Assembly (NCBI RefSeq): GCF_030362855.1 | Contig: NZ_JAUCBP010000010.1 | Coordinates: forward strand, 62,001-126,000 | DNA from: Neoalteromonas arenosi | GTDB lineage: Bacteria > Pseudomonadota > Gammaproteobacteria > Enterobacterales > Alteromonadaceae | Reading direction: 5' to 3' | DNA length: 64,000 nt | Part shown: piece after piece, positions 1 through 64,000 of the stretch | Layout of the letters: each line of letters opens with the position of its first letter | Position numbering within the stretch: position 1 is the stretch's first letter | Program-made: the position numbers and the translations under genes | The notes under the pieces: generated by a model | Told to the model about the DNA's origin: nothing | The model's input: the letters and a program-made list of their open reading frames with translations, nothing else | Database searches by the model: none

Positions 1-1073
1 AGATCGGTCGGATTAATACTGGTTGCTGACAATGATTTCAGTTCGGCAAGATGCAAACCGTATTTCTCAAAAGGATAGGCATCGTATTTCAGTCGTATAT
101 TACTGCCGATTTTGAGCTGACCAGCAGCACCTACAGGAACCAACAAATGCGCTTCTAGTTTTGCATTGGCCGGCAGTAAGCTGAGTATTGATTGCATTGG
201 TTCGATACTTTGTCCTTCGCGCACTAGTAGATTAGCAACGACACCATCGCTGGTTGCAACAACTTCAAACTGTTGTAGGCCAGACAGTTCTGCACGTTGC
301 TGCCGCAACTCGCTTAACTGTTGGAGCAACAGGGTTATTTGTATTTGAGTGTGCAACGGGCTCTCGGCAATTTTATTGTTGATAGCTTCGATGTTATTTG
401 CGTATTGACTGTATTCTCTCGCCATTGATTGGCGCCGAAATGTTAGCTGTAACTTTTGCTCAGTTAGTGACTCAATATCATTTTCAGCGATATGGCCTGA
501 GCGGTGTGCCGTGCTGTATCGCTCGAGCCGATTGTTTAAAAGGGTGAGCTGGTTGTCCAAATTGTGTTGCTGTTGAACAATGCTGTATTGGGCTTGATGA
601 TGATGTTGTCTCTGGCGCTCTAGGGTCGCCATATGTGCCTGATCAAGCGCATGAGTAGCGGTAATTCGTTGTTCGATAGTGGCTAGTTGAATGTCGATTT
701 CTGTGGCGAGAGTCGTCAGCATCGCCTGGTCGTAGCCGGTTTCACTGAATGGGCGGATAGTAGCAATAGCTTGACCGGCTACAACAAATTGACCTTCGGT
801 CACATGCAGTGATTCAATCATGCCACGACGTTGCCCGGTGAATTGTTTAGCGATACCTGTGACTGGCATGAGCCAACCCTGAACGGTAACCTTCCGCGTG
901 TATTCCTGAGTTATGAGCCAGACCGCGACAAGTGCGATCCACAGCAACAGCAGTGACCAACACAGGACCAAAGGCGGACTAACTCGGATCAAAACACTAC
1001 CTTGCAAGCGTTGTTGCTGAAACTGCAATGACTGGCGGCGAAATAGTGTTATCTTGTCCTTCGATTTCGTCAT
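1..1073 (-). CDS. HlyD-family membrane fusion protein (3' end beyond window)
   Basis: This is the periplasmic adaptor of a type I or peptide ABC secretion system, of the HlyD/CvaA kind. The reading frame starts at the ATG complementary to 1071-1073 and stays open to the window edge, so the C-terminus is missing. A single membrane segment lies at about residues 35-55 (rich in Leu, Val and Trp), after a short basic cytoplasmic tail. It is followed by a biotinyl-lipoyl-like half (around VTEGQFVVAGQ), a long Gln-rich coiled coil (about residues 130-260), and the returning lipoyl half (around SDGVVANLLVREGQ). The length so far (357 codons) is near the usual 400-430. The partner ABC transporter should lie just outside the window. 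The cargo cannot be told. Confidence 0.85.
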   Translation of the reverse strand, partial: MTKSKDKITLFRRQSLQFQQQRLQGSVLIRVSPPLVLCWSLLLLWIALVAVWLITQEYTRKVTVQGWLMPVTGIAKQFTGQRRGMIESLHVTEGQFVVAGQAIATIRPFSETGYDQAMLTTLATEIDIQLATIEQRITATHALDQAHMATLERQRQHHHQAQYSIVQQQHNLDNQLTLLNNRLERYSTAHRSGHIAENDIESLTEQKLQLTFRRQSMAREYSQYANNIEAINNKIAESPLHTQIQITLLLQQLSELRQQRAELSGLQQFEVVATSDGVVANLLVREGQSIEPMQSILSLLPANAKLEAHLLVPVGAAGQLKIGSNIRLKYDAYPFEKYGLHLAELKSLSATSINPTD

Positions 1074-1555
1074 ATTGAATGCCTGCCTGTATTGATTACC
1101 TTAACAAGTGCAAGAGCTATCCTTCCTTGGATGTAGTGGCGAGCCCTGCCTGCTCTCGTGTTTCCTTCTTGCATCGCCAAACAAGGGTTTGTCTTCCATA
1201 ACAATTGCTAGCTCCTTGACATCAATTCCCTGACATCTGTCTGCTATTCACGTTGTATGGCGATGCTCATCATGCCGCTGATCCACGTCCATCGAAACTA
1301 CCTTGGCATGTGCACAGCACTCCTTGCTGGCTGTGTCAGATTAGCCTTAACTCGATTGATAACCTATGGGCAAATAGACCAACTGTGATAGGGCTTCAAT
1401 GAGGTGTGAATATGTCTCATATGTGGCATCAATGTCCTATCTGTAAGAGGGGAGTTATTGGTTTTAATCAGGCCTTTGGGCACTGAAGTGGGTCACAGTC
1501 GGGCAATCAAACAGGATTGTGCTATACCTTAAAAACACTAATAAGAGGCCACCCT
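1074..1555. other. Intergenic region between divergent genes
   Basis: This 482-base gap separates the leftward membrane fusion gene from the rightward HMG-CoA reductase gene, so it must hold both promoters. I see no convincing coding frame, tRNA or long repeat. A possible extended -10 (TGC-TATACC, 1520-1528) lies about 28 bases before the HMG-CoA reductase ATG, without a clear -35. If it is real, it excludes the upstream in-frame ATG at 1517 as a start. Confidence 0.4.
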
Positions 1556-3100
1556 ATGTTTATTCCCAGCATCTTACTCAAACAGTTGTACACCCACGGC
1601 AGCCTAACCAAAACCGATACGGGCATTAGTTTTATGCTTAAAAACCGTCTTAAAGACGCGAAGGTTAATGAGCTTCATTGGATTAGTATTGATGGCGAGA
1701 AGGTCGCTGAAGATAAGATTAAAATTCAAACCGGACCTAACGACGTGAAAACCTTACAAGAGTTAAATAGTGGACCGGATGTCGCATTTGACCTGAAGCA
1801 GACTTATACCATTTTTGTTGAATTTGCTGCCGAAGTGAGTCATGAAAAACGCAAGATCGGTATATCTTTTAAGGCCAGTCCGTTCGGTAAGCTAAAATTC
1901 GAAGTAGAAGACGTCGTCTCTGCGGGTGATAAAAAACCGTCACATATTCCGCGCGATCCACATGATGATTATGGCGAGGCGATGATCAAAGCTCGCCAAG
2001 AATATTTTGCTCAGCGAACAGGCGGTGCAATTAATCACGTGGGGAATTATTCAGTTGACCCCAATTCATTGAAAGGTAACGTCGAGCATTTTATTGGTGT
2101 GGCTCAGGTACCAATTGGGATAGCTGGTCCATTGACTATTGATGGTGAATACGCAAAAGGTGATTTCGTAGTACCTTTAGCGACGACCGAGGGAACATTA
2201 GTTGCCTCATACAATCGCGGTATGAAACTGCTCAATTTGAGCGGTGGAGTGCGCACTACAGTGGTGGATGATGCGATGCAACGCGCTCCAGTGTTTGTTT
2301 TCAAGGATGCGCGCGGGGCACGCGATTTTGCCAAATGGCTAGATGAAAACATTCAAACCGTACGTCAAGAAGCAGAGGCGACCTCGAGTGTTGCTAAGCT
2401 AACCTATATTGATACTTACTTGTCGAACAAATTTGCATTTTGTCGATTTAACTATCAAACCGGTGACGCAGCAGGGCAAAACATGGTTGGACGAGCTACT
2501 TTTGCAGCGTGTGGCTGGATCCTTGATCACTATGACGGAGTCGAAAATTTTTACCTCGAGAGTAATTTCGCAACAGACAAAAAAGCCTCGCAAATCAACA
2601 TTATGCGTACTCGTGGCAAGCGCATTACTGCAGAGGCTACGATTAAACGTGAGCACCTGCTCAATGTTATGCGTGTCGATCCAAAACAAATCGATTATCA
2701 CGGGCGTGTTGCGGGAATCGGTTCTTTTTTATCTGGCGTAAACAACACCGGGTTACACTCTCCGAATGGTATTACCGCAATGTTTATTGCCACTGGCCAA
2801 GATGTGGCAAACGTCTCAGAATCGTCGGCGGGTATTTTATACTCGGAGTTAACCGATGATGGTGATTTGTATCTATCACTTACTATTCCTTCGCTAATCG
2901 TTGCTACTTACGGTGGCGGCACAGGAATTGGCACGCAAAAAGAATGCTTGGAGTTGCTTGATTGTTATGGCCGCGACCGGTGTAAGAAGTTTGCCGAAAT
3001 TGTCGGAGCCGTTGCTCTGGCTGGAGAAATTTCACTGGCGTCAGCGATATCCTCTCAGGATTGGGTATCTTCGCACGAACAATATGGACGCAATCGATAG
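1556..3100 (+). CDS. Class I hydroxymethylglutaryl-CoA reductase with N-terminal extra domain
   Basis: This enzyme reduces HMG-CoA to mevalonate with NADPH, the committed step of the mevalonate pathway. The catalytic set of the family is visible: Glu212 in LATTEG, Lys342/343 in TDKK, Asp416 in ATGQDVAN and a C-terminal His507 in SSHEQYGRN. The substrate-binding stretch QVPIGIAGPL is also present. The DKK motif and the C-terminal His pattern fit class I (eukaryote/archaeal type) rather than class II. About 125 residues before the catalytic region match no domain I recognise and look beta-rich. I chose the ATG at 1556, not the in-frame ATG at 1517, because AAGAGG stands 7 bases before it. The gene is 514 codons, stands alone, and ends at a strong terminator. 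No other mevalonate gene is in the window. Confidence 0.93.
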   Translation: MFIPSILLKQLYTHGSLTKTDTGISFMLKNRLKDAKVNELHWISIDGEKVAEDKIKIQTGPNDVKTLQELNSGPDVAFDLKQTYTIFVEFAAEVSHEKRKIGISFKASPFGKLKFEVEDVVSAGDKKPSHIPRDPHDDYGEAMIKARQEYFAQRTGGAINHVGNYSVDPNSLKGNVEHFIGVAQVPIGIAGPLTIDGEYAKGDFVVPLATTEGTLVASYNRGMKLLNLSGGVRTTVVDDAMQRAPVFVFKDARGARDFAKWLDENIQTVRQEAEATSSVAKLTYIDTYLSNKFAFCRFNYQTGDAAGQNMVGRATFAACGWILDHYDGVENFYLESNFATDKKASQINIMRTRGKRITAEATIKREHLLNVMRVDPKQIDYHGRVAGIGSFLSGVNNTGLHSPNGITAMFIATGQDVANVSESSAGILYSELTDDGDLYLSLTIPSLIVATYGGGTGIGTQKECLELLDCYGRDRCKKFAEIVGAVALAGEISLASAISSQDWVSSHEQYGRNR

Positions 3101-3130
3101 ACGCCGTCACGTCGAGAAAGCGAAAACAAA

Positions 3131-3152
3131 AAAGCCCGCAAATGCGGGCTTT
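3131..3152. terminator. Bidirectional rho-independent terminator
   Basis: The hairpin AAAGCCCGCA / TGCGGGCTTT has a two-base loop and is followed by T's on the plus strand and by a T-rich run on the minus strand. It lies between the convergent HMG-CoA reductase and amidohydrolase genes and can serve both. Confidence 0.9.
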
Positions 3153-3169
3153 TTAAACGTCAAACTGGA

Positions 3170-6100
3170 TTAGTGTTTCCAGTGATATTTATGCGCCTTA
3201 GCGTCAATCTGCTGGGCAGTTTCAGCAGGCATAAACATCCGATTGTTACCTTCGAAAAAGAATGCGTTGCGCTTCTCGTCACTGCCTACTTCGTTCATGG
3301 TGGCAGCTTCATAAACGCGACCGTTTAGCACCGTGTAGGTCACGTACTCACTGCGCTTCAAGTCGCTCAGCACATCACCTTCAATAACCACTAAATCGGC
3401 TAACTTGCCGACTTCGATACTACCAATATCCTTATCCATACCGAGGTGGAATGCGCCGTCAATAGTACCGCCGCGAAGCGCTTCCCAAGGTGTAAAGCCT
3501 CCTTGTTCCATCATCCATAATTCCCAGTGCGCACCAAGCCCTTCACGTTGTCCGTGGGCTCCGATGTGTACGCCAACGCCATTGTCGCGCAACGTTTTCG
3601 CATAAGTCGCAATGTCGATATGGTTGTACTGATTATCCGGTGCGGTTGGGCGGCGAATTGCACGACGCTCAATCAAAAAGTTAGGGGTATAGCGCATTAA
3701 GCGTTCGTTCTTCCACACTTCAGTGCGATCGTACCAGTATTCTTCCCCCATTAATCCGCCGTAAGAAACTACGAACGTTGGCGTGTATCCAAAGCGCGTT
3801 GCACCCCATAACTGAGTTAAGTCGTTGTAACCGTGCGCGATAGGAATTGAGTGCTCAAGCCCTGTGTGACCATCAACAAGCATTGATAGATTCTGCTGCA
3901 GTTTACCGCCCCCTTCAGGCACAACCATCATTTCCAGATGCTTAGATGCTAGTAATACCTGTTGGCGTTGATCGCGCCGCGGTTGATTATAGCTCTTGAC
4001 CGAAATCGCGCCGACATCTTGCAATCGTTGAACATGGAAATAAGCATCTTCGTAATTATTGATGATTGCTTTGTAGCCCATCGCCTCTGCACCGTACAAA
4101 ATTGTCCCGGTAGAATAGATACGTGGTGCCACAATCTCACCCGCGCGCTGCAGCTCCGCTGCTGCCATAATTTCGGTCGTGTCGTTTGATGGATCGTGAA
4201 TGGTAGTTACCCCAAACGCTACATTTGAGTATTGACTCCAATTTTGCTGCGGAATGATCTCATTGCGGCCTTGTGCGCCGTGAGCGTGAGTATCGACTAG
4301 ACCCGGTATGACCGTGTGACCAGCCGCGTCTACGACCAATGCGTTCTCAGGGACTTGGACCTCATCAGCGCTCCCAACCGCACTGATACGATTACCCTCG
4401 ATAAGCACTACACCGTTGGCGATGATCTCTTGCTCTTCATTAGCATTGCGCATGGTAACCACTGTGCCACCAACAATCGCAGTCACTTGGTCTGGCTTAT
4501 CAGTAGCGCGCGCGAACGACAGATTGATGCCTTCCGCTTCGGCGTCGCGCAGTTCAGCTTCCTCGCCTGCTAAGAAAGCAAAGGTATCGCTGAGTTGACG
4601 CTCGAAGAAATACGGACCGTGGAACCAACCCACAGACGCATTGTTAGGAGCCCAGTTCAGGTATTCACCGGCCCGGGCCGAAACCTGTTTGACCGGTAGA
4701 GAGGTCATTTTGGGGCCAACAGTCACTTTTTTACCATTATCGGCAAATGGTGCAATATAGGCATTGTATTGATGCACGAAAGCAACCCACTGTTTGTCAT
4801 GCGAGAGTCGGTACTCACTGACTTTGTCGGCGCCGTATAAATGTATGCGCTTATCTTCACCGTTGAGGTCAACCGATACAAATTGCGTTTCAGGATAGGG
4901 CGTACCACCAACGGATTCAGTAAAATACAGTCGTGTGTTATCGCCGGCAAAATGTGGATTCCAACCACGTTTTGCGACACGCGTGGTCTCTTCATCATCA
5001 AGGTTTAATACATAAATGCCAGAATCTACTGAGTGGGTCGGATCCAGCAAGTAACCACCGCTAAATTTGCGGTAGGTAATGAGCTCACCGTCGGTTGAGA
5101 AGCTTGGCTCGATATAGTGGCCAGGCGTAAGACTGACAATTTTGCCCTTACCGCCGCGCGCTGAAACCACGCGAATACTACCCAACTCTTGGTCATTCCA
5201 AGTCGTGTATACAATGCGCTTACCGTCATTGGAATAGCGCGGATAGTATTCGTCGTGTTCATCTTGACGAGTTAGGCGCTTGGTCTTGCCAGATTTCAGA
5301 TCACGGACATACAACTTACCTAACGCCTGGAACAACACTGTTTTGCCGTCCGGCGATTTTTGTGACCAGCGAATTGCTTTAACGTCGAACTCGTCAGGTG
5401 CGACATCTACGGGGAAACGCAACGCATCAGCGTATTGCAATGTTGCTTTTACATTGACGTCAAGGGTTGTAATTTGCGGGTTATCCGGCGTACTTGCTGC
5501 AACATCAATGACGTGAAATTTGCCGCCAGTCCAAAACACAATGTTTTCACTATCGGGGGTCCAGTCGAAGTAAGCAAAATAGCCCTCGGTACCGAAGCCT
5601 TCTTGCATATCACGCTCGAGTCCAAGGAAAATCGGTGCTTCAATACCCGTTTCAATGTCTTTAATAAACAGTGCCGTGCGGTTCGTAACACGACGCACAT
5701 AGGCAACTGATTTACCGTCTGGTGATGGCGTTGGCACAATAGCACCTCCAGTGCCGGAGATGTAGCGCTCTTCTTCGCCCGTCTCACGATCAAATCGCGT
5801 TATCGCAAATATAGCTTTAAGTGGGTCACGGTTGTAACTAAAGGTGCTGCCAGGGGTTACATCTTGCGTGTAGTAGATGTATTTGCCATCAGGCGAAAAT
5901 GCCGGGTCAGCGATATTCTTTTGGTCTGACTTACCATGGGAGCGCGCTTTGATTGTTAAGCCACTGCCGCCGCTTTTATGCCACATCCAAATTTCGCCAG
6001 CAGGAATACTGCGACTCGACATAATGCCTTTAGTACCTACTAGATATTGGCCATCAGGGCTCCATTTGGGTGAGTGAATAATATTGTTTTTTTCTTTGGT

Positions 6101-6526
6101 CACTTGACGCAAATTGCTGCCATCGATGTTCATGATCCAAATATTACTCAGCCCGTCGCGGTCAGATATAAACGCGACTTCTGTGCCATCTGGACTGATG
6201 GTTGGATGGATGTTCCAAGCAAAGTCCTGTGTCAGCGGCTTGGCTTCGCCGCCGTTGATGTCCACGATGTAGATGTCGCCTAACATATCAAAGACAAACT
6301 GTTTGCCATCTGGGCTAACATCCAAACTCGACCATGTTGTTTCATCCGTCTCGATGTCGATACTCGAAAGTGATAGAGGCGGGTTGAGTACATCCCACTC
6401 GGAATAGTCATTTTCACTGGATTCTTGTTCTTGGTGGTCGTCGGCGTATGTGTTGGCAGTGAAAGCTAACGTCATGAAAAGGGTTGCCCAGCCAAACACG
6501 CGGGTAAGTCGTTTAGGTGTTTTCAT
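3170..6526 (-). CDS. Secreted PD40 beta-propeller/amidohydrolase fusion protein
   Basis: A signal peptide (residues 1-28, ending near TYADD) sends this 1118-residue protein to the periplasm or outside. Residues about 55-620 hold repeated WD40-like PD40 blades of the TolB type (motifs such as SPDGKxxxF and SPDGTEVAFISDRDG). Residues about 690-1090 form an amidohydrolase-superfamily domain like imidazolonepropionases and related metal-dependent hydrolases. It has the metal-binding HAH near residue 748 (GLVDTHAHG), further histidines in GHTGLEHS and HIGAHGQ, and the closing GSIEVGKLADLVV strand. The natural substrate is unknown; peptidase-like or cyclic amide hydrolysis is usual for this architecture. 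It is a single-gene unit. The start is followed directly by the basic signal peptide; the upstream ribosome site is weak. Confidence 0.9.
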   Translation of the reverse strand: MKTPKRLTRVFGWATLFMTLAFTANTYADDHQEQESSENDYSEWDVLNPPLSLSSIDIETDETTWSSLDVSPDGKQFVFDMLGDIYIVDINGGEAKPLTQDFAWNIHPTISPDGTEVAFISDRDGLSNIWIMNIDGSNLRQVTKEKNNIIHSPKWSPDGQYLVGTKGIMSSRSIPAGEIWMWHKSGGSGLTIKARSHGKSDQKNIADPAFSPDGKYIYYTQDVTPGSTFSYNRDPLKAIFAITRFDRETGEEERYISGTGGAIVPTPSPDGKSVAYVRRVTNRTALFIKDIETGIEAPIFLGLERDMQEGFGTEGYFAYFDWTPDSENIVFWTGGKFHVIDVAASTPDNPQITTLDVNVKATLQYADALRFPVDVAPDEFDVKAIRWSQKSPDGKTVLFQALGKLYVRDLKSGKTKRLTRQDEHDEYYPRYSNDGKRIVYTTWNDQELGSIRVVSARGGKGKIVSLTPGHYIEPSFSTDGELITYRKFSGGYLLDPTHSVDSGIYVLNLDDEETTRVAKRGWNPHFAGDNTRLYFTESVGGTPYPETQFVSVDLNGEDKRIHLYGADKVSEYRLSHDKQWVAFVHQYNAYIAPFADNGKKVTVGPKMTSLPVKQVSARAGEYLNWAPNNASVGWFHGPYFFERQLSDTFAFLAGEEAELRDAEAEGINLSFARATDKPDQVTAIVGGTVVTMRNANEEQEIIANGVVLIEGNRISAVGSADEVQVPENALVVDAAGHTVIPGLVDTHAHGAQGRNEIIPQQNWSQYSNVAFGVTTIHDPSNDTTEIMAAAELQRAGEIVAPRIYSTGTILYGAEAMGYKAIINNYEDAYFHVQRLQDVGAISVKSYNQPRRDQRQQVLLASKHLEMMVVPEGGGKLQQNLSMLVDGHTGLEHSIPIAHGYNDLTQLWGATRFGYTPTFVVSYGGLMGEEYWYDRTEVWKNERLMRYTPNFLIERRAIRRPTAPDNQYNHIDIATYAKTLRDNGVGVHIGAHGQREGLGAHWELWMMEQGGFTPWEALRGGTIDGAFHLGMDKDIGSIEVGKLADLVVIEGDVLSDLKRSEYVTYTVLNGRVYEAATMNEVGSDEKRNAFFFEGNNRMFMPAETAQQIDAKAHKYHWKH

Positions 6527-6660
6527 TAGAGTTCTCTATTGAATTTTTATTAGTCAGGCAATCGTTAGATGCTGCCTTTTTGTGTCTCGTAGCAACATTA
6601 ACACAGTTCGTTGTGGATTGGTCGGCAAAGCGTTAGATGGCACTGGTTAAGCGATTAGAT

Positions 6661-8190
6661 TTAGTCGGGGAAAGAGGCGCGAATGGCAACGAACTGATCA
6701 ATATTCTGGAGTAATAGGTCTACAAGCTTGGGATCAAACTTTTTCGCCCGTTGCTGTTCAAAATACTCAACAATTTGGGGTAATGGCCATGGATCTTTGT
6801 AACAACGGCTGCTGCCTAATGCATCAAACACATCAGCCACGGCAGAAATACGCCCGGCAATATGGATCTGTTCGCCTTTGAGCTGATTAGGGTAACCACT
6901 GCCATCCCAGCATTCGTGATGTTGTTGCGCTATGATACCCCCTAAACCCAGAATTGGGTTGTCGCTGCGACTGAGCATGTCATGGCCTATTTGGGCATGG
7001 GTTTGCATGATCGCAAACTCTTCATCGGTATGCTTGCCTGGCTTGTTGAGGATTTTATCGGGAATGCCGACTTTGCCAACATCGTGCAATGGCGACGCCA
7101 GTTTGATCATCTCAGCATCGTGCTCAGATAAACCATATAAAGTCGCTAATAAATGGCTGACATGCGCAACGCGTTTGACGTGACTGCCGGTTTCTTTAGA
7201 TCGCATTTCTACCGCTTCACCTACGACGTAAGATAGTTCTCGTTGGGATTCTTTAATGGTTTCGCGCAAGCTTAAATTCTCGTGGGCAACTGCGATATTG
7301 TGCGCAAAAAACTCAAGCAGATGATGCTGGACAGGCTCCATAGAGCTATCACGTGATACGTATAGCAGGTTCTCAGTACCGCGGCTAGTGGTGAAATAAC
7401 CAATAAAATAATCACTACTATGGATACTCTTTTTCTGTTCCAACGCAAGCGTTAGGCGTTCTCGGATCACCTCATCAATGCACTCTGAAGACCCGCATTG
7501 TCCCTGATTATTCGCCAAAACGTTAATACCGTCTTGAGGCGCCTTGCCAAACTTATGGGTAATCGCACAACAGACAATTTGTTGTGTTTCAAGGCCGAGT
7601 AAAATAGCGATTTGGCGCAGTATCGTATTGGCGAACTGAGGGAGCGTTTCGCATTCTATAAATTCGGTTGTAGCAGCAATAATTCGCTCTAGACCCACCC
7701 GGTGGCGTTCAATGATTTTGATATCGCGATAGCTACGCAGGGCTGAAAACGTCACCGTTTTTAATCGCAGTGCGGTTAACTCGGTTTTATTTTTATAGTC
7801 GTTAATATCGTAATCGCGGATCACGCTTTCTTCAGGCGCTTCACCGGGTTGGCCGGTTCGCAGTACTAATCGAATGGTATGGTTACTAGCAGTTTCGCGC
7901 ACCCAGCGGATAAGCCCCAACCCCGCATTGTTAGTTTCCATTACCACATCAACGATCGCTAAGGCAATATCGTGGTTGTCGTCACTGCTTAGCAGAACTT
8001 TGGCCTCGGTAGCTGAATAGGCGCTGATACATTGCACCCCGCGACCGTCAAACTCCATGTCGTCAAGCACTAGCTTTGTAATAGTATGGATTTCCGGCTC
8101 ATCATCAACAATCAGAACTTTCCATTGCTCGCCTGATGGTAACAGGGGTTCTTGATAATCGTCGTCGGCGAATAGGAGTTCGTCGTCCAT
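6661..8190 (-). CDS. Response regulator with DUF3369 and HD-GYP phosphodiesterase
   Basis: This is a predicted c-di-GMP phosphodiesterase controlled by phosphorylation. Residues about 20-150 are a receiver domain with the acidic pair in IVDDEPE and a phospho-acceptor Asp in AIVDVVM. Residues about 180-330 match the DUF3369 sensor region that usually sits between receiver and HD-GYP domains. Residues about 340-500 are the HD-GYP domain, with HDVGKVGIPD near residue 367 and HHECWDGSGYP near 421, so both the metal ligands and the GYP triplet are kept. It lies 94 bases after another receiver-domain gene on the same strand and is probably co-expressed. No cognate kinase is in the window. Confidence 0.93.
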   Translation of the reverse strand: MDDELLFADDDYQEPLLPSGEQWKVLIVDDEPEIHTITKLVLDDMEFDGRGVQCISAYSATEAKVLLSSDDNHDIALAIVDVVMETNNAGLGLIRWVRETASNHTIRLVLRTGQPGEAPEESVIRDYDINDYKNKTELTALRLKTVTFSALRSYRDIKIIERHRVGLERIIAATTEFIECETLPQFANTILRQIAILLGLETQQIVCCAITHKFGKAPQDGINVLANNQGQCGSSECIDEVIRERLTLALEQKKSIHSSDYFIGYFTTSRGTENLLYVSRDSSMEPVQHHLLEFFAHNIAVAHENLSLRETIKESQRELSYVVGEAVEMRSKETGSHVKRVAHVSHLLATLYGLSEHDAEMIKLASPLHDVGKVGIPDKILNKPGKHTDEEFAIMQTHAQIGHDMLSRSDNPILGLGGIIAQQHHECWDGSGYPNQLKGEQIHIAGRISAVADVFDALGSSRCYKDPWPLPQIVEYFEQQRAKKFDPKLVDLLLQNIDQFVAIRASFPD

Positions 8191-8284
8191 TGGACCGTAT
8201 AGTTGAGTGTACTTGGCCTAACTATAGTTCAAATCACTGAACTTACTAATTTATTGGCCAGTTTCAGGAGTCAACGTCAGGCGC

Positions 8285-9232
8285 TTAAATATATTCGAAA
8301 CCGGTAGGGCTCCAGCCTGCGATATTATTACCACCGCGACGCTTAGCAGAGCGCAAGTTTTTCTGTGCCAAACTCATGATGTTGTGTTGGTCAAAACCTG
8401 CATCAATTAGCGATGCGAGACCTGCGCTAATTGTTACATGGCCTTTTTCTGACGTGAGATGAGGGATAGCGGCAATATTCATCGCATTGAGTACTTTCGA
8501 TGAATATTGCCAGGCTTCAGCGCGATTGGTTTCTGGCAACACGGCACAAAACACCCCGTCACTGTGGCAAAAGACTTTGTTGATGCTGTCGACAAATACT
8601 TCGCGTAATTCAAATGCGACCTGCGATAACATAACTTCGTTGGCCTCACTACCGTAATAAGTTAGATGTTTTTCGTAGTCATCAATACCGAATAACACCA
8701 GTGACATTTCAATCCGGTTTTTAAGCGCAAGTTTAGTTTGAAACTGCAGATAATCTTCCATTAAATCACGCGTTGGCAACTGTGTAATAGAATCTAAAGC
8801 ACCTGAACGGCGCTGGTTGTGACTGCGCTTGCGCGCATTCAATTGAGCGCGTACACGATTGCGTAGGCTGGCCTTGTGAACGGGTTTGGGAATATAGTCG
8901 TCGCCACCGGCATCCCAGCAACTTTGTTGTTCTTGCTCAGTGGTCATGGCGGTTACAAACACAATCGGTGTGTCGTTGAAATAGGGGTTTTGTTTGAGTG
9001 TTCGACAGGTTTCTAAACCATCCATTTGCGGCATGTTGACATCGAGCAAAATTATATCGGGCTCTATACTCTCACATTGCTGAATCGCTTCTACTCCCGA
9101 GCCCGCCACGAAGACGTCGTAATCGGATTCTAGATAACAGCGCAACAACTCTAAATTAAGAGGTTGATCATCCACTAACAAAATTTTGTCACGAGCGCTG
9201 GACCCTAAAGTGCGCTCAAAAGCACTAAACAT
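8285..9232 (-). CDS. Response regulator with degenerate GGDEF domain
   Basis: Residues about 15-135 form a complete receiver domain (ILLVDDQP, phospho-acceptor Asp in IILLDVNMPQMDG, Lys in PKPVH). Residues about 145-310 have the GGDEF fold, but the signature loop at about residues 222-227 reads SDGVF in place of GGDEF/GGEEF. The metal- and substrate-binding residues are therefore lost and cyclase activity is unlikely. Such domains often bind GTP or c-di-GMP, or act as protein partners. The HD-GYP response regulator lies directly downstream, suggesting a pair in one pathway. The protein is 315 residues, typical of short PleD-like proteins with one receiver. Confidence 0.88.
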   Translation of the reverse strand: MFSAFERTLGSSARDKILLVDDQPLNLELLRCYLESDYDVFVAGSGVEAIQQCESIEPDIILLDVNMPQMDGLETCRTLKQNPYFNDTPIVFVTAMTTEQEQQSCWDAGGDDYIPKPVHKASLRNRVRAQLNARKRSHNQRRSGALDSITQLPTRDLMEDYLQFQTKLALKNRIEMSLVLFGIDDYEKHLTYYGSEANEVMLSQVAFELREVFVDSINKVFCHSDGVFCAVLPETNRAEAWQYSSKVLNAMNIAAIPHLTSEKGHVTISAGLASLIDAGFDQHNIMSLAQKNLRSAKRRGGNNIAGWSPTGFEYI

Positions 9233-9404
9233 GAAACGTAACCGGAACTAATCGAACCATGTGATTATACGGTAAAAGCTTAAAAAATACACTAAAAAAC
9301 CGATGCTTAAAAATCCTTGTATACCGCGTACTTATTGGGTTCTTCGCATTTATAAAGCTCGCCTCAACGCTGTTCAGCAACGCATCAACACGTCTAATCC
9401 AAAT

Positions 9405-9420
9405 TTGACCTTTTGGTCAA
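9405..9420. promoter_or_regulatory. RutR-type operator in front of the regulator gene
   Basis: The sequence TTGACCTTTTGGTCAA is a perfect 6-bp inverted repeat (TTGACC-N4-GGTCAA). It agrees at 15 of 16 positions (counting N as free) with the RutR box TTGACCA-NN-TGGTCAA as I know it from E. coli. It lies 45 bases before the regulator start, where TTGACC could also serve as a -35 box. This suggests autoregulation. Confidence 0.7.
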
Positions 9421-9464
9421 TGATGGTATTTATGACAGGGATATAACACAGCGCAGCAAGCACC

Positions 9465-10127
9465 ATGACAGTCGACAGCAGACAGAGTAAAAAGGAAGTC
9501 ACCCGCCTGAAAAACGAATTACGCATACTTGATGCCGCCGAAAAGCTCTTTTCGCAAGCGGGATACGACGGCGCGAGTATGAGTATGATAGCCAAAGAAG
9601 CCAGTGTTCCGAAAGCTAATGTTTTGTATTACTTTAAGAGTAAAGACAACCTATACGAAGCGGTGATCGATAGAATTGTCAGTACCTGGAACTTAGGTTT
9701 AGACAATATTACGCCAGCGCATGACCCAGCTGAAGTGCTCTATAATTATATCCGCGCGAAGGTTAAGTTAGCGATTAAGCAACCGATGCAATCAAAGTTA
9801 TTCGCCTCAGAGATCATCCGCGGTGCCCCCTATCTAAAAGACTATCTACGCGTAAAAGCACGCCCATGGTTAAGAGATAAAGTTTGTGTTTTCGAGGCCT
9901 GGATGCAACAAGGTAAAATGGACACCGTCGACCCGAACCATTTGCTTTTTACGATTTGGAGTGCCACTCAGTATTACGCTGATTTTGAGGCTGAAGTGCT
10001 GTTAGTCATGAATAAAATCGAATATGAAGACGCTGATTTTGATGCGATCACCCAATCAGTGGCATCAATCATTTTAAAAGGGGTAGGTCTGACAATCCCA
10101 GACTCAATCAAATCGGGGCAATCATGA
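9465..10127 (+). CDS. rutR: RutR-like TetR-family regulator
   Basis: This 220-residue protein has an N-terminal TetR helix-turn-helix (about residues 20-65, including KANVLYYFKSKDNLYEAV). Its C-terminal half closely follows E. coli RutR in layout, e.g. LFxxEIIRGAP, a WxxxGK segment, and DPxHLLFxIWSATQxYADF. RutR senses uracil and controls pyrimidine and purine pathway genes in E. coli. Here the gene stands in front of a purine catabolic operon, and RutR-type palindromes lie before both transcription units, so purine catabolism is the likely target. Its ligand could be uracil or a purine-derived compound; that is not decided by sequence. The gene overlaps the next by 4 bases (ATGA), so the two are translationally coupled. 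Confidence 0.85.
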   Translation: MTVDSRQSKKEVTRLKNELRILDAAEKLFSQAGYDGASMSMIAKEASVPKANVLYYFKSKDNLYEAVIDRIVSTWNLGLDNITPAHDPAEVLYNYIRAKVKLAIKQPMQSKLFASEIIRGAPYLKDYLRVKARPWLRDKVCVFEAWMQQGKMDTVDPNHLLFTIWSATQYYADFEAEVLLVMNKIEYEDADFDAITQSVASIILKGVGLTIPDSIKSGQS

Positions 10128-10606
10128 CTGAATTTACCACGCCCGATTTATTCGACGAACATCGCGATTCGGTTGATGTTCCGCACAGCGGCCTGAGCCA
10201 TTTTGGTGGCTTGCAAAAGTTTTACGGTCAAGCCGTAACCGTTACCTGCCCAGAGGATAACTCTCTGGCCTGGGAAATATTGAAACAGCCAGGGCAGGGT
10301 AAGGTTTTAGTGATCGATGGGTTCGCCAGTCACAAGTATGCTTTTATTGGCGATATTATGGCCACCAATGCGATTGACAATGGCTGGGTTGGTGTCATCG
10401 TTAATGGCTGTTGTCGCGATATCGAGATCCTTCGCGAGATGCAGCTCGGTGTTATGGCATTGGGAACCACGCCGCGCAGTACCGTAAAGCGCGGCTTTGG
10501 CGACCGCGATCGGGCTGTCACTATCTTATCTGCAACGATTCGCCCTGGCGATTGGTTATACGCGGATGTTAATGGCTTAATCGTAAGCCCTGCACCTTTA
10601 CTGTAA
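10124..10606 (+). CDS. RraA/HMG-CHA aldolase family protein
   Basis: The 160-residue protein matches the RraA fold over its whole length (LSHFGGLQKFYG, GKVLVIDGFAS, WLYADVNGLIV). Members are either regulators of RNase E (RraA) or class II aldolases/oxaloacetate decarboxylases. The Arg-Asp pair in GCCRD, which the aldolases need and E. coli RraA lacks (it has RQ, from memory), is present, so an enzyme is more likely than an RNase inhibitor. It overlaps the RutR-like gene by 4 bases, which links it to purine catabolism, but no step of the pathway obviously needs an aldolase. A small keto-acid product of the pathway is a reasonable guess for its substrate. Confidence 0.78.
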   Translation: MTEFTTPDLFDEHRDSVDVPHSGLSHFGGLQKFYGQAVTVTCPEDNSLAWEILKQPGQGKVLVIDGFASHKYAFIGDIMATNAIDNGWVGVIVNGCCRDIEILREMQLGVMALGTTPRSTVKRGFGDRDRAVTILSATIRPGDWLYADVNGLIVSPAPLL

Positions 10607-10636
10607 CGCCGTAATGACACCAAGACATGAACCAAA

Positions 10637-10656
10637 TTGGTGCAAGCTAGCACCAA
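10637..10656. terminator. Stem-loop after the RraA-like gene
   Basis: TTGGTGC-AAGCTA-GCACCAA is a perfect 7-bp stem with a 6-base loop, extended by further pairing around one mismatch. It lies 30 bases after the stop codon. No T-run follows, so it may slow or process the transcript rather than be a classic terminator. Confidence 0.45.
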
Positions 10657-10768
10657 CTTGATCGAGTCCTCGTTGTTAAAGCCAAGCGCTAATTATTTGT
10701 GTCTTTTTCAAACCCTTTGTTGTCAACCGATCGGACAGGATTGTCAAAAACGGAAAGGTTCTTGCTTA

Positions 10769-10794
10769 ATTCTTGCATAGGTTATTGCAAGAAT
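10769..10794. promoter_or_regulatory. Perfect 9-bp inverted repeat, possible second operator
   Basis: ATTCTTGCA and TGCAAGAAT are separated by 8 bases. The layout (two arms one or two helical turns apart) fits a dimeric activator or repressor. It lies about 90 bases before the -35 of the purine operon, a place usual for an activator. Confidence 0.5.
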
Positions 10795-10882
10795 AACGTG
10801 TAATTGAGCTAGAAATAGAATAATTCTGAATTCTAAAGCCCGCATTAGTATTGCCTATCGCGCGCAGACGCTTAGATATCAA

Positions 10883-10911
10883 TAGGCATTTGGGGAATTT
10901 GCACGTATAAT
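10883..10911 (+). promoter_or_regulatory. Promoter of the purine catabolic operon
   Basis: TATAAT (10906-10911) is a perfect -10 box, with TAGGCA (10883-10888, four of six matches) 17 bases upstream. Transcription would start near 10917, inside the adjoining operator. Confidence 0.65.
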
Positions 10912-10912
10912 C

Positions 10913-10928
10913 CTGACCAATCGGTCAA
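10913..10928. promoter_or_regulatory. RutR-type operator overlapping the operon start site
   Basis: CTGACCAATCGGTCAA agrees with TTGACCA-NN-TGGTCAA at all but two positions. It begins two bases after the TATAAT box and covers the expected start of transcription, the classic position for a repressor. Confidence 0.72.
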
Positions 10929-10945
10929 ATAACGAGGCGAAGTGA

Positions 10946-12139
10946 GTGAGTGATCAAGCTGTTTTTTGTTTACACGGCCCAGTGAATTGGCAGCTTATGC
11001 CCCACGGTTCGCTGGCCAATAAACGCTTAGCAGTAAAAGACTTATTTGCTATCAAAGGCTTTAAAAACGGTGCGGGCAATCCTGATTGGTTGCGCCAAGC
11101 TAAACCGGCAGAGCATACCAGTGATGCAGTTAACAAGCTGATGCATCAAGGCTGTGAGTTAGTCGGGCTGACCCAAACAGACGAGATGGCCTATAGCTTA
11201 GAGGGCAACAATCAGCATTACGGTGCTGCTGAAAATCCGCGATTGCCAGGGCATGCCTGTGGTGGTTCTAGTATGGGATCCGCGGCAGCAGTCGCCGCTA
11301 ACTCAGCTGATATTGGCTTGGGTACTGATACGGGCGGTTCGATAAGAGTACCAGCGAGTTACTGTGGGTTATTTGGCATCCGCCCAAGCCACGGAGTTAT
11401 CGAACCAGCGGGTTTGTTGCCATTAGCTCCTGCGTTCGACACCACGGGATGGTTTTGTCAGCAGGCCGATTTACTCAGCCAAGTTGGCGATGTGTTACTA
11501 CCCGCCCAAGTACAGACAATCGTTGACGAGTTAGTCATTTTCGATGCGCTGTTTGAGCTGGTAGAGCCGTCATTGGCTAGGTTATTGCGCGCAGAACTTG
11601 AGCGAGTAAAACCGCATTTTAAAAAGGTTCGATCGCTGGAAATTGATGATCAGCAATTAATCTCGCAGCTAGCGGATGCGTTTCGCGTATTGCAAGGCCG
11701 TGAAATTGGGAGAACTCATGGCGATTGGGTAACTACTGCCAAGCCGCATTTTGCACCGCCTATCGCTCAGCGCTTTGCCATGGCGATGGCACTGACAGAA
11801 GCTGAAGAGCAACGAGCCAAGCAAGTACAGGCAAAGTGGTGTGCGCTACTGGCGGCTAATTTGTCGCCACACAGTGCGTTGTTTTTACCCACAACGCCAA
11901 CGACAGCGCCGCAGCTAGGTGCTGATACTACCGACCTGCGGATGCAAATACTAACGTTAACCGCGATAGCCGGTTTGGCCGGCGCTGCTCAAGTCCATTT
12001 GCCGCTAATTAATGTGCCGCTTGAAAAGCAAGTGGCACCCTATGGTTTTTCTTTGCTTATGACAGCAGGTAATGACCGCACACTATTGCAGTTAGTCAAA
12101 ACACTCACTGCATCATTAACGCAACAAGATGAGAATTGA
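10946..12139 (+). CDS. Amidase-signature hydrolase, candidate oxalurate/oxamate-pathway amidase
   Basis: The protein belongs to the GatA/AtzF amidase-signature family. The Ser-cisSer-Lys triad is intact: Lys31 in AVKDLF, Ser108 in GGSSMGS and Ser132 in GTDTGGS, with the expected 24-residue spacing between the serines. At 397 residues it is short for the family and lacks extra domains. It is the first gene of the operon; the start is GTG at 10946 with GAGG 8 bases before it. In Klebsiella purine (hpx) clusters an AtzE-type amidase accompanies hpxW. The downstream genes make oxalurate and, by family, hydrolyse oxamate, so this enzyme may hydrolyse oxalurate. That is inference; another amide or ureido compound is possible. 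Confidence 0.88.
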   Translation: MSDQAVFCLHGPVNWQLMPHGSLANKRLAVKDLFAIKGFKNGAGNPDWLRQAKPAEHTSDAVNKLMHQGCELVGLTQTDEMAYSLEGNNQHYGAAENPRLPGHACGGSSMGSAAAVAANSADIGLGTDTGGSIRVPASYCGLFGIRPSHGVIEPAGLLPLAPAFDTTGWFCQQADLLSQVGDVLLPAQVQTIVDELVIFDALFELVEPSLARLLRAELERVKPHFKKVRSLEIDDQQLISQLADAFRVLQGREIGRTHGDWVTTAKPHFAPPIAQRFAMAMALTEAEEQRAKQVQAKWCALLAANLSPHSALFLPTTPTTAPQLGADTTDLRMQILTLTAIAGLAGAAQVHLPLINVPLEKQVAPYGFSLLMTAGNDRTLLQLVKTLTASLTQQDEN

Positions 12140-13722
12140 TGATGAGCCAATTTAATATTGCATTTACCGCTCCTCATAAAACTGCCACGGAAGCTGGGAT
12201 GTTTATCTTGCGCCAAGGCGGTACAGCAACTGAAGCCATGGTCGCCGCTGCGGCAACTATTAGTGTGGTGTATCCACATATGAACTCAATTGGTGGTGAT
12301 AGTTTTTGGCTGATTGATAATCTTGGCGCAGATGCGCCAATTGCAATTGATGCCTGTGGTGCAGCGGCTGCTGATTTGGCTCAGTATCAAAGTGTAAAAG
12401 CTATTGCTGATCGGGGCGGTCGCAGCGCCATCACACAAGCGGGAACTATCAGTGGCTGGCATGCAGCGCTGCAAGCGGATAACAATGCGAAATTGCCATT
12501 GGCGACTGTTCTAAAGCCTGCCATAGATGTAGCTAAACAGGGTTTTGAGGTAACGCAAAGCTTGCAGATGGCCGCGGAAAAGTTATTTGCAACCGAGGGG
12601 CGCAATCAAGCGTTCAAAGACTTGTATGAGCCTAACGACAGACCGCTTCGACAAGGCGAGCACTTCACAAACCCAACGCTGGCACGCGTATTCGAACACC
12701 TTGCAGAACATGGGTTAATGGCATTCTACAGCGGCGAATTAGCGGCCAGTTTTGCGCGGGATTTAGCAGCTGCGGGCAGCTCAATAACCATTGAAGATAT
12801 TGCAGCCACTCAAGCGCAAGTAGTTACACCACTTAAAGCCAGTCTTGACGGCGTTGATTGTTACAATCTACCAGCGCCGACTCAAGGTGTTCACTCGCTG
12901 GCAATTTTGGCCATCATCGATCGTCTTAAGTCGCGCGCCATCTCTGACATCGACTGGATGCATTTAGTTGTTGAAGCCACGAAGCAAAGTTTCAATTTAC
13001 GCCCGCAAATATGGGGTGATCCAAATGCTGTCACTGAGCTTTATGAGCAAGTTTTACAGGCTCCGGTCATTGACCAATTAGCGCAAAATATTTCCATGTC
13101 CAAAGCTGAGCCTTGGCCGTTTAACGCGGCGCCTGGCGATACGGTATGGCTTGCTGCGCGAGATAAAAATGGTCAAATGGTGAGCTTTATTCAAAGTATC
13201 TATTGGGAGTTTGGCTCAGGTGTTGTGATGCGCGACGGCGGGTTTGTTTGGAATAACCGCGGGGTGAGTTTCTCGTTAGATCCGCGCGCTGTGAATAGTT
13301 TACAACCGCATAAAAAGCCTGCGCATACACTGAATCCGGCATTTGCGCGCTATCACGATGGACGCCGACTCGCTTACGGTACCATGGGTGGGGAAGGCCA
13401 GCCGCAAACCCAAGCCAAGGTGTTTACCGACTACACTTGGCGCGGTAAATCAGTCGTTGAGGCTGTTGCTTCGCCGCGCTGGTTACTTGGCCGTACGTGG
13501 GGCGATAGCAGCACAGATTTAAAAGTCGAACAACAACTTGCCGAGCAGTTGGGCTTTGAGCTCGATCGCTTGCGCCATAAGTGGCAGCCAGTGCCAGACA
13601 ACAATGAAATGATGGGCCATGCAGGGGCCATCCTTGATACTCAAACTCATCTAGAAGCCGCATCGGATCCGCGCTCCGACGGCCAAGCCAGCGTCGAATC
13701 TGCCGCTGAAGCACAATCGTAG
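12139..13722 (+). CDS. hpxW: Gamma-glutamyltransferase-family Ntn hydrolase, HpxW-like oxamate amidohydrolase
   Basis: This is a GGT-fold Ntn hydrolase made as a precursor that cuts itself before a Thr. The likely new N-terminal residue is Thr335 in PGDTVWLAARD, where GGTs have TTHxxVxD. The rest also fits: NSIGGDSFWLI, PAPTQG, and MGGEGQPQTQ near the C-terminus. In Klebsiella, HpxW turns oxamate into oxalate and ammonia at the end of an allantoin route through oxalurate, and this operon carries that route. There is no signal peptide, so it is cytoplasmic, unlike ordinary GGT. The ATG at 12139 shares one base with the preceding stop; 12142 is also possible. Confidence 0.82.
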   Translation: MMSQFNIAFTAPHKTATEAGMFILRQGGTATEAMVAAAATISVVYPHMNSIGGDSFWLIDNLGADAPIAIDACGAAAADLAQYQSVKAIADRGGRSAITQAGTISGWHAALQADNNAKLPLATVLKPAIDVAKQGFEVTQSLQMAAEKLFATEGRNQAFKDLYEPNDRPLRQGEHFTNPTLARVFEHLAEHGLMAFYSGELAASFARDLAAAGSSITIEDIAATQAQVVTPLKASLDGVDCYNLPAPTQGVHSLAILAIIDRLKSRAISDIDWMHLVVEATKQSFNLRPQIWGDPNAVTELYEQVLQAPVIDQLAQNISMSKAEPWPFNAAPGDTVWLAARDKNGQMVSFIQSIYWEFGSGVVMRDGGFVWNNRGVSFSLDPRAVNSLQPHKKPAHTLNPAFARYHDGRRLAYGTMGGEGQPQTQAKVFTDYTWRGKSVVEAVASPRWLLGRTWGDSSTDLKVEQQLAEQLGFELDRLRHKWQPVPDNNEMMGHAGAILDTQTHLEAASDPRSDGQASVESAAEAQS

Positions 13723-13731
13723 GAAATTTCG

Positions 13732-14556
13732 ATGTCTGAATTATTAGCCCAATGGCCGATTGTTGTTGCTCTCATTGCCACCGGTGTGTTTGCCGGAATA
13801 CTGGCAGGGTTGTTTGGTGTCGGTGGTGGCATTGTTATCGTGCCAGTACTGTATTTTTTATTACAAGGCTTCGGCGTCAGCGCCGAGTCGGCAATGATGA
13901 TTGCAACGGCTACGTCGTTGGCAACCATTGTTCCCACCTCAATATCTTCAATTCGCTCACATCATGCCAAAGGCAATGTGGATGTTGAGTTACTTAAATA
14001 TTGGGCCGGTTTTATTTTGTTAATGGCGGTTGTCGGAAGCGTATTTGCCCATTACATTCGTGGCAACGCGCTGACCTTAATGTTTGCCTGCATCGCTATT
14101 TTGGTGAGTTTAAATATGTTGTTCCGCGCCGGTGCGCCGGCACTCGCACAGCAACTACCGGGCAAATTGGGTCAGGCGATAATGGCCTCTACTGTAGGCG
14201 GTTTATCAGTCATGATCGGTATCGGTGGCGGTACCATTGGTGTGCCATTGCTCAGTGCATTTAACATTCGCGCGCACGTCGCAGTTGGCACCGCTGCGGT
14301 ATTTGGTCTGTTGATCGCACTACCCGGTGTGCTTACGTTGTTGGTGGTAGGGCAAACACCCACTGACGCGCCTATTGGCACCTTCGGCTTGGTTAATCTA
14401 CCGGCCTTTCTACTCATCATTCCACTGACTATCTTGTTCGCACCCGTAGGTGTGAAGATAGGCAGCAAACTCGACCCTAAACAATTAAAACGCGCTTTTG
14501 CCATAGTACTGATGCTCACCGGCCTGCGCATGTTTACGCAGGCGTTAGGAGTATAA
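13732..14556 (+). CDS. TauE/SafE (TSUP) family membrane transporter
   Basis: The 274-residue protein has about eight hydrophobic segments and the two internal repeats typical of the TSUP family, each with a glycine-rich motif (AGLFGVGGGIVIVP near residue 25, IGIGGGTIGVPLL near 160). TSUP proteins move small organic or sulfonate anions. Sitting 9 bases after hpxW and 4 bases before the aminotransferase gene, it probably carries a substrate or waste anion of the pathway, for instance oxalate or another ureide acid. AGGA stands before the ATG. Direction and substrate are not shown by sequence. Confidence 0.87.
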   Translation: MSELLAQWPIVVALIATGVFAGILAGLFGVGGGIVIVPVLYFLLQGFGVSAESAMMIATATSLATIVPTSISSIRSHHAKGNVDVELLKYWAGFILLMAVVGSVFAHYIRGNALTLMFACIAILVSLNMLFRAGAPALAQQLPGKLGQAIMASTVGGLSVMIGIGGGTIGVPLLSAFNIRAHVAVGTAAVFGLLIALPGVLTLLVVGQTPTDAPIGTFGLVNLPAFLLIIPLTILFAPVGVKIGSKLDPKQLKRAFAIVLMLTGLRMFTQALGV

Positions 14557-14560
14557 ATTT

Positions 14561-15790
14561 ATGACTAATTACACCGATATTCACACCCTAAACCCGCCGC
14601 AACGTCTGTTGATGGGGCCTGGCCCGATCAATGCTGACCCCCGTGTGTTACGCGCTATGTCAGCACAATTGATCGGTCAGTACGACCCAGCTATGACCGG
14701 TTTTATGAATGAAACCATGGCGCGCTATCGCCAGATCTTCAAGACCCAAAACAAATGGACGTTCTTGGTCGACGGTACGTCACGCGCCGGCATTGAAGCC
14801 GTGCTGGTTTCGATTCTGCGCCCTGGAGATAAAGTCTTAGTGCCAATTATGGGGCGTTTTGGCCACTTGTTAACTGAGATTTCTCAGCGCGTAGGGGCTG
14901 AAGTTCACACTATAGAAGTGCCTTGGGGAGAGGTGTTCCAACCGGAGCAAATTGAAGCGGCCATTAAACGCGTCAAACCGAATGTGTTGGCGATGGTGCA
15001 AGGGGATACATCGACCACTATGAACCAGCCACTGGCGCATATTGGCGCTATTTGCGCCCAGCACGATGTGTTGTTTTATTGCGATGCAACGGCATCGATT
15101 GTAGGCAACGAATTACCGGCCGATGAATGGCAGCTAGATGCATTATCGGTTGGTTTGCAAAAGTGTCTGGGTGGTCCTTCAGGTTCTGCGCCGCTGACCT
15201 TGAGCGACAAGTGTGTGGATTGGATCCGCACGCGCAAAAAGGTTGAAGCGGGTATTCGTACAGCCGCTCACCAAGATGGCACAGAGCCTTTTATACGCTC
15301 TAACTACTTTGATCTCGGTATGGTAATGGATTACTGGGGCGAAGAGCGCCTCAATCACCACACCGAGGCTACTAACATGCTTTATTGTGCATCGGAATGT
15401 GCGCGCATCGTTATTGAAGAGGGCGTCGACGAATGCGTTGCGCGCCATAAACTGCACGGTGATGCAATGCTCGTAGGGGTGCAAGCGATGGGTCTAAAAG
15501 TGTTTGGTGATATTCAAAACAAAATGAACAACGTCGTGGGCGTTTATATCCCTGACGAGGTTGACGGCGATGCTGTGCGCGGTCAGATGCTAGATGATTT
15601 TGGGATTGAAATTGGCACGTCATTTGGACCATTGCACGGCAAAATTTGGCGCATTGGCACTATGGGCTACAACGCGCGTAAAGATGCTGTGTTACAGACC
15701 TTGGCGTGCTTGGATGCATGCTTACAAGCCAATGGCTACAAAGGCCCTCATGGCGAAGCTACTGCAGCTGCGTTAGCGCATTACAAGTAA
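14561..15790 (+). CDS. pucG: (S)-ureidoglycine-glyoxylate aminotransferase (PucG/HpxJ type)
   Basis: This is a class V PLP aminotransferase of the alanine-glyoxylate aminotransferase group. The N-terminus (LLMGPGPINADPRVL), the phosphate-binding GTSRAG and the PLP Lys201 in GLQKCLGGPSG are clear. Close relatives in purine clusters (Bacillus PucG, Klebsiella HpxJ) move the amino group of ureidoglycine to glyoxylate, giving oxalurate and glycine. The gene for allantoate amidohydrolase, which makes ureidoglycine, follows 9 bases later, and hpxW lies two genes before. A plain serine- or alanine-glyoxylate aminotransferase is the alternative, but the context argues against it. AGGAG precedes the ATG. 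Confidence 0.88.
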   Translation: MTNYTDIHTLNPPQRLLMGPGPINADPRVLRAMSAQLIGQYDPAMTGFMNETMARYRQIFKTQNKWTFLVDGTSRAGIEAVLVSILRPGDKVLVPIMGRFGHLLTEISQRVGAEVHTIEVPWGEVFQPEQIEAAIKRVKPNVLAMVQGDTSTTMNQPLAHIGAICAQHDVLFYCDATASIVGNELPADEWQLDALSVGLQKCLGGPSGSAPLTLSDKCVDWIRTRKKVEAGIRTAAHQDGTEPFIRSNYFDLGMVMDYWGEERLNHHTEATNMLYCASECARIVIEEGVDECVARHKLHGDAMLVGVQAMGLKVFGDIQNKMNNVVGVYIPDEVDGDAVRGQMLDDFGIEIGTSFGPLHGKIWRIGTMGYNARKDAVLQTLACLDACLQANGYKGPHGEATAAALAHYK

Positions 15791-15799
15791 GAGCGGCTG

Positions 15800-17107
15800 A
15801 TGAACGTACTTGATCCCCACACAATCACCCGGCATGGCAAACGCGCTATCGAGCGCTGCTTAGCGCTGAGTCGTATCAGCGAAATGGACGGCGGTATTTT
15901 ACGTCAGTATTTGACTGTTAAACATGCCGAGGCCAATCAACAGGCAGCGCGCTGGATGCAGCAAGCGGGAATGACTACTTGGCAAGATGAAGTTGGCAAT
16001 CAATGGGGCCGCTTAGCCTCGTCTGATCCCGCTGCTAAGCGCTTAATTGTTGGTTCACACTTAGACACTGTGCCCAATGCCGGCGCCTATGACGGAATTC
16101 TGGGGGTGATGCTGGCAATTGAACTTGCTGATCTTGCCCATCAACAGAGTGTTGAATTGCCGTTTCATTTAGATGTTGTGGGTTTTTGTGATGAAGAAGG
16201 TACTCGGTTTGGTGCTACCTTAATTGGCTCCAAAGCCTTGGCAGGCGACTTCAACGCTAATTGGCTCGAGCTGACCGATGAGCATGGCACTACTATGGCT
16301 GATGCGATGACTGTCTTTGGCCTCGACCCATTAAAAGTGCAGGATGCGGCTCTTGATCCAACCGAGTTACTCGCTTATTGGGAAACCCACATAGAGCAAG
16401 GCCCCGTGCTTGAGGCCCAGCAACAGGCCATTGGCGTTGTTACCGCTATCGCAGGTGCTAAACGTGCATTGGTGAGCTTTAAAGGCCGCGCTGGACACTC
16501 GGGTACAACGCCAATGCACATGCGCCAGGATAGCCTAGTGGCGGCGGCAGAATTCATTTGTAAAGTTGAACAATCAGCAGCGCAGTGCAGCAATAGTCAA
16601 GTTGCGACCGTGGGATATATCGACGCCAAACCCGGTGCGGTCAATGTTATAGCCGGTAAAACCACGCTCAGTTTAGATGTGCGCGCTCAGCAAGACAGTG
16701 AATTAGACCAATTGCTACACAGTATTGAGCACCATGCACAAGCGATAGCTGAGCAGCGTAATTTGACGCTGGAATGGCAGTGGACCCATGCCGCGGCGGC
16801 AGTTGCCTGTGATCAGCATATCATGCAGACCTTTATGGAAGCCTGTGCGCGAAACGATGAGTCAATTGCCCTGCTCCCCTCTGGCGCAGGGCACGACGCT
16901 ATGGCTATAGCGACAAAGTGTCCGGTCGGCATGTTGTTTGTGCGCAGTCCCGGAGGCGTAAGCCATCATCCATCAGAAACGGTGGTCGAAGAGGATGTGG
17001 CACGGGTATTGGCGGTGATGTATTCGGCGTTAGCAATTCAGATTGCCAAGACGCAAGAAACCTACGAGCCGGTGACGCACGACGATGTAGCTTTGGCTGC
17101 AGGCTAA
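15800..17107 (+). CDS. allC: Allantoate amidohydrolase (M20 family)
   Basis: The enzyme splits allantoate to (S)-ureidoglycine, ammonia and carbon dioxide. The binuclear metal site of the M20 group is complete: GSHLDTVPNAGAYDG (His, Asp), CDEEGTRFGATLIGS (Glu-Glu), ETHIEQGP (His) and SHHPSE (His) near the C-terminus. Its 435 residues are slightly longer than the usual 410-420. Related N-carbamoyl-amino acid hydrolases look alike; the operon favours allantoate. No ureidoglycolate enzyme (AllA-type) is seen next to it, in keeping with the aminotransferase route. Confidence 0.9.
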   Translation: MNVLDPHTITRHGKRAIERCLALSRISEMDGGILRQYLTVKHAEANQQAARWMQQAGMTTWQDEVGNQWGRLASSDPAAKRLIVGSHLDTVPNAGAYDGILGVMLAIELADLAHQQSVELPFHLDVVGFCDEEGTRFGATLIGSKALAGDFNANWLELTDEHGTTMADAMTVFGLDPLKVQDAALDPTELLAYWETHIEQGPVLEAQQQAIGVVTAIAGAKRALVSFKGRAGHSGTTPMHMRQDSLVAAAEFICKVEQSAAQCSNSQVATVGYIDAKPGAVNVIAGKTTLSLDVRAQQDSELDQLLHSIEHHAQAIAEQRNLTLEWQWTHAAAAVACDQHIMQTFMEACARNDESIALLPSGAGHDAMAIATKCPVGMLFVRSPGGVSHHPSETVVEEDVARVLAVMYSALAIQIAKTQETYEPVTHDDVALAAG

Positions 17108-17153
17108 TAAAGCTACCCTAGGCTAAAATGAATAGAGTGCAAGAGGAACTATT

Positions 17154-18662
17154 GTGATTCAGTTTTTGTTAAACAATACGCCAGTGACGGTTGAGAATAG
17201 CAGACCGACCATCACACTCTTAGACTGGTTGCGCAAAGACCGAGGTTTGGTCGGCACCAAAGAAGGTTGCGCCTCAGGTGATTGTGGCGCATGCACGCTA
17301 TTGGTAGGTGAGCAAGTTGCACATGGCTCCAGCGAAAAACAATGGCGCTATAAAACGATCAATAGTTGTTTAATGTTACTCGGCAATGCGCATGGCAAAC
17401 ACATCGTTACCGTTGAGGCGGTAACGCAAAATTTGTATGCCGATGTTGATGAGTTGCATCCAGTGCAAAAAGCCATGGTTGAAAGCCACGGCTCGCAATG
17501 CGGTTTTTGTACGCCAGGCATTATCATGAGTTTACTCGCACTGTACATTAACAATGCAAGCTATCCAGGTAAGAAGGCAGTAATCCACGCTCTGGGTGGA
17601 AACCTGTGTCGCTGTACCGGGTATCAGCCGATCCTCAAAGCCGCTGAAAAAGCCTTTGAATACGAACGTCAGCCGGTGGCTTGGGCTGCTACTGCGGACA
17701 GTTTCGCGCGCAGTTTAAGGAATGCTGGCAATAGCCTAAAAGAAATTCCTAGCCTGCGCTTTGAGCAAAATCATTTCTATGTGCCACAATCGTTAAAACA
17801 ACTAGTAAATCTTAAAAACCAGTGTCCCGAGGCGCGTTTGATTGCTGGCGGTACAGATCTCAGCATTGAATTCACGCAACAGCTCACCGAGCCTGCGATC
17901 ATTATCTCCGTTACGCAGGTGACCGAACTTATTCAGGTGAGTGATTCAGGCGATGGACTGGTCATCGGCGCCGCAGCGACTTATGCCGACTTCATCGAGC
18001 TATTCTGTCGCCACTACCCCGAGAGTAAAGAGCTATTCGAGCGCTTGGGTTCAGAACAAATCCGCAATGGTGGTACTTTAGGGGGGAGCTTAGGAAATGC
18101 TTCGCCGATTGGCGATCCGGCGCCCTTGCTGATTGCCCTTGATGCTACCCTAGAGCTTGTTTCCATTGCCGGTACGCGACACGTTAAAGTAGAAGATTTC
18201 TTTACCGGTTATCGGCAAACGGTGCTAACCGCGAATGAAGTGATTCGCCAAGTTTTAATACCCAAGCGCCCGGCATCGTTAAAACTTGCAAGCCACAAAA
18301 TTTCGAAGCGTTTTGAAGATGATATTTCCACGGTATGTTTGGTATTAGCCGTGGACCATGCCGACGATCAAATTACTGCGGTGCGCTGCGCAATGGGCGG
18401 AATGGCAGCGTTGCCAGCGCGGGCCAAAACGGTCGAACAGCAGCTACTCGGTGCGAGCTTGAGCCAGCACAGCTTTAATCAAGCGGCAAGCGCGCTAGCG
18501 CAAGATTTCTCACCCATGTCGGATGTACGCGCCAGTGCTGAATATCGCCTAACGGTTAGTCAAAACTTACTTACCCGTATTGGTTATGAGTTCTGTCAGC
18601 CAATTGATGTGGTTAACGTTGCTGAGCAACCAGCCGTGAGGATTGCCCATGCGTCACTTTGA
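17154..18662 (+). CDS. xdhA: Xanthine dehydrogenase small subunit (2Fe-2S and FAD)
   Basis: This subunit takes electrons from the molybdenum site through two 2Fe-2S clusters to FAD and NAD+. The plant-type cluster lies at residues about 35-75 (EGCASGDCGAC) and the second at about 115-160 (CGFCTPG and NLCRCTGYQPI). The FAD domain follows (IAGGTDLSIE, NGGTLGGSLGNASPIGD). The GTG start at 17154 has AGAGGA 7 bases before it. The 46-base gap before it is the largest inside the operon and holds no clear promoter. The end overlaps xdhB by 14 bases. Confidence 0.96.
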   Translation: MIQFLLNNTPVTVENSRPTITLLDWLRKDRGLVGTKEGCASGDCGACTLLVGEQVAHGSSEKQWRYKTINSCLMLLGNAHGKHIVTVEAVTQNLYADVDELHPVQKAMVESHGSQCGFCTPGIIMSLLALYINNASYPGKKAVIHALGGNLCRCTGYQPILKAAEKAFEYERQPVAWAATADSFARSLRNAGNSLKEIPSLRFEQNHFYVPQSLKQLVNLKNQCPEARLIAGGTDLSIEFTQQLTEPAIIISVTQVTELIQVSDSGDGLVIGAAATYADFIELFCRHYPESKELFERLGSEQIRNGGTLGGSLGNASPIGDPAPLLIALDATLELVSIAGTRHVKVEDFFTGYRQTVLTANEVIRQVLIPKRPASLKLASHKISKRFEDDISTVCLVLAVDHADDQITAVRCAMGGMAALPARAKTVEQQLLGASLSQHSFNQAASALAQDFSPMSDVRASAEYRLTVSQNLLTRIGYEFCQPIDVVNVAEQPAVRIAHASL

Positions 18663-21012
18663 GATGGATAAACTAAAAGCGCGCGGTGGCAGCGTCGGGC
18701 AATCGAAATTCCACGACAGCGCTGTTAAGCAAGTGTGCGGTAGCGCCAAATATGTCGATGACAATCCTGAACCCGCCGGGTGTCTGCATGCCTATCCGGT
18801 ATTAGCGCCGATCACTCGTGGCGTAGTCAAATCCATTGATACCCGTAAGGCTGAAGCATTAGCGGGTGTGGTGCGGATCTTTACAGCCAGTGATGTGCCT
18901 GGAAAGCTGGACATTGGCCCGGTCTTTCCCGGTGATATCCTCCTGACCGACAATGAAATTCAATACCACAATCAACCGGTATTGTTAGTGGTTGCTAAGA
19001 GTTACGACGTCGCTCGACGCGCTGCACGAATGGTCGAGATTGAGTGTAGAAGCAGCGAAGCCGTGCTAGACATTAAAACTGCGGTAGAGCAGCAGAACTG
19101 GGTTAGACCTCCACATTCATTGCAACGCGGCGATGCTGAAGCAGCGATTGCCAATGCTGCGCATACGCTTTCAGGTGAGCTGCACGTCGGTGGCCAAGAG
19201 CACTTCTACTTGGAAGGCCAGGTAGCAATGACTGCACCCAATGAAGATGGCGGTATGTCAGTGTATTGTTCTACCCAGCACCCCACTGAAGTTCAGCATT
19301 TAGTAGCCAAAGTACTCAAGCAGCCGTTTCACTTTGTCACGGTTGAAACCCGTCGTATGGGCGGCGCTTTTGGTGGCAAAGAAACTCAAGCGGCACCTTG
19401 GGCCTGTTTAGCGGCATTGGCCACTTATCATTTGGGCTGTGCGGTAAAATTGCGTTTAGCGCGAGCGGATGATTTTCGTTTAACTGGTAAGCGTCACCCT
19501 TTTTACAATCACTATCGCGTCGGTTTTAACGACGATGGTTTGGTTGAAGGCGTGCACATTGAGGTTAATGGCTTTTGTGGTTACTCGCCGGACTTGTCTG
19601 ACGCAATTGTCGACCGTGCCATGTTTCACGCCGATAATGCTTACTACTATCCGGCGGCAAAAATCATCGGTAACCGCTGTAAAACCAACACTATGAGCCA
19701 CACTGCATTTCGTGGTTTTGGTGGCCCGCAGGGCATGATTGTGGCTGAGCTGATCATGGATGATATTGCTGCTGCACTGGGCAAAGATCCGCTCGATGTG
19801 CGCAAAGCGAATTTGTACCAACCGGGACGCGACGTAACGCCATACCATCAAACGGTCGAGCAGCATGTGATGGGCGATATGATCGCGCAACTTGAACGCG
19901 ATGCTGATTATCGTCAGCGCCGCGCGGCGATTAAACAGCACAATAGCAACTCGCCTTTTATCAAAAAGGGGTTGTCGATGACGCCAGTGAAATTTGGTAT
20001 TTCTTTTACTGTGCAGCACCTCAATCAAGCCGGTGCGTTAGTGCATGTATATTCAGACGGTTCCATTCACCTCAATCACGGTGGCACCGAAATGGGCCAG
20101 GGACTTAATACCAAAGTGGCGCAAATTGTAGCGCATGCCTTTGGCGTCGATTTTGAAACCGTCGGCATTACTGCCACACGCACCGATAAGGTGCCCAATA
20201 CATCACCTACAGCGGCGTCTAGCGGCACAGATTTAAACGGCATGGCGGCGCTTAATGCGGCCAATACCATCAAACAGCGCTTAGTTGATTTTATCGCCGA
20301 GTATTTTGGCGTAGAAGCGGAAAGTGTTGAGTTCAACAACAACCAAGTGACCTACGACAATGGCCAAATAAGCTTTGCAGAGTTAGCTAATTTGGCTTAC
20401 ATGAAACGCATTTCACTTTCATCAACCGGGTATTACGCTACACCCAAAATACACTACGACAGAGAGAAAGCCGAGGGACGTCCATTCTTCTACTACGCGC
20501 ACGGTGTTGCATTAAGCGAAGTAGAGGTGGATGTCCTCACTGGTGAAAACACCGTTACCCGCGTTGATATTTTGCATGACGTCGGCAGCTCGATTAATCC
20601 CGCATTGGACGTTGGTCAAATTGAAGGGGCGTTTATTCAAGGTATGGGATGGCTGACGACTGAAGATTTGCAATGGAATGACGATGGCAAGCTGGCCAGT
20701 TTTGGGCCGGCTACCTACAAGATCCCAGCCATTGGTGATACACCGGCGGAGTTTAATGTGTCGTTATATGATTCAGCGAATCCGGAAACTTCAGTATTTC
20801 GCTCTAAAGCCGTTGGTGAGCCGCCCTTTATGCTGTGTTTCAGTGTATGGAGCGCAATTCGCGATGCAGTAAGCAGTATCACCGATTACCGCTATTTGCC
20901 GAGTATTGACACACCAGCTACACCGGAGCGGGTGCTTAACGCCGTTAATGTCAGTAAAGCCTGGTTAGCCAAACAAACCTCTAATGCGGAACCGGAGTCG
21001 ACTCATGTCTGA
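18649..21012 (+). CDS. xdhB: Xanthine dehydrogenase molybdopterin subunit
   Basis: This is the catalytic subunit that oxidises hypoxanthine and xanthine to urate. Molybdopterin-contact motifs are all present: GGAFGGKE, FRGFGGPQG, GTEMGQGLNTK and the catalytic Glu724 in AVGEPP. I chose the ATG at 18649 because GAGG is 7 bases upstream; a TTG six bases earlier is also in frame. It has 787 residues, the usual size for two-subunit bacterial enzymes. It overlaps xdhA by 14 bases and xdhC by 8 bases. Confidence 0.96.
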   Translation: MRHFEMDKLKARGGSVGQSKFHDSAVKQVCGSAKYVDDNPEPAGCLHAYPVLAPITRGVVKSIDTRKAEALAGVVRIFTASDVPGKLDIGPVFPGDILLTDNEIQYHNQPVLLVVAKSYDVARRAARMVEIECRSSEAVLDIKTAVEQQNWVRPPHSLQRGDAEAAIANAAHTLSGELHVGGQEHFYLEGQVAMTAPNEDGGMSVYCSTQHPTEVQHLVAKVLKQPFHFVTVETRRMGGAFGGKETQAAPWACLAALATYHLGCAVKLRLARADDFRLTGKRHPFYNHYRVGFNDDGLVEGVHIEVNGFCGYSPDLSDAIVDRAMFHADNAYYYPAAKIIGNRCKTNTMSHTAFRGFGGPQGMIVAELIMDDIAAALGKDPLDVRKANLYQPGRDVTPYHQTVEQHVMGDMIAQLERDADYRQRRAAIKQHNSNSPFIKKGLSMTPVKFGISFTVQHLNQAGALVHVYSDGSIHLNHGGTEMGQGLNTKVAQIVAHAFGVDFETVGITATRTDKVPNTSPTAASSGTDLNGMAALNAANTIKQRLVDFIAEYFGVEAESVEFNNNQVTYDNGQISFAELANLAYMKRISLSSTGYYATPKIHYDREKAEGRPFFYYAHGVALSEVEVDVLTGENTVTRVDILHDVGSSINPALDVGQIEGAFIQGMGWLTTEDLQWNDDGKLASFGPATYKIPAIGDTPAEFNVSLYDSANPETSVFRSKAVGEPPFMLCFSVWSAIRDAVSSITDYRYLPSIDTPATPERVLNAVNVSKAWLAKQTSNAEPESTHV

Positions 21013-21940
21013 TCCAAATAACATGTCACTCAATCAATCTCATCAAGGCTTTCACAGTCTAACTTGGTCGCAAGCGATTGCGCAGCTTGAGCGAGAAGGC
21101 ACTGATTATGTGATTGCTACAGTATTGGGTACCAGTGGTTCAACACCGCGCGCGTCGGGAACAAAAATGGTGATCACTGGCGAGCATATTTTCGATACCC
21201 TCGGCGGCGGGCACCTAGAATTTAAAGTAATCGAAAAGGCGCGTAGCTTATTGACGCAAGGTGAGCCTGCTCAAGCGCTTGAGCAATTCCATTTAGCTGC
21301 CAACTTAGGCCAGTGCTGTGGCGGTGCCGCTGTGGTCATGTTTGAGGTTATGGTTAGTGAGCATATGCAGCTTGACGTCTATGGTGCTGGTCATGTGGCG
21401 CAAGCGTTAATACCTATTTTGGCGCAATTACCCATCCGGATCCGTTGGATTGATAACCGTGCCGATGTTTTTCCGGCCAACATTCCAGCCAATGTCACTA
21501 AAGTTGTGGATGATGAACCGGTAGAGGTGGCTAAACGAGCCAAGGCGGGCAGCGCCTATTTGATACTCACCCACAATCATCACTTAGATTTTGAATTAGT
21601 CTGCGCCATTTTAAAGCGCAATGACGCCTTGTGGCTGGGCGTCATTGGCTCTGCTACCAAAGCAAAACGGTTTCGTCATCGCCTTGCCCATCGCGACTTC
21701 AGCCCTGCCCAAATAGAGACGATGATTTGTCCTGTGGGGGTGCCTAATGTGGCGGGTAAATTACCGATGGAAGTCGCTGTTTCTATTGCTGGGCAAGTGA
21801 TTGGTCTATATCAGCAACAGACTACGCCGCCACAAAGTCGACGAGGATTGCAATGGCAACAGCTAAAGCAGGCCTTTGAGTTATCTAACAATGAACAAGT
21901 AGTAGCGCCTACAGCGGCGCATAAGGTTACTGGAGAGTGA
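21005..21940 (+). CDS. xdhC: Xanthine dehydrogenase accessory protein XdhC
   Basis: XdhC binds molybdenum cofactor, supports its sulfuration and inserts it into XdhB. The N-terminal CoxI-type region (ATVLGTSGSTPRASGTKM) and the C-terminal Rossmann part (VYGAGHVAQAL, LGVIGSATKAKR) are both visible. The ATG at 21005 lies inside the end of xdhB, and is preferred over an in-frame codon at 20984 because CGGAG stands before it. The last bases overlap the GTG start of uraD. Confidence 0.94.
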   Translation: MSDPNNMSLNQSHQGFHSLTWSQAIAQLEREGTDYVIATVLGTSGSTPRASGTKMVITGEHIFDTLGGGHLEFKVIEKARSLLTQGEPAQALEQFHLAANLGQCCGGAAVVMFEVMVSEHMQLDVYGAGHVAQALIPILAQLPIRIRWIDNRADVFPANIPANVTKVVDDEPVEVAKRAKAGSAYLILTHNHHLDFELVCAILKRNDALWLGVIGSATKAKRFRHRLAHRDFSPAQIETMICPVGVPNVAGKLPMEVAVSIAGQVIGLYQQQTTPPQSRRGLQWQQLKQAFELSNNEQVVAPTAAHKVTGE

Positions 21941-22437
21941 GTTTAACAACGTTGAATAATGCCACCGCAGAGCAGGCGTCTGTGATGTTAGAGAGCTGTT
22001 GCGTTGCACCGAATTGGGTTTCTGCCATGGTGGCAAAGCGGCCGTTTGATTCTGCGCAACAGCTGTTTAATGCAGCGGATGCTGTTTGGTGTGAGCTAGG
22101 TGAAACTGACTACTTGGCCGCTTTTGAAGGACATCCACAAATTGGTGACGTGTCGACCCTGCGTGAAAAATACGCAGCAACCGCTGATAAAGCCGGTCAT
22201 GAACAGTCGGGGATGCAAGTCGCCACTGACGAAATGTTACAAGAAATGATGCGCTTGAATAAGGCCTATTTAGACAAGTTTGGATTTATTTTTATTGTTT
22301 GTGCCACAGGCAAGTCAGCCAATGAAATGTTGGGGTTGATCCGCGCGCGAGTCTGCAATGATCGCGCTACTGAATTGGCCATCGCCGCTGGCGAACAAGC
22401 AAAAATTACGCGTATTCGATTGGAGAAGTTACTGTGA
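21937..22437 (+). CDS. uraD: OHCU decarboxylase
   Basis: This enzyme decarboxylates 2-oxo-4-hydroxy-4-carboxy-5-ureidoimidazoline to (S)-allantoin. The family signature is present: a helix-rich 166-residue protein with FEGHPQIGD (catalytic His) and the C-terminal IRARVCNDRATELAIAAGEQAKITRIRL. It starts with GTG overlapping the xdhC stop (GTGA) and its own stop overlaps the uraH start, so the three are translationally coupled. Confidence 0.95.
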   Translation: MSLTTLNNATAEQASVMLESCCVAPNWVSAMVAKRPFDSAQQLFNAADAVWCELGETDYLAAFEGHPQIGDVSTLREKYAATADKAGHEQSGMQVATDEMLQEMMRLNKAYLDKFGFIFIVCATGKSANEMLGLIRARVCNDRATELAIAAGEQAKITRIRLEKLL

Positions 22438-22775
22438 GCAAGAGCCCAATTACCACCCATATTCTCGATACCGCTACAGGCACGCCGGCAGCTGGCGTCC
22501 CGGTCGTATTGTATAAACTCGAACAAGACAGTTGGGTTGAGCTTACCCGAGGCGCAACAGACTATGATGGTCGCATTACTGATTGGTTGTCTGGGGTAGA
22601 GGTAACATTTGGCACTTACAAATTGCACTTTGATTTAGACACTTATTTTGCCGAGCAACCAGAACCCGCATTCTACCCCTTTGCTGAGATTTGCTTCCGC
22701 CGTCAAGATAACAAACATCACCATATTCCTTTGCTATTAGCCCCATTTGGCTACTCTACCTATCGAGGGAGCTAG
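22434..22775 (+). CDS. uraH: 5-Hydroxyisourate hydrolase (transthyretin-like)
   Basis: The enzyme opens the ring of 5-hydroxyisourate to OHCU. The 113-residue transthyretin-like chain has the N-terminal THILDTATGTPA motif (active-site His), the conserved Arg in the middle strand region, HHHIPLLLAPFGYSTYRGS near the end, and the C-terminal YRGS tetrapeptide that marks HIU hydrolases. There is no signal peptide. It overlaps uraD by 4 bases. Confidence 0.96.
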   Translation: MSKSPITTHILDTATGTPAAGVPVVLYKLEQDSWVELTRGATDYDGRITDWLSGVEVTFGTYKLHFDLDTYFAEQPEPAFYPFAEICFRRQDNKHHHIPLLLAPFGYSTYRGS

Positions 22776-22777
22776 TG

Positions 22778-24142
22778 ATGAGCATTGAGCACGCTAAGCG
22801 TAAAATCATCTGCGCGGATATTCTCGATTTTCTCGACGATCCCAGCATTGCTGGCGATGATGCCGTGCGTTATTTCGAACAGGGCGCTTTGGTTATTGAC
22901 CAGGGCAAAGTACTAGACTTAGGTGCTGAAAAAGACATTGTGGCCAAGTATGCTGACATCACGGAAGTTGTTCGTCACGATGGCAAGTTGCTGGTTCCAG
23001 GATTGATTGATACTCATATTCACTTACCGCAAACCGAAATGATCGGCTCCCACGGTGAACAATTGCTGACCTGGTTGACCGAGTATGCCTTTCCAACCGA
23101 GAAGAAGTTTGCCGACCATGCCTATGCTGCAGATATTTCCAAGCGTTTTCTTGATGAACTACTGCGCAATGGCACCACAACCGCCATGGTGTTTGGTACT
23201 GTGCATCCAGAATCGGTCGATGCCTTTTTTACTGAAGCACAACAGCGCCGTATGCGTATGATTGCTGGAAAGGTGTTGATGGATCGCAATTGTCCCGAAG
23301 ATTTAGCCGATACGCCCGAGCTGGGCTACAGCCAATCCAAAGCCTTAATTGAAAAATGGCACAATGTTGACCGTTTAGCCTACGCGGTAACACCGCGATT
23401 TGCACCGACCTCAAGTCATGAGCAGCTGGCGGCCTGTAAGCAATTGCTCGATGAATACCCCGATGTATACATGCAATCACATTTATCGGAAAACATTGAG
23501 GAATGTGAATGGGTAGATAAATTATTTCCCGCGTCAGATGACTATTTAGGCGCCTATGAAGATGCGGGTTTAGTGCGCAAGCGCGCGGTTTTCGCTCACG
23601 GCATTCACTTATCGGAGCGCGAGTTAATCTCATTGGCAAAACACCAAGCGGCGTTGTCACATTGTCCCACTTCCAATTTGTTTTTGGGCTCTGGGTTATT
23701 CAACTTAAAGGCTTGTGAAAAGCACAAAGTAACCGTGGGAATGGGCACGGATGTGGGTGCTGGAACGAGTTTTTCACTGCTGCAAACCGGTAGCGAAGCA
23801 TACAAAATACAGCAGCTTCAAGGTGAAAACTTTACCGCATTTAAAGGCTTATATCTGGCTACTCTAGGTGGCGCCAGGGCCCTCGATCTGGAAGGCTCCA
23901 TTGGTAATTTTACGCCCGGTTGTGAAGCAGATTTTGTTATCTTGGATCATCACGCGACACCGTTTTTGAGCTTCCGCCTGCAGCATGCCAAAACCCTCCA
24001 CGAGCGCCTGTTCGCGATCATGATGCTTGGCGATGACCGCTGTATTGAGCATACCTATGTGCTTGGTGATTGCATTTATCAGCGCGACGCGCAGCCGCAA
24101 TTTGCGTCATCTAACACCACGCCACTAAGGGAAGTGAGCTAA
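22778..24142 (+). CDS. guaD: Guanine deaminase
   Basis: The enzyme converts guanine to xanthine and feeds the XdhAB step. It is an amidohydrolase with the metal site HIH in GLIDTHIHLPQTEMIG, SHLSEN, AHGIHLS and a late Asp in GMGTDVGAGTSFS. The HLPQ and CPTSNLFLGSG motifs are typical of GuaD. The ATG at 22778 has GAGGGA 7 bases before it; a GTG one codon earlier is possible. It begins 2 bases after uraH. Confidence 0.95.
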   Translation: MSIEHAKRKIICADILDFLDDPSIAGDDAVRYFEQGALVIDQGKVLDLGAEKDIVAKYADITEVVRHDGKLLVPGLIDTHIHLPQTEMIGSHGEQLLTWLTEYAFPTEKKFADHAYAADISKRFLDELLRNGTTTAMVFGTVHPESVDAFFTEAQQRRMRMIAGKVLMDRNCPEDLADTPELGYSQSKALIEKWHNVDRLAYAVTPRFAPTSSHEQLAACKQLLDEYPDVYMQSHLSENIEECEWVDKLFPASDDYLGAYEDAGLVRKRAVFAHGIHLSERELISLAKHQAALSHCPTSNLFLGSGLFNLKACEKHKVTVGMGTDVGAGTSFSLLQTGSEAYKIQQLQGENFTAFKGLYLATLGGARALDLEGSIGNFTPGCEADFVILDHHATPFLSFRLQHAKTLHERLFAIMMLGDDRCIEHTYVLGDCIYQRDAQPQFASSNTTPLREVS

Positions 24143-24145
24143 ATT

Positions 24146-25348
24146 ATGCAGAGTTACTTTTTTGAGATTGCCCATTTAGTGTTGCGTTACTTCCACGTTA
24201 TCGCTGGGATCGCGTGGATTGGTGCATCCTTTTACTTCGTCTGGCTCGACAACAATTTACAAACCCCGCCACAATGGAAAAAAGACAAAGGGATCCGCGG
24301 CGACTTGTGGGCCATTCACGGTGGTGGCTTTTATGAAGTGGCCAAATATCAAAACGGCCCTGAGCAAATGCCATCGACCCTGCATTGGTTTAAGTGGGAA
24401 GCCTACACCACTTGGATAACCGGCATGCTGTTATTTAGCTTGATGTATTACATCGGCGCAGATGCTTACCTGTTAGATCCGGCGAAATCCAATATTGATA
24501 AGCTTCGTGCTATTGGCTCGTCAATGGCGTTTATTGCGGTTGGTTATGCGATTTACCGGGGTTTGTGTAAAACCAAACTAGTCGACAATGGCTATGCATT
24601 CACAGTAGTTGTTATTGCGCTACTTGCGTTGGCTACTTGGGGACTGGACCAGCTGTTCACTGACCGCGCGGTGTATATTCATATTGGTGCATTGGTTGGT
24701 ACTTGTATGGCCGGTAATGTTTATCATGTGATTATGCCGGGGCAAAGGTATATGGTGGCCGAAGTAGAAGCAGGACGCATTCCTGATCCGGCGCCGGGAT
24801 TAAAAGCCAAGCAGTGTTCGGTGCACAACAACTACGCCACGCTGCCGGTGATTTTTATCATGCTCAGCAATCACTTTGCCTATACCTACAGTCATACGTA
24901 CGGCTGGTTGGTATTAATTGGGCTATTCATTATCGGCATGTGGATCCGTCATTTCTTTAACTTAAAGCACCAAGGGGTCGACAAACCGCAAGTACTTATC
25001 AGTGGTATAGCCGCGTTTTTTGCGTTAATGCTAGCCATTGCACCGTGGCACTTAATGCAAACTGGCGAAAGCGAGAACACCGTTGCCGTGACCGATGCAC
25101 AAGCTTGGCAGATCATTGATAAACACTGCACAGAGTGTCACAGCCAAAGCCCGCGCTCTGCGATGTTTCCCACCGCGCCAGCAGGGTTTGTACTAGATTC
25201 AATTGACGAAGCGAAACAAGGCATTCAGCTTATTCAAGCGCGGGCCATCATAACTCAAGATATGCCACTGGCCAATCTCACCCAAATGACAGCAGAAGAG
25301 CGCGCGCAACTTGCCACTTGGTTAAAGGCGCTAGAGGCACAGGACTAA
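24146..25348 (+). CDS. puuD: Membrane-bound urate hydroxylase with cytochrome c domain
   Basis: PuuD oxidises urate to 5-hydroxyisourate and passes electrons to the respiratory chain instead of making hydrogen peroxide. About eight membrane segments fill residues 1-310 with conserved His residues (YFHVIAGIAWIG, LHWFKWE). A cytochrome c domain follows, with the haem motif Cys328-x2-Cys331-His332 and a Met near DMPLANL as a likely axial ligand. It lies 3 bases after guaD and 3 bases before puuE. No soluble uricase is present, so this is the only urate-oxidising step in the operon. Confidence 0.94.
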   Translation: MQSYFFEIAHLVLRYFHVIAGIAWIGASFYFVWLDNNLQTPPQWKKDKGIRGDLWAIHGGGFYEVAKYQNGPEQMPSTLHWFKWEAYTTWITGMLLFSLMYYIGADAYLLDPAKSNIDKLRAIGSSMAFIAVGYAIYRGLCKTKLVDNGYAFTVVVIALLALATWGLDQLFTDRAVYIHIGALVGTCMAGNVYHVIMPGQRYMVAEVEAGRIPDPAPGLKAKQCSVHNNYATLPVIFIMLSNHFAYTYSHTYGWLVLIGLFIIGMWIRHFFNLKHQGVDKPQVLISGIAAFFALMLAIAPWHLMQTGESENTVAVTDAQAWQIIDKHCTECHSQSPRSAMFPTAPAGFVLDSIDEAKQGIQLIQARAIITQDMPLANLTQMTAEERAQLATWLKALEAQD

Positions 25349-25351
25349 ACA

Positions 25352-26287
25352 ATGGCGGATAACTCCTATAACAATTACCCGCGCGACATGCAGGGCTACG
25401 GCGCTGATGTGCCCCACGCCAAGTGGCCAAACAAAGCCAGAATAGCGATACAAGTAGTGATGAACTACGAAGAAGGCGGTGAAAACTGCGTCTTACACGG
25501 TGACCCTGCGGCAGAAACTTTTTTATCAGAAATCGTGAGCGCACCGCATGTAGAAGACCGCCATATGAGTATGGAGTCTGTCTACGAATATGGCAGCCGC
25601 GCTGGCGTTTGGCGGTTGTTGCGATTGTTTGACAAATACGACATTCCCATCACGGTATTTGCGGTTGCTATGGCGCTTAAACGGCATCCTGAAATCGCTA
25701 AAGCCTGCATGGCGGCAGGTCACGAGATTTGTAGTCACGGGCTGCGGTGGATCAACTATCAGAATGTTGATATCGATACTGAGCGCCAGCATATGCAAGA
25801 AGCGGTTAGGATTATCGAAGCCATTACCGGTGCAAAGCCGAAAGGTTGGTATACCGGTCGCACTAGCCCCAACACTGGTAAGCTAGTTGCCGAAAATGGT
25901 GGCTTTGTTTACGACGCCGATGATTACAGTGACGACTTACCGTTTTGGAAAACCGTTGGCGACAAACAGCAGTTAATTGTTCCTTACACTCTGGATGCTA
26001 ATGATATGCGCTTTGCCGCCGTGCAAGGTTTTAACGCGGGCGATCAGTTCTATAACTACCTGAAAGATGCGTTCGATGTGCTGTATGAAGAGGGTGATCC
26101 AAAAGGATTGGATCGGCCGAAAATGATGTCGATTGGCCTGCACTGCCGCTTAATCGGACGCCCCGGCCGGCTTAAAGCACTAGAACGTTTTTTCCAGTAT
26201 GCCAAATCCTTTGATGACGTGTGGTTTGCCCGCAGAATTGATATTGCTGAGCATTGGCAGCAACTGCACCCATACAAATCTGCGTAA
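25352..26287 (+). CDS. puuE: Allantoinase, polysaccharide deacetylase type
   Basis: PuuE opens allantoin to allantoate. Its 311 residues have the NodB-like barrel without the metal site of true deacetylases. Family motifs include YEEGGENCVLHGD near residue 33, GHEICSHGLRW near 128 and YTGRTSPNT near 170. It is not related to the amidohydrolase-type allantoinase AllB, which is absent here. It lies next to puuD, the same pairing as in pseudomonads. Confidence 0.95.
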   Translation: MADNSYNNYPRDMQGYGADVPHAKWPNKARIAIQVVMNYEEGGENCVLHGDPAAETFLSEIVSAPHVEDRHMSMESVYEYGSRAGVWRLLRLFDKYDIPITVFAVAMALKRHPEIAKACMAAGHEICSHGLRWINYQNVDIDTERQHMQEAVRIIEAITGAKPKGWYTGRTSPNTGKLVAENGGFVYDADDYSDDLPFWKTVGDKQQLIVPYTLDANDMRFAAVQGFNAGDQFYNYLKDAFDVLYEEGDPKGLDRPKMMSIGLHCRLIGRPGRLKALERFFQYAKSFDDVWFARRIDIAEHWQQLHPYKSA

Positions 26288-26311
26288 CCTAATATTAGAA
26301 ATGAGCCTGTC

Positions 26312-26878
26312 ATGACAACAAAGAAATTTATTACCTCACAAGAACTCCTCGAAGACTCATTTCGTCTTGCCGATCAAGTGTTTGAGGATGGTTTTAGACC
26401 AGACTTTATCATCGGTATCTGGCGCGGCGGCGCCCCGATTGGAATAGCGGTACAGGAGTACTTTGATTTTAAAGATGTTGAAACCGATCACATTGCAGTA
26501 CGCACTTCGTCTTATTACGGTATTGGCCAAGTTTCTAAGACCATTAAAGTGCATGGTTTGCATTACCTCATTGAAGAAGCGAACGCCGATGATTCACTGT
26601 TGATTGTAGATGATGTGTTTGACTCAGGTCGCTCAATTGAGGCGTTAATTGCGCGTATTCGCAAGTTGTCGCGCTTAAATACGCCAAGCGACATTCGCAT
26701 AGCCTGCCCGTGGTTTAAGCCTAAGAACAACAAAACTGACTTAACGCCTGATTACTACCTACGCGAGAGCGACGAATGGTTAGTGTTCCCGCATGAACTC
26801 TCGGGCCTCACACCAGAAGAGCTTATCGATGGAAAACAAGAGCTGGCAGGGATAAAAGATATTTTGTTAAAGAAGTAA
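26312..26878 (+). CDS. Purine-type phosphoribosyltransferase
   Basis: The type I PRTase motif is plain: LLIVDDVFDSGRSI near residue 95, with an N-terminal GIWRGGAPIG flexible region. The 188-residue protein resembles hypoxanthine/guanine/xanthine phosphoribosyltransferases, which remake nucleotides from free bases. It is the last gene of the operon, 24 bases after puuE, and would let the cell choose between salvage and breakdown of the same base. The exact base is not clear from motifs. No strong terminator follows; only a weak long-loop AGCCTTT/AAAGGCT pair. Confidence 0.85.
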   Translation: MTTKKFITSQELLEDSFRLADQVFEDGFRPDFIIGIWRGGAPIGIAVQEYFDFKDVETDHIAVRTSSYYGIGQVSKTIKVHGLHYLIEEANADDSLLIVDDVFDSGRSIEALIARIRKLSRLNTPSDIRIACPWFKPKNNKTDLTPDYYLRESDEWLVFPHELSGLTPEELIDGKQELAGIKDILLKK

Positions 26879-26969
26879 GAGCCTTTACGCAGCGAATTTT
26901 CCACTCGGACCACCAGTAGAAAGGCTAATGATTCAATGCTATTAGTTGAAAGTTTTAGTTGGTAGAACA

Positions 26970-28469
26970 TTATATTATGCGGTCGCGTCTTATCCCTTGT
27001 TCAGACAAGTCAGCGATGATTGACTCACTACTTTCTTGAGCGCTAATCAAAAGTTTAGCATTTGGAAAGCGAGCCAGAGCCTCAGGGGGCTGCACTTTAA
27101 ACCCAAAAAACTTATCAATTGCTGCAGCGTTACGGTCGCAAATCATCACAATATTTCTATTCAGCAAATCTGTTTTCTCGAGTAAGTTTTTTGCACTAAT
27201 ACCAGCGCCATAAAGAATGATATCAATATCATCGGGTTGCTGCTCTAGCGTCTGTTGAACGTCAGCTACGAAGTCAGTTCCGGAGGCAAAAATACGATCA
27301 AGTTGTAGGCGATGAGTTGGCTCAATCTTGATACCCGAATTTAAGAGTTGTTTGTATGCTTGCCTTAACGGTTTTACAAAGGTTTCCGGAACGGGAAGAC
27401 ATTGGTGACGCTCTATATTTTCTGCAGCGGTCACTAGGATAGCAACGCGCTCTTGAATCGATAATTGCTTAAATCCCTGAACGTCTTTAGCAAAGTTTTT
27501 TTGAACTTCGATGAAACGTTTTAGTTCATCGCTCATATATTTATTCACAAAACGATTAACTACATACGCTGAGGTGGTTTGCGCAACGTGCCCATAATCG
27601 GAATCTCGGACACCAAAAGCTTCTTTGCTACGCAGTTCATCGAGCACCATTTCATAAGAAGGAAAGTATCTGATATTGCGATTTATTGAGGTTGCCTGAA
27701 TTCCATCTTGAAGGGCCACACGCACTTTAGATTTATCATAACAATTTGCTACCAATCCATCCTTTGGAAACGCACCAAGTTCATTGTTCCAGTCGGTTTC
27801 TTGATCTTTGAAGTCGCCAATTGGCCCCCATGCATATCTTTGGGGACTCACTGTGAAGCAAATCATAGCTGACTCATTAGTGAGAATTTCTAGAGCTTTT
27901 AGAATGTTTTGCACATCAATTGTGACTTCACTTGTAGTGGGCTCGATAAAATCGAACTCTGAGCGATCAATGCCTTGGAAATTTGTTACTACATGTCCAC
28001 CCCGTTTTAATTTCAAGTACTGACTCGTACCTAATGTCACAATTACCAGATCAGCGTTTTTCAACTTGTCCTTAAATGTTTTATCAATCTGAAAACACTG
28101 TTGAGAGAACATGTCTAGGTCAGTATTTATGCCGTACAGACCATTGTGCAGCGTTGAGGTTATGACGTCTTTTTCTTGGTTTTTGTACGTCGAATCCACG
28201 TAGACTGCCTTGGAATCAGTAAAAGTGCTTGGTAATTCGATTAAATGCTGCATGTAAGAAGCAAAGCTTTTGACACTAAAACGCGTTGCACTTCGTCCGT
28301 CGAACTGTGTCTTAAATCCTAGGTCATTTAGATTCTTCGAAATCGCATAAGCAAAACAACTGCCGGTCGCTACGACTTTTTTGTTAAAGCTATCTAGCAC
28401 TGGAGATGACTCGATATTGATAGAGAGTGCTCTTTGACGATGTTTTTCTGCGAATACTAGATCTTTCAT
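26970..28469 (-). CDS. GSCFA-domain protein with extra C-terminal Rossmann-like domain
   Basis: The GSCFA motif that names the family is at residues 36-40 (VVATGSCFAYAI), followed by an SGNH-hydrolase-like core (VIVTLGTSQYLKL near 150, FTVSPQRY near 210, YFPSYEMVLDEL near 270, DYGHV near 290). GSCFA proteins are often tied to polysaccharide or capsule modification, but their reaction is not firmly known. From about residue 385 a second domain appears: DIILYGAGISAKNLLEK and MICDRNAAAIDKFFGFKV resemble nucleotide-binding Rossmann segments of sugar-modifying proteins. The gene looks more AT-rich than its neighbours and stands in a gap between purine genes, which suggests later arrival. Confidence 0.85.
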   Translation of the reverse strand: MKDLVFAEKHRQRALSINIESSPVLDSFNKKVVATGSCFAYAISKNLNDLGFKTQFDGRSATRFSVKSFASYMQHLIELPSTFTDSKAVYVDSTYKNQEKDVITSTLHNGLYGINTDLDMFSQQCFQIDKTFKDKLKNADLVIVTLGTSQYLKLKRGGHVVTNFQGIDRSEFDFIEPTTSEVTIDVQNILKALEILTNESAMICFTVSPQRYAWGPIGDFKDQETDWNNELGAFPKDGLVANCYDKSKVRVALQDGIQATSINRNIRYFPSYEMVLDELRSKEAFGVRDSDYGHVAQTTSAYVVNRFVNKYMSDELKRFIEVQKNFAKDVQGFKQLSIQERVAILVTAAENIERHQCLPVPETFVKPLRQAYKQLLNSGIKIEPTHRLQLDRIFASGTDFVADVQQTLEQQPDDIDIILYGAGISAKNLLEKTDLLNRNIVMICDRNAAAIDKFFGFKVQPPEALARFPNAKLLISAQESSESIIADLSEQGIRRDRII

Positions 28470-28711
28470 AGAATTATTCAGGCGGCTAAAAGTGCATCAG
28501 TGATTTCTATATCGACATTGTTCGCATTTTTATTACCCTAGATTGAGCGCGGAGATTGATATTGCCTTAGCAATCTCCTGAATGAATCTATGAGAGAGCA
28601 AAAGATAATAATTGCAACTTAAAGAGGAACCTTCTCAAACGAGAGATAACCTCAGGCTCACCATTTGAATTTATGGTCTTTTAGGTTCTGTAAATGCTGA
28701 GGCAGATGCCT

Positions 28712-29443
28712 TCAGCGATCCAAGCCTAGCGCTTCTTGAACATTGATAGATCTGACGCCTAATTGCTCGGCTTTTATCACATCAACCGAATCGAATTGGA
28801 TTTTACAGCCAGCGTCAATCATTTCCAGCCACGCATCTCGCAATTCATTCGGGCGTTTTCCAGTCCAGAACAATTCGGTTTTTTTAATATAAGTGACTAC
28901 CGGTTCAATGTGGCCATCGCTATAAAGTTGTCTGACGAGATCAAAATCAGGGCCAAACGCGCCCAACAAAGCAGAGTCGACATCATCTATGGCAATCAGA
29001 AGTTCTTCGAATGCTAGGTCGAGATCTCCTTGCCGATAAGCAAGCCATGCCCTAGCAATGTCAACATAATGATTTTGACTTCCGAAACCATCGACAACCT
29101 CGCCAGCTATTTTTTGTTCTGTACTCATCTCTCTGGCGAGCTTAAACGCGTGGCTTATCTTTAACTGAACCGTTTCAATCGGCTCAAATTGCGCGCTGTA
29201 CTTAATGTGTCGACTTAAATTCGTGATCACTTGATATAGACTGCTTTCCTTCGACAAACTCGCTTCATAGTCTCGTAGTGTATCGTTTAACAAACGGCGG
29301 TTTCTCGATTCAAAATATTCAAACCGCTGCGCTATATATTGGTGATACTCAGGATCCTCACACCCCTGCATGTAATCTGCGCGAACGGGGGCACTCAACA
29401 CAAGACTGCTGAAAAATAAGGGCAGGAGGAGTAACGACTTCAC
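28712..29443 (-). CDS. Secreted protein of unknown function
   Basis: A signal peptide (residues 1-22, cut near VRADYMQG) leads a 221-residue mature protein. It appears mostly helical and acidic, with a helical-repeat look around WLAYRQGDLDLAFEELLIAIDD that may be a degenerate TPR. Two cysteines, near the mature N-terminus (GCEDPEY) and near residue 214 (GCKI), could form a disulfide. I do not recognise the family. It lies beside the GSCFA gene on the same strand, 242 bases away. Confidence 0.65.
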   Translation of the reverse strand: MKSLLLLPLFFSSLVLSAPVRADYMQGCEDPEYHQYIAQRFEYFESRNRRLLNDTLRDYEASLSKESSLYQVITNLSRHIKYSAQFEPIETVQLKISHAFKLAREMSTEQKIAGEVVDGFGSQNHYVDIARAWLAYRQGDLDLAFEELLIAIDDVDSALLGAFGPDFDLVRQLYSDGHIEPVVTYIKKTELFWTGKRPNELRDAWLEMIDAGCKIQFDSVDVIKAEQLGVRSINVQEALGLDR

Positions 29444-29540
29444 TTTGGACTCAGGTTCTATTGCTATTAACTTGCATACTGTGAAAGTGTAAGTATTGAT
29501 CGAAAAAGGGTATCAACGATAAGCCGTTGCCGCATTGATT

Positions 29541-29578
29541 GGGGATCGAATCCTACAAGAGGATTACGCATCATCCCC
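29541..29578. other. Two-tier stem-loop
   Basis: Inner arms AATCCT/AGGATT with loop ACAAG sit inside outer arms GGGGAT/ATCCCC. It lies between the permease stop and the secreted-protein start. No T-run follows on either strand, so it could be a processing or structural element rather than a standard terminator. Confidence 0.5.
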
Positions 29579-29621
29579 GCACGTAATTACGGCGCTGTCC
29601 TTAATCTGATGACAAAACGCG

Positions 29622-30914
29622 TTAGCTAATAAATGCCAGCTTCAGTACAAACAGCACGGTTAAGATCCAGACACTAATACTGATTTGCTCAAATTTGCCG
29701 CATAGTGCTTTGACTGCTGTGTAAGTAATAAACGCCAAAGCAATGCCGTGGGCGATTGAGAACGTGAGTGGCGTTAATAACAGCACTACGGCAACAGGTG
29801 CTGCTTCAGTGATATCCTGCCAATCGATGTCTTTGAGATTCAGCAGCATCAAAATTGCTACGTAAAATAATGCACCGGTTGTCGCGTAAACGGGGATCAT
29901 GCCAGCTAGAGGGGCAAAAAAGGTGCTGAGTAAAAACAGAATACCAACTACTACAGCGGTCAAACCCGTGCGGCCGCCAGCAGCGACACCGGCACTACTT
30001 TCTACATAGCTGGTGGTGGTTGAAGTGCCCAACGCTGAGCCCGCAACGGTTGCCAAGCTATCACTGGATAATGCCTTGCCTAATCGTTCTATATTACCGT
30101 TTTTATCCACTAAGCCAGCGCGCTGAGTGACGGCAATCAAGGTGCCCGACGTATCGAATAAGTCGACAAACAAAAACGCAAACACCACGGTTAACATTGA
30201 TAGTTCAAGCGCAGCTGCAATATCCATTTGCATAAAGGTCGGAGCCAGAGAAGGCGGTGTTGATACCATGCCGGTATATTCCACATCACGAAATAGCAGA
30301 CCCAGCACAGTAATGGCTAGAATCGCAATCATTACTGCGCCATTCATATTTCGAGCAGCCAAGGCAGCGATAATAAAGAAGCCAAGGATACTCATTAACG
30401 GGCCAAATTGAGTGATATCACCAAGCGTTACGAAAGTGGCTGGATTGGCAACAATGATTTCGGCATTTTTAAGTGCGATCATAGCGAGAAAAGAGCCAAT
30501 ACCTGCGGCTATCCCCAGCTTTAGTGTTCGCGGTATAGCATTGATGATCCACTCGCGGACCTTCAGCACACTGAGTAGCAAAAACAAAATACCAGACAAA
30601 AAAACCGCACCCAACGCGGCTTGCCAGGTATGTCCCATACCGAGCACCACACCATAAGTGAAAAAGGCGTTTAGCCCCATGCCTGGTGCAAGCGCGATTG
30701 GGTAGTTAGCCACAAAACCCATAATGAAGCAGCCAATAGCCGCAGCCACACAGGTGGCAACAAACACTGCGCCTCGATCCATCCCTGCATCAGCCAGCAT
30801 CGCGGGATTAACAAAAATTATATAGGCCATCGTTAAAAAGGTTGTTAAACCAGCGATGACCTCGGTTTTGGGAGTTGTTCCATAGCTTTGCAGCTTGAAC
30901 AATTTTTCTAGCAT
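29622..30914 (-). CDS. NCS2-family purine base permease
   Basis: The 430-residue protein has the 12-14 membrane segments and motifs of the adenine/guanine/hypoxanthine permeases related to E. coli GhxP and AdeP (TTFLTMAYIIFVNPAML, ALAPGMGLNAFF, a TTSYVESSAGVAAGGRTGLT block). It would import the bases that the upstream catabolic operon breaks down. It begins 27 bases after gor on the same strand and likely shares its transcript. No RutR-type palindrome was seen in front of gor. Confidence 0.92.
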   Translation of the reverse strand: MLEKLFKLQSYGTTPKTEVIAGLTTFLTMAYIIFVNPAMLADAGMDRGAVFVATCVAAAIGCFIMGFVANYPIALAPGMGLNAFFTYGVVLGMGHTWQAALGAVFLSGILFLLLSVLKVREWIINAIPRTLKLGIAAGIGSFLAMIALKNAEIIVANPATFVTLGDITQFGPLMSILGFFIIAALAARNMNGAVMIAILAITVLGLLFRDVEYTGMVSTPPSLAPTFMQMDIAAALELSMLTVVFAFLFVDLFDTSGTLIAVTQRAGLVDKNGNIERLGKALSSDSLATVAGSALGTSTTTSYVESSAGVAAGGRTGLTAVVVGILFLLSTFFAPLAGMIPVYATTGALFYVAILMLLNLKDIDWQDITEAAPVAVVLLLTPLTFSIAHGIALAFITYTAVKALCGKFEQISISVWILTVLFVLKLAFIS

Positions 30915-30941
30915 TTAGGGGGTCTCAGCAGCAGTTTTGAG

Positions 30942-32288
30942 CTACATCGTAACAAACTCTTCGCCACTTGTTGGGTGAATAGCTACACAGGCATCGAAAT
31001 CGGCTTTAGTTGCGCCCATTTTCATTGCTACACCGAAGCCCTGCAAAATTTCATCCATGGCAAAACCAATACCGTGTAAGCCGACAACGGTTTCTTCCTT
31101 GCCCGCGCAAATCAGTTTCATTTTAGTGATTTGACGGTTCTTGGTAACCGCTGTGTACATCGCTGCGAAGCTCGATTCATACACTTTGATGTTCTCATCG
31201 CCGTATTTGGCAATTGCTTGTGGTTCGGTCAAACCAATAGTGCCAATAGGCGGATGGCTAAATACCACTGTTGGGATCATGTCGTAATCCATATGCGCAT
31301 CAGGCTTGTTGTTAAACAAGCGCTCTGACAATAGTCGTCCCGCCTTAACAGCAACTGGGGTTAAATCGACTTTGCCAATACAATCGCCCACTGCATAGAC
31401 GTTGGGCGCGTCGGTGTTTTGATACTTATCGACGATGATATGGCCTTTCAGGTCGGTTTTAACATCAGTATTTTCAAGACCGAGGTTACCCGTAGCTGGA
31501 CGACGACCAATAGCCCAGACCAAGCAATCGGTATCGATTCTTTCACCGTTAGTTAGCACTACCGTGAGTGATTCGTCGTCGTGTTTAATTATCTCTTGGA
31601 TCACATGGAATTTGTGCAGGCGCGGACCTTCCTGCTCGATAATTTCGGTCAAGGTTTCGGTCAACATCGGATCAAAACTGCGCAGCGGTGCATTCTTGCG
31701 TACGATCAAGTGCGTTTCACTGCCTAAACTGTGCATAACACCGGCCAGCTCTACTGCAATGTAACCAGCGCCCGCCACAACTACGCGCTTCGGCTGCTGT
31801 TTAAGTGCGAAGAAGCCATCTGAATCAATCCCATACTCGGCACCTGGTACGGTGTCCCGATGAGGATATCCGCCTGTAGCTATGAGGATATGCTTGCCGC
31901 GATACAATTCACCGTTTACTTCAACGGTATTATTGTCAACAAACTTCGCAAAACCTTCGACCCGCGTAATATTGTTGTTGGCTAGCACACGGTCATAAGA
32001 GCCGTGAATGCGCTTAATGTAGGCTTCACGACTAGCCACCAGTGTTTCCCAACTAAAGTTATTAACCGTCACATCAAAACCGTAATCAGGTGCGTATTGA
32101 TGAATAGCTTCAGCGACTTGAGCGCCATACCACATGGCTTTTTTGGGTACACAACCTACATTTACGCAAGTACCACCAATCGCTTTGGCCTCGATAAGTG
32201 CGACTTTTTGGCCGTAGCGCGATGCGCGGTTGGCTGAAGCGATACCGCCACTGCCGCCACCAATACAAATATAATCAAACTCTTGCAT
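30942..32288 (-). CDS. gor: Glutathione-disulfide reductase
   Basis: This NADPH-dependent flavoenzyme keeps glutathione reduced. The FAD-binding [13 protein letters not shown], the redox pair in [13 protein letters not shown], the NADPH-binding [11 protein letters not shown] and the C-terminal [11 protein letters not shown] with the catalytic His are all present. The length of 448 residues matches E. coli Gor (450). It is the first gene of the gor-permease pair. Confidence 0.95.
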
Positions 32289-32515
32289 TATTATTCCTGA
32301 TTTAGGTCATTTGGATGCTATTCAGATAGCTTTACATAGAAAAAACTTTCAAACAAAGTATGTCTATCAAATACGTCTCGGTTCTAAGTATTGATTGATC
32401 TTGCGGAGATTCAACCCGTGTACTGAAAAAATAACGAACAAAAACTTCGCCGTACGTTGCATTTTGGGGTTGTGCCCACAGTTAACTAAACATCGACAGG
32501 TTAAGAGAGATCACT

Positions 32516-34549
32516 GTGCAAAATTTTACTGAACAACAACAACAGCCATTGCCTAATTTTTCCGCTGTTAAGCCAGACGGCATCGAAGCCGCTGTCAAAC
32601 GAGTTATCGAAGATTCTAAACGCGAGATCGATGCAGTCGTCGCAAGTCAAGATTATAGCTACGCCAATCTTATTCAGCGTCTTGAAGCACAAGACGATAT
32701 TCTCAATCGGTTGTGGTCACCCATTTCACATATGAATTCAGTGGTGAGTTCAGACGAGTTGCGTGCGGCACACGACAGCTGCTTACCTTTGCTATCTGAA
32801 TATGGCACTTGGGTCGGTCAACACAAAGGGCTATACGACGCCTACGTAAGTTTACAAAACAGTCCAGAATTTGCCGATCTCGAACTGGCTGCAAAAACCA
32901 GCATCGACAACACGGTGCGCGATTTTACTCTTTCAGGCGTTGCGTTACCTGACGCCGAGAAAAAGCGTTATGCTGAGATCCAATCGCGGCTTTCGGAACT
33001 TGCATCCAAATTCAGTAACAACCTGCTAGATGCCACGATGGCATTCACCAAATTGATAACAGACGAAGCCGAACTTGCAGGTTTACCGGAATCAGCACTT
33101 GCTGCAGCCAAGCAAGCTGCCGAGCGCAAGGAGCAAGAAGGCTGGTTATTCACATTAGATATTCCTAGCTACTTACCGCTGATGATGTATTGCGACAATC
33201 GCGCACTACGCGAGGAAATGTATCGCGCCTACACGACGCGCGCCTCAGAGCAAGGCCCTAATGGGGGAGAGTTCGACAACTCAGCGATCATCGATGAAAC
33301 CCTACAATTGCGTGAAGAGGCCGCTAAACTATTGGGTTTTGATACCTACGCCGAGCGTTCACTGGCGACTAAAATGGCTGATACACCAGAGCAGGTGATC
33401 CGCTTCTTGACCGATTTGGCCCAGCGTTCTAAACCTCAAGCTGAGCAAGACTTGCAAGATGTGCGAGACTTTGCCCAGCAAACATACGGTGTAGAGCACC
33501 TTGAAGCTTGGGATCTTACTTACTACAGCGAAAAACTTAAACAACAGCGTTACGCCATTTCAGATGAAGAGCTGCGCCCCTATTTCCCTGAGCACAAAGT
33601 GGTTAGCGGTCTATTTGCGATTGTAGGTAAATTATATGGTCTAACGATTAAAGCCCGTGATGATGTGGATACCTGGCATGAGGATGTTACCTTTTACGAT
33701 ATCTTCGATGCTGACAATGAATTGCGCGGCAGCTTTTACTTCGATTTGTACGCGCGTGAGGGTAAGCGCGGTGGTGCTTGGATGGATGAGTGCCGCGTGC
33801 GACGAGCAACCGAGCAAGGCATACAAACCCCTGTCGCTTATTTAACTTGTAATTTCAATGGCCCGGTCGGCGGTAAACCAGCGCTGTTTACCCATGACGA
33901 AGTGGTGACCTTATTCCACGAATTTGGTCATGGCATTCACCATATGCTAACCAAAGTCACGGTTGCTGGTGTATCGGGTATCAATGGCGTGGCCTGGGAT
34001 GCTGTCGAATTACCAAGCCAGTTTTTAGAGAATTGGTGTTGGCAAGAAGAGGCCTTAGCACTGATTTCAGGTCACTATGAAACCGGTGAGCCACTACCAA
34101 AGGATCTGCTCGATAAGATGTTAGCCGCGCGTAATTATCAATCGGCGATGCAAATGTTGCGACAGATCGAATTTAGCTTGTTTGATATGGCTATCCATCA
34201 GCAATCAACAGCTGAACTAGATGTTCAAGCCACCCTAAATGGTATTCGCGCTGAAGTTGCCGTGGTAACGCCACCAAGCTTTAATCGCTTCCAGCACAGT
34301 TTTGGGCACATCTTTGCGGGTGGTTATGCCGCCGGCTATTACTCATACAAATGGGCTGAGGTCCTGTCTTCAGATGCGTTTAGTCGCTTTGAAGAAGAAG
34401 GGATCTTTAACCCACAAACTGGCCGTGATTTTCTCACCAATATCTTGGAAAAAGGTGGTAGCCAACCGCCAATGGCTCTGTTCAAAGCCTTCCGTGGTAG
34501 AGAGCCTGAAGTAGACGCGCTACTGCGCCACAGTGGTATTGCCGCATGA
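32516..34549 (+). CDS. prlC: Oligopeptidase A, M3 metallopeptidase
   Basis: This cytoplasmic zinc peptidase degrades short peptides, including cleaved signal peptides. The HEFGHGIHH motif lies near residue 468 (FHEFGHGIHHML), and the length (677) is the usual one. The GTG start has AAGAGAG about 7 bases before it. The stop overlaps the start of the next gene by 4 bases, so the peptidase and the glycosylase-like gene are coupled. Confidence 0.95.
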   Translation: MQNFTEQQQQPLPNFSAVKPDGIEAAVKRVIEDSKREIDAVVASQDYSYANLIQRLEAQDDILNRLWSPISHMNSVVSSDELRAAHDSCLPLLSEYGTWVGQHKGLYDAYVSLQNSPEFADLELAAKTSIDNTVRDFTLSGVALPDAEKKRYAEIQSRLSELASKFSNNLLDATMAFTKLITDEAELAGLPESALAAAKQAAERKEQEGWLFTLDIPSYLPLMMYCDNRALREEMYRAYTTRASEQGPNGGEFDNSAIIDETLQLREEAAKLLGFDTYAERSLATKMADTPEQVIRFLTDLAQRSKPQAEQDLQDVRDFAQQTYGVEHLEAWDLTYYSEKLKQQRYAISDEELRPYFPEHKVVSGLFAIVGKLYGLTIKARDDVDTWHEDVTFYDIFDADNELRGSFYFDLYAREGKRGGAWMDECRVRRATEQGIQTPVAYLTCNFNGPVGGKPALFTHDEVVTLFHEFGHGIHHMLTKVTVAGVSGINGVAWDAVELPSQFLENWCWQEEALALISGHYETGEPLPKDLLDKMLAARNYQSAMQMLRQIEFSLFDMAIHQQSTAELDVQATLNGIRAEVAVVTPPSFNRFQHSFGHIFAGGYAAGYYSYKWAEVLSSDAFSRFEEEGIFNPQTGRDFLTNILEKGGSQPPMALFKAFRGREPEVDALLRHSGIAA

Positions 34550-35235
34550 GTGCCGAACCGTTCGCTGCAATCTACGCCCGTGCAGCTAAGCGCAAGGGCG
34601 GAGAAGCGGCGTTAGAAAGGTTGATCGGTCAGCCTTTATCCGCTGAAGAGGTAGCGGCTATACCCGACGATCGATTTTTAGCTGAATTTACCAAAAAGGT
34701 CTTTCAATCGGGCTTTGTTTGGCGCGTTGTGCGGCAGAAATGGCCAGACTTTGAAGAGATCTTTTTTGGCTTCGATGTCGAAAAAATTCTGTTAATGCCA
34801 GATGAGATGCTTGAGCGCAAAGCCGGCGATAAGCGCATCATTCGCAACTATAACAAAGTCAAAACGATTCGAGATAATGCCATGATGATTGCCGATGTCA
34901 GTCGCGCACATGGTAGCTTTGGGCAGTTTGTTGCCGATTGGCCAGGGGATGACATCACAGGTTTATGGGAATACCTCAAAAAACACGGTGCTCGCTTAGG
35001 TGGTAATACTGGACCGTATGCATTGCGCTTTTTAGGCAAAGACACCTTTTTGCTTAGTAAGGATGTTGAAGATTATTTCACTCAGCACAAACTGATTGAA
35101 GGTTCACCGCGCAGTAAACGCAGTTTAAAGACGATCAACGAAACCTTTTTAAATTGGCAAAAGCAAAGCGGTTGGTCGCTGCAAAGTCTAAGTCAATTGC
35201 TCGCCTATAGCTGTGGTGATAACCACATCAATTAG
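34546..35235 (+). CDS. DNA-3-methyladenine glycosylase I-like protein
   Basis: The 229-residue protein has the helix-rich fold of Tag-type glycosylases (LAEFTKKVFQSGFVWRVVRQKWP, ADISRAHGSF-like middle, GGNTGPYALRFLGKDTFLLSKDV near 165). It differs from E. coli Tag in lacking the N-terminal Cys-rich opening and clear zinc ligands, and belongs to the shorter paralogous group found in many gammaproteobacteria. Repair of alkylated adenine is likely but not certain. It overlaps prlC by 4 bases. Confidence 0.78.
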   Translation: MSAEPFAAIYARAAKRKGGEAALERLIGQPLSAEEVAAIPDDRFLAEFTKKVFQSGFVWRVVRQKWPDFEEIFFGFDVEKILLMPDEMLERKAGDKRIIRNYNKVKTIRDNAMMIADVSRAHGSFGQFVADWPGDDITGLWEYLKKHGARLGGNTGPYALRFLGKDTFLLSKDVEDYFTQHKLIEGSPRSKRSLKTINETFLNWQKQSGWSLQSLSQLLAYSCGDNHIN

Positions 35236-35325
35236 GCACTGAACGTCAATAAAACCTGTTGCTACGGCGGTCTTTTCGGTAGACTTGCGCGTATATTGTG
35301 ATTGATGTTCGAACAGGGAAACAGC

Positions 35326-36105
35326 ATGACAACCGAGTCTACTCCTAACACCACTAACGAGGTTGGCGAAACCACGCATTTTGGCTACAAACAAGTGGCC
35401 ACTGAGCAGAAAGCGTCGATGGTGGCAGATGTGTTTGATTCAGTTGCCGCCAAGTATGACTTGATGAACGATTTGATGTCGATGGGTATTCACCGCGTGT
35501 GGAAACGCTACACCATTGATTGTAGCGGTGTGCGCAGTGGTCAGCGCGTGTTGGATTTGGCCGGTGGTACTGGCGACTTAGCCGCTAAGTTTTCCCGCTT
35601 GGTGGGTGAAAAAGGCCAAGTTATTTTGGCGGATATCAACCGCGAGATGCTTAAAGTCGGTCGCGACAAATTACGTGACAAAGGCATTGTTGGCAATGTT
35701 GATTACGTGCAGGCCAATGCTGAAGCATTACCATTTCCTGACAACCATTTTGATTTGATCACTATTGCGTTTGGTTTGCGTAACGTAACCGACAAAGACA
35801 AAGCATTAGCCTCAATGTTCCGCGTGCTTAAGCCCGGCGGTCGCTTGTTGGTGCTTGAATTCAGTAAGCCTACTCAAGAATGGCTGAGTAAAGTCTACGA
35901 TGCGTATTCTTTCCACGTATTGCCGAAAATGGGGCAACTGGTGGCAAACGACGCCGATAGCTACCAATATTTAGCTGAATCTATCCGCATGCATCCGGAT
36001 CAAGAGACGCTTAAAGACATGATGGTCAAGGCGGGATTCGACAACGCTGAGTATTTCAACCTCACTGGCGGTATTGTTGCCCTACACCGAGGATTTAAGT
36101 TTTAA
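35326..36105 (+). CDS. ubiE: Ubiquinone/menaquinone C-methyltransferase
   Basis: UbiE adds a methyl group from SAM in ubiquinone (and menaquinone) synthesis. Motifs include [25 protein letters not shown], the SAM-binding [11 protein letters not shown] and [15 protein letters not shown]. The ATG at 35326 has AGGGAA before it; an in-frame ATG 24 bases earlier has no such site. It opens the ubiE-ubiJ-ubiB cluster, with each later gene overlapping the one before by one base. Confidence 0.97.
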
Positions 36106-36743
36106 TGCCCACCGCCCAAGTGCTACAGGCTCTAGCTGAAACGGTCATTAATCCACTGCTAAAGCTCGATCCACAAAGTCATCAACGCTTGCATCAGCTG
36201 CGCGGCAAGCGCCTGATCGTATGGCTAGATGAAGTCCAGTGGCCAATTGAATTGGCCTTTGAAGGTGATATCAGTATTCACGAGGCGCAAGTGAGCTGGG
36301 CTGAAGCACTTGAGCGTAATGCGCCCAATGAGTGTTTGATTAAAACTTCAATTAGCACCATGCCCGAGCTGCGTGATACGCGTAAAATTACCCAATTGAT
36401 TCGCGAAGAAAAGCTCGATTTAAGTGGCGATATGCACATTGCTCAGCATGTCAGTGCACTGTTTCAAGAGCTCGATATCGATTGGGAAGAGGTGCTGTCC
36501 GAACACCTAGGCGATATTGCCGCACACCAGCTAGTGAAAACAGCCAAATCATTTGATCAGTTTGCTCGTCAGCAACTGCAGCAATTTGCCGAAACCCTTG
36601 GCACGGCTCTCATCGATGAGAAGCGCTTAGCGGCACACCGGTTGCAAGTTATGCATTTCGGTGATCAAGTTAGCCAACTGCGCGATGACGTGGATCGTTT
36701 AGCGGCTAGGATCACCCAATTAGAGAATAAGAAAGCCCCCTAA
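36105..36743 (+). CDS. ubiJ: Ubiquinone biosynthesis accessory factor UbiJ
   Basis: UbiJ is the SCP2-like lipid-binding partner in the cytoplasmic Ubi complex. The 212-residue protein has the sterol-carrier-like N-terminal half ([36 protein letters not shown]) and a C-terminal coiled coil ([21 protein letters not shown]). Its position between ubiE and ubiB, with one-base overlaps at each end, confirms the call. Confidence 0.95.
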
Positions 36744-38377
36744 TGCGATTGTTCCGGCTGTATAAAATCAACGCTATCTTACTAGAGCACGGCTTAGATA
36801 AGCTGATACCAAAGCGGTTTATGCCGTGGTACGCACGCGTGTTCCGTCATTCGATGTTTTGGATCCGCAACAAACACACGCAAGAATCCAACGGTAAGCG
36901 CATACGACTGGCACTACAAAGCCTTGGGCCGGTATTCATTAAGTTTGGGCAAATGCTTTCAACCAGACGCGATTTGTTGCCCCCAGATATCGCTGATGAG
37001 TTAGCTTACTTACAGGACAAAGTTCCACCGTTTGACTCAGACGAGGCGCAGCGCATTATCAAACAAGCATTGGGGATCCGCCATTTTGATGAACTGTTCA
37101 GTCAATTTGAGGAACAACCGCTAGCCTCGGCCTCCATAGCGCAAGTGCACGCTGCGAAGCTCAAACGCGATGGTAAAGATGTAGTGATCAAGGTCTTGCG
37201 ACCGGATATCGAAGCTACTATCGATGCTGACCTAGAGTTATTACAAAGCTTCGCCCAGTTGCTACAGAAATGGCTGCCCGACGGTAAGCGCCTGCGTCCG
37301 GTAGAAGTGGTCGCCGAGTATCGCCGCACAATTAAAGATGAACTGGACCTACTACGCGAGTCCGCCAACGGTATCCAGTTAAGCCGCAATTTTGTTAATT
37401 CTGAAGCGCTTTATGTACCGCATATCTACAGTGACCATTGCCGTGAAAACGTCTTGGTTATGGAGCGCATCTACGGTATTCCGATTGCTAATATCGAAGC
37501 GCTAAGAGCGCAAAATACCGATTTTAAATTACTTGCTGAACGCGGCGTAGAGGTGTTTTTCACACAAGTATTCCGCGATAGTTTTTTCCATGCTGATATG
37601 CATCCGGGTAATATTTTCGTATCCACTGAGCATCCGCAAAACCCTCAATACATCGCTATTGATTTTGGCATAGTGGGTACCTTAAACCGTGACGATAAGC
37701 GCTATTTGGCCGAAAACTTTATTGCCTTTTTTAATCGCGATTATCGCAAAGTCGCGCAGCTGCACGCCGACTCAGGCTGGGTGCCACACGATACCAATAT
37801 CGATGATTTCGAGATGGCGATCCGCAAAGTCTGTGAGCCAATTTTTCAAAAGCCACTGGCGGATATTTCTTTTGGTCACGTGTTGATGCAACTGTTTAAC
37901 ACGGCGCGCCGTTTTAATATGACGGTGCAGCCACAATTAGTGTTACTACAAAAAACCTTATTGTATGTTGAGGGCTTAGGTCGTCAGCTTTATCCACAAC
38001 TCGACTTGTGGAAAACCGCAAAACCCTTCTTGGAGAACTGGATGAAAGAACAAATCGGCTTGTCAGCCATGCTGAAGAAGATCCAAGAGAACCTACCGTT
38101 CTGGTCAGAAAAACTGCCCGACATGCCTGATTTGATCCATGACAGCTTAAAACAGTTACGCACCTTACCAGAGATACAGCAGCGCCAGTTTGAGCAGCAA
38201 ATGATAGTGCAACGCAAACAGCACAAAGCACAATTGGCCACCACTGTAGGTGCGACTTTCTTTATTTTGGCCGCTTTAATGCCGATAACACCACTGCATT
38301 GGAGTGCCTCTGCAGTACTGCTTTCATTCGGGATCCCTTGTTGGCTGTATGCCTATCGACAGGCAAAATCTAACTAA
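36743..38377 (+). CDS. ubiB: Atypical kinase/ATPase UbiB
   Basis: UbiB is a membrane-bound member of the ADCK family needed for ubiquinone synthesis. The KxGQ motif ([16 protein letters not shown] near 75), the Ala-rich loop in [11 protein letters not shown] and the [10 protein letters not shown] catalytic region near 287 are present. Two membrane helices close the protein (residues about 500-540). The length of 544 is standard. It starts in a one-base overlap with ubiJ. Confidence 0.97.
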
Positions 38378-38479
38378 TTAAAAGTTCCCGGTCACTCATC
38401 CGATGACTGCCTGAAATATGACAATTTCGTGATAATTTGCTGATTTTACGCCAAATAAGATAGCTTAATCAGTAATTGG

Positions 38480-38508
38480 TGGTATAGTTCTATTGTCTTT
38501 GACGGACG
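38480..38508 (+). promoter_or_regulatory. Cold-shock gene promoter and cold-box-like leader start
   Basis: TGG-TATAGT (38480-38488) is an extended -10. About ten bases later comes TTTGACGGAC (38498-38507), which matches nine of ten bases of the cold-box region of the E. coli cspA leader (TTTGACGTAC, from memory). It would stand near the 5' end of a leader of about 180 bases, as in cspA. Confidence 0.5.
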
Positions 38509-38674
38509 TGTTTATAGAGTTACAAGCTGCAAGTGTTATGAAACATCTCAAGTTACTTTAGTGATTTGTTGTAAGAAGTTTTCCATTCGTACGTGTTGAC
38601 CCTCAAAATATTCAAGTTAATCGAAGGCGAAAGATGCGCAGGGTGCGCAAGTTACAATTTAATTGAGGTTTTAC

Positions 38675-38884
38675 ATGTCTAAAGTTACAGGCACCGTTAA
38701 GTGGTTTAACGCTGATAAAGGTTATGGTTTTTTAACTCAAGATAACGGTGGTAAAGATGTATTTGTACATTTCCGCGCAATCGTTGCAGAAGGTTACAAA
38801 ACACTTCCAGAAGGTCAAAAAGTTCAGTTCGACGTTGAAGAAGGTCAAAAAGGTCTTCAAGCAGCAAACGTTGAAACTATCTAA
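38675..38884 (+). CDS. CspA-family cold-shock protein
   Basis: This 69-residue single-stranded nucleic-acid chaperone has both RNA-binding motifs: [12 protein letters not shown] (RNP1) and DVFVHF (RNP2). The ATG at 38675 is preferred over an in-frame TTG 12 bases earlier because TTGAGG then serves as its ribosome site. The codons are strongly biased towards A/T-ending favoured codons, in keeping with high expression. The 297-base gap before it is mostly a probable long 5' leader, and a hairpin follows. Confidence 0.95.
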
Positions 38885-38896
38885 TTGAGTTTCTTT

Positions 38897-38918
38897 GTGA
38901 TGGCCGTCAGGCCATCAC
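38897..38918 (+). terminator. Hairpin after the cold-shock gene
   Basis: GTGATGGCC-GTCA-GGCCATCAC is a perfect 9-bp stem with a 4-base loop, 12 bases after the stop codon. The following bases (TAATCCTTCT) are only moderately T-rich. Confidence 0.75.
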
Positions 38919-39112
38919 TAATCCTTCTAATCCCCCTCATTCCCTTTTACCCATATTTGCAAATTTATTAGATTCAACACTGTTTAAGTGGGCTTATTGA
39001 CGCCTGTCAATTACTTGGTTTTTTTCACCTCAGCGCAGCGCGTATTTCAGTTATACTAGTGACCAAAATAGAGGTGCAAAGACCTCCAATCATTTGCTAC
39101 AAGGTACCTTAC

Positions 39113-40294
39113 ATGTCACGACCATTGCCTATTTGGGATGACTTACTGCTGTTGGATAGACAGCTTTCTGAAGAAGAGCGTATGTTGCGCGATAGCGCGC
39201 ATGATTTTTGTCAGGCGCGGTTGATGCCGGGCGTACTGCAAGCGAATCGCGATGGTCAGTTTGACCGCGATATCATGTACGCCTTTGGTGAAGCGGGCTT
39301 ACTCGGAGCGACTATCGATGGTTATGGCTGTGCTGGCACTAACTACGTGAGTTACGGTTTGATCGCGCGGGAAGTCGAGCGCGTCGATAGCGGTTATCGC
39401 AGCGCCATGAGCGTGCAATCTTCACTGGTTATGCACCCGATTTACACCTTTGGCAGCGAGGCTCAAAAAGAACGTTACTTACCAAAACTTGCTACAGGTG
39501 AATGGGTAGGGTGTTTTGGCTTAACCGAGCCGGATGCAGGCTCCGATCCCGCCGCCATGCGCACCCGGGCTGAAAAAGTTGACGGTGGTTACCTGCTCAC
39601 AGGTAGTAAGATGTGGATCACCAACTCACCGATTGCTGATGTGTTTGTGGTGTGGGCGAAAAATACCGCTGAAGATAATGCCATTTGTGGCTTTGTACTT
39701 GAGAAAGGCATGCAGGGTTTAAGTGCGCCCGAAATTCACGGCAAACTTTCGCTTAAAGCCTCAATCACTGGTGAAATAGTCATGGATAAGGTCTTCGTAC
39801 CGGATGAGAATATGTTTCCAACTGTGCGGGGGTTGAAGGGCCCGTTCAGCTGTTTAAATGTGGCCCGTTATGGCATTTCATGGGGGGCGATGGGGGCGGC
39901 AGAATATTGCTGGCATGCAGCGCGTCAATACGGTTTAGATCGCAAACAATTCGGTAAACCACTAGCGCAAACCCAGCTATTTCAAACCAAGTTAGCTAAT
40001 ATGCAAACGGAAATTACTTTAGGTTTACAAGCATCTTTGCGCGTCGGGCGGCTGATTGACAGTAATGAATTCGACCCAACCATGATTTCGCTGGTTAAAC
40101 GCAACAACTGCGGAAAAGCGCTAGACATAGCGCGCCAGTCACGTGATATGCATGGTGGTAACGGGATTGCCGATGAGTTCCACATAATGCGGCATATGAT
40201 TAACCTTGAAACAGTTAATACCTATGAGGGGACTTACGACGTCCACGGTCTTATTTTAGGCCGTGCCCAAACAGGCTTACAGGCGTTCTTCTAA
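39113..40294 (+). CDS. gcdH: Glutaryl-CoA dehydrogenase
   Basis: This acyl-CoA dehydrogenase oxidises and decarboxylates glutaryl-CoA to crotonyl-CoA in lysine and tryptophan breakdown. The catalytic base is Glu372 in [20 protein letters not shown], the glutaryl-CoA dehydrogenase version of the motif. FAD-contact regions ([18 protein letters not shown]) are present. The ATG at 39113 fits the family start ([14 protein letters not shown]); an in-frame GTG at 39059 would add 18 residues. A small hairpin GAGGT/ACCTC (39071-39086) lies upstream in the leader. Confidence 0.93.
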
Positions 40295-40303
40295 CTATCA
40301 CCG

Positions 40304-40334
40304 GGTCAGAGTAAATTTGAGATTTACTCTGACC
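40304..40334. repeat. 13-bp perfect palindrome with 5-base loop (REP-like)
   Basis: GGTCAGAGTAAAT and ATTTACTCTGACC are perfect complements around TTGAG. It lies between the convergent gcdH and STAND genes and could act as a terminator stem in both directions. From memory it resembles the GGGTCAGAGTAAATT-type repeats mobilised by REP-associated tyrosine transposases. I saw no second copy in the window. Confidence 0.7.
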
Positions 40335-40346
40335 TTGCACTCTTGT

Positions 40347-43300
40347 TTATTGAACTGAGCAATAAACGCCTACTAGTATGTCTATTCGCGTAGCACGAGG
40401 GTGTGTATGGAAGCGATCTTTTTCGAAATGTTGCAGATCATCTACCGCGAATTCGAGTCTCACACTATTGTCGGTTGCCGTAAACGCCACTGAGCGGCCG
40501 GAGCTGGCTTCAATCCAGTCATAATCAGCATATTCGCTATCTGGCAAACGCAATTGTATGTCCTCATTGTCAGCGGTTTCATATATTACTGCACACTCTC
40601 TATCGGTCGGAAACTCCTCTAGCCATACACGGTCACCGTACATTGCACCTAATCGCGTATGCATGTCGATATGAATTTCCTTGCGATACATTTGTTCTGT
40701 GTATCCACTTTCAGCGCGATCGACTTCCCGCTCGATAAACCACTTGTAGTCAGAAGTTGTTTGTCGGGTTGGTGTAATGCGCCACGCGAGTTCGTCAGTG
40801 GTATTGTCTTCAAGTTGCAGTTTTAGCCATTGCGACCAATTAATCGTATCACTGCTTGGCTGTAATACGATTTCTTGTTGCAGCGCCATCCAGTCTTCGA
40901 TACTGTCGATTTCGCTGACACGCTGTAATAGTGGCTGTAGCTCCTGGGCATCACCTTTGGGTGGAGCTGTCATAAACAATAAACCACCCTGATGCAGCCA
41001 ATAACTCTCCTTGTTTACTGACAATCCGTCTTTGTCATCAAATCTACCAAGGCCGTTCATCGACTGGAAATTATGACTGGTGATCGGCTCTTCAAAAATT
41101 GTGCGACCCGACTCAAGTTCAATCAACCGGTAGATCAGGACTTCGTTATTCAAGCGTCCATAAATTACCAGAGTACCTTCTGGTCCCAATGCGTCAGCGA
41201 ATGGGGTGAAATTGTCCTTAATGGGGATCTGCGAGGCATTGCCTTGTTTTTCGCTGGACCGTTCAGCGCCATCGGCACCTTGCTGAGTATTCGCCGATTG
41301 ATTATCCTCTGTCTCAATGTTGTAGATAAAGGTCGGTTGATTGTACATGGTAGCGACCAGCTGATTGCCATCGTCATTGAGCTGCATCCGCAGCGGCGCA
41401 GCACTGGTAGTGATCGTACGCACATGTTCACAGGACGATGTATCCAACTGTTCAATGTCATAGCTCTCATTGATTACATAAGCTTGTGAAGTATCCGGTG
41501 TTAGCGTTAGTGGTAACGCTCCCTGATCGAAAAAGCTTATGACTTTATGACACAGGAGTTCTCCATCTGCGGCCTTGAACATCATATAGTTACTCTCATC
41601 CACCAATAATACGCTGCTGGTGGTGACATGCCCGTTCCACTGTGTTGCGCTCGTACCTAGCTCAGATTGCCATTGAAGGGTACCGTCTAGGCTGCGGAAC
41701 TCGACCCTATCTTCAAACACAAAGGTTAACGAGTTTGACGGAGCGTGATAAGTGGCATCGCCGGGAATACTCTCTAGTGCAACATTGGCTTTGACTTGTC
41801 CGTCTAGGCCAACCAATTTGTAGGCTGATTCGGTGCTAAAGCCTACAAGGCTTTCGTCGTCAACAATTTGATAAACGGCAACAGCTTGAGCAAGCTCATC
41901 GATACTATGAGATAACTCTGCACCTTGCTCAAGATCGAACAGTTTGAAGCCATCTTCGTATTCCAGAGCCACCAGCTGTTTGCTCGAGTGGCTAAAGATC
42001 TGTTTATTTGCCACCATGTCTTGACCGCGTAATTGCAGCAGGCTTTGTTCCAGTGATGGTTTGAGGCGCAAATGATAGAGCTGATTTTCCGATAATATAC
42101 CCACCGCAGTACCGTCAGGTGAGAAGGCCGCAACATGCTCGAAACCTTCATCGCGGTTTAACCCGTCTAAGGTAAACAATGTTTTCATCCGCTCTACATC
42201 AATCAACTGGATAGCGTACTCATCGGCGCGATATCCGTAAATTAGGATCCGCTCACCTGTTGGGTCGAACAGTAAGTCCATATCACCGCTAGAGAGAATG
42301 CGTCCAGGCAAGCGCACTGCACTTGCAACATCGAATAACAACACGTGTTCAGTAGAGCTATCGATAAAGGCTATTAACGAGGAGTCAGGATGGGCGATAA
42401 ACGTTCGTGCTTCATGCCAGGGGGTGTTGCGCATATCAAAGGTAACAGTTCCTGTGGCCAATTCCCAGGCTACCACTTTGTCATCATCATCACGAATGAC
42501 AAAGTAATCGCCATTCTTCGCAAACGCGATTTGTTCAACTGGGCGCTCCCATTGAATATTGGCCAAGACCGTTTGTTCATCAACATCTATGATGCTGAAT
42601 TGGCCACTTTCTTCGAGAATCGCGAGATAGTTATCTTGAGTATCACTGGCAGTAGCGATAACCGGTGAAGCAGTATCTACCGCATAGACTACTTCTACTT
42701 GGCCATTGATGTATTTCCATACAACGGCGGCATTGTCGGTGGTTACATAGTTCCAGTAATAGTTCTCGCTCGAACCCAGTAGATTCACCTTAGCATCGGT
42801 GAAACCAGGATCGGTCTCGTCAGTGCCTGAATTGATGTAACTGACAAAGCCATCTTCATTAACCGCCATCATCCATTCGCTATGGGGTAAATATACCAAC
42901 TGGTCAAATTCCTCTTTGATTTGGGTGAGAAGCTTGCCGCTGGTGATATCCCATTCAAGTAATTGGTCTCCGGTTAACACTGTAACCTTTTTGCCATCAG
43001 GACTGTAAACGAATGATTTGGCTTGTGAGTTACCTAACACGCGGTGGTTTTGTGCAGAAATATCAACAATTCGAGTGACACCATTACGAGCCACAGTGAT
43101 TGCTTGGCTGCCATCACTACTGACACTTAGATCAACCACATCGGAATCGTGCTCAATACTATACTCCACCTCTTCGGTTTCCAGGTTGTAAACGGCAAAG
43201 GTATCGTCGGCACTGACGCTGGCGAAGCGGCGGCTATCCAAAAACCTGACTTCGTATACACTGCCATTGTGTATGTTTCCGACAACTTCGGTTTCGCCGG

Positions 43301-46300
43301 AAGTAAGATTGAGGATCCGAACCGTGCCATCCCAGCTCGCACCGGCTAAGAGCAGTCCATCATCAGAAAAGTCAATGGATGCCACGGCATTGTCAAATAC
43401 AACCTCGGTGTCACTGTTTTCTGCGCTAACGCCATAAACGGGAAGCGTATTGCCTTTGTTGGCAACAGCGACAAAACGCTGTTGTGGGTCGGTTAGCAGT
43501 TGCCAAACATAACCGTCGAGTTTTTTCCAAGGCGCTGGCGTATTCTGCGTCGTGCCGCGAAAGATGTTGCCCTTGTTATCGCCACTGAATACCTGGTTAC
43601 CCACCTTCACCACACTTGTGAAGTAGGCATCTTCTATTGGGGTTAGCTTGTCTTGGTGCTGACGTGTCCAATCTTCAGTGTTATACACGGCTAACCAGCC
43701 GTCTTCGCTGATCATTGTGGCAAAGCCAGATACAGGGTCCATATGGAAGTCAGCAATATCTTCGTCAAATACATCTAGCTCTCGAATCAGGCTTCCATCG
43801 GTTGGGTCCCAAATATTCAAACTGTTCTTGTTGATCAATGCCAGCCAGCTACCATCTGCAGCAGAGAATGCATACTTGATATGCCAGTCGTAGTAATGGA
43901 ACGTAAGGATAGGCTCATAGTCTGTATAATTGTCTTCGCGGGAATAAATGCGCGGGTAGTAGAGGCTATAGAGGTGCAAAATATGATCGTTTTCACCGAA
44001 GAAAATAGCATCGTCAGTGCGACGTGGTAACGGAATGCGATCGCCTTCAACCGCTTTAAGTTGCCGTGCTAATAAATGCCCCGCTGCAATTTGAGCTTTT
44101 TGGTCGGGGTTGACTTTCAGTGCTTCACTAAAGGCCGTGAAAGCCTGTTTAATTGAACCTTCATTGCCTTTATCCACGCCAGTTAAAAACTGCTCTTCGG
44201 CCAATAATAATGCATTTTTTTCAGACTCTCGGACAGCTATGTCGGTTTGTATCATGGCCTGCTCAGATGCTTCTTCTGCCTTCTTCGCGTAAATCAATGA
44301 CAGGAAAGTCAGTGCAATCAATACCACCATAGATGCCGCGACAATCGCGAACCGGTTGCGGCGTTTGACCGCTTCGCGTTGAATGGATAGTTGTACAAAC
44401 TCGGCAACGTCATGCTGCATTTGGTCTTGGCGTTTATCCAACCAAATTTTGGCTTCTTCCAACGGCTTACCACTCGGCAATAAATAAGCGTTGTTTTGCT
44501 TTTCTAAGTGCCAAATTTTGGTCTCTTTGCTGACCCGGCTGTACCAGCGCAAGTATTCTTGGTTGGCCGCGACAAAGGTCTTAATGCGTTGCCATTGATG
44601 CAGAAGCGCTTCATGTGTCAGTGATATATGAGTACGGCCGTCATCATCGGTATCTGCGACCAGTAAGCGTGCGTTCAAAAAGGCTTCGACAAAGGCTTTT
44701 TCCGCTGGGTTTGCATTAAACTGCTCAATGCTGACCTGCTTGCGAGTCGCACGGCCTTCTTCGTTCACCGCAATGAGATGCCCCATTACATTGTTGAATA
44801 CATCTTCACTGTGATCGTCGATTGCCGCATATGTCGATTCTGCTTTTTGACTAATGGCACCAGCCAGACCACCCATTTCACGGTAAGCGGCAAAACTCAA
44901 TTGCTTGTTGTCTTTGTCGCGATGCAAATAAAGTTGCTCTAGGGCGAACTCTAGCAGTGGGAGCGATTCGGGGGAATTTTCCGCCTCATCAAGTAGTATT
45001 TCATCTAGGCCCTCACCTTTCTCGTCAACATCAAAGGTCAGCCCCGCCGCTTTAGCCGGCCCCTGTATGATCTCTTTGAGTTCATGCGGGCGAGGTGGTC
45101 CCAAATCTGATTGGCGACCGTCTTTCTTTAAGTTCATCAGCGCCGGTACGCCGAGGATCTCGGGATAAAAGTCGCTGCGGATAGTGGCAATAACCCATAC
45201 TTGACCACTTTCTACTAACGCGGTGATCCAAGCCAATAGCTCATCGCGAACATTATCAGCGAGTTGGAAAATCTCTTCGAACTGATCCCACACCAATAAC
45301 AGGCGTACCTTCGGTGGCTGCTGATAGTTTTCTTTTTCTTGCAGTGCCTGACTTGCGCGGCGCAGTGCAGCTTTTAACGGTTGCGCTTGATTTGTGCCGG
45401 TTTCCCAAAATGCACCAATTTCTTCTTCGCTGTCGTAGTCTCCGGTAAGCAACTCAGGCAACACTCTGCTTTGGCTGATCCGTCGCGCCAAAGTTTGCAT
45501 CGGTTTGTCGCCCAGCTCGCTGGGTTTGATAACCTCGTGACGCCACTGTACAACATCGGCCATCGATAGGGTGTTTTGCAGCTTAGGCAAAATTCCCGCG
45601 CGCACCAGTGATGATTTACCCGAACCACTGGCTCCTACGAGCAGTAAAAAGCCCTTGCCGTCGCGCTCATAATTGGCGAGTAATCGCGCGCGTACTTCTT
45701 GCACCGCACGCTGACGACCAAAGAATATAGGCGCATGCTCTGGTTCAAATACCTGTAGGCCACGATAGGGGCTGCCTTTAGCTTCAGGCCAGGTAACCTC
45801 TTGGGTTTGGTTTTTCAGCCATACTCGCAAGTCTTGCTCAAATTGCTGCTCAAAAAAATCGGTCGATTCAAACGGCTTAAACGCTGCGGTAAAGTGGCCT
45901 TGCTCGTTTTGTACCCAGCGCCGCCAAAACGCCTCGAGGGCCTGCATTTCGGCCTTTTCTTGTTCTAACCGATCGGCATCGTAAAACACTTTTTCAGTTT
46001 TGCGATACAGCAGAATATCGGGTACCTGCTCGACTAATGCTTTGTCCATCGCGGTTTCGAATTCGTACTCGGTGCCAGTCGGAATGGTGCCATCGTCGCG
46101 TTTATAGTCTTCGGGTAACTCAGAGCCCAGACGCTTCCACAATACGCAAACCACTAAATCGGCTTTGTCAGGGGCAACAATTTGCTTTTGAAAGGTTTCG
46201 CGAGCGGTATAGACATTTTCCTCCCAGCGTATAGCCTCTAGCTTAACGTCCGGGAAATCTTGCTGTACGCGCTCAACGACTTGGCTGATACGGCGTCGTT

Positions 46301-46355
46301 CAGCATCTACGTCGGAAGGGGAAGAAACAAAAATCCGTATCGTTTGGTTGTCCAT
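40347..46355 (-). CDS. Giant DUF4062-STAND NTPase-transmembrane-WD40-like protein
   Basis: This 2002-residue protein has four parts. Residues about 1-165 are a DUF4062/TIR-like domain (IRIFVSSPSDVDAERR, LVVCVLWKRLGS). Residues about 190-560 are a STAND-type NTPase, with the entry motif SPYRGLQVFEPEHAPIFFGR, a Walker A GASGSGKSS near 240, a Walker B LLLVWDQFEEIF near 351 and LPLLEFALEQLY near 490. One membrane helix lies at about 667-690, after a basic stretch (KRRNR). About 1200 residues of beta-propeller WD40-like repeats follow (AFSPDGTAVG, DFSDDGLLLAGASWDGTVRI). The order effector-like domain, switch NTPase, sensor repeats is that of prokaryotic NLR-like proteins used in phage defence or signalling. 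Partner and trigger are unknown. It is a single-gene unit. Confidence 0.9.
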   Translation of the reverse strand: MDNQTIRIFVSSPSDVDAERRRISQVVERVQQDFPDVKLEAIRWEENVYTARETFQKQIVAPDKADLVVCVLWKRLGSELPEDYKRDDGTIPTGTEYEFETAMDKALVEQVPDILLYRKTEKVFYDADRLEQEKAEMQALEAFWRRWVQNEQGHFTAAFKPFESTDFFEQQFEQDLRVWLKNQTQEVTWPEAKGSPYRGLQVFEPEHAPIFFGRQRAVQEVRARLLANYERDGKGFLLLVGASGSGKSSLVRAGILPKLQNTLSMADVVQWRHEVIKPSELGDKPMQTLARRISQSRVLPELLTGDYDSEEEIGAFWETGTNQAQPLKAALRRASQALQEKENYQQPPKVRLLLVWDQFEEIFQLADNVRDELLAWITALVESGQVWVIATIRSDFYPEILGVPALMNLKKDGRQSDLGPPRPHELKEIIQGPAKAAGLTFDVDEKGEGLDEILLDEAENSPESLPLLEFALEQLYLHRDKDNKQLSFAAYREMGGLAGAISQKAESTYAAIDDHSEDVFNNVMGHLIAVNEEGRATRKQVSIEQFNANPAEKAFVEAFLNARLLVADTDDDGRTHISLTHEALLHQWQRIKTFVAANQEYLRWYSRVSKETKIWHLEKQNNAYLLPSGKPLEEAKIWLDKRQDQMQHDVAEFVQLSIQREAVKRRNRFAIVAASMVVLIALTFLSLIYAKKAEEASEQAMIQTDIAVRESEKNALLLAEEQFLTGVDKGNEGSIKQAFTAFSEALKVNPDQKAQIAAGHLLARQLKAVEGDRIPLPRRTDDAIFFGENDHILHLYSLYYPRIYSREDNYTDYEPILTFHYYDWHIKYAFSAADGSWLALINKNSLNIWDPTDGSLIRELDVFDEDIADFHMDPVSGFATMISEDGWLAVYNTEDWTRQHQDKLTPIEDAYFTSVVKVGNQVFSGDNKGNIFRGTTQNTPAPWKKLDGYVWQLLTDPQQRFVAVANKGNTLPVYGVSAENSDTEVVFDNAVASIDFSDDGLLLAGASWDGTVRILNLTSGETEVVGNIHNGSVYEVRFLDSRRFASVSADDTFAVYNLETEEVEYSIEHDSDVVDLSVSSDGSQAITVARNGVTRIVDISAQNHRVLGNSQAKSFVYSPDGKKVTVLTGDQLLEWDITSGKLLTQIKEEFDQLVYLPHSEWMMAVNEDGFVSYINSGTDETDPGFTDAKVNLLGSSENYYWNYVTTDNAAVVWKYINGQVEVVYAVDTASPVIATASDTQDNYLAILEESGQFSIIDVDEQTVLANIQWERPVEQIAFAKNGDYFVIRDDDDKVVAWELATGTVTFDMRNTPWHEARTFIAHPDSSLIAFIDSSTEHVLLFDVASAVRLPGRILSSGDMDLLFDPTGERILIYGYRADEYAIQLIDVERMKTLFTLDGLNRDEGFEHVAAFSPDGTAVGILSENQLYHLRLKPSLEQSLLQLRGQDMVANKQIFSHSSKQLVALEYEDGFKLFDLEQGAELSHSIDELAQAVAVYQIVDDESLVGFSTESAYKLVGLDGQVKANVALESIPGDATYHAPSNSLTFVFEDRVEFRSLDGTLQWQSELGTSATQWNGHVTTSSVLLVDESNYMMFKAADGELLCHKVISFFDQGALPLTLTPDTSQAYVINESYDIEQLDTSSCEHVRTITTSAAPLRMQLNDDGNQLVATMYNQPTFIYNIETEDNQSANTQQGADGAERSSEKQGNASQIPIKDNFTPFADALGPEGTLVIYGRLNNEVLIYRLIELESGRTIFEEPITSHNFQSMNGLGRFDDKDGLSVNKESYWLHQGGLLFMTAPPKGDAQELQPLLQRVSEIDSIEDWMALQQEIVLQPSSDTINWSQWLKLQLEDNTTDELAWRITPTRQTTSDYKWFIEREVDRAESGYTEQMYRKEIHIDMHTRLGAMYGDRVWLEEFPTDRECAVIYETADNEDIQLRLPDSEYADYDWIEASSGRSVAFTATDNSVRLEFAVDDLQHFEKDRFHTHPRATRIDILVGVYCSVQ

Positions 46356-46530
46356 AGCACTACCATTAGTTGAAGAAACGTTGGTTTTTTCATCAGTCTA
46401 GCAAAAAACTGGCCGTTGCAAAGTATGCAACAAGATTTCTAATGGGGTTGAGTTGGTTAGCTTCGCTTTCCGAGTTTACTCTGTGCCCTTGTCTCTTTAG
46501 GATATCTCTTCTTTTTAATCCAGAGGTATG

Positions 46531-47168
46531 CATGTCGTTCCGCGTATTAATGCTTGTGTCAGCACTGCTGATTGTTAGTCCTGTGTTAGCGCAAGAAGGC
46601 GAGTCAGCTAATTTCGATCAGCTAATCGCGACCGCCTATAAAGTTCGCAGTGCAGACGCTGTAGCGCTGGGTGAAATTCTTGATGAATTAACACAATCCA
46701 CTTCACAGCTTAACGACTATCAGCGCGATTCACTGGCGTATTTGCGCGGTTATCAATTTGCCATCAATGGCGTACTGCCGCAGTGTTAACAACGCGGTAA
46801 GTTTAATCATTCTTGATTTGGATGACTTTAAACGGGTTAACGATAGCTATGGGCATTTGGTTGGCGATTGGGTATTAAAAGCGGTCGCACAATTATTGTG
46901 AGATGCTTGTCGTTCGGATGATGTATATGCGCGGATCGGCGGTGAAGAGTTCGGTATCTTACTGCCCGGGCGCAATGCCAATGACGCGATGGAGCTCGCC
47001 GAAGAATTGCGACGGCGTGTTGCCGCAATCGATACTCAAGAGGCGGGGCAAACCTTTAAACTCTCGGCAAGTGTTGGCGTTGCAACCTGCATCAATGGCG
47101 ACTACGTGTTTGATGACTTATTCAGTCAAGCAGATACTGCGCTGAAGACTAAAAAGGGGGCGCAGTAA
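46531..47168 (+). pseudogene. Decayed diguanylate cyclase gene
   Basis: The 5' part (46531-46789) codes for a signal peptide (MSFRVLMLVSALLIV) and the first helices of a sensor region, then hits a stop. Just after, in another frame, an almost complete GGDEF domain is readable from about 46803 to 47168: [18 protein letters not shown], then an in-frame TGA at about 46898-46900, then YARIGGEEFGILLPGR and SASVGVAT up to a normal stop. The middle of the parent gene (rest of the sensor, membrane segment and start of GGDEF) is missing. A large internal deletion plus a frame change and a nonsense codon explain this. The cyclase motif itself is still intact, so the loss seems recent. Confidence 0.88.
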
Positions 47169-47207
47169 TTGTTAACTCTGTCCTCACTAACTATTAATCA
47201 GCAAACT

Positions 47208-48236
47208 TTACCAAGCGCGTAAAATCTCTTCATACGAATTGGGATCCAAGTGACTCTTACGTTCTGAATGGCTGTTTTGTTGGCCATTGCTAATTAAGTA
47301 CTGGCGCGCCGCATCCCAATCGGCAAAACGTTCACCGTCAACGATAAACTGTGTGGGTGAGGTGCGGCTGCTGTTCCACGTGTATGCACTATTGGTCGCG
47401 TCTTCTAGCGAACCATTGAGTATGGTGTTTAAGTGATGCGTGTTACGTGAACTAATAAGCTCTTGTGCGCCATCGTCATCAGTATCAGCTTTGATCCAAG
47501 CCAGACCCAATAACTCATTTAAACGCCCTTCGATCAGCATAGCTGCAATGGCATTGTCGAAGTCTTGCAGGATGGTTTCGGCATTCTCTACTTGCCGATT
47601 TAAGGTCAAATGCAAACCAGTGGTAAATAGGCTTTGAGCACTGCGGTGGAGTAATTCCTGATCAATATCTATCAGCAAACGGTTGAATTCAGCAAAATAA
47701 AGCGAATCAGTGAGTAAGTAGTTACTACGGTCATCGGCTATGTTGTATATAGTATCAAACGAGGTGGAATTACGTGACCAGTTGATTTCTCGAACTAGGC
47801 GCAGTTCCGGCGTAAAGGCGTAGCGGTTTTCTACGGCCACACGCGCATTGCGGATCTGGCTAAAACTGCGTACGCGCTCAATGTCTGGCGACTTGCTGAC
47901 CAAGTGCAAGTACAACGGAATGTAACGCTCGGAATAGACAAACCGGTCACTCTGTTCAGTTAGATCAATAAAGTCAATACGACCGTCAAATTTGCCAGAA
48001 TTTAAACCGCTAGCGGCAAAGGCTTCGCGTTCGATTGCGATGGTGGCAGAGTGTCCAGCACGCTGCATCGCTTCGGCAACAATGGTATTGATGCGTTCTG
48101 AATGTGCGCCTAAATCGGTAAAGGTTTCCCACTCTGTGGTTACCAACTTCAATGAATCGGCGTAACTGTGCAGTGGCGCTAGCAACACGCCTGCGCCAAC
48201 TGTGCATGAACACAAAAACTTACCAATTGCCTTCAC
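47208..48236 (-). CDS. Periplasmic solute-binding-like protein (SBP family 3)
   Basis: A signal peptide (residues 1-26) leads a type 2 periplasmic-binding-fold protein of 342 residues. Recognisable segments are LKLVTTEWETFTDLGAHSERINTIVAEAMQRAG, the FDGRIDFIDLTEQ region and FSQIRNARVAVENRYAF, where family 3 has the switch to the second lobe. The last 70 residues (QFIVDGERFADWDAARQYL) are an addition I do not recognise. No ABC permease lies beside it, so it may be a signalling or stand-alone receptor. It faces the decayed cyclase gene, whose product may once have been its partner; that is a guess. Confidence 0.75.
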   Translation of the reverse strand: MKAIGKFLCSCTVGAGVLLAPLHSYADSLKLVTTEWETFTDLGAHSERINTIVAEAMQRAGHSATIAIEREAFAASGLNSGKFDGRIDFIDLTEQSDRFVYSERYIPLYLHLVSKSPDIERVRSFSQIRNARVAVENRYAFTPELRLVREINWSRNSTSFDTIYNIADDRSNYLLTDSLYFAEFNRLLIDIDQELLHRSAQSLFTTGLHLTLNRQVENAETILQDFDNAIAAMLIEGRLNELLGLAWIKADTDDDGAQELISSRNTHHLNTILNGSLEDATNSAYTWNSSRTSPTQFIVDGERFADWDAARQYLISNGQQNSHSERKSHLDPNSYEEILRAW

Positions 48237-48296
48237 ATCAACTCCTTAATCTCAACCATTAACGTGTATACGAAATAGCGCGGTAAATTTCTCACT

Positions 48297-49145
48297 TTAG
48301 TCGTGCGAAACCTGCAATCTATACCCAGCGTATTTGCGCATGTTTATCACGCGGTCACCATCTAGCAGAAGGTATTGACCTTTAATTCCTTGCAATTGAC
48401 CACTAAAGCTCGGCGTTTTGTCCAGATTGATCGACTTTACTTTCTCCGGATACTGAGTCACCGGATAGTTGATACTAATGGGATCGCTCTCAACAGGTTG
48501 TACAGCCTGAATGCCATGCTTTGCGCAAATAGCTTCGATTTCCGGCGCAATGGCATTGAGTACTTGTTCCGCGCGACCTTGAATATCGAGATCGTCAGGC
48601 TGACCTTTGAGCATGGTGCGCCAATTGGTCTTATCGGCGATATGCGCTTTGGCCGCATGTTCAACTAAGCCACTAACTAAACGCTCTGACACGCGCAAGA
48701 TGGGTAGCGCTTGCGTTGCCCCTTGGTCAATCCAACGCGATGAGACGCCATCAGTTACATGCCGGGTAATACCGATTTTTAGTGCGCCGGTATTGGATAA
48801 ATACACAAAGTGGTCGCTTAAACAGTTTTGTTCGCCCCACTCTGGCTCGCGGCAGGTGCCTTCTGAGTAGTGGCACAGCTCGGGTTTAATAATACAGCTA
48901 TCGCACTGCGCCAACGTGATCAGGCAACGATAGCAATAACCCTGGTTAAAGCTCTTCTTGGTTTTGGCATCGCAGTGTACGCAGTTGATGTCACCGGTGT
49001 GTTCAACCTCGATATTGCGACCAATTAAAGCATTCATATCAATTTTTTCATCACCCACAGGTAATTGATAATGGGCTAGGTGTGAACCTCCAGATTGCGC
49101 TTCAGTGTGCACTTGCATTTTGCGAATTTTGCCAACAACGGCCAT
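48297..49145 (-). CDS. DUF2797 protein
   Basis: This 282-residue conserved protein has a Cys-rich N-terminal half (CVHCDAKTKKSFNQGYCYRC, then CDSC, C in ELCHY and CRE), which looks like one or two zinc sites. A GIY-YIG-like segment follows (HFVYLSNTGALKIGITR, RWIDQGA). The family is common in gammaproteobacteria but has no proven role; a nucleic-acid role is plausible from these parts. It overlaps no gene and ends close to the M28 peptidase stop-start junction (2 bases), so the two genes share a transcript. Confidence 0.85.
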   Translation of the reverse strand: MAVVGKIRKMQVHTEAQSGGSHLAHYQLPVGDEKIDMNALIGRNIEVEHTGDINCVHCDAKTKKSFNQGYCYRCLITLAQCDSCIIKPELCHYSEGTCREPEWGEQNCLSDHFVYLSNTGALKIGITRHVTDGVSSRWIDQGATQALPILRVSERLVSGLVEHAAKAHIADKTNWRTMLKGQPDDLDIQGRAEQVLNAIAPEIEAICAKHGIQAVQPVESDPISINYPVTQYPEKVKSINLDKTPSFSGQLQGIKGQYLLLDGDRVINMRKYAGYRLQVSHD

Positions 49146-49147
49146 GA

Positions 49148-50545
49148 TTATTCTGCCTCAGGATCGGGTAAAAAGGCGCCAGCGGCACCTGGGAATACAA
49201 CAGGACTCTCGTAGCCGTCTTTGCTAACGCTGGCAACGCCAAAGAAGTAGTTATCAATAACCACATTTTCCAATGTGGCTTCAGTGACATCGCCAACGAA
49301 ACGGCTAAACTGCCATTGCGGTGCATCGGTGTAGCGCCAGTAAATTTTGTAACCCTTCAAGTGCGGGTTGGTGGTTTTATCAACCGCATTCCACGCCAGT
49401 GTCGTGCTGGGCTGAACCGCGCCACTGATAGTCACCCCCGTTGGTGGTGATGGTGCCCAGGATAGGCTTGCCAAACTTGATGCGTTCAAGCCAGTTAGCT
49501 TAGCGGCGTAATCAAAATCAACGCCATCAATGGTATCACCGTAAGCACGACCATCTTCTATACGGATATCTTGATGTTGGCGATCGTAATGTTCATTGGT
49601 TTCCATGATGCGTATACCCGGAAAGCCAAGGTCATTGAATGGGCGATGATGTCCGCCGCGACGGAAGCGATCTAAGCGGTAGATCACCATGGTATCGAGG
49701 TTGGGAATGTAGCGGTCGGCAATCCAATCGATGTAGCGCGCGAGGTTGCGACTCGGTGAATCGACTTCACCACCGGTAAAACGACGTAAACGAGCTTCTT
49801 GAGGCGTTTCCAGCATGCGCGTGCCCTCGGCAAAGATCCGCGCAGTAGTATTGTTGATTACACCGTTTATACCCTCGATATTACCAATCATATCGTTGTT
49901 TAATACACCGACGATGCGCCAGCCATCGGCTAATGCATTGGTTGCCATGATCTGGCCACCAAACAACCCTTGCTCTTCGCCGGCAAGTGCGGCGTAAACA
50001 ATACTGCCGTTAAATTGGTATTTAGTAAGTACGCGCGCGGCTTCTAGCGTACCAGCAACGCCTGATGCGTTGTCATTAGCGCCGGGTGAATCAGAGGTGA
50101 AATCCATCACATCGGTAACGCGCGAATCGATATCGCCGGACATGATCACGTATCGGCCTGGATCAGTGGTACCGCGTTGAATGGCAATCACGCTGACAAC
50201 GTCGACTGGGTCGGGAATACGTCGCTCGTCACTGATTACATCTGATTGAAAATAGACTTCCAAGCAACCACCGCATTCGGCACTGATGCGTTCAAATTCG
50301 GCCTTTATCCAACGTCGCGCCGCGCCAATGCCGCGAGTATCTGATTCGGTTTCGCTCAAGGTATGGCGAGTACCAAAATCAACCAGTGTTTGGATATCGC
50401 TTTCGATGTTGGCTGCCGATGGGGCAACTCCTATGGTGTGCAATATTTCGTGGTCGTGGTATTCAACGGTAGGTTCAGCATTAGCCGCCACGCTAGTTAG
50501 TAAAAGGGTCGCGGCGAACGTGCGAAACGGGGCAATTGCAGACAT
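49148..50545 (-). CDS. Secreted M28-family peptidase with C-terminal fibronectin-like domain
   Basis: A signal peptide (residues 1-23) leads an M28 aminopeptidase-like domain at about 30-350: MSGDIDSRVTD, PGANDNASGVAG (Asp), ALAGEEQGLFGG (Glu pair) and GFPGIRIMETNEHYD (late metal His). In typical M28 enzymes the first motif is GxHxDS; here the His position reads Asp (GDIDS). A fibronectin type III-like domain closes the protein (about 360-455; SGAVQPSTTLAWNAVD, KGYKIYWRYTD). The gene lies upstream of the DUF2797 gene on the same strand. Confidence 0.88.
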   Translation of the reverse strand: MSAIAPFRTFAATLLLTSVAANAEPTVEYHDHEILHTIGVAPSAANIESDIQTLVDFGTRHTLSETESDTRGIGAARRWIKAEFERISAECGGCLEVYFQSDVISDERRIPDPVDVVSVIAIQRGTTDPGRYVIMSGDIDSRVTDVMDFTSDSPGANDNASGVAGTLEAARVLTKYQFNGSIVYAALAGEEQGLFGGQIMATNALADGWRIVGVLNNDMIGNIEGINGVINNTTARIFAEGTRMLETPQEARLRRFTGGEVDSPSRNLARYIDWIADRYIPNLDTMVIYRLDRFRRGGHHRPFNDLGFPGIRIMETNEHYDRQHQDIRIEDGRAYGDTIDGVDFDYAAKLTGLNASSLASLSWAPSPPTGVTISGAVQPSTTLAWNAVDKTTNPHLKGYKIYWRYTDAPQWQFSRFVGDVTEATLENVVIDNYFFGVASVSKDGYESPVVFPGAAGAFLPDPEAE

Positions 50546-50569
50546 AAGAGGTCCTGTTGTTATTCGAAT

Positions 50570-51265
50570 TTATAGGTAGCTAAAAGCGTCTCCGAATAAT
50601 TGCTCGGCAGGGAAACCCAACGCGGTAAAATCATCGCGTACAACTTTAGCCATTTCAAACCGACCGGCCACATATATATCGTAGTCAGCAAGGTTGTCGG
50701 TATTGTCGATCACGGCTTTGTGTACCCAACCGCTTAACCCTTGCCACTCGCTTTCTGGATATTGCACTACGGGTTTAAAGTGAAAGTTTGCGTGTTGTTC
50801 ACTTAGGGCGTTGAGATGCTCGACGCAATACAAGTCTGCTTGATTACGTACACCCCAGTACAAATCGATCGCTTTATTGGGGTTTTGTTGCAATGCGGAC
50901 TGCAAAATTGAATATACGTATGAAAAGCCTGTGCCGCCGGCGAGTAAAATAATCGGGCGCTCACTGGGTTGATAGAAGGCGGAGCCGTCGGGTACATCAA
51001 CCACAATTGAGTCTTCGCTGCGCAACTTCTCCATCACTTCCCATGCGTAGGGATTCTCTGGTGTTGCGCCAATATGCAACACCAACTCTGGGGTTTGGTG
51101 CGGAGCATTGGCAATCGAAAACGGACGAGCGTCTTCATCAGACATAACCACTTTTAAGTACTGGCCGGGATTAAATTCAACCGCTGCAGGCGGTGTAAGA
51201 ACGACTTCAAAAATCGCTGGCGTGAGCGATGAAATTTTTGTCACTGTGCAAGTGGTGTGCGTCAT
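50570..51265 (-). CDS. fre: NAD(P)H-flavin reductase
   Basis: Fre reduces free flavins with NAD(P)H. The flavin-contact motif RPFSIANAP, the pyridine-nucleotide motif LLAGGTGFSYVYS and the C-terminal aromatic tail (GDAFSYL) fit the family. The length of 231 matches E. coli Fre. It lies 32 bases after ubiD on the same strand, an order kept in many gammaproteobacteria. Reduced flavin could serve UbiD/UbiX-type prenylated flavin chemistry; this link is inference. Confidence 0.93.
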   Translation of the reverse strand: MTHTTCTVTKISSLTPAIFEVVLTPPAAVEFNPGQYLKVVMSDEDARPFSIANAPHQTPELVLHIGATPENPYAWEVMEKLRSEDSIVVDVPDGSAFYQPSERPIILLAGGTGFSYVYSILQSALQQNPNKAIDLYWGVRNQADLYCVEHLNALSEQHANFHFKPVVQYPESEWQGLSGWVHKAVIDNTDNLADYDIYVAGRFEMAKVVRDDFTALGFPAEQLFGDAFSYL

Positions 51266-51297
51266 TAAATTAAACTTCTCTATTTTAACTGCGGGTA

Positions 51298-52767
51298 TTA
51301 TGACAATAAATCGAGCTCATCCCAAATCGCATCGACACGGGCTTTAACATCTTCGTCCATTACAATGGGCGTACCCCACTCACGGTCAGTCTCACCAGGC
51401 ATCTTATTAGTGGCGTCTAGACCCATTTTTGAGCCTAAACCGGAAACCGGCGAAGCAAAGTCGAGATAATCAATCGGTGTATTTTCGATCATCGTGGTGT
51501 CACGCATTGGGTCCATCCGCGTGGTAATAGCCCAAATCACGTCTTCCCAGTTGCGCGCATTCACATCATCGTCACACACAATCACAAACTTAGTGTACAT
51601 AAATTGGCGCAGGAATGACCAAACCCCCATCATTACGCGTTTGGCGTGCCCGGGGTATTGCTTTTTCATCGTCACTACAGCCATGCGATACGAGCAACCT
51701 TCTGGCGGCAAGTAAAAATCCACAATCTCCGGGAACTGCTTCTGTAAAATCGGCACAAACACTTCGTTTAATGCCACTCCTAATATTGCTGGCTCATCGG
51801 GTGGACGGCCCGTGTATGTTGAGTGATATATAGGGTTCTCGCGATGAGTGATATGCGTCACGGTGAAAACTGGGAACTCATCTACTTCATTGTAGTAGCC
51901 GGTGTGGTCGCCGTAAGGGCCTTCTGGTGCAGTTTCCCCCGGTTGTAAATACCCTTCCAAAACGATTTCTGCCGATGCGGGCACTTGCAGATCATTACTG
52001 ACTGATTTAACAACCTCAGTTTTATCACCGCGTAGTAAACCGGCAAACGCATATTCAGACAGCGTGTCAGGCACGGGTGTAACAGCACCTAAAATAGTCG
52101 CAGGGTCGGCACCCAGCGCAACGGAAACAGGGTAGGGTTTATCAGGGTTTTGCTGGCACCATTCACGGTAATCCAATGCCCCACCGCGGTGTGATAACCA
52201 GCGCATAATGACTTTGTTTTTGGCAATCACTTGCTGCCGATAGATCCCCAAGTTCTGGCGTCTTTTATGCGGCCCGCGTGTCACAGTTAAACCCCAGGTG
52301 ATCAAAGGTGCTGCATCACCGGGCCAGCAGCGCTGGATAGGTAACTTACTCAAATCGACGTCATCACCGCTAATCACATGCTGCTGGCATGGCGCTTTTT
52401 TGAGTACCTTGGCAGGCATATTAAGCACTTGCTTAAATACTGGCAGTTTTTCCCATAAATCCTTAATGCCTTTGGGGGGCTCAGGCTCTTTTAAATAGGC
52501 CAACAGTTTGCCTACTTCACGCAGTGCTTCGACTGAGGTTTGTCCCATGCCTAATGCCACCCGCTCCGGAGTACCAAATAAGTTGGCAAGAACCGGTATA
52601 TCACTGCCTTTGGGGTTTTCAAATAAAATGGCTGGGCCTCCGGCGCGCAACGTGCGATCAGCAATTTCAGTCATCTCTAAATCAGTGTCGATAGGCATAG
52701 AAACGCGTCTGAGTTCACCGCGTTGTTCCAGTTGCGCGATGAAATCGCGTAAGTCTTTGTATTTCAT
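51298..52767 (-). CDS. ubiD: 4-Hydroxy-3-polyprenylbenzoate decarboxylase
   Basis: UbiD uses prenylated FMN to decarboxylate the ubiquinone precursor. The N-terminus [19 protein letters not shown], the cofactor region around [12 protein letters not shown] and the active-site [10 protein letters not shown] are typical. The ATG complementary to 52765-52767 matches the family start; an in-frame TTG four codons upstream exists but has no better ribosome site. It has 489 residues. It is the third ubiquinone locus in the window. Confidence 0.96.
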
Positions 52768-52860
52768 ATTGAAGGGCAAGGATTCTGTGACTACTCTTTA
52801 ATGTAGGAATTATACCAGCTATTGCGCGTTTCTGATCACACTATAACAAAGTGAGGATTT

Positions 52861-53373
52861 ATGGCTTTTTCGCGTCGATTAATTGCAGTGGTTTTAATGC
52901 TTGGCACAACACCACTACTCAGTGCTCAAAACCCGGCCCCCTGTACAGAAGCGGAATATCGGCAGTTCGACTTTTGGCTTGGGCAATGGCAGGTAACGCA
53001 AGCAGACGGCACTGTAGCTGGCACTAACTCAATCGTAAGTGCCTACCAAGGCTGTGTAGTCACAGAACACTACGAAGTGGCAGGGCAACCTTACGGCATG
53101 AGTATCAATGCCTATGACCGCGCGACGCAGCAATGGCATCAGACTTGGATGGATCGCAATGGTACGGTTTTGAAATTATCCGGTGGCATTCAAAATGGAA
53201 TTATGGTGTTATCAGCTAAAGTGATGGATTCTTCAGGTAAACCTGCAACCCATCAAATCAGCTGGGAGCCACAAGCAGACGGGACCGTGGTGCAGCATTG
53301 GCAATACAAACTTGATGATAGTGAGCAGTGGTCTACCTTGTTTAAAGGGATCTACACCAAACAATCATCGTAG
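52861..53373 (+). CDS. Conserved secreted protein, lipocalin-like
   Basis: A signal peptide (residues 1-22) leads a 148-residue beta-rich domain with the recurring FDFWLGQWQVTQADG, GCVVTEHYE, GMSINAYDRATQQWHQTWMDRNG and LFKGIYTK motifs. This family is widespread in proteobacteria and has a lipocalin- or DUF1579-like pattern, but its ligand is unknown. It starts 15 bases before the next small gene after its own end, so the two are likely co-transcribed. Confidence 0.8.
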   Translation: MAFSRRLIAVVLMLGTTPLLSAQNPAPCTEAEYRQFDFWLGQWQVTQADGTVAGTNSIVSAYQGCVVTEHYEVAGQPYGMSINAYDRATQQWHQTWMDRNGTVLKLSGGIQNGIMVLSAKVMDSSGKPATHQISWEPQADGTVVQHWQYKLDDSEQWSTLFKGIYTKQSS

Positions 53374-53387
53374 CTGAGGAGTAAAGC

Positions 53388-53630
53388 ATGTCATTTTCAC
53401 CCGACATGATTGATGAACTGAATCTATTATTAAAATTTCCGACCGATAGCCTTATGCAAGGTTTAAAAATTCACCACGATGCAAGCCAAGCCATGATTGA
53501 TGCTGCCGAGCGTTTGTACGCTAAAGGTGTCATCACGCAGGTGGACGGTGGCTATTTGACTGATTTGGGACATGATTTAATTGAGCATGCCCAACGCTTG
53601 CGCATGGCCTTGAGTTTGCGTTTGAACTAA
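53388..53630 (+). CDS. Small conserved protein, TIGR02647 family
   Basis: The 80-residue protein matches the TIGR02647 family (LLLKFPTDSLMQGLKIHHDA, GVITQVDGGYLTDLGHDLIEHAQ). It looks like a short winged-helix-type, possibly DNA-binding, protein. GAGGAG stands before the ATG. No function is established. Confidence 0.85.
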   Translation: MSFSPDMIDELNLLLKFPTDSLMQGLKIHHDASQAMIDAAERLYAKGVITQVDGGYLTDLGHDLIEHAQRLRMALSLRLN

Positions 53631-53636
53631 GTGGAG

Positions 53637-53665
53637 CGGCGTTTAAGTCTTCGCGTTAAGCGCCG
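53637..53665. other. Stem-loop after the TIGR02647 gene
   Basis: CGGCGTTTAA and TTAAGCGCCG pair over ten positions with one G-T wobble around a 9-base loop, 6 bases after the stop. No T-run follows. It may end or stabilise the upstream transcript. Confidence 0.5.
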
Positions 53666-53711
53666 ATAACCCTAATATTGAGAACAACAAACACCTTGTA
53701 TCGCTAGAACT

Positions 53712-54365
53712 ATGAAGCCGTTTCGCTATTTCAACTCGCTCAAACGCACTACCGTTTTATTGTCGGGCTTGGTCCTTGGCTGTCTATCATTGAGCGCCCA
53801 AGCGCAAGACGTGCGTGCGGTGCAATTGTACAGTCAAGATGAGTTGATCATGATGATCAATAAAAACGAACACCTCGATCGCGTTGTGCTCGATCGCTGT
53901 CAGTTAGTGCAAGACATTGAAGCGCGCGCTGAAGTGTTAAACGTACCGGCCTATCAATTCTTATGGGGTGATATGCTGGCATGGGGCGTTTGCGTAGAAG
54001 CCGAACCGGCCAGAGGCGTAAGCTTTATGCGCGCTGCCGCAGACCAAGGTTTACCGGCCGCACTCGAGCAACTAGGGCGCTACTACGCCAACGGTACCTT
54101 GGTGCAAGAAGACAAATCGCGCGCGGTGGTGTTTTTACGCGAAGCATCGGCGCTGGGCAATATGAAAGCGCAAATGCAACTGGCGGATTTGTTCATTGCG
54201 GGATACGGCAGTCCCTATGATTATCAAGATACCTATCACTGGTTGTACAACGCGATTACTGACGACAAAGATGTGCATGCACGTATTGCAAATCAGCTTG
54301 CGGCGCTAGAAAAACTGATGCACCCCAAAGCTGTGAAGGCTGCACGCCAACCACTCGACAGTTAA
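53712..54365 (+). CDS. motX: Sodium-type flagellar motor protein MotX
   Basis: MotX forms the periplasmic T-ring of sodium-driven polar flagella and helps hold the PomA/PomB stator. A signal peptide (about residues 1-32) is followed by the MotX-specific stretches QLVQDIEARAEVLNVPAYQFLWGDMLAWGVCVE and QGLPAALEQLGRYYANGTLVQ (shown here in parts), then Sel1-like repeats to the end. The length of 217 is close to Vibrio MotX (about 211). No other flagellar gene is in the window, which is usual for motX. Confidence 0.93.
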   Translation: MKPFRYFNSLKRTTVLLSGLVLGCLSLSAQAQDVRAVQLYSQDELIMMINKNEHLDRVVLDRCQLVQDIEARAEVLNVPAYQFLWGDMLAWGVCVEAEPARGVSFMRAAADQGLPAALEQLGRYYANGTLVQEDKSRAVVFLREASALGNMKAQMQLADLFIAGYGSPYDYQDTYHWLYNAITDDKDVHARIANQLAALEKLMHPKAVKAARQPLDS

Positions 54366-54391
54366 GTCATTAACATTTCACACCTTTGTGA

Positions 54392-54415
54392 GGCGCAATA
54401 GGTTATAATTGCGCC
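54392..54415. promoter_or_regulatory. rnr promoter with palindrome over the -10 box
   Basis: TATAAT lies at 54404-54409. A perfect inverted repeat, GGCGCAAT-N8-ATTGCGCC, spans 54392-54415 and covers it. No good -35 is visible. The palindrome may be an operator for rnr or a terminator stem for motX. Confidence 0.55.
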
Positions 54416-54440
54416 ATCTTATTTGTAATTGAAGTAATGC

Positions 54441-56858
54441 ATGAGCGACGATCCGCATTATCAACGCGAAAAAGCCCAATACGAAAATCCTGTGGCTAGC
54501 CGCGAATATTTAACTGAAATCCTCAAAACGCACGACAAGCCATTGTCCTTTTTGGAAATTTGTCAATTGGCTAATGCTAAGTCGGAGCCGGAAAGAATTG
54601 GGGTACAACGCCGCCTGCGTGCTATGGAGCGCGAAGGGCAGGTGCAGTTTACCCGCCAGAAAAAATACGTAGCGGCCGAAGTAGAAGAACTCGTACGTGG
54701 CCGCGTGATTGGGCATCGCGATGGCTTTGGATTTTTGCGTCCTGAGTCTGGTGAAAAAGACTTATTTATAAGTGCAGGTCAAATGCAGGTTTTACTGCAT
54801 GACGACATTGTTGAAGCGCACATTGGCGGCACTGATCGCAAAGGCCGCAGCGAAGCGCGGATTGCACGTGTCGTTGAGCCGCGCAGCGAACCAATCGTTG
54901 GGCGCTTTTTTCTCGAGCATGGGGTTGGTTTAGTCATTCCTGATGATAGCCGTATTCCATTTGAAATCTTGGTTCCACCCGAGAATAGTCAAGGTGCGCG
55001 CCAAGGCCATGTGGTGGTGATTGAAATCACCCAGCGTCCTCGCCGCAGTATCAATCCTATCGGCAAGGTAAAAGAAATTCTCGGTGAGCATATGGCACCG
55101 GGAATGGAAATTGAAATGGCGCTACGCAGCTTTGACATCCCTCATGAGTGGCCCGCAGCAGTGACCAAACAAGTCGAAAAGCTTAAGCCTGAAGTAGATG
55201 AAAAGCCGAAAAAAAATCGCGTAGATTTGCGCACTCTAGGTTTAGTCACGATTGATGGTGAGGATGCCCGAGACTTTGACGACGCGGTGTATTGTGAGCC
55301 GCTTGATGATGGTGGTTGGCAGCTGTGGGTAGCCATTGCCGATGTGAGTTATTACGTGCGCAATGGCACTGCCCTTGACGCCGAAGCGCAAAAGCGCGGT
55401 AACTCGGTGTATTTCCCTGAGCAAGTTGTGCCGATGCTGCCTGAAGTGTTGTCCAATGGTTTGTGTTCACTGAACCCAGAAGTTGATCGGTTGTGTATGG
55501 TGTGTGAAATGACGATTTCACCACAAGGAAAGATTAAAGACTACCAATTCTATGAAGCGGTAATGAACTCTAAGGCTCGCCTGACCTACAACAAAGTGTG
55601 GAGTATTTTACAGGGCGATCCGAAATTGACCCAGCGCTACGATGAGCACGTGGGGAATCTGCAAGAACTCTATCGATTGTTTAAGGCGCTGAAGAAGAGC
55701 CGTAATCATCGCGGTGCCATTGAGTTTGAAACCACCGAAAGCAAGTTTGTGTTTAACGCGCAACGCAAGATCGAAAACATCGTGCCGTTAGAGCGCAACG
55801 ATGCGCACATGTTGATTGAAGAATGTATGATTGCCGCCAACGTGTGTGCAGCGCAGCTGCTTGAAGAGCACAAAGCGCCTGCACTTTATCGCGTGCATGA
55901 TGCGCCAGATCCTGACCGTTTAACGACCTTTACGTCGTATTTGGCAGAAGTTGGTATTAGTCATCGCATTACCAATGATGCAGAGCCAAGCGACTTCACA
56001 GATATAGTGACGAAGATCCAAAACCGCCCGGATAAAGAGCTCATTCAAACCATGTTACTGCGCTCTATGAAACAAGCTGTTTATGACTGCGACAACGGTG
56101 GCCACTTTGGTTTGGCGCTGGATGCCTATGCGCACTTTACTTCGCCTATTCGCCGTTATCCGGATTTGATTGTGCATCGCGCGATTAAGTCGGTCGTGGC
56201 CAAACTAGCGGGCAAACGCTCCTACTCAGGCGGCAAAGCCTACACGGTTGAAGAAGTTGAACAGCTGGGCGAACAGTGCTCGATGACTGAACGTCGCGCA
56301 GATGATGCCACCCGCGATGTAGCCGATTGGTTGAAGTGTGAATTTATGCTCGACCACGTGGGTGATACCTTCGAAGGTGTGGTTGCCTCGGTCACCAACT
56401 TTGGTTTGTTTATTCGTATCACTGAATATCATATCGATGGTTTAGTGCATATTACTTCGCTGGATAATGATTACTATCACTATGACGAAGTCAAACAGTG
56501 TCTGGTGGGTGAGCAATTTGGTCGCATGTATCGATTGGGTGATTCGGTATTGGTTAAGGTAGCGGCCGTTAATCTAGACGACCGCAAAATTGACCTAATA
56601 TTGGATGTCCCCCATCGGGAGCGCAAGCGTCGCGCGGGTAAACGCAGTGTCGGCAAAGCCACTGCGCCGGCACAAGCCCCAGCAACGAAAGGCAAAGCCG
56701 CTGGAGGAAAGAAAACCGGAAAAGCGCAGGGTAAATCCCGCTCAACCCATAAAAACTCGAACAAATCCCCTACAGCGGCGAGGGATAGTAACAAACCTGC
56801 CTCGCGCAAAGGCGGCAGTAAGAAGAAAAAATCCAATGCGAAGAGGCGACAAGGCTAA
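54441..56858 (+). CDS. rnr: Ribonuclease R
   Basis: RNase R is a 3'-5' exoribonuclease that degrades structured RNA. The parts in order are an N-terminal winged-helix domain (about 20-85), cold-shock domains ([16 protein letters not shown] near 88), the RNB catalytic domain with the Asp cluster [12 protein letters not shown] near 271, an S1 domain ([17 protein letters not shown] near 645) and a Lys/Arg-rich tail of about 90 residues. The length is 805. It shares one base with rlmB, as in many gammaproteobacteria. Confidence 0.97.
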
Positions 56859-57601
56859 TGGCAAAAGTTGATTGGATTTACGGTATCCACACGTTAACTA
56901 GCGTACTGAACACTGAGCCAGAGCGTGTGCTTGAGTTGTTTGTGCTGAAAGGGCGCGATGATGAGCGGCTGCACTCATTGATTAACCTCGCGCGCAAACA
57001 ACGCATTTCGGTGCAGTTTTGTGCGCGTAAGACCTTGGATGATTTTACCAAGGGCGAACAGCATCAGGGAATTGTGGCTAAGGCGAAGCCCGCGCGAGTG
57101 TTGGATGAGTCAGACCTTGACCGTTTATTAGAATCTACCGATTCACCCCTGTTTTTAGTTCTAGACGGCGTGACGGATCCGCACAATATCGGCGCGTGTT
57201 TGCGTACCGCAGACGCCGCTGGGGCGACAGCGTTGATTGTGCCAAAAGATAAATCGGGCGGTTTAACGCCGATAGCACGAAAAGTTGCTGTGGGCGCGGC
57301 CGAGTCTATGCCATTTATTCAAGTGACCAACCTATCACGTACCCTAAAACACTTGCAGCAATCAGGTGTGTGGGTAGTCGGTACTGCTGGCGAAGCTGAG
57401 CAAACTATTTACGCCCAAGATATGAGGGGCCCGTTAGCGTTGGTGATGGGAGCCGAAGGCAAAGGCATGCGCCGTTTAACGCGCGAACACTGTGACAGTC
57501 TGGTCAAACTACCGATGGCTGGTAGTGTGAGCAGTTTAAATGTATCGGTAGCGACCGGCGTGTGTTTATTTGAGATCGTGCGCCAACGGAGCGACGTATG
57601 A
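56858..57601 (+). CDS. rlmB: 23S rRNA (guanosine2251-2'-O)-methyltransferase
   Basis: RlmB methylates G2251 of 23S rRNA. The SpoU-family knot motifs are all there: [31 protein letters not shown] and [15 protein letters not shown]. The N-terminal substrate-binding domain precedes them, and the total of 247 residues is normal. It starts one base inside rnr and ends 4 bases into the next gene. Confidence 0.97.
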
Positions 57602-58137
57602 ATCGACGTGATTTCATCAAAACATCAGCGCTCGTCTCCGTAGCCGTCGCGCTGCCTTTGGCCGGGTGCACGCCTGCAGTAAAGTCTGAGCGCTTAAATG
57701 TTGATACGATGATCACACACTTAGAATCACTAAAAGCGCTACCTGCGCTAGAGTTTGACGGTCCATGGCCAGCCTATGCGACCTTTACCCACCTTGCACA
57801 AAGCATTGAGTACGCCATGGTGGGGTTTCCCGAGCACAAGTCGGATAGTTTTAAAACATGGGTTGGCGGCCCAGCGTTTTGGGTCTTTAAACAAGCTGGC
57901 AGCATGAGCCATGATACCGCAGAAGCTATTCCAGGCGCACCGGAACTCGATATTGAAAAGACCGACCCTGTGGCGGTAAATCAGTCTATCGACCGCTTAA
58001 TAGTCGCTCTGCGTGATTTTGATGAAGTCACCGAAACCAAATCCCACTTCGCCTATGGAGAGTTGGCACACGAAGACTACATGCTCGCCCAATTAATGCA
58101 TATTAACGATCACTTGGACCTTTTAGTCGCGGAATAA
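57598..58137 (+). CDS. DUF1569-family Tat-exported lipoprotein
   Basis: The N-terminus has a twin-arginine motif (NRRDFIKTS) and a lipobox (LPLAGCTP), so the protein is probably folded before export and then anchored to lipid. The rest fits the DUF1569 group of DinB-like four-helix bundles, ending with [23 protein letters not shown], where His residues may bind a metal. The role is unknown. It overlaps rlmB by 4 bases but is unlikely to share its function. Confidence 0.83.
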
Positions 58138-58284
58138 CCCTTTCAGCGACATTAAACATCAAATAGAACACGATAGACTATAATCTAATTTGCGAGCTAT
58201 GTAGCTGAGTTGGCAAGCATTCAGGCGCGGGATGTTTTGCTCAATGTTTAGTTGTTTACTCTTGGGTAAAAGGGGTGTCTGTAC

Positions 58285-59493
58285 TTGCAAGATGATACGG
58301 TAGAAGAGCACGTTAATGAGGGCAGAGTCATCTTTTCGGAGGGTGAGCCTGGAGACTTTGCGTATATAGTAAAACAAGGGGTCGTTGATCTAAATACTTT
58401 GATTAATGGCAAGTCTGTGCGCCTGACGCGTTTCACCGAAGGAGAGTTATTCGGTGAAATGGCGCTGCTGGATAAAAGTTTGCGCTCAGGCACTGCGGTT
58501 GCAGCAACAGATACCGTGTTGATCAAGATCCCAATTAGCTACTTCGAACGTTACATCAATAATCCAGGCGATTTGGCGCAAACACTTTTGAGCGTCTTAC
58601 TTACTCGTTATCGCGAAATGCGTGGCCGATTTACTGCCTTAGCCCAACGAAGTGAGTCTTCTGATATTAGTTTCGAGTATACTGAAGAACCGCAAAGGAC
58701 CGCCATCGAAACCCATCATACGACCAGTAAAATTCAACGAGAAATTGACTTAGCTAATGCACTAAAGCAACAGCAGCTAGCGCTGTTCTATCAGCCTATT
58801 GTTGATGTAAAAAGTCAAGCAATTGTTGGCTGTGAATCCCTTATAAGATGGATCCATCCGGATCGAGGTATGATTCCTCCCGACGAATTTATTGGTTTGG
58901 CTGAGGACACCGGACTCATAGTGCCAATGGGTAAATGGATCATCCACGAGGCATGCAAAGCTAGAAACCGCTTCGCTGAGCATATTGATAATATATATGT
59001 GAGTATAAATTTGTCACCCATACAGTTTGAATCACCTTCCCTTGTAAGGGATATTGAGTCGGCTTTCGTTTCAACTGGCGTTAAACCAAACCGCATATAT
59101 TTAGAAATTACTGAAACAACACTTATGCTCGACCCTTTAAATGTCGCGAATATATTGAATGACTTAAAGCGGTTAGATGCGGTCATTGCGCTTGATGATT
59201 TCGGTACAGGTTATTCGAGCTTCAGTTATCTACACAGATTTCCTATCGACATATTGAAAATTGATCAGTCGTTTGTATTTACCATGCAAGATAATTCGAG
59301 AAGTAAAGAAATAGTTAGGACACTTTGCTCACTCGCAACGAGTTTGGGCATGCGAACGATCGCTGAGGGCATTGAACGTGAGTCAGATCTTCACTTGTTG
59401 AACTCGTTTGCAGCTGATTTCGGGCAAGGATATTTTATTGCCAAGCCAATGCCAGAAGAAGACTTTGTAAACTTCCTGAAAGCGCGCTCCTAG
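58285..59493 (+). CDS. Cyclic-nucleotide-binding domain fused to EAL phosphodiesterase
   Basis: Residues about 8-125 form a cNMP-binding domain (IFSEGEPGDFAYIVKQGVV, EGELFGEMALLDKSLRSGTAV). The conserved phosphate-cassette Arg is at RSGTA. Residues about 155-400 are an EAL domain with the signature as ESL at Glu184, plus LSPIQF, EITETTLML, ALDDFGTGYSS and KIDQSFV, so c-di-GMP hydrolysis is likely. The protein would link cAMP or cGMP to c-di-GMP. The start is a TTG with AAGGGG about 9 bases before it; no better start is in frame. A TATAAT at 58179-58184 is a possible -10. Confidence 0.88.
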   Translation: MQDDTVEEHVNEGRVIFSEGEPGDFAYIVKQGVVDLNTLINGKSVRLTRFTEGELFGEMALLDKSLRSGTAVAATDTVLIKIPISYFERYINNPGDLAQTLLSVLLTRYREMRGRFTALAQRSESSDISFEYTEEPQRTAIETHHTTSKIQREIDLANALKQQQLALFYQPIVDVKSQAIVGCESLIRWIHPDRGMIPPDEFIGLAEDTGLIVPMGKWIIHEACKARNRFAEHIDNIYVSINLSPIQFESPSLVRDIESAFVSTGVKPNRIYLEITETTLMLDPLNVANILNDLKRLDAVIALDDFGTGYSSFSYLHRFPIDILKIDQSFVFTMQDNSRSKEIVRTLCSLATSLGMRTIAEGIERESDLHLLNSFAADFGQGYFIAKPMPEEDFVNFLKARS

Positions 59494-60347
59494 TGACCTG
59501 AAACGATCGACCGCATGTCAGTAAATTGGGCTTTGCTGAGATTGACAACCTGTTGTAAGGACTCATTGGAGAGTTCTAATTGTTTCATCAGGCAATTCAA
59601 ATCGTCATTATCTTCCCAAGTATCAACGGTTAAACTTTCGGTGAGTTTTACTAGCTGCAAGGCTAGAAAGACGACAGCTACATTCAAGTCTTGTATGGCT
59701 TTTGCAAAATTTAAGTGAAATTGTGTGGTGTTCACTAAAAATAGGGGTAAGCCCCAATCGCTAGCCATATGCGCCCCGATGCTCGGGTAGTCAGTACCTA
59801 ACAGCACATGCTCGTATTGGAGATAGTCATTGATTGACCCCAACTCTCGATATTTTTCTTCTGCTTTAGGGTATTCTCGCCAAATAACCAGTTTGCCAAT
59901 ACCGTGGATCAATCCAGCGACAAAGAAAGTTTCAGGCGATTCACTGCGCTGACTTTGAGCCGCTATATTTTTCGCCAAAATGGCGCACGTCAAGCTGGTT
60001 TTCCAGTGAGCTTCGAGCGCTTCGGGTTTCACATCAATATTACTAAAAACATCAACCACACACTTGCCGATCACCAAGGTTGCCAACTCCTGTCGACCGA
60101 CAATGCTTATAGCATGGGATATATTACTTATACTCGAAGAAAAACCGTAGAGGGGACTGTTGACAATTTTCAGCAAATAACTCGTGAGGCCTGCATCGAG
60201 TTGAATAACATCTGCCAATTGAATATTAGTAGTTTTTGGATCCGCTAGCTTTTTATTAAATGCGGCGTAAATACTCGGTAGCGCATAGATGCCCGCAGAA
60301 TTTTTCAATGCGCGAAGTCTGTCGTTGGAAGAAGTTGTGTTGGTCAA
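59490..60347 (-). CDS. HDOD-domain signalling protein
   Basis: The 285-residue protein consists of a HDOD domain (LLKIVNSPLYGFSSSISNISHAISIVGRQEL near 50-90, in parts; LIHGIGKLVIW near 168). The HD metal motif is weakened, as usual for this family, so it is more likely a scaffold or partner protein than an enzyme. It is convergent with the EAL gene, overlapping by 4 bases at the 3' ends. HDOD proteins often work with c-di-GMP or receiver proteins. Confidence 0.88.
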   Translation of the reverse strand: MTNTTSSNDRLRALKNSAGIYALPSIYAAFNKKLADPKTTNIQLADVIQLDAGLTSYLLKIVNSPLYGFSSSISNISHAISIVGRQELATLVIGKCVVDVFSNIDVKPEALEAHWKTSLTCAILAKNIAAQSQRSESPETFFVAGLIHGIGKLVIWREYPKAEEKYRELGSINDYLQYEHVLLGTDYPSIGAHMASDWGLPLFLVNTTQFHLNFAKAIQDLNVAVVFLALQLVKLTESLTVDTWEDNDDLNCLMKQLELSNESLQQVVNLSKAQFTDMRSIVSGH

Positions 60348-60578
60348 AATTTAACCGAATTTGTGCTTTTAGTACAAAATACAGAATTGTCGATGTATTG
60401 CAATCGTATATTTTACCGATTTTCTTGTATATTTATTGAACAAAGTAATACTTTCTATATTGCCCGCAGTATCGGCTCTTGTTCGTTTAATTGCGGTGCC
60501 TTCGACGATAGCACATGAAACAAGCAATCTTGTGAAGGTACTTCTTACTTGTTTAACGCAACCAAGGACCTTTTTATT

Positions 60579-62801
60579 TTGAGTGATTCCTGCGTCAAAA
60601 CGCTGTTGATCACCGACTTGGTCGGAAGTACAGATATCATTGCTGCTCTCGGTGATGCGAAGTCAGCCAAATTATTTGCAGAAGTTGACCGGCTAGTTCG
60701 GGATTTACTGCGGCAATACAACGGTCAGGAAATAGATAGAACTGATGGTTTTTTTATCCTATTCGAGCGTACGACTGACGCTGTTGCTTTTGCTGTCGAT
60801 TTTCATCGTTCCTTACCGCGAGTCGGCAAAGAGTTCGATAAAACGTTAAAGAGTCGGGTGGGAATACACGTTGGAGAAGTTTATCTTCGCAATAACTCTT
60901 CCGAAGACGTGGCTCGCGGGGCAAAACAACTGGAAGTTGAAGGTCTAGCAAAGCCATTAACGGCGAGATTGATGTCTATCGCTAGGGGTGGGCAAACCCT
61001 TATGACCAGCACTGCGTACGAGTTGGTACGACGCTCATTGCAATTACAGGATGTACAACCTGAGCAGATGAAGTGGTTAAATCACGGACGGTTTCACCTT
61101 AAAGGCGTTGGTGAGCCTATCGAAGTGTATGAATTTGGTATTACGGGAGAATCACCCTTTGTAAACCCAACCGGCCGCAAACATGCGAATCGCAAGTTTT
61201 TATCGTTCGCCGCTTTGAGTCTAGTGATCATTGTGTTTGCGTTTTATATGACAATTAAGGTTCTGGTGCCTAGTTACTCAGCGTATTACGTTGAAATTGC
61301 CGACTTTAAAAACCTAATGGCCGACAACCGTGAACCCGATTTTTTTTCTGCTGGAATCACCGAAGCGTTAAGGAGCCAACTAGCTGATATCCGTGACATT
61401 TACATTATTGAGCCTGACAAAGGAGTACGAGCACCGATCCGGCTAGAGGGGAGTGTGCAAAGGATCGAAGATAGTGTGAGAATTTCTTACCGCTTGATGC
61501 GACGCAAAGACAATGTACAAATTGCGGGTGGTAAATTAGATGGCGCTTACAAAGACTTATTCATATTGCAAGATCGCGTGGTGGCGGAAATTGCAGGGTA
61601 TCTTGCTGACGAGTTTGGTTTACCAAACTTTCGTCCCGCCGCGATTCAGCTGACATCCGATCTGACTGCCTACGAGTATTATTTACGAGGCTCAGAATAT
61701 ATGCGCAGGCCCTCTTCGCAAGAAAATTATGACCAAGCAATTAATTACTTCACGACCGCATTGATTCATGATCCAGAATTCAGCGCCGCAAACACCGGTA
61801 TATGCGGTGCTTACTTGGGCAATTACACTATTTCTGCAGATGCCAACTTACTATCAAAAGCTAAAGAGTACTGTGAATTATCATTACAAAATACGCCCAA
61901 CGTTGATGCTTTGGTCACCATGAGTAAAGTGGAAACGGTTTTAGGCGATTACGCTAGCGCGCGCCAATATTTAAACGAAGCCATGCTTATAGCTCCAGAT
62001 AATTATGATGCTCAGTACCAATTGGCTGAGGTCTTTCGCGGTGAGCAGCGTTTTGATTTAGCTGAAGCTATTTTCCGTGAATTGATGAGAAAGTTTCCGA
62101 AGCATTGGCAGTCATACAATGCAATTGCCACCTTGTTCATTGATTCTGGCCAATTCAAACAAGCCATTCCGTTTTTAGATAGCGCATTAAAACTTACGCC
62201 CGAGAATGAGTTTGTTTTAAATAACCTCGGTGCAGCTTACCTCTATATTGGCGACTTCTTAAAATCTGCTCAGTACTTTGAAAGAGCGGCAGAGATGATC
62301 CCTACGGGCTATGGATATTCTAACGCCGCGAGTATTTATTATTATGCAGGTGATTTCGAAAAGGCGAGAGAGCTATACACTCAGGCAAGGAAGCTTTTGC
62401 CTGACGTGTATCAAATATCATTGAATCTGGCTGACACATATCGACATTTGGGCGATCGCTCTGAGCGTTCTGAGATGCTTTATAAAGAGGTTGTTAAGCA
62501 GACTCGCAGTAAAATCACGCTAAACAAAGAAGATGGCAAGGCATACCAAGCATTGGCACTTGCAGCTGTTTACCTATTGGATACTGAGACGGCGTTAGAT
62601 GCTATTGAAAAGGCTTTTGCGTATAGCCGTGACAATGACCCAGAGCTCTACTACAGTTCAGCTAAGGTCTATATGTTTCTTAATCAAATAAATGTCGCTG
62701 AGGCGCAAATTAAGGCTCTACTAGCCTTGGGGTATCCGGCTGACTTAATTCGTGCTGATCCGGATTTGATGCTTTTTACAGGAACAGAGGAAGATATATG
62801 A
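60579..62801 (+). CDS. Class III cyclase-like domain, transmembrane, TPR protein
   Basis: Residues about 5-170 follow the adenylate/guanylate cyclase fold (LLITDLVGSTDI, EIDRTDGFFILFE, RVGIHVGEVYL). Both metal-binding Asp positions are kept, but where cyclases have Asn-x3-Arg (VNLAAR) this protein has PLTAR, so the transition-state Asn is replaced by Pro. One membrane helix (about 205-230) leads to a periplasmic part with a CadC-like sensor region (FFSAGITEALRSQLADI, RLEGSVQRIEDSVRISYRL) and at least six TPR units. The TTG at 60579 has AAGGA 10 bases before it; a TTG at 60549 is the alternative. The layout resembles proteins annotated as peptide-modification-system cyclases. It overlaps the lipoprotein gene by 4 bases. 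Confidence 0.8.
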   Translation: MSDSCVKTLLITDLVGSTDIIAALGDAKSAKLFAEVDRLVRDLLRQYNGQEIDRTDGFFILFERTTDAVAFAVDFHRSLPRVGKEFDKTLKSRVGIHVGEVYLRNNSSEDVARGAKQLEVEGLAKPLTARLMSIARGGQTLMTSTAYELVRRSLQLQDVQPEQMKWLNHGRFHLKGVGEPIEVYEFGITGESPFVNPTGRKHANRKFLSFAALSLVIIVFAFYMTIKVLVPSYSAYYVEIADFKNLMADNREPDFFSAGITEALRSQLADIRDIYIIEPDKGVRAPIRLEGSVQRIEDSVRISYRLMRRKDNVQIAGGKLDGAYKDLFILQDRVVAEIAGYLADEFGLPNFRPAAIQLTSDLTAYEYYLRGSEYMRRPSSQENYDQAINYFTTALIHDPEFSAANTGICGAYLGNYTISADANLLSKAKEYCELSLQNTPNVDALVTMSKVETVLGDYASARQYLNEAMLIAPDNYDAQYQLAEVFRGEQRFDLAEAIFRELMRKFPKHWQSYNAIATLFIDSGQFKQAIPFLDSALKLTPENEFVLNNLGAAYLYIGDFLKSAQYFERAAEMIPTGYGYSNAASIYYYAGDFEKARELYTQARKLLPDVYQISLNLADTYRHLGDRSERSEMLYKEVVKQTRSKITLNKEDGKAYQALALAAVYLLDTETALDAIEKAFAYSRDNDPELYYSSAKVYMFLNQINVAEAQIKALLALGYPADLIRADPDLMLFTGTEEDI

Positions 62802-63235
62802 AAACGTTATTTGTTCTGTCAGTATTTTTATTGATTTCGGCATGCTCTTCGACCAATGCCGGTATCGTCATCCCGATTGGCTCTAACTGCGACTGTGAAG
62901 CGGTTGGTACTGTGAATAAAGGTACCAATACCGCTGTTGTAAAAGTGTCTTTAGATCGCACCGGGATGCCCTATATCGATGCAAAAGTTGTGGAATTGGA
63001 AGTTGGCCAACGCTTAGTGTGGGTGGGCCCGAGCAGAATGATCATCCGCTTTCCCAAAGCCAGCCCGTTCCGAACATCAAACTTGCGAACTAAAGATGGG
63101 GTCATAAATCAAGTCATTCCCAAGCAGGATTTTGGTGAGCAAAACCAGCTGGAATTTAAATACGATGTAATCGTTGGCGACAAAGTCCTCGACCCAATCA
63201 TTATTATCAAGCGCCCGCAAGGTGTATCTAGCTAA
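62798..63235 (+). CDS. Small lipoprotein coupled to the cyclase-like gene
   Basis: A lipobox (LISACSS near residue 16) predicts a lipid-anchored protein of about 130 mature residues. The mature part is beta-rich with a Cys pair (NCDCE) and a C-terminal FKYDVIVGDKVLDPIIIIKR, which gives a cupredoxin-like or Ig-like impression. I do not recognise the family firmly. The start lies 4 bases inside the preceding gene, so the two are made together; it may act with the periplasmic TPR part. Confidence 0.72.
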   Translation: MKTLFVLSVFLLISACSSTNAGIVIPIGSNCDCEAVGTVNKGTNTAVVKVSLDRTGMPYIDAKVVELEVGQRLVWVGPSRMIIRFPKASPFRTSNLRTKDGVINQVIPKQDFGEQNQLEFKYDVIVGDKVLDPIIIIKRPQGVSS

Positions 63236-63301
63236 TTATACGGTGATTAACACCACTAGTAAGCCCCTTAAAGCAAACTAACAGTACATTCAGCATGCGC
63301 A

Positions 63302-63340
63302 AAAAAAGCCCTGTGCACGAATTGTGCAAAGGGCTTTTTT
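63302..63340. terminator. Bidirectional rho-independent terminator
   Basis: Outer arms AAAAAAGCCCT / AGGGCTTTTTT and inner arms TGCAC / GTGCA, separated by one G-A mismatch, close on the loop GAATT. T-runs follow on both strands. It lies between the convergent lipoprotein and reductase genes. Confidence 0.92.
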
Positions 63341-63368
63341 ACTCTAGGGAGAGGTGTTACAGAGTTAG

Positions 63369-64000
63369 TTACGCAGCTGCAGCTGTCGCGTCTAATTTTG
63401 CGTCTTCGCCGTCTTGTTGATAAGCGAGCAAATATTCAAATGCAGCCAAAGCAGCTTTAGAGCCCTCGCCCATACTCACAACAATTTGCTTGTACGGTAC
63501 GGTTGTTACGTCGCCTGCAGCATAAATACCTTCTTCCGACGTATGGCATTTTTCATCGATAATGATTTCGCCATAAGGAGTTGTTTTTACCAAATCTTTA
63601 GCGAACTGGCTATTGGGCACCAAACCGATTTGCACGAATACGCCGTGTAAATCTTGTTTGTGTCGTTCACCAGTAGCGCGATCTTCATAGTCGATTGCGC
63701 TGACTTTGCCGTCGGTAGCAACAATTTCTTTGGTCGCTACATTGCGCAAAATCGTGATGTTGTCGCGTTTTTCCGCTTGGTTTACCAACACTTGGTCAGC
63801 TTTAAGCTCTGGTAGGAACTCAAACACAGTCACTGACTTAACAATACCGGATAAATCTAGCGCCGCTTCAATACCCGAGTTACCGCCGCCGATAACCGCT
63901 ACGTCTTTACCTTTAAAGAATGGGCCATCACAGTGCGGGCAATACGCCACACCATTACCGATATTCTCACGCTCACCCGGTACACCGAGTTCACGCCAGC
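63369..64000 (-). CDS. ahpF: Alkyl hydroperoxide reductase subunit F (5' end beyond window)
   Basis: AhpF passes electrons from NADH to the peroxiredoxin AhpC. The visible part is the C-terminal thioredoxin-reductase-like half: the redox pair in [11 protein letters not shown], the NADH-binding [15 protein letters not shown] and the FAD-binding [23 protein letters not shown]. The frame stays open past 63950 to the window edge (WRELGVPGE, matching AhpF), so the apparent Met at 63950 is internal. A true thioredoxin reductase is the alternative, but the CPHCDGP context and C-terminal tail favour AhpF. Confidence 0.88.

Follow-up and report, generated by a model that had tools for sequence, protein, structure and literature searches.

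A 64,000-nt stretch of contig NZ_JAUCBP010000010.1 of Neoalteromonas arenosi (here called the window) contains 14 open reading frames on the + strand at 10946-26878, with no internal stops. The 13 junctions between them measure, in order, -4, 9, 4, 9, 46, -20, -29, -4, -4, -1, 3, 3, and 24 bases. The sequence-only reading had described 14 same-strand genes joined by overlaps or by gaps of 46 bases at most, and this layout was borne out. The window gave no match to Rfam at the gathering score, and no tRNA was found in it.

The genes for every step from guanine to ureidoglycine were identified by homology, as that reading had also claimed (coordinates are on the + strand unless noted). Curated family cut-offs were exceeded by the xanthine dehydrogenase small subunit XdhA (17154..18662, TIGR02963), the large subunit XdhB (18643..21012, TIGR02965), the XdhC maturation factor (20984..21940, TIGR02964), the OHCU decarboxylase UraD (21937..22437, TIGR03180), the hydroxyisourate hydrolase UraH (22434..22775, TIGR02962), the guanine deaminase GuaD (22775..24142, TIGR02967), and the allantoinase PuuE (25352..26287, TIGR03212). 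The allantoate amidohydrolase (AllC/HpxK-like; 15800..17107) scored 545.3 against the NF006775 cut-off of 479. The membrane urate oxidase PuuD (24146..25348) was assigned by PF06181, and a CTECH haem motif can be read in its sequence. GuaD would convert guanine to xanthine; XdhABC would oxidize xanthine to urate; PuuD, UraH, and UraD would give allantoin; PuuE would give allantoate, and AllC/HpxK ureidoglycine. The last gene encodes a phosphoribosyltransferase (26312..26878, PF00156), possibly for purine salvage and not needed for the route. Thus, the gene list and order proposed for the operon stand, but three of the 14 products (XdhC, the TauE protein described below, and the phosphoribosyltransferase) are not route enzymes. 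A xanthine/uracil-type permease (29622..30914, - strand, PF00860) is a candidate importer.

The ureidoglycine-glyoxylate aminotransferase (UGAT, HpxJ/PucG; 14561..15790) has 3nnk as its best PDB match (638.5 bits). The HpxW-like Ntn hydrolase (12136..13722), a predicted oxamate amidohydrolase, best matches 5hft, which we take to be HpxW. Its Thr 336 aligns, in sequence, with the first residue of 5hft chain B, the Ntn threonine. Neither protein reached an NCBIfam cut-off among the matches listed, and their identities rest on the PDB matches, which support the earlier placement of an HpxW-like hydrolase after UGAT in the route. UGAT would pass the amino group of ureidoglycine to glyoxylate, giving glycine and oxalurate; HpxW would convert oxamate to oxalate and ammonia. 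The reported substrate of Klebsiella HpxW is oxamate, as cited in PMC5270733. Likeness to HpxW alone does not fix the substrate, because HpxW stands without a nearby amidase, TauE, UGAT, or AllC in 29 of the 80 loci retained after a genome scan (judged by a distance rule; some of these loci lie on short contigs). In public records, the Pseudoalteromonas counterparts of these proteins are called gamma-glutamyltransferase and alanine--glyoxylate aminotransferase family protein.

The step from oxalurate to oxamate had been left empty in a route otherwise supported overall; the best candidate is the first gene (10946..12139), which encodes an amidase-signature hydrolase. This protein exceeds the curated cut-off of NF006169 (PRK08310; 398.1 vs 391 bits), as do two of three relatives from the recurrent module described below (L033, 395.1; L036, 407.6), the third being under it (L043, 379.3). 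Residues K31, S108, and S132 are invariant in all 43 aligned sequences, and by analogy with the amidase-signature family they may form a Lys-Ser-Ser triad. The structure model (pLDDT 92.6) has structural neighbours with Z up to 46.3, among them 6c62 (Z 44.2), presumably the AtzE complex, and the allophanate hydrolase 4cp8 (Z 43.2). Judged from this model, the neighbours do not tell the substrate. The amidase is a single chain of 397 aa. It shares 30% identity with Lonsdalea HpxY across 346 aa and is without about 52 of the N-terminal residues of HpxY; it falls under the AtzE-family cut-off (174.9 vs 461). The NF006169 match, the Lys/Ser/Ser conservation, and the exclusion with HpxX and AllG described below are the basis for predicting the first gene as the oxalurate-to-oxamate enzyme. 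The single-subunit amidase would cut the ureido end of oxalurate to give oxamate, ammonia, and CO2, and all five purine nitrogens would be recovered without urea or urease.

The amidase-HpxW-(TauE)-UGAT-AllC block, referred to as the module, was found in 40 of the 80 loci. In a Thalassotalea MAG (L039) the order is RutR-like, RraA, amidase, HpxW, TauE, UGAT, AllC, XdhA, XdhB, XdhC, UraD, UraH, and the start of GuaD at the locus end. A Reinekea locus (L043) retains the amidase through UraH, and in other loci only the five leading genes have stayed together. The gene order, which had been suggested as something to seek in other genomes, therefore recurs and is not due to chance. Two observations bear on horizontal transfer: an HpxW orthologue is present in none of three same-genus genomes, and the GC content is 0.498 in the operon vs 0.469 outside. 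The distance matrices of four module genes, taken over 39 loci and the window, are correlated (r 0.84-0.91); shared species history alone could be enough to give this.

UGAT, HpxW, the amidase, HpxX, and AllG were sought in 394 genomes of the order; for queries A1, A2, and A4, scoring covered the 3-4 top first-look candidates of each genome, and some matches were possibly missed. UGAT and HpxW occur together in 57 genomes. The amidase adjoins HpxW in 34 of these and HpxX does so in 19; none has both, and four have neither. AllG is present in all four of the latter. At least one of the three oxalurate systems (amidase, HpxX, AllG) was found in 69 of 70 UGAT genomes, the exception being G368. 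The HpxX genomes all belong to one family (20 of 20), nine of them also with AllG, and the exclusion between amidase and HpxX is partly phylogenetic. The known systems can be seen in other loci. In a Rhodospirillales locus, AllG-FdrA-carbamate kinase-AllH genes lie between UGAT and HpxW; in Lonsdalea, HpxW is followed by HpxX, an AtzE-family amidohydrolase that occupies the position of HpxY, and HpxZ. A 12 kb contig (L072) carries HpxW-TauE-UGAT without amidase, AllG, or HpxX. The N. arenosi genome has no HpxX match and no AllG match, and AllFGH was rejected as its oxalurate system on the latter count.

Upstream of the operon lie genes for a TetR-family regulator with a RutR/YcdC-type C-terminal domain (9465..10127, PF08362) and for an RraA-like/4-hydroxy-4-methyl-2-oxoglutarate aldolase-like protein (10124..10606, NF009134, 197.7 vs 196). 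The regulator is RutR-like only, being under the TIGR03613 (RutR) equivalog cut-off (173.8 vs 368 bits). Two palindromes resemble the RutR consensus: one upstream of the regulator gene (9405..9420, 1 mismatch) and one just before the operon start (10913..10928, 2 mismatches). The promoter-like TAGGCA-17-TATAAT (10883..10911) is a consensus match that scored highest on the + strand across the region examined, in a scan that found 21 sites vs 19.0 in shuffles. The operon is probably under the control of the RutR-like TetR protein. By the rule used, L039 has such boxes both upstream of its RutR-like gene and before the amidase, L040 and L041 only before the amidase, and L042 in neither place. The box is a weak marker of the module in general: allowing up to 2 mismatches, 7 of 40 module loci have one in the roughly 400 bases that precede them.

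The predicted oxalate end point is supported by homology and by the genes that are absent. AllE was over its cut-off in none of 30 searched genomes (two weak matches, one of them in the N. arenosi genome at 19.5 bits vs a cut-off of 200), and ureidoglycolate lyase (PF04115) was found in none of the 30 at E <= 0.001, with a positive E. coli control. The glyoxylate for UGAT had been expected to come from elsewhere, which is compatible with an isocitrate-lyase-like match in the genome. Ureidoglycine might instead decay or be hydrolysed to ureidoglycolate and glyoxylate, with the HpxW-like protein acting as a gamma-glutamyltransferase. The thermal instability of ureidoglycine, stated in PMC4016543, and the public names of the Pseudoalteromonas counterparts fit this ending, but it is very improbable given the missing genes; moreover, the HpxW-like protein is under the gamma-glutamyltransferase cut-off, its best match is 5hft, and two further proteins of that type are matched elsewhere in the genome. 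It is also unlikely, though less so, that the amidase cuts the other amide bond of oxalurate, releasing oxalate and urea, or has a different ureide as its substrate, with HpxW serving a side substrate. In Paraburkholderia, a relative of the amidase (37%) shares its locus with HpxZ, a RutB-like hydrolase, and an AtzE-family amidohydrolase; in Azospirillum, another (39%) adjoins HpxZ and has a DUF1116 gene nearby. Therefore, other ureide substrates are possible. Urease was over its cut-off in 11 of the 30 genomes, but not in that of N. arenosi. Further, the amidase adjoins HpxW in all 34 genomes of the order found with amidase, UGAT, and HpxW, and the reported oxamate substrate of Klebsiella HpxW speaks against a side role.

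The cargo of the TauE/SafE transporter (13732..14556, PF01925) is less settled. TauE adjoins HpxW in 35 of the 40 module loci. It does so as well in TRAP-TauE-HpxW cassettes of Marinobacterium and Hydrogenophaga, in which tblastn turned up no further enzyme of the types encoded in the window; export is predicted on these grounds, and TauE would move oxalate out of the cell. Transport of another cargo in either direction (e.g. sulfite or a ureide), with oxalate used inside the cell, is a serious possibility that falls somewhat short of even odds, and is compatible with the rest of the route. PF01925 is named for sulfite export, and TauE is absent from that place in five module loci (Vibrio, Psychromonas) and from eight TRAP-HpxW loci. 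On the other side, beside the two cassettes, oxalyl-CoA decarboxylase was over its cut-off in none of the 30 genomes, N. arenosi included. Within the incomplete coverage of the open-access literature, no title or abstract was found on TauE as an oxalate exporter or on this amidase as an oxalurate enzyme.

The route had been said to differ from the common ureidoglycolate/glyoxylate ending. The genes of that ending are indeed absent, but the ending found is a known HPX-type one (HpxJ, HpxK, HpxW). The Klebsiella HPX pathway (hpxJK, hpxWXYZ) shares the aminotransferase, the AllC/HpxK partner, HpxW, and the predicted oxalurate, oxamate, and oxalate; hence, an oxalate ending is of a known kind. However, the window has PuuD where Klebsiella has HpxO, and a single 397 aa amidase, HpxX being absent from the genome and HpxZ from the operon. 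The genes from guanine onward also lie in a single operon, and TauE is present. On sequence grounds, the amidase in place of HpxX/HpxY appears to be a variation on the known pathway. The E. coli oxamate branch (AllFGH, AllK), as given in PMC11326118, also leads from oxalurate to oxamate, but it does so by a phosphorolytic carbamoyltransferase and goes no further than oxamate, whereas the operon continues with HpxW. AtzE (1-carboxybiuret hydrolase) and allophanate hydrolase share the amidase-signature fold; however, the operon has no AtzG/HpxX-type gene. The PuuD clusters of PMC4562309 likewise have a membrane urate oxidase with a CxxCH motif among purine genes; that paper does not appear to treat this ending, since the word "ureidoglycine" is absent from its main text.

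Taken together, these analyses suggest, with a probability of about 0.7, a compact operon for purine nitrogen scavenging that runs from guanine to oxalate via the amidase and HpxW, with TauE exporting oxalate and RutR-like control. It is predicted to strip all nitrogen from guanine and leave oxalate, with a simple amidase at one late step for which better-known bacteria rely on other machinery. The chances seem evenly balanced that this stand-alone amidase provides a third way from oxalurate to oxamate, non-orthologous to HpxXY and AllFGH, which with a TauE oxalate exporter forms a urea- and urease-free route widespread in marine gammaproteobacteria, the carbon being discarded as oxalate. The module gives predicted functions to genes publicly called amidase family protein, gamma-glutamyltransferase, TauE/SafE exporter, and alanine--glyoxylate aminotransferase. 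Incomplete allantoin degradation is reported in PMC12021255 for Alteromonas macleodii ATCC 27126, and the module would be a candidate answer if that strain carries it. It also predicts that marine bacteria may release oxalate during purine nitrogen scavenging.

The sequence-only reading had placed fourteen same-strand ORFs in one operon (10946-26878, + strand), and these were borne out with no internal stops and with junctions of -29 to +46 bases. Xanthine dehydrogenase and its maturation factor, UraD, UraH, AllC, guanine deaminase and PuuE are backed by curated family models. PuuD was identified by a PF06181 match; its CTECH motif is an instance of the CXXCH type, reported in PMC4562309 as strictly conserved in PuuD. 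The last gene (26312-26878) encodes a phosphoribosyltransferase; Colwellia (L040) and Reinekea (L043) also have a relative (51-53%) close to these genes, on the opposite strand. Elsewhere in the window, 40347-46355 (- strand) encodes a protein of 2002 aa that matches nSTAND1 NTPase (PF20703) and WD40-type repeats. No HpxW orthologue was found in the three same-genus genomes (G001-G003; best matches 31-32%); the operon is therefore patchy within the genus.

The window aminotransferase has its top PDB match in 3nnk, named ureidoglycine-glyoxylate aminotransferase (UGAT; 638.5 bits), followed by PucG 3isl (455.4 bits). The gamma-glutamyltransferase-like protein (12136..13722) falls below the GGT cut-off (301.5 vs 357.85). 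Its top PDB match is 5hft, in an alignment that pairs Thr 336 with the first residue of the second chain. The PDB name of 5hft is gamma-glutamyltranspeptidase only; we take it to be the Klebsiella oxamate amidohydrolase HpxW. HpxX and HpxZ are named oxalurate catabolism proteins in NCBIfam. The two top PDB matches, with the HpxW activity (oxamate amidohydrolase) cited in PMC5270733, uphold the predicted oxalate end point as homology. Such an ending is of the already-known HPX type.

Ahead of HpxW action, oxalurate would have to be converted to oxamate. The product of the first operon gene (10946..12139) is an amidase-signature protein and belongs to family NF006169. K31, S108, and S132 do not vary across an alignment of 43 sequences, taken from the window, L033-L035, and 39 of the 40 module loci described below; by family resemblance they probably form the catalytic triad. 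Since K31 pairs with K83 of Lonsdalea HpxY, the window amidase is shorter by about 52 residues at its N-terminus; this shortening would fit the lack of an HpxX partner. The predicted structure, a confident model (mean pLDDT 92.6), has its closest solved folds (Z 43-46) among enzymes including 2dc0, GatA-type subunits, malonamidase E2, the 6c62 enzyme, and allophanate hydrolase. These fold neighbours suggest that small amides and ureides are hydrolysed, without fixing the substrate. More distant relatives (37-39% identity) occur at L127:7147-11080, L126:7186-11476, and L125:4555-12327, where the neighbours are hydrolases (RutB-like or cysteine), an AtzE-family protein, HpxZ or a gamma-glutamyltransferase (in L126, 37% identical to the window HpxW). 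Their neighbourhoods suggest a broader ureide role.

A genome-contig scan with an HpxW alignment gave at least 486 relatives among the candidates examined, and the best 80 loci were kept. They include Thalassotalea, Colwellia, Pseudoalteromonas, Reinekea, Alteromonas, Paraglaciecola, Marinomonas, Vibrio, Psychromonas, and Tolumonas. An amidase-type gene adjoins HpxW in 41 of these 80; one is the Lonsdalea HpxY and was set aside. The module amidase was thus found in 40 of the best 80 loci, all with UGAT and AllC and 35 with TauE. In other ARRANGEMENTS, AllG, AllF, AllK, and AllH genes occur together with UGAT and HpxW in six of the best 80 (L069, L083, L087, L097, L099, and L113), which are alphaproteobacteria by title except L113, a Granulosicoccaceae MAG. 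One misfit is a Halieaceae locus (L072:9174-12251), HpxW-TauE-UGAT, whose 12 kb contig shows none of the three oxalurate systems (module amidase, HpxX, AllG). In public records, two Pseudoalteromonas plasmids carry RutR-like and RraA-like genes with the five module genes, of which four have generic names and the fifth is called allantoate amidohydrolase.

Whether the three systems exclude one another was examined across 394 genomes from the order to which the window belongs. UGAT was found in 70 (E <= 1e-100), the amidase in 39 (E <= 1e-70), and HpxW in 60 (E <= 1e-100), each scored on the best 3-4 candidates per genome. HpxX was found in 20, all over cut-off, and AllG in 25 of the 73 genomes having UGAT or HpxW. 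The amidase threshold was deliberately strict, to keep HpxY-type amidases uncounted; weaker matches occur in five genomes without UGAT or HpxW. Among the 57 genomes with UGAT and HpxW, 34 have the amidase no more than 2.5 kb from HpxW and lack both HpxX and AllG; 19 carry HpxX near HpxW (2.5 kb) without the module amidase; and four have neither there, with AllG present. The UGAT-only genomes (n=13) have AllG in 11, HpxX in one, and none in one (G368). Therefore, one or more of the three systems is present in 69 of the 70 genomes with UGAT. In 33 of the 34 amidase genomes, UGAT and HpxW are no more than 6 kb apart; in the other (G392), UGAT is on a separate contig. These 34 represent six families (14, 12, 3, 2, 2, and 1 genomes). 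The 19 HpxX genomes are not independent, because HpxX is confined to one family; AllG also occurs in nine of the 20 HpxX genomes. Within genus g52, the amidase occurs in two genomes and AllG in one (G297, no HpxW match).

The fate of oxalate and the source of glyoxylate were surveyed in 30 genomes: the own genome, three from its genus, Lonsdalea, and 25 others that carry the module. Oxalyl-CoA decarboxylase was over cut-off in none (weaker related matches in all 30, best 226 bits vs 739), nor was AllE (two weak matches); in both searches one of 14 control genomes was over cut-off, with E. coli among the controls giving matches. Ureidoglycolate lyase was found in none of the 30 at E <= 0.001, with E. 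coli as the matching control. Urease was over cut-off in 11 of the 30, not including the own genome, which gave only three weak matches. An isocitrate-lyase match over cut-off (548 aa frame) offers a candidate glyoxylate source. TRAP importer genes, TauE, and HpxW stand in a row in Marinobacterium (L104:6108-11554) and Hydrogenophaga (L111:6027-11551), and tblastn detected no further window-type enzyme at either locus. This points to the HpxW product as the TauE cargo, and the row is possibly a minimal oxamate-scavenging cassette. The link is not universal, because TauE was not found at eight TRAP-HpxW loci (L080, L082, L085, L094, L096, L100, L106, and L116).

Regulation may involve a RutR-like 16-base palindrome, judged against what we take to be the E. 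coli RutR site consensus. One such box, at 9405, precedes the RutR-like gene; a second, at 10913, precedes the operon and is just 3' of a promoter-like TATAAT. When the 340 bases upstream were put through 500 single-base shuffles, no shuffle reached <=2 mismatches, and related versions of both boxes are present in L039. The whole window holds nine matches with <=3 mismatches vs 2.8 expected, one 2-mismatch box lies inside an unrelated gene at 42892, and a good box is missing from most module loci. An RraA-like gene (10124-10606) lies between the regulator and the operon, and is kept in L039-L042 and the two plasmids.

A 2025 Alteromonas macleodii curation (PMC12021255) reports a puuD homologue, states that genes completing allantoin degradation to glyoxylate were not identified, and predicts excretion of allantoin, allantoate or ureidoglycolate. 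Among the open-access papers listed in literature searches, none dealt with the NF006169 amidase of the module by title or abstract. The L072 misfit and the limited scoring of the order searches slightly lower our confidence, to about 0.70, in the best explanation: a purine-nitrogen operon with amidase, HpxW, and TauE, probably ending in oxalate. The pathway type is already known; the novelty lies in the extent of the operon, in an amidase that stands alone, and in the link with TauE.
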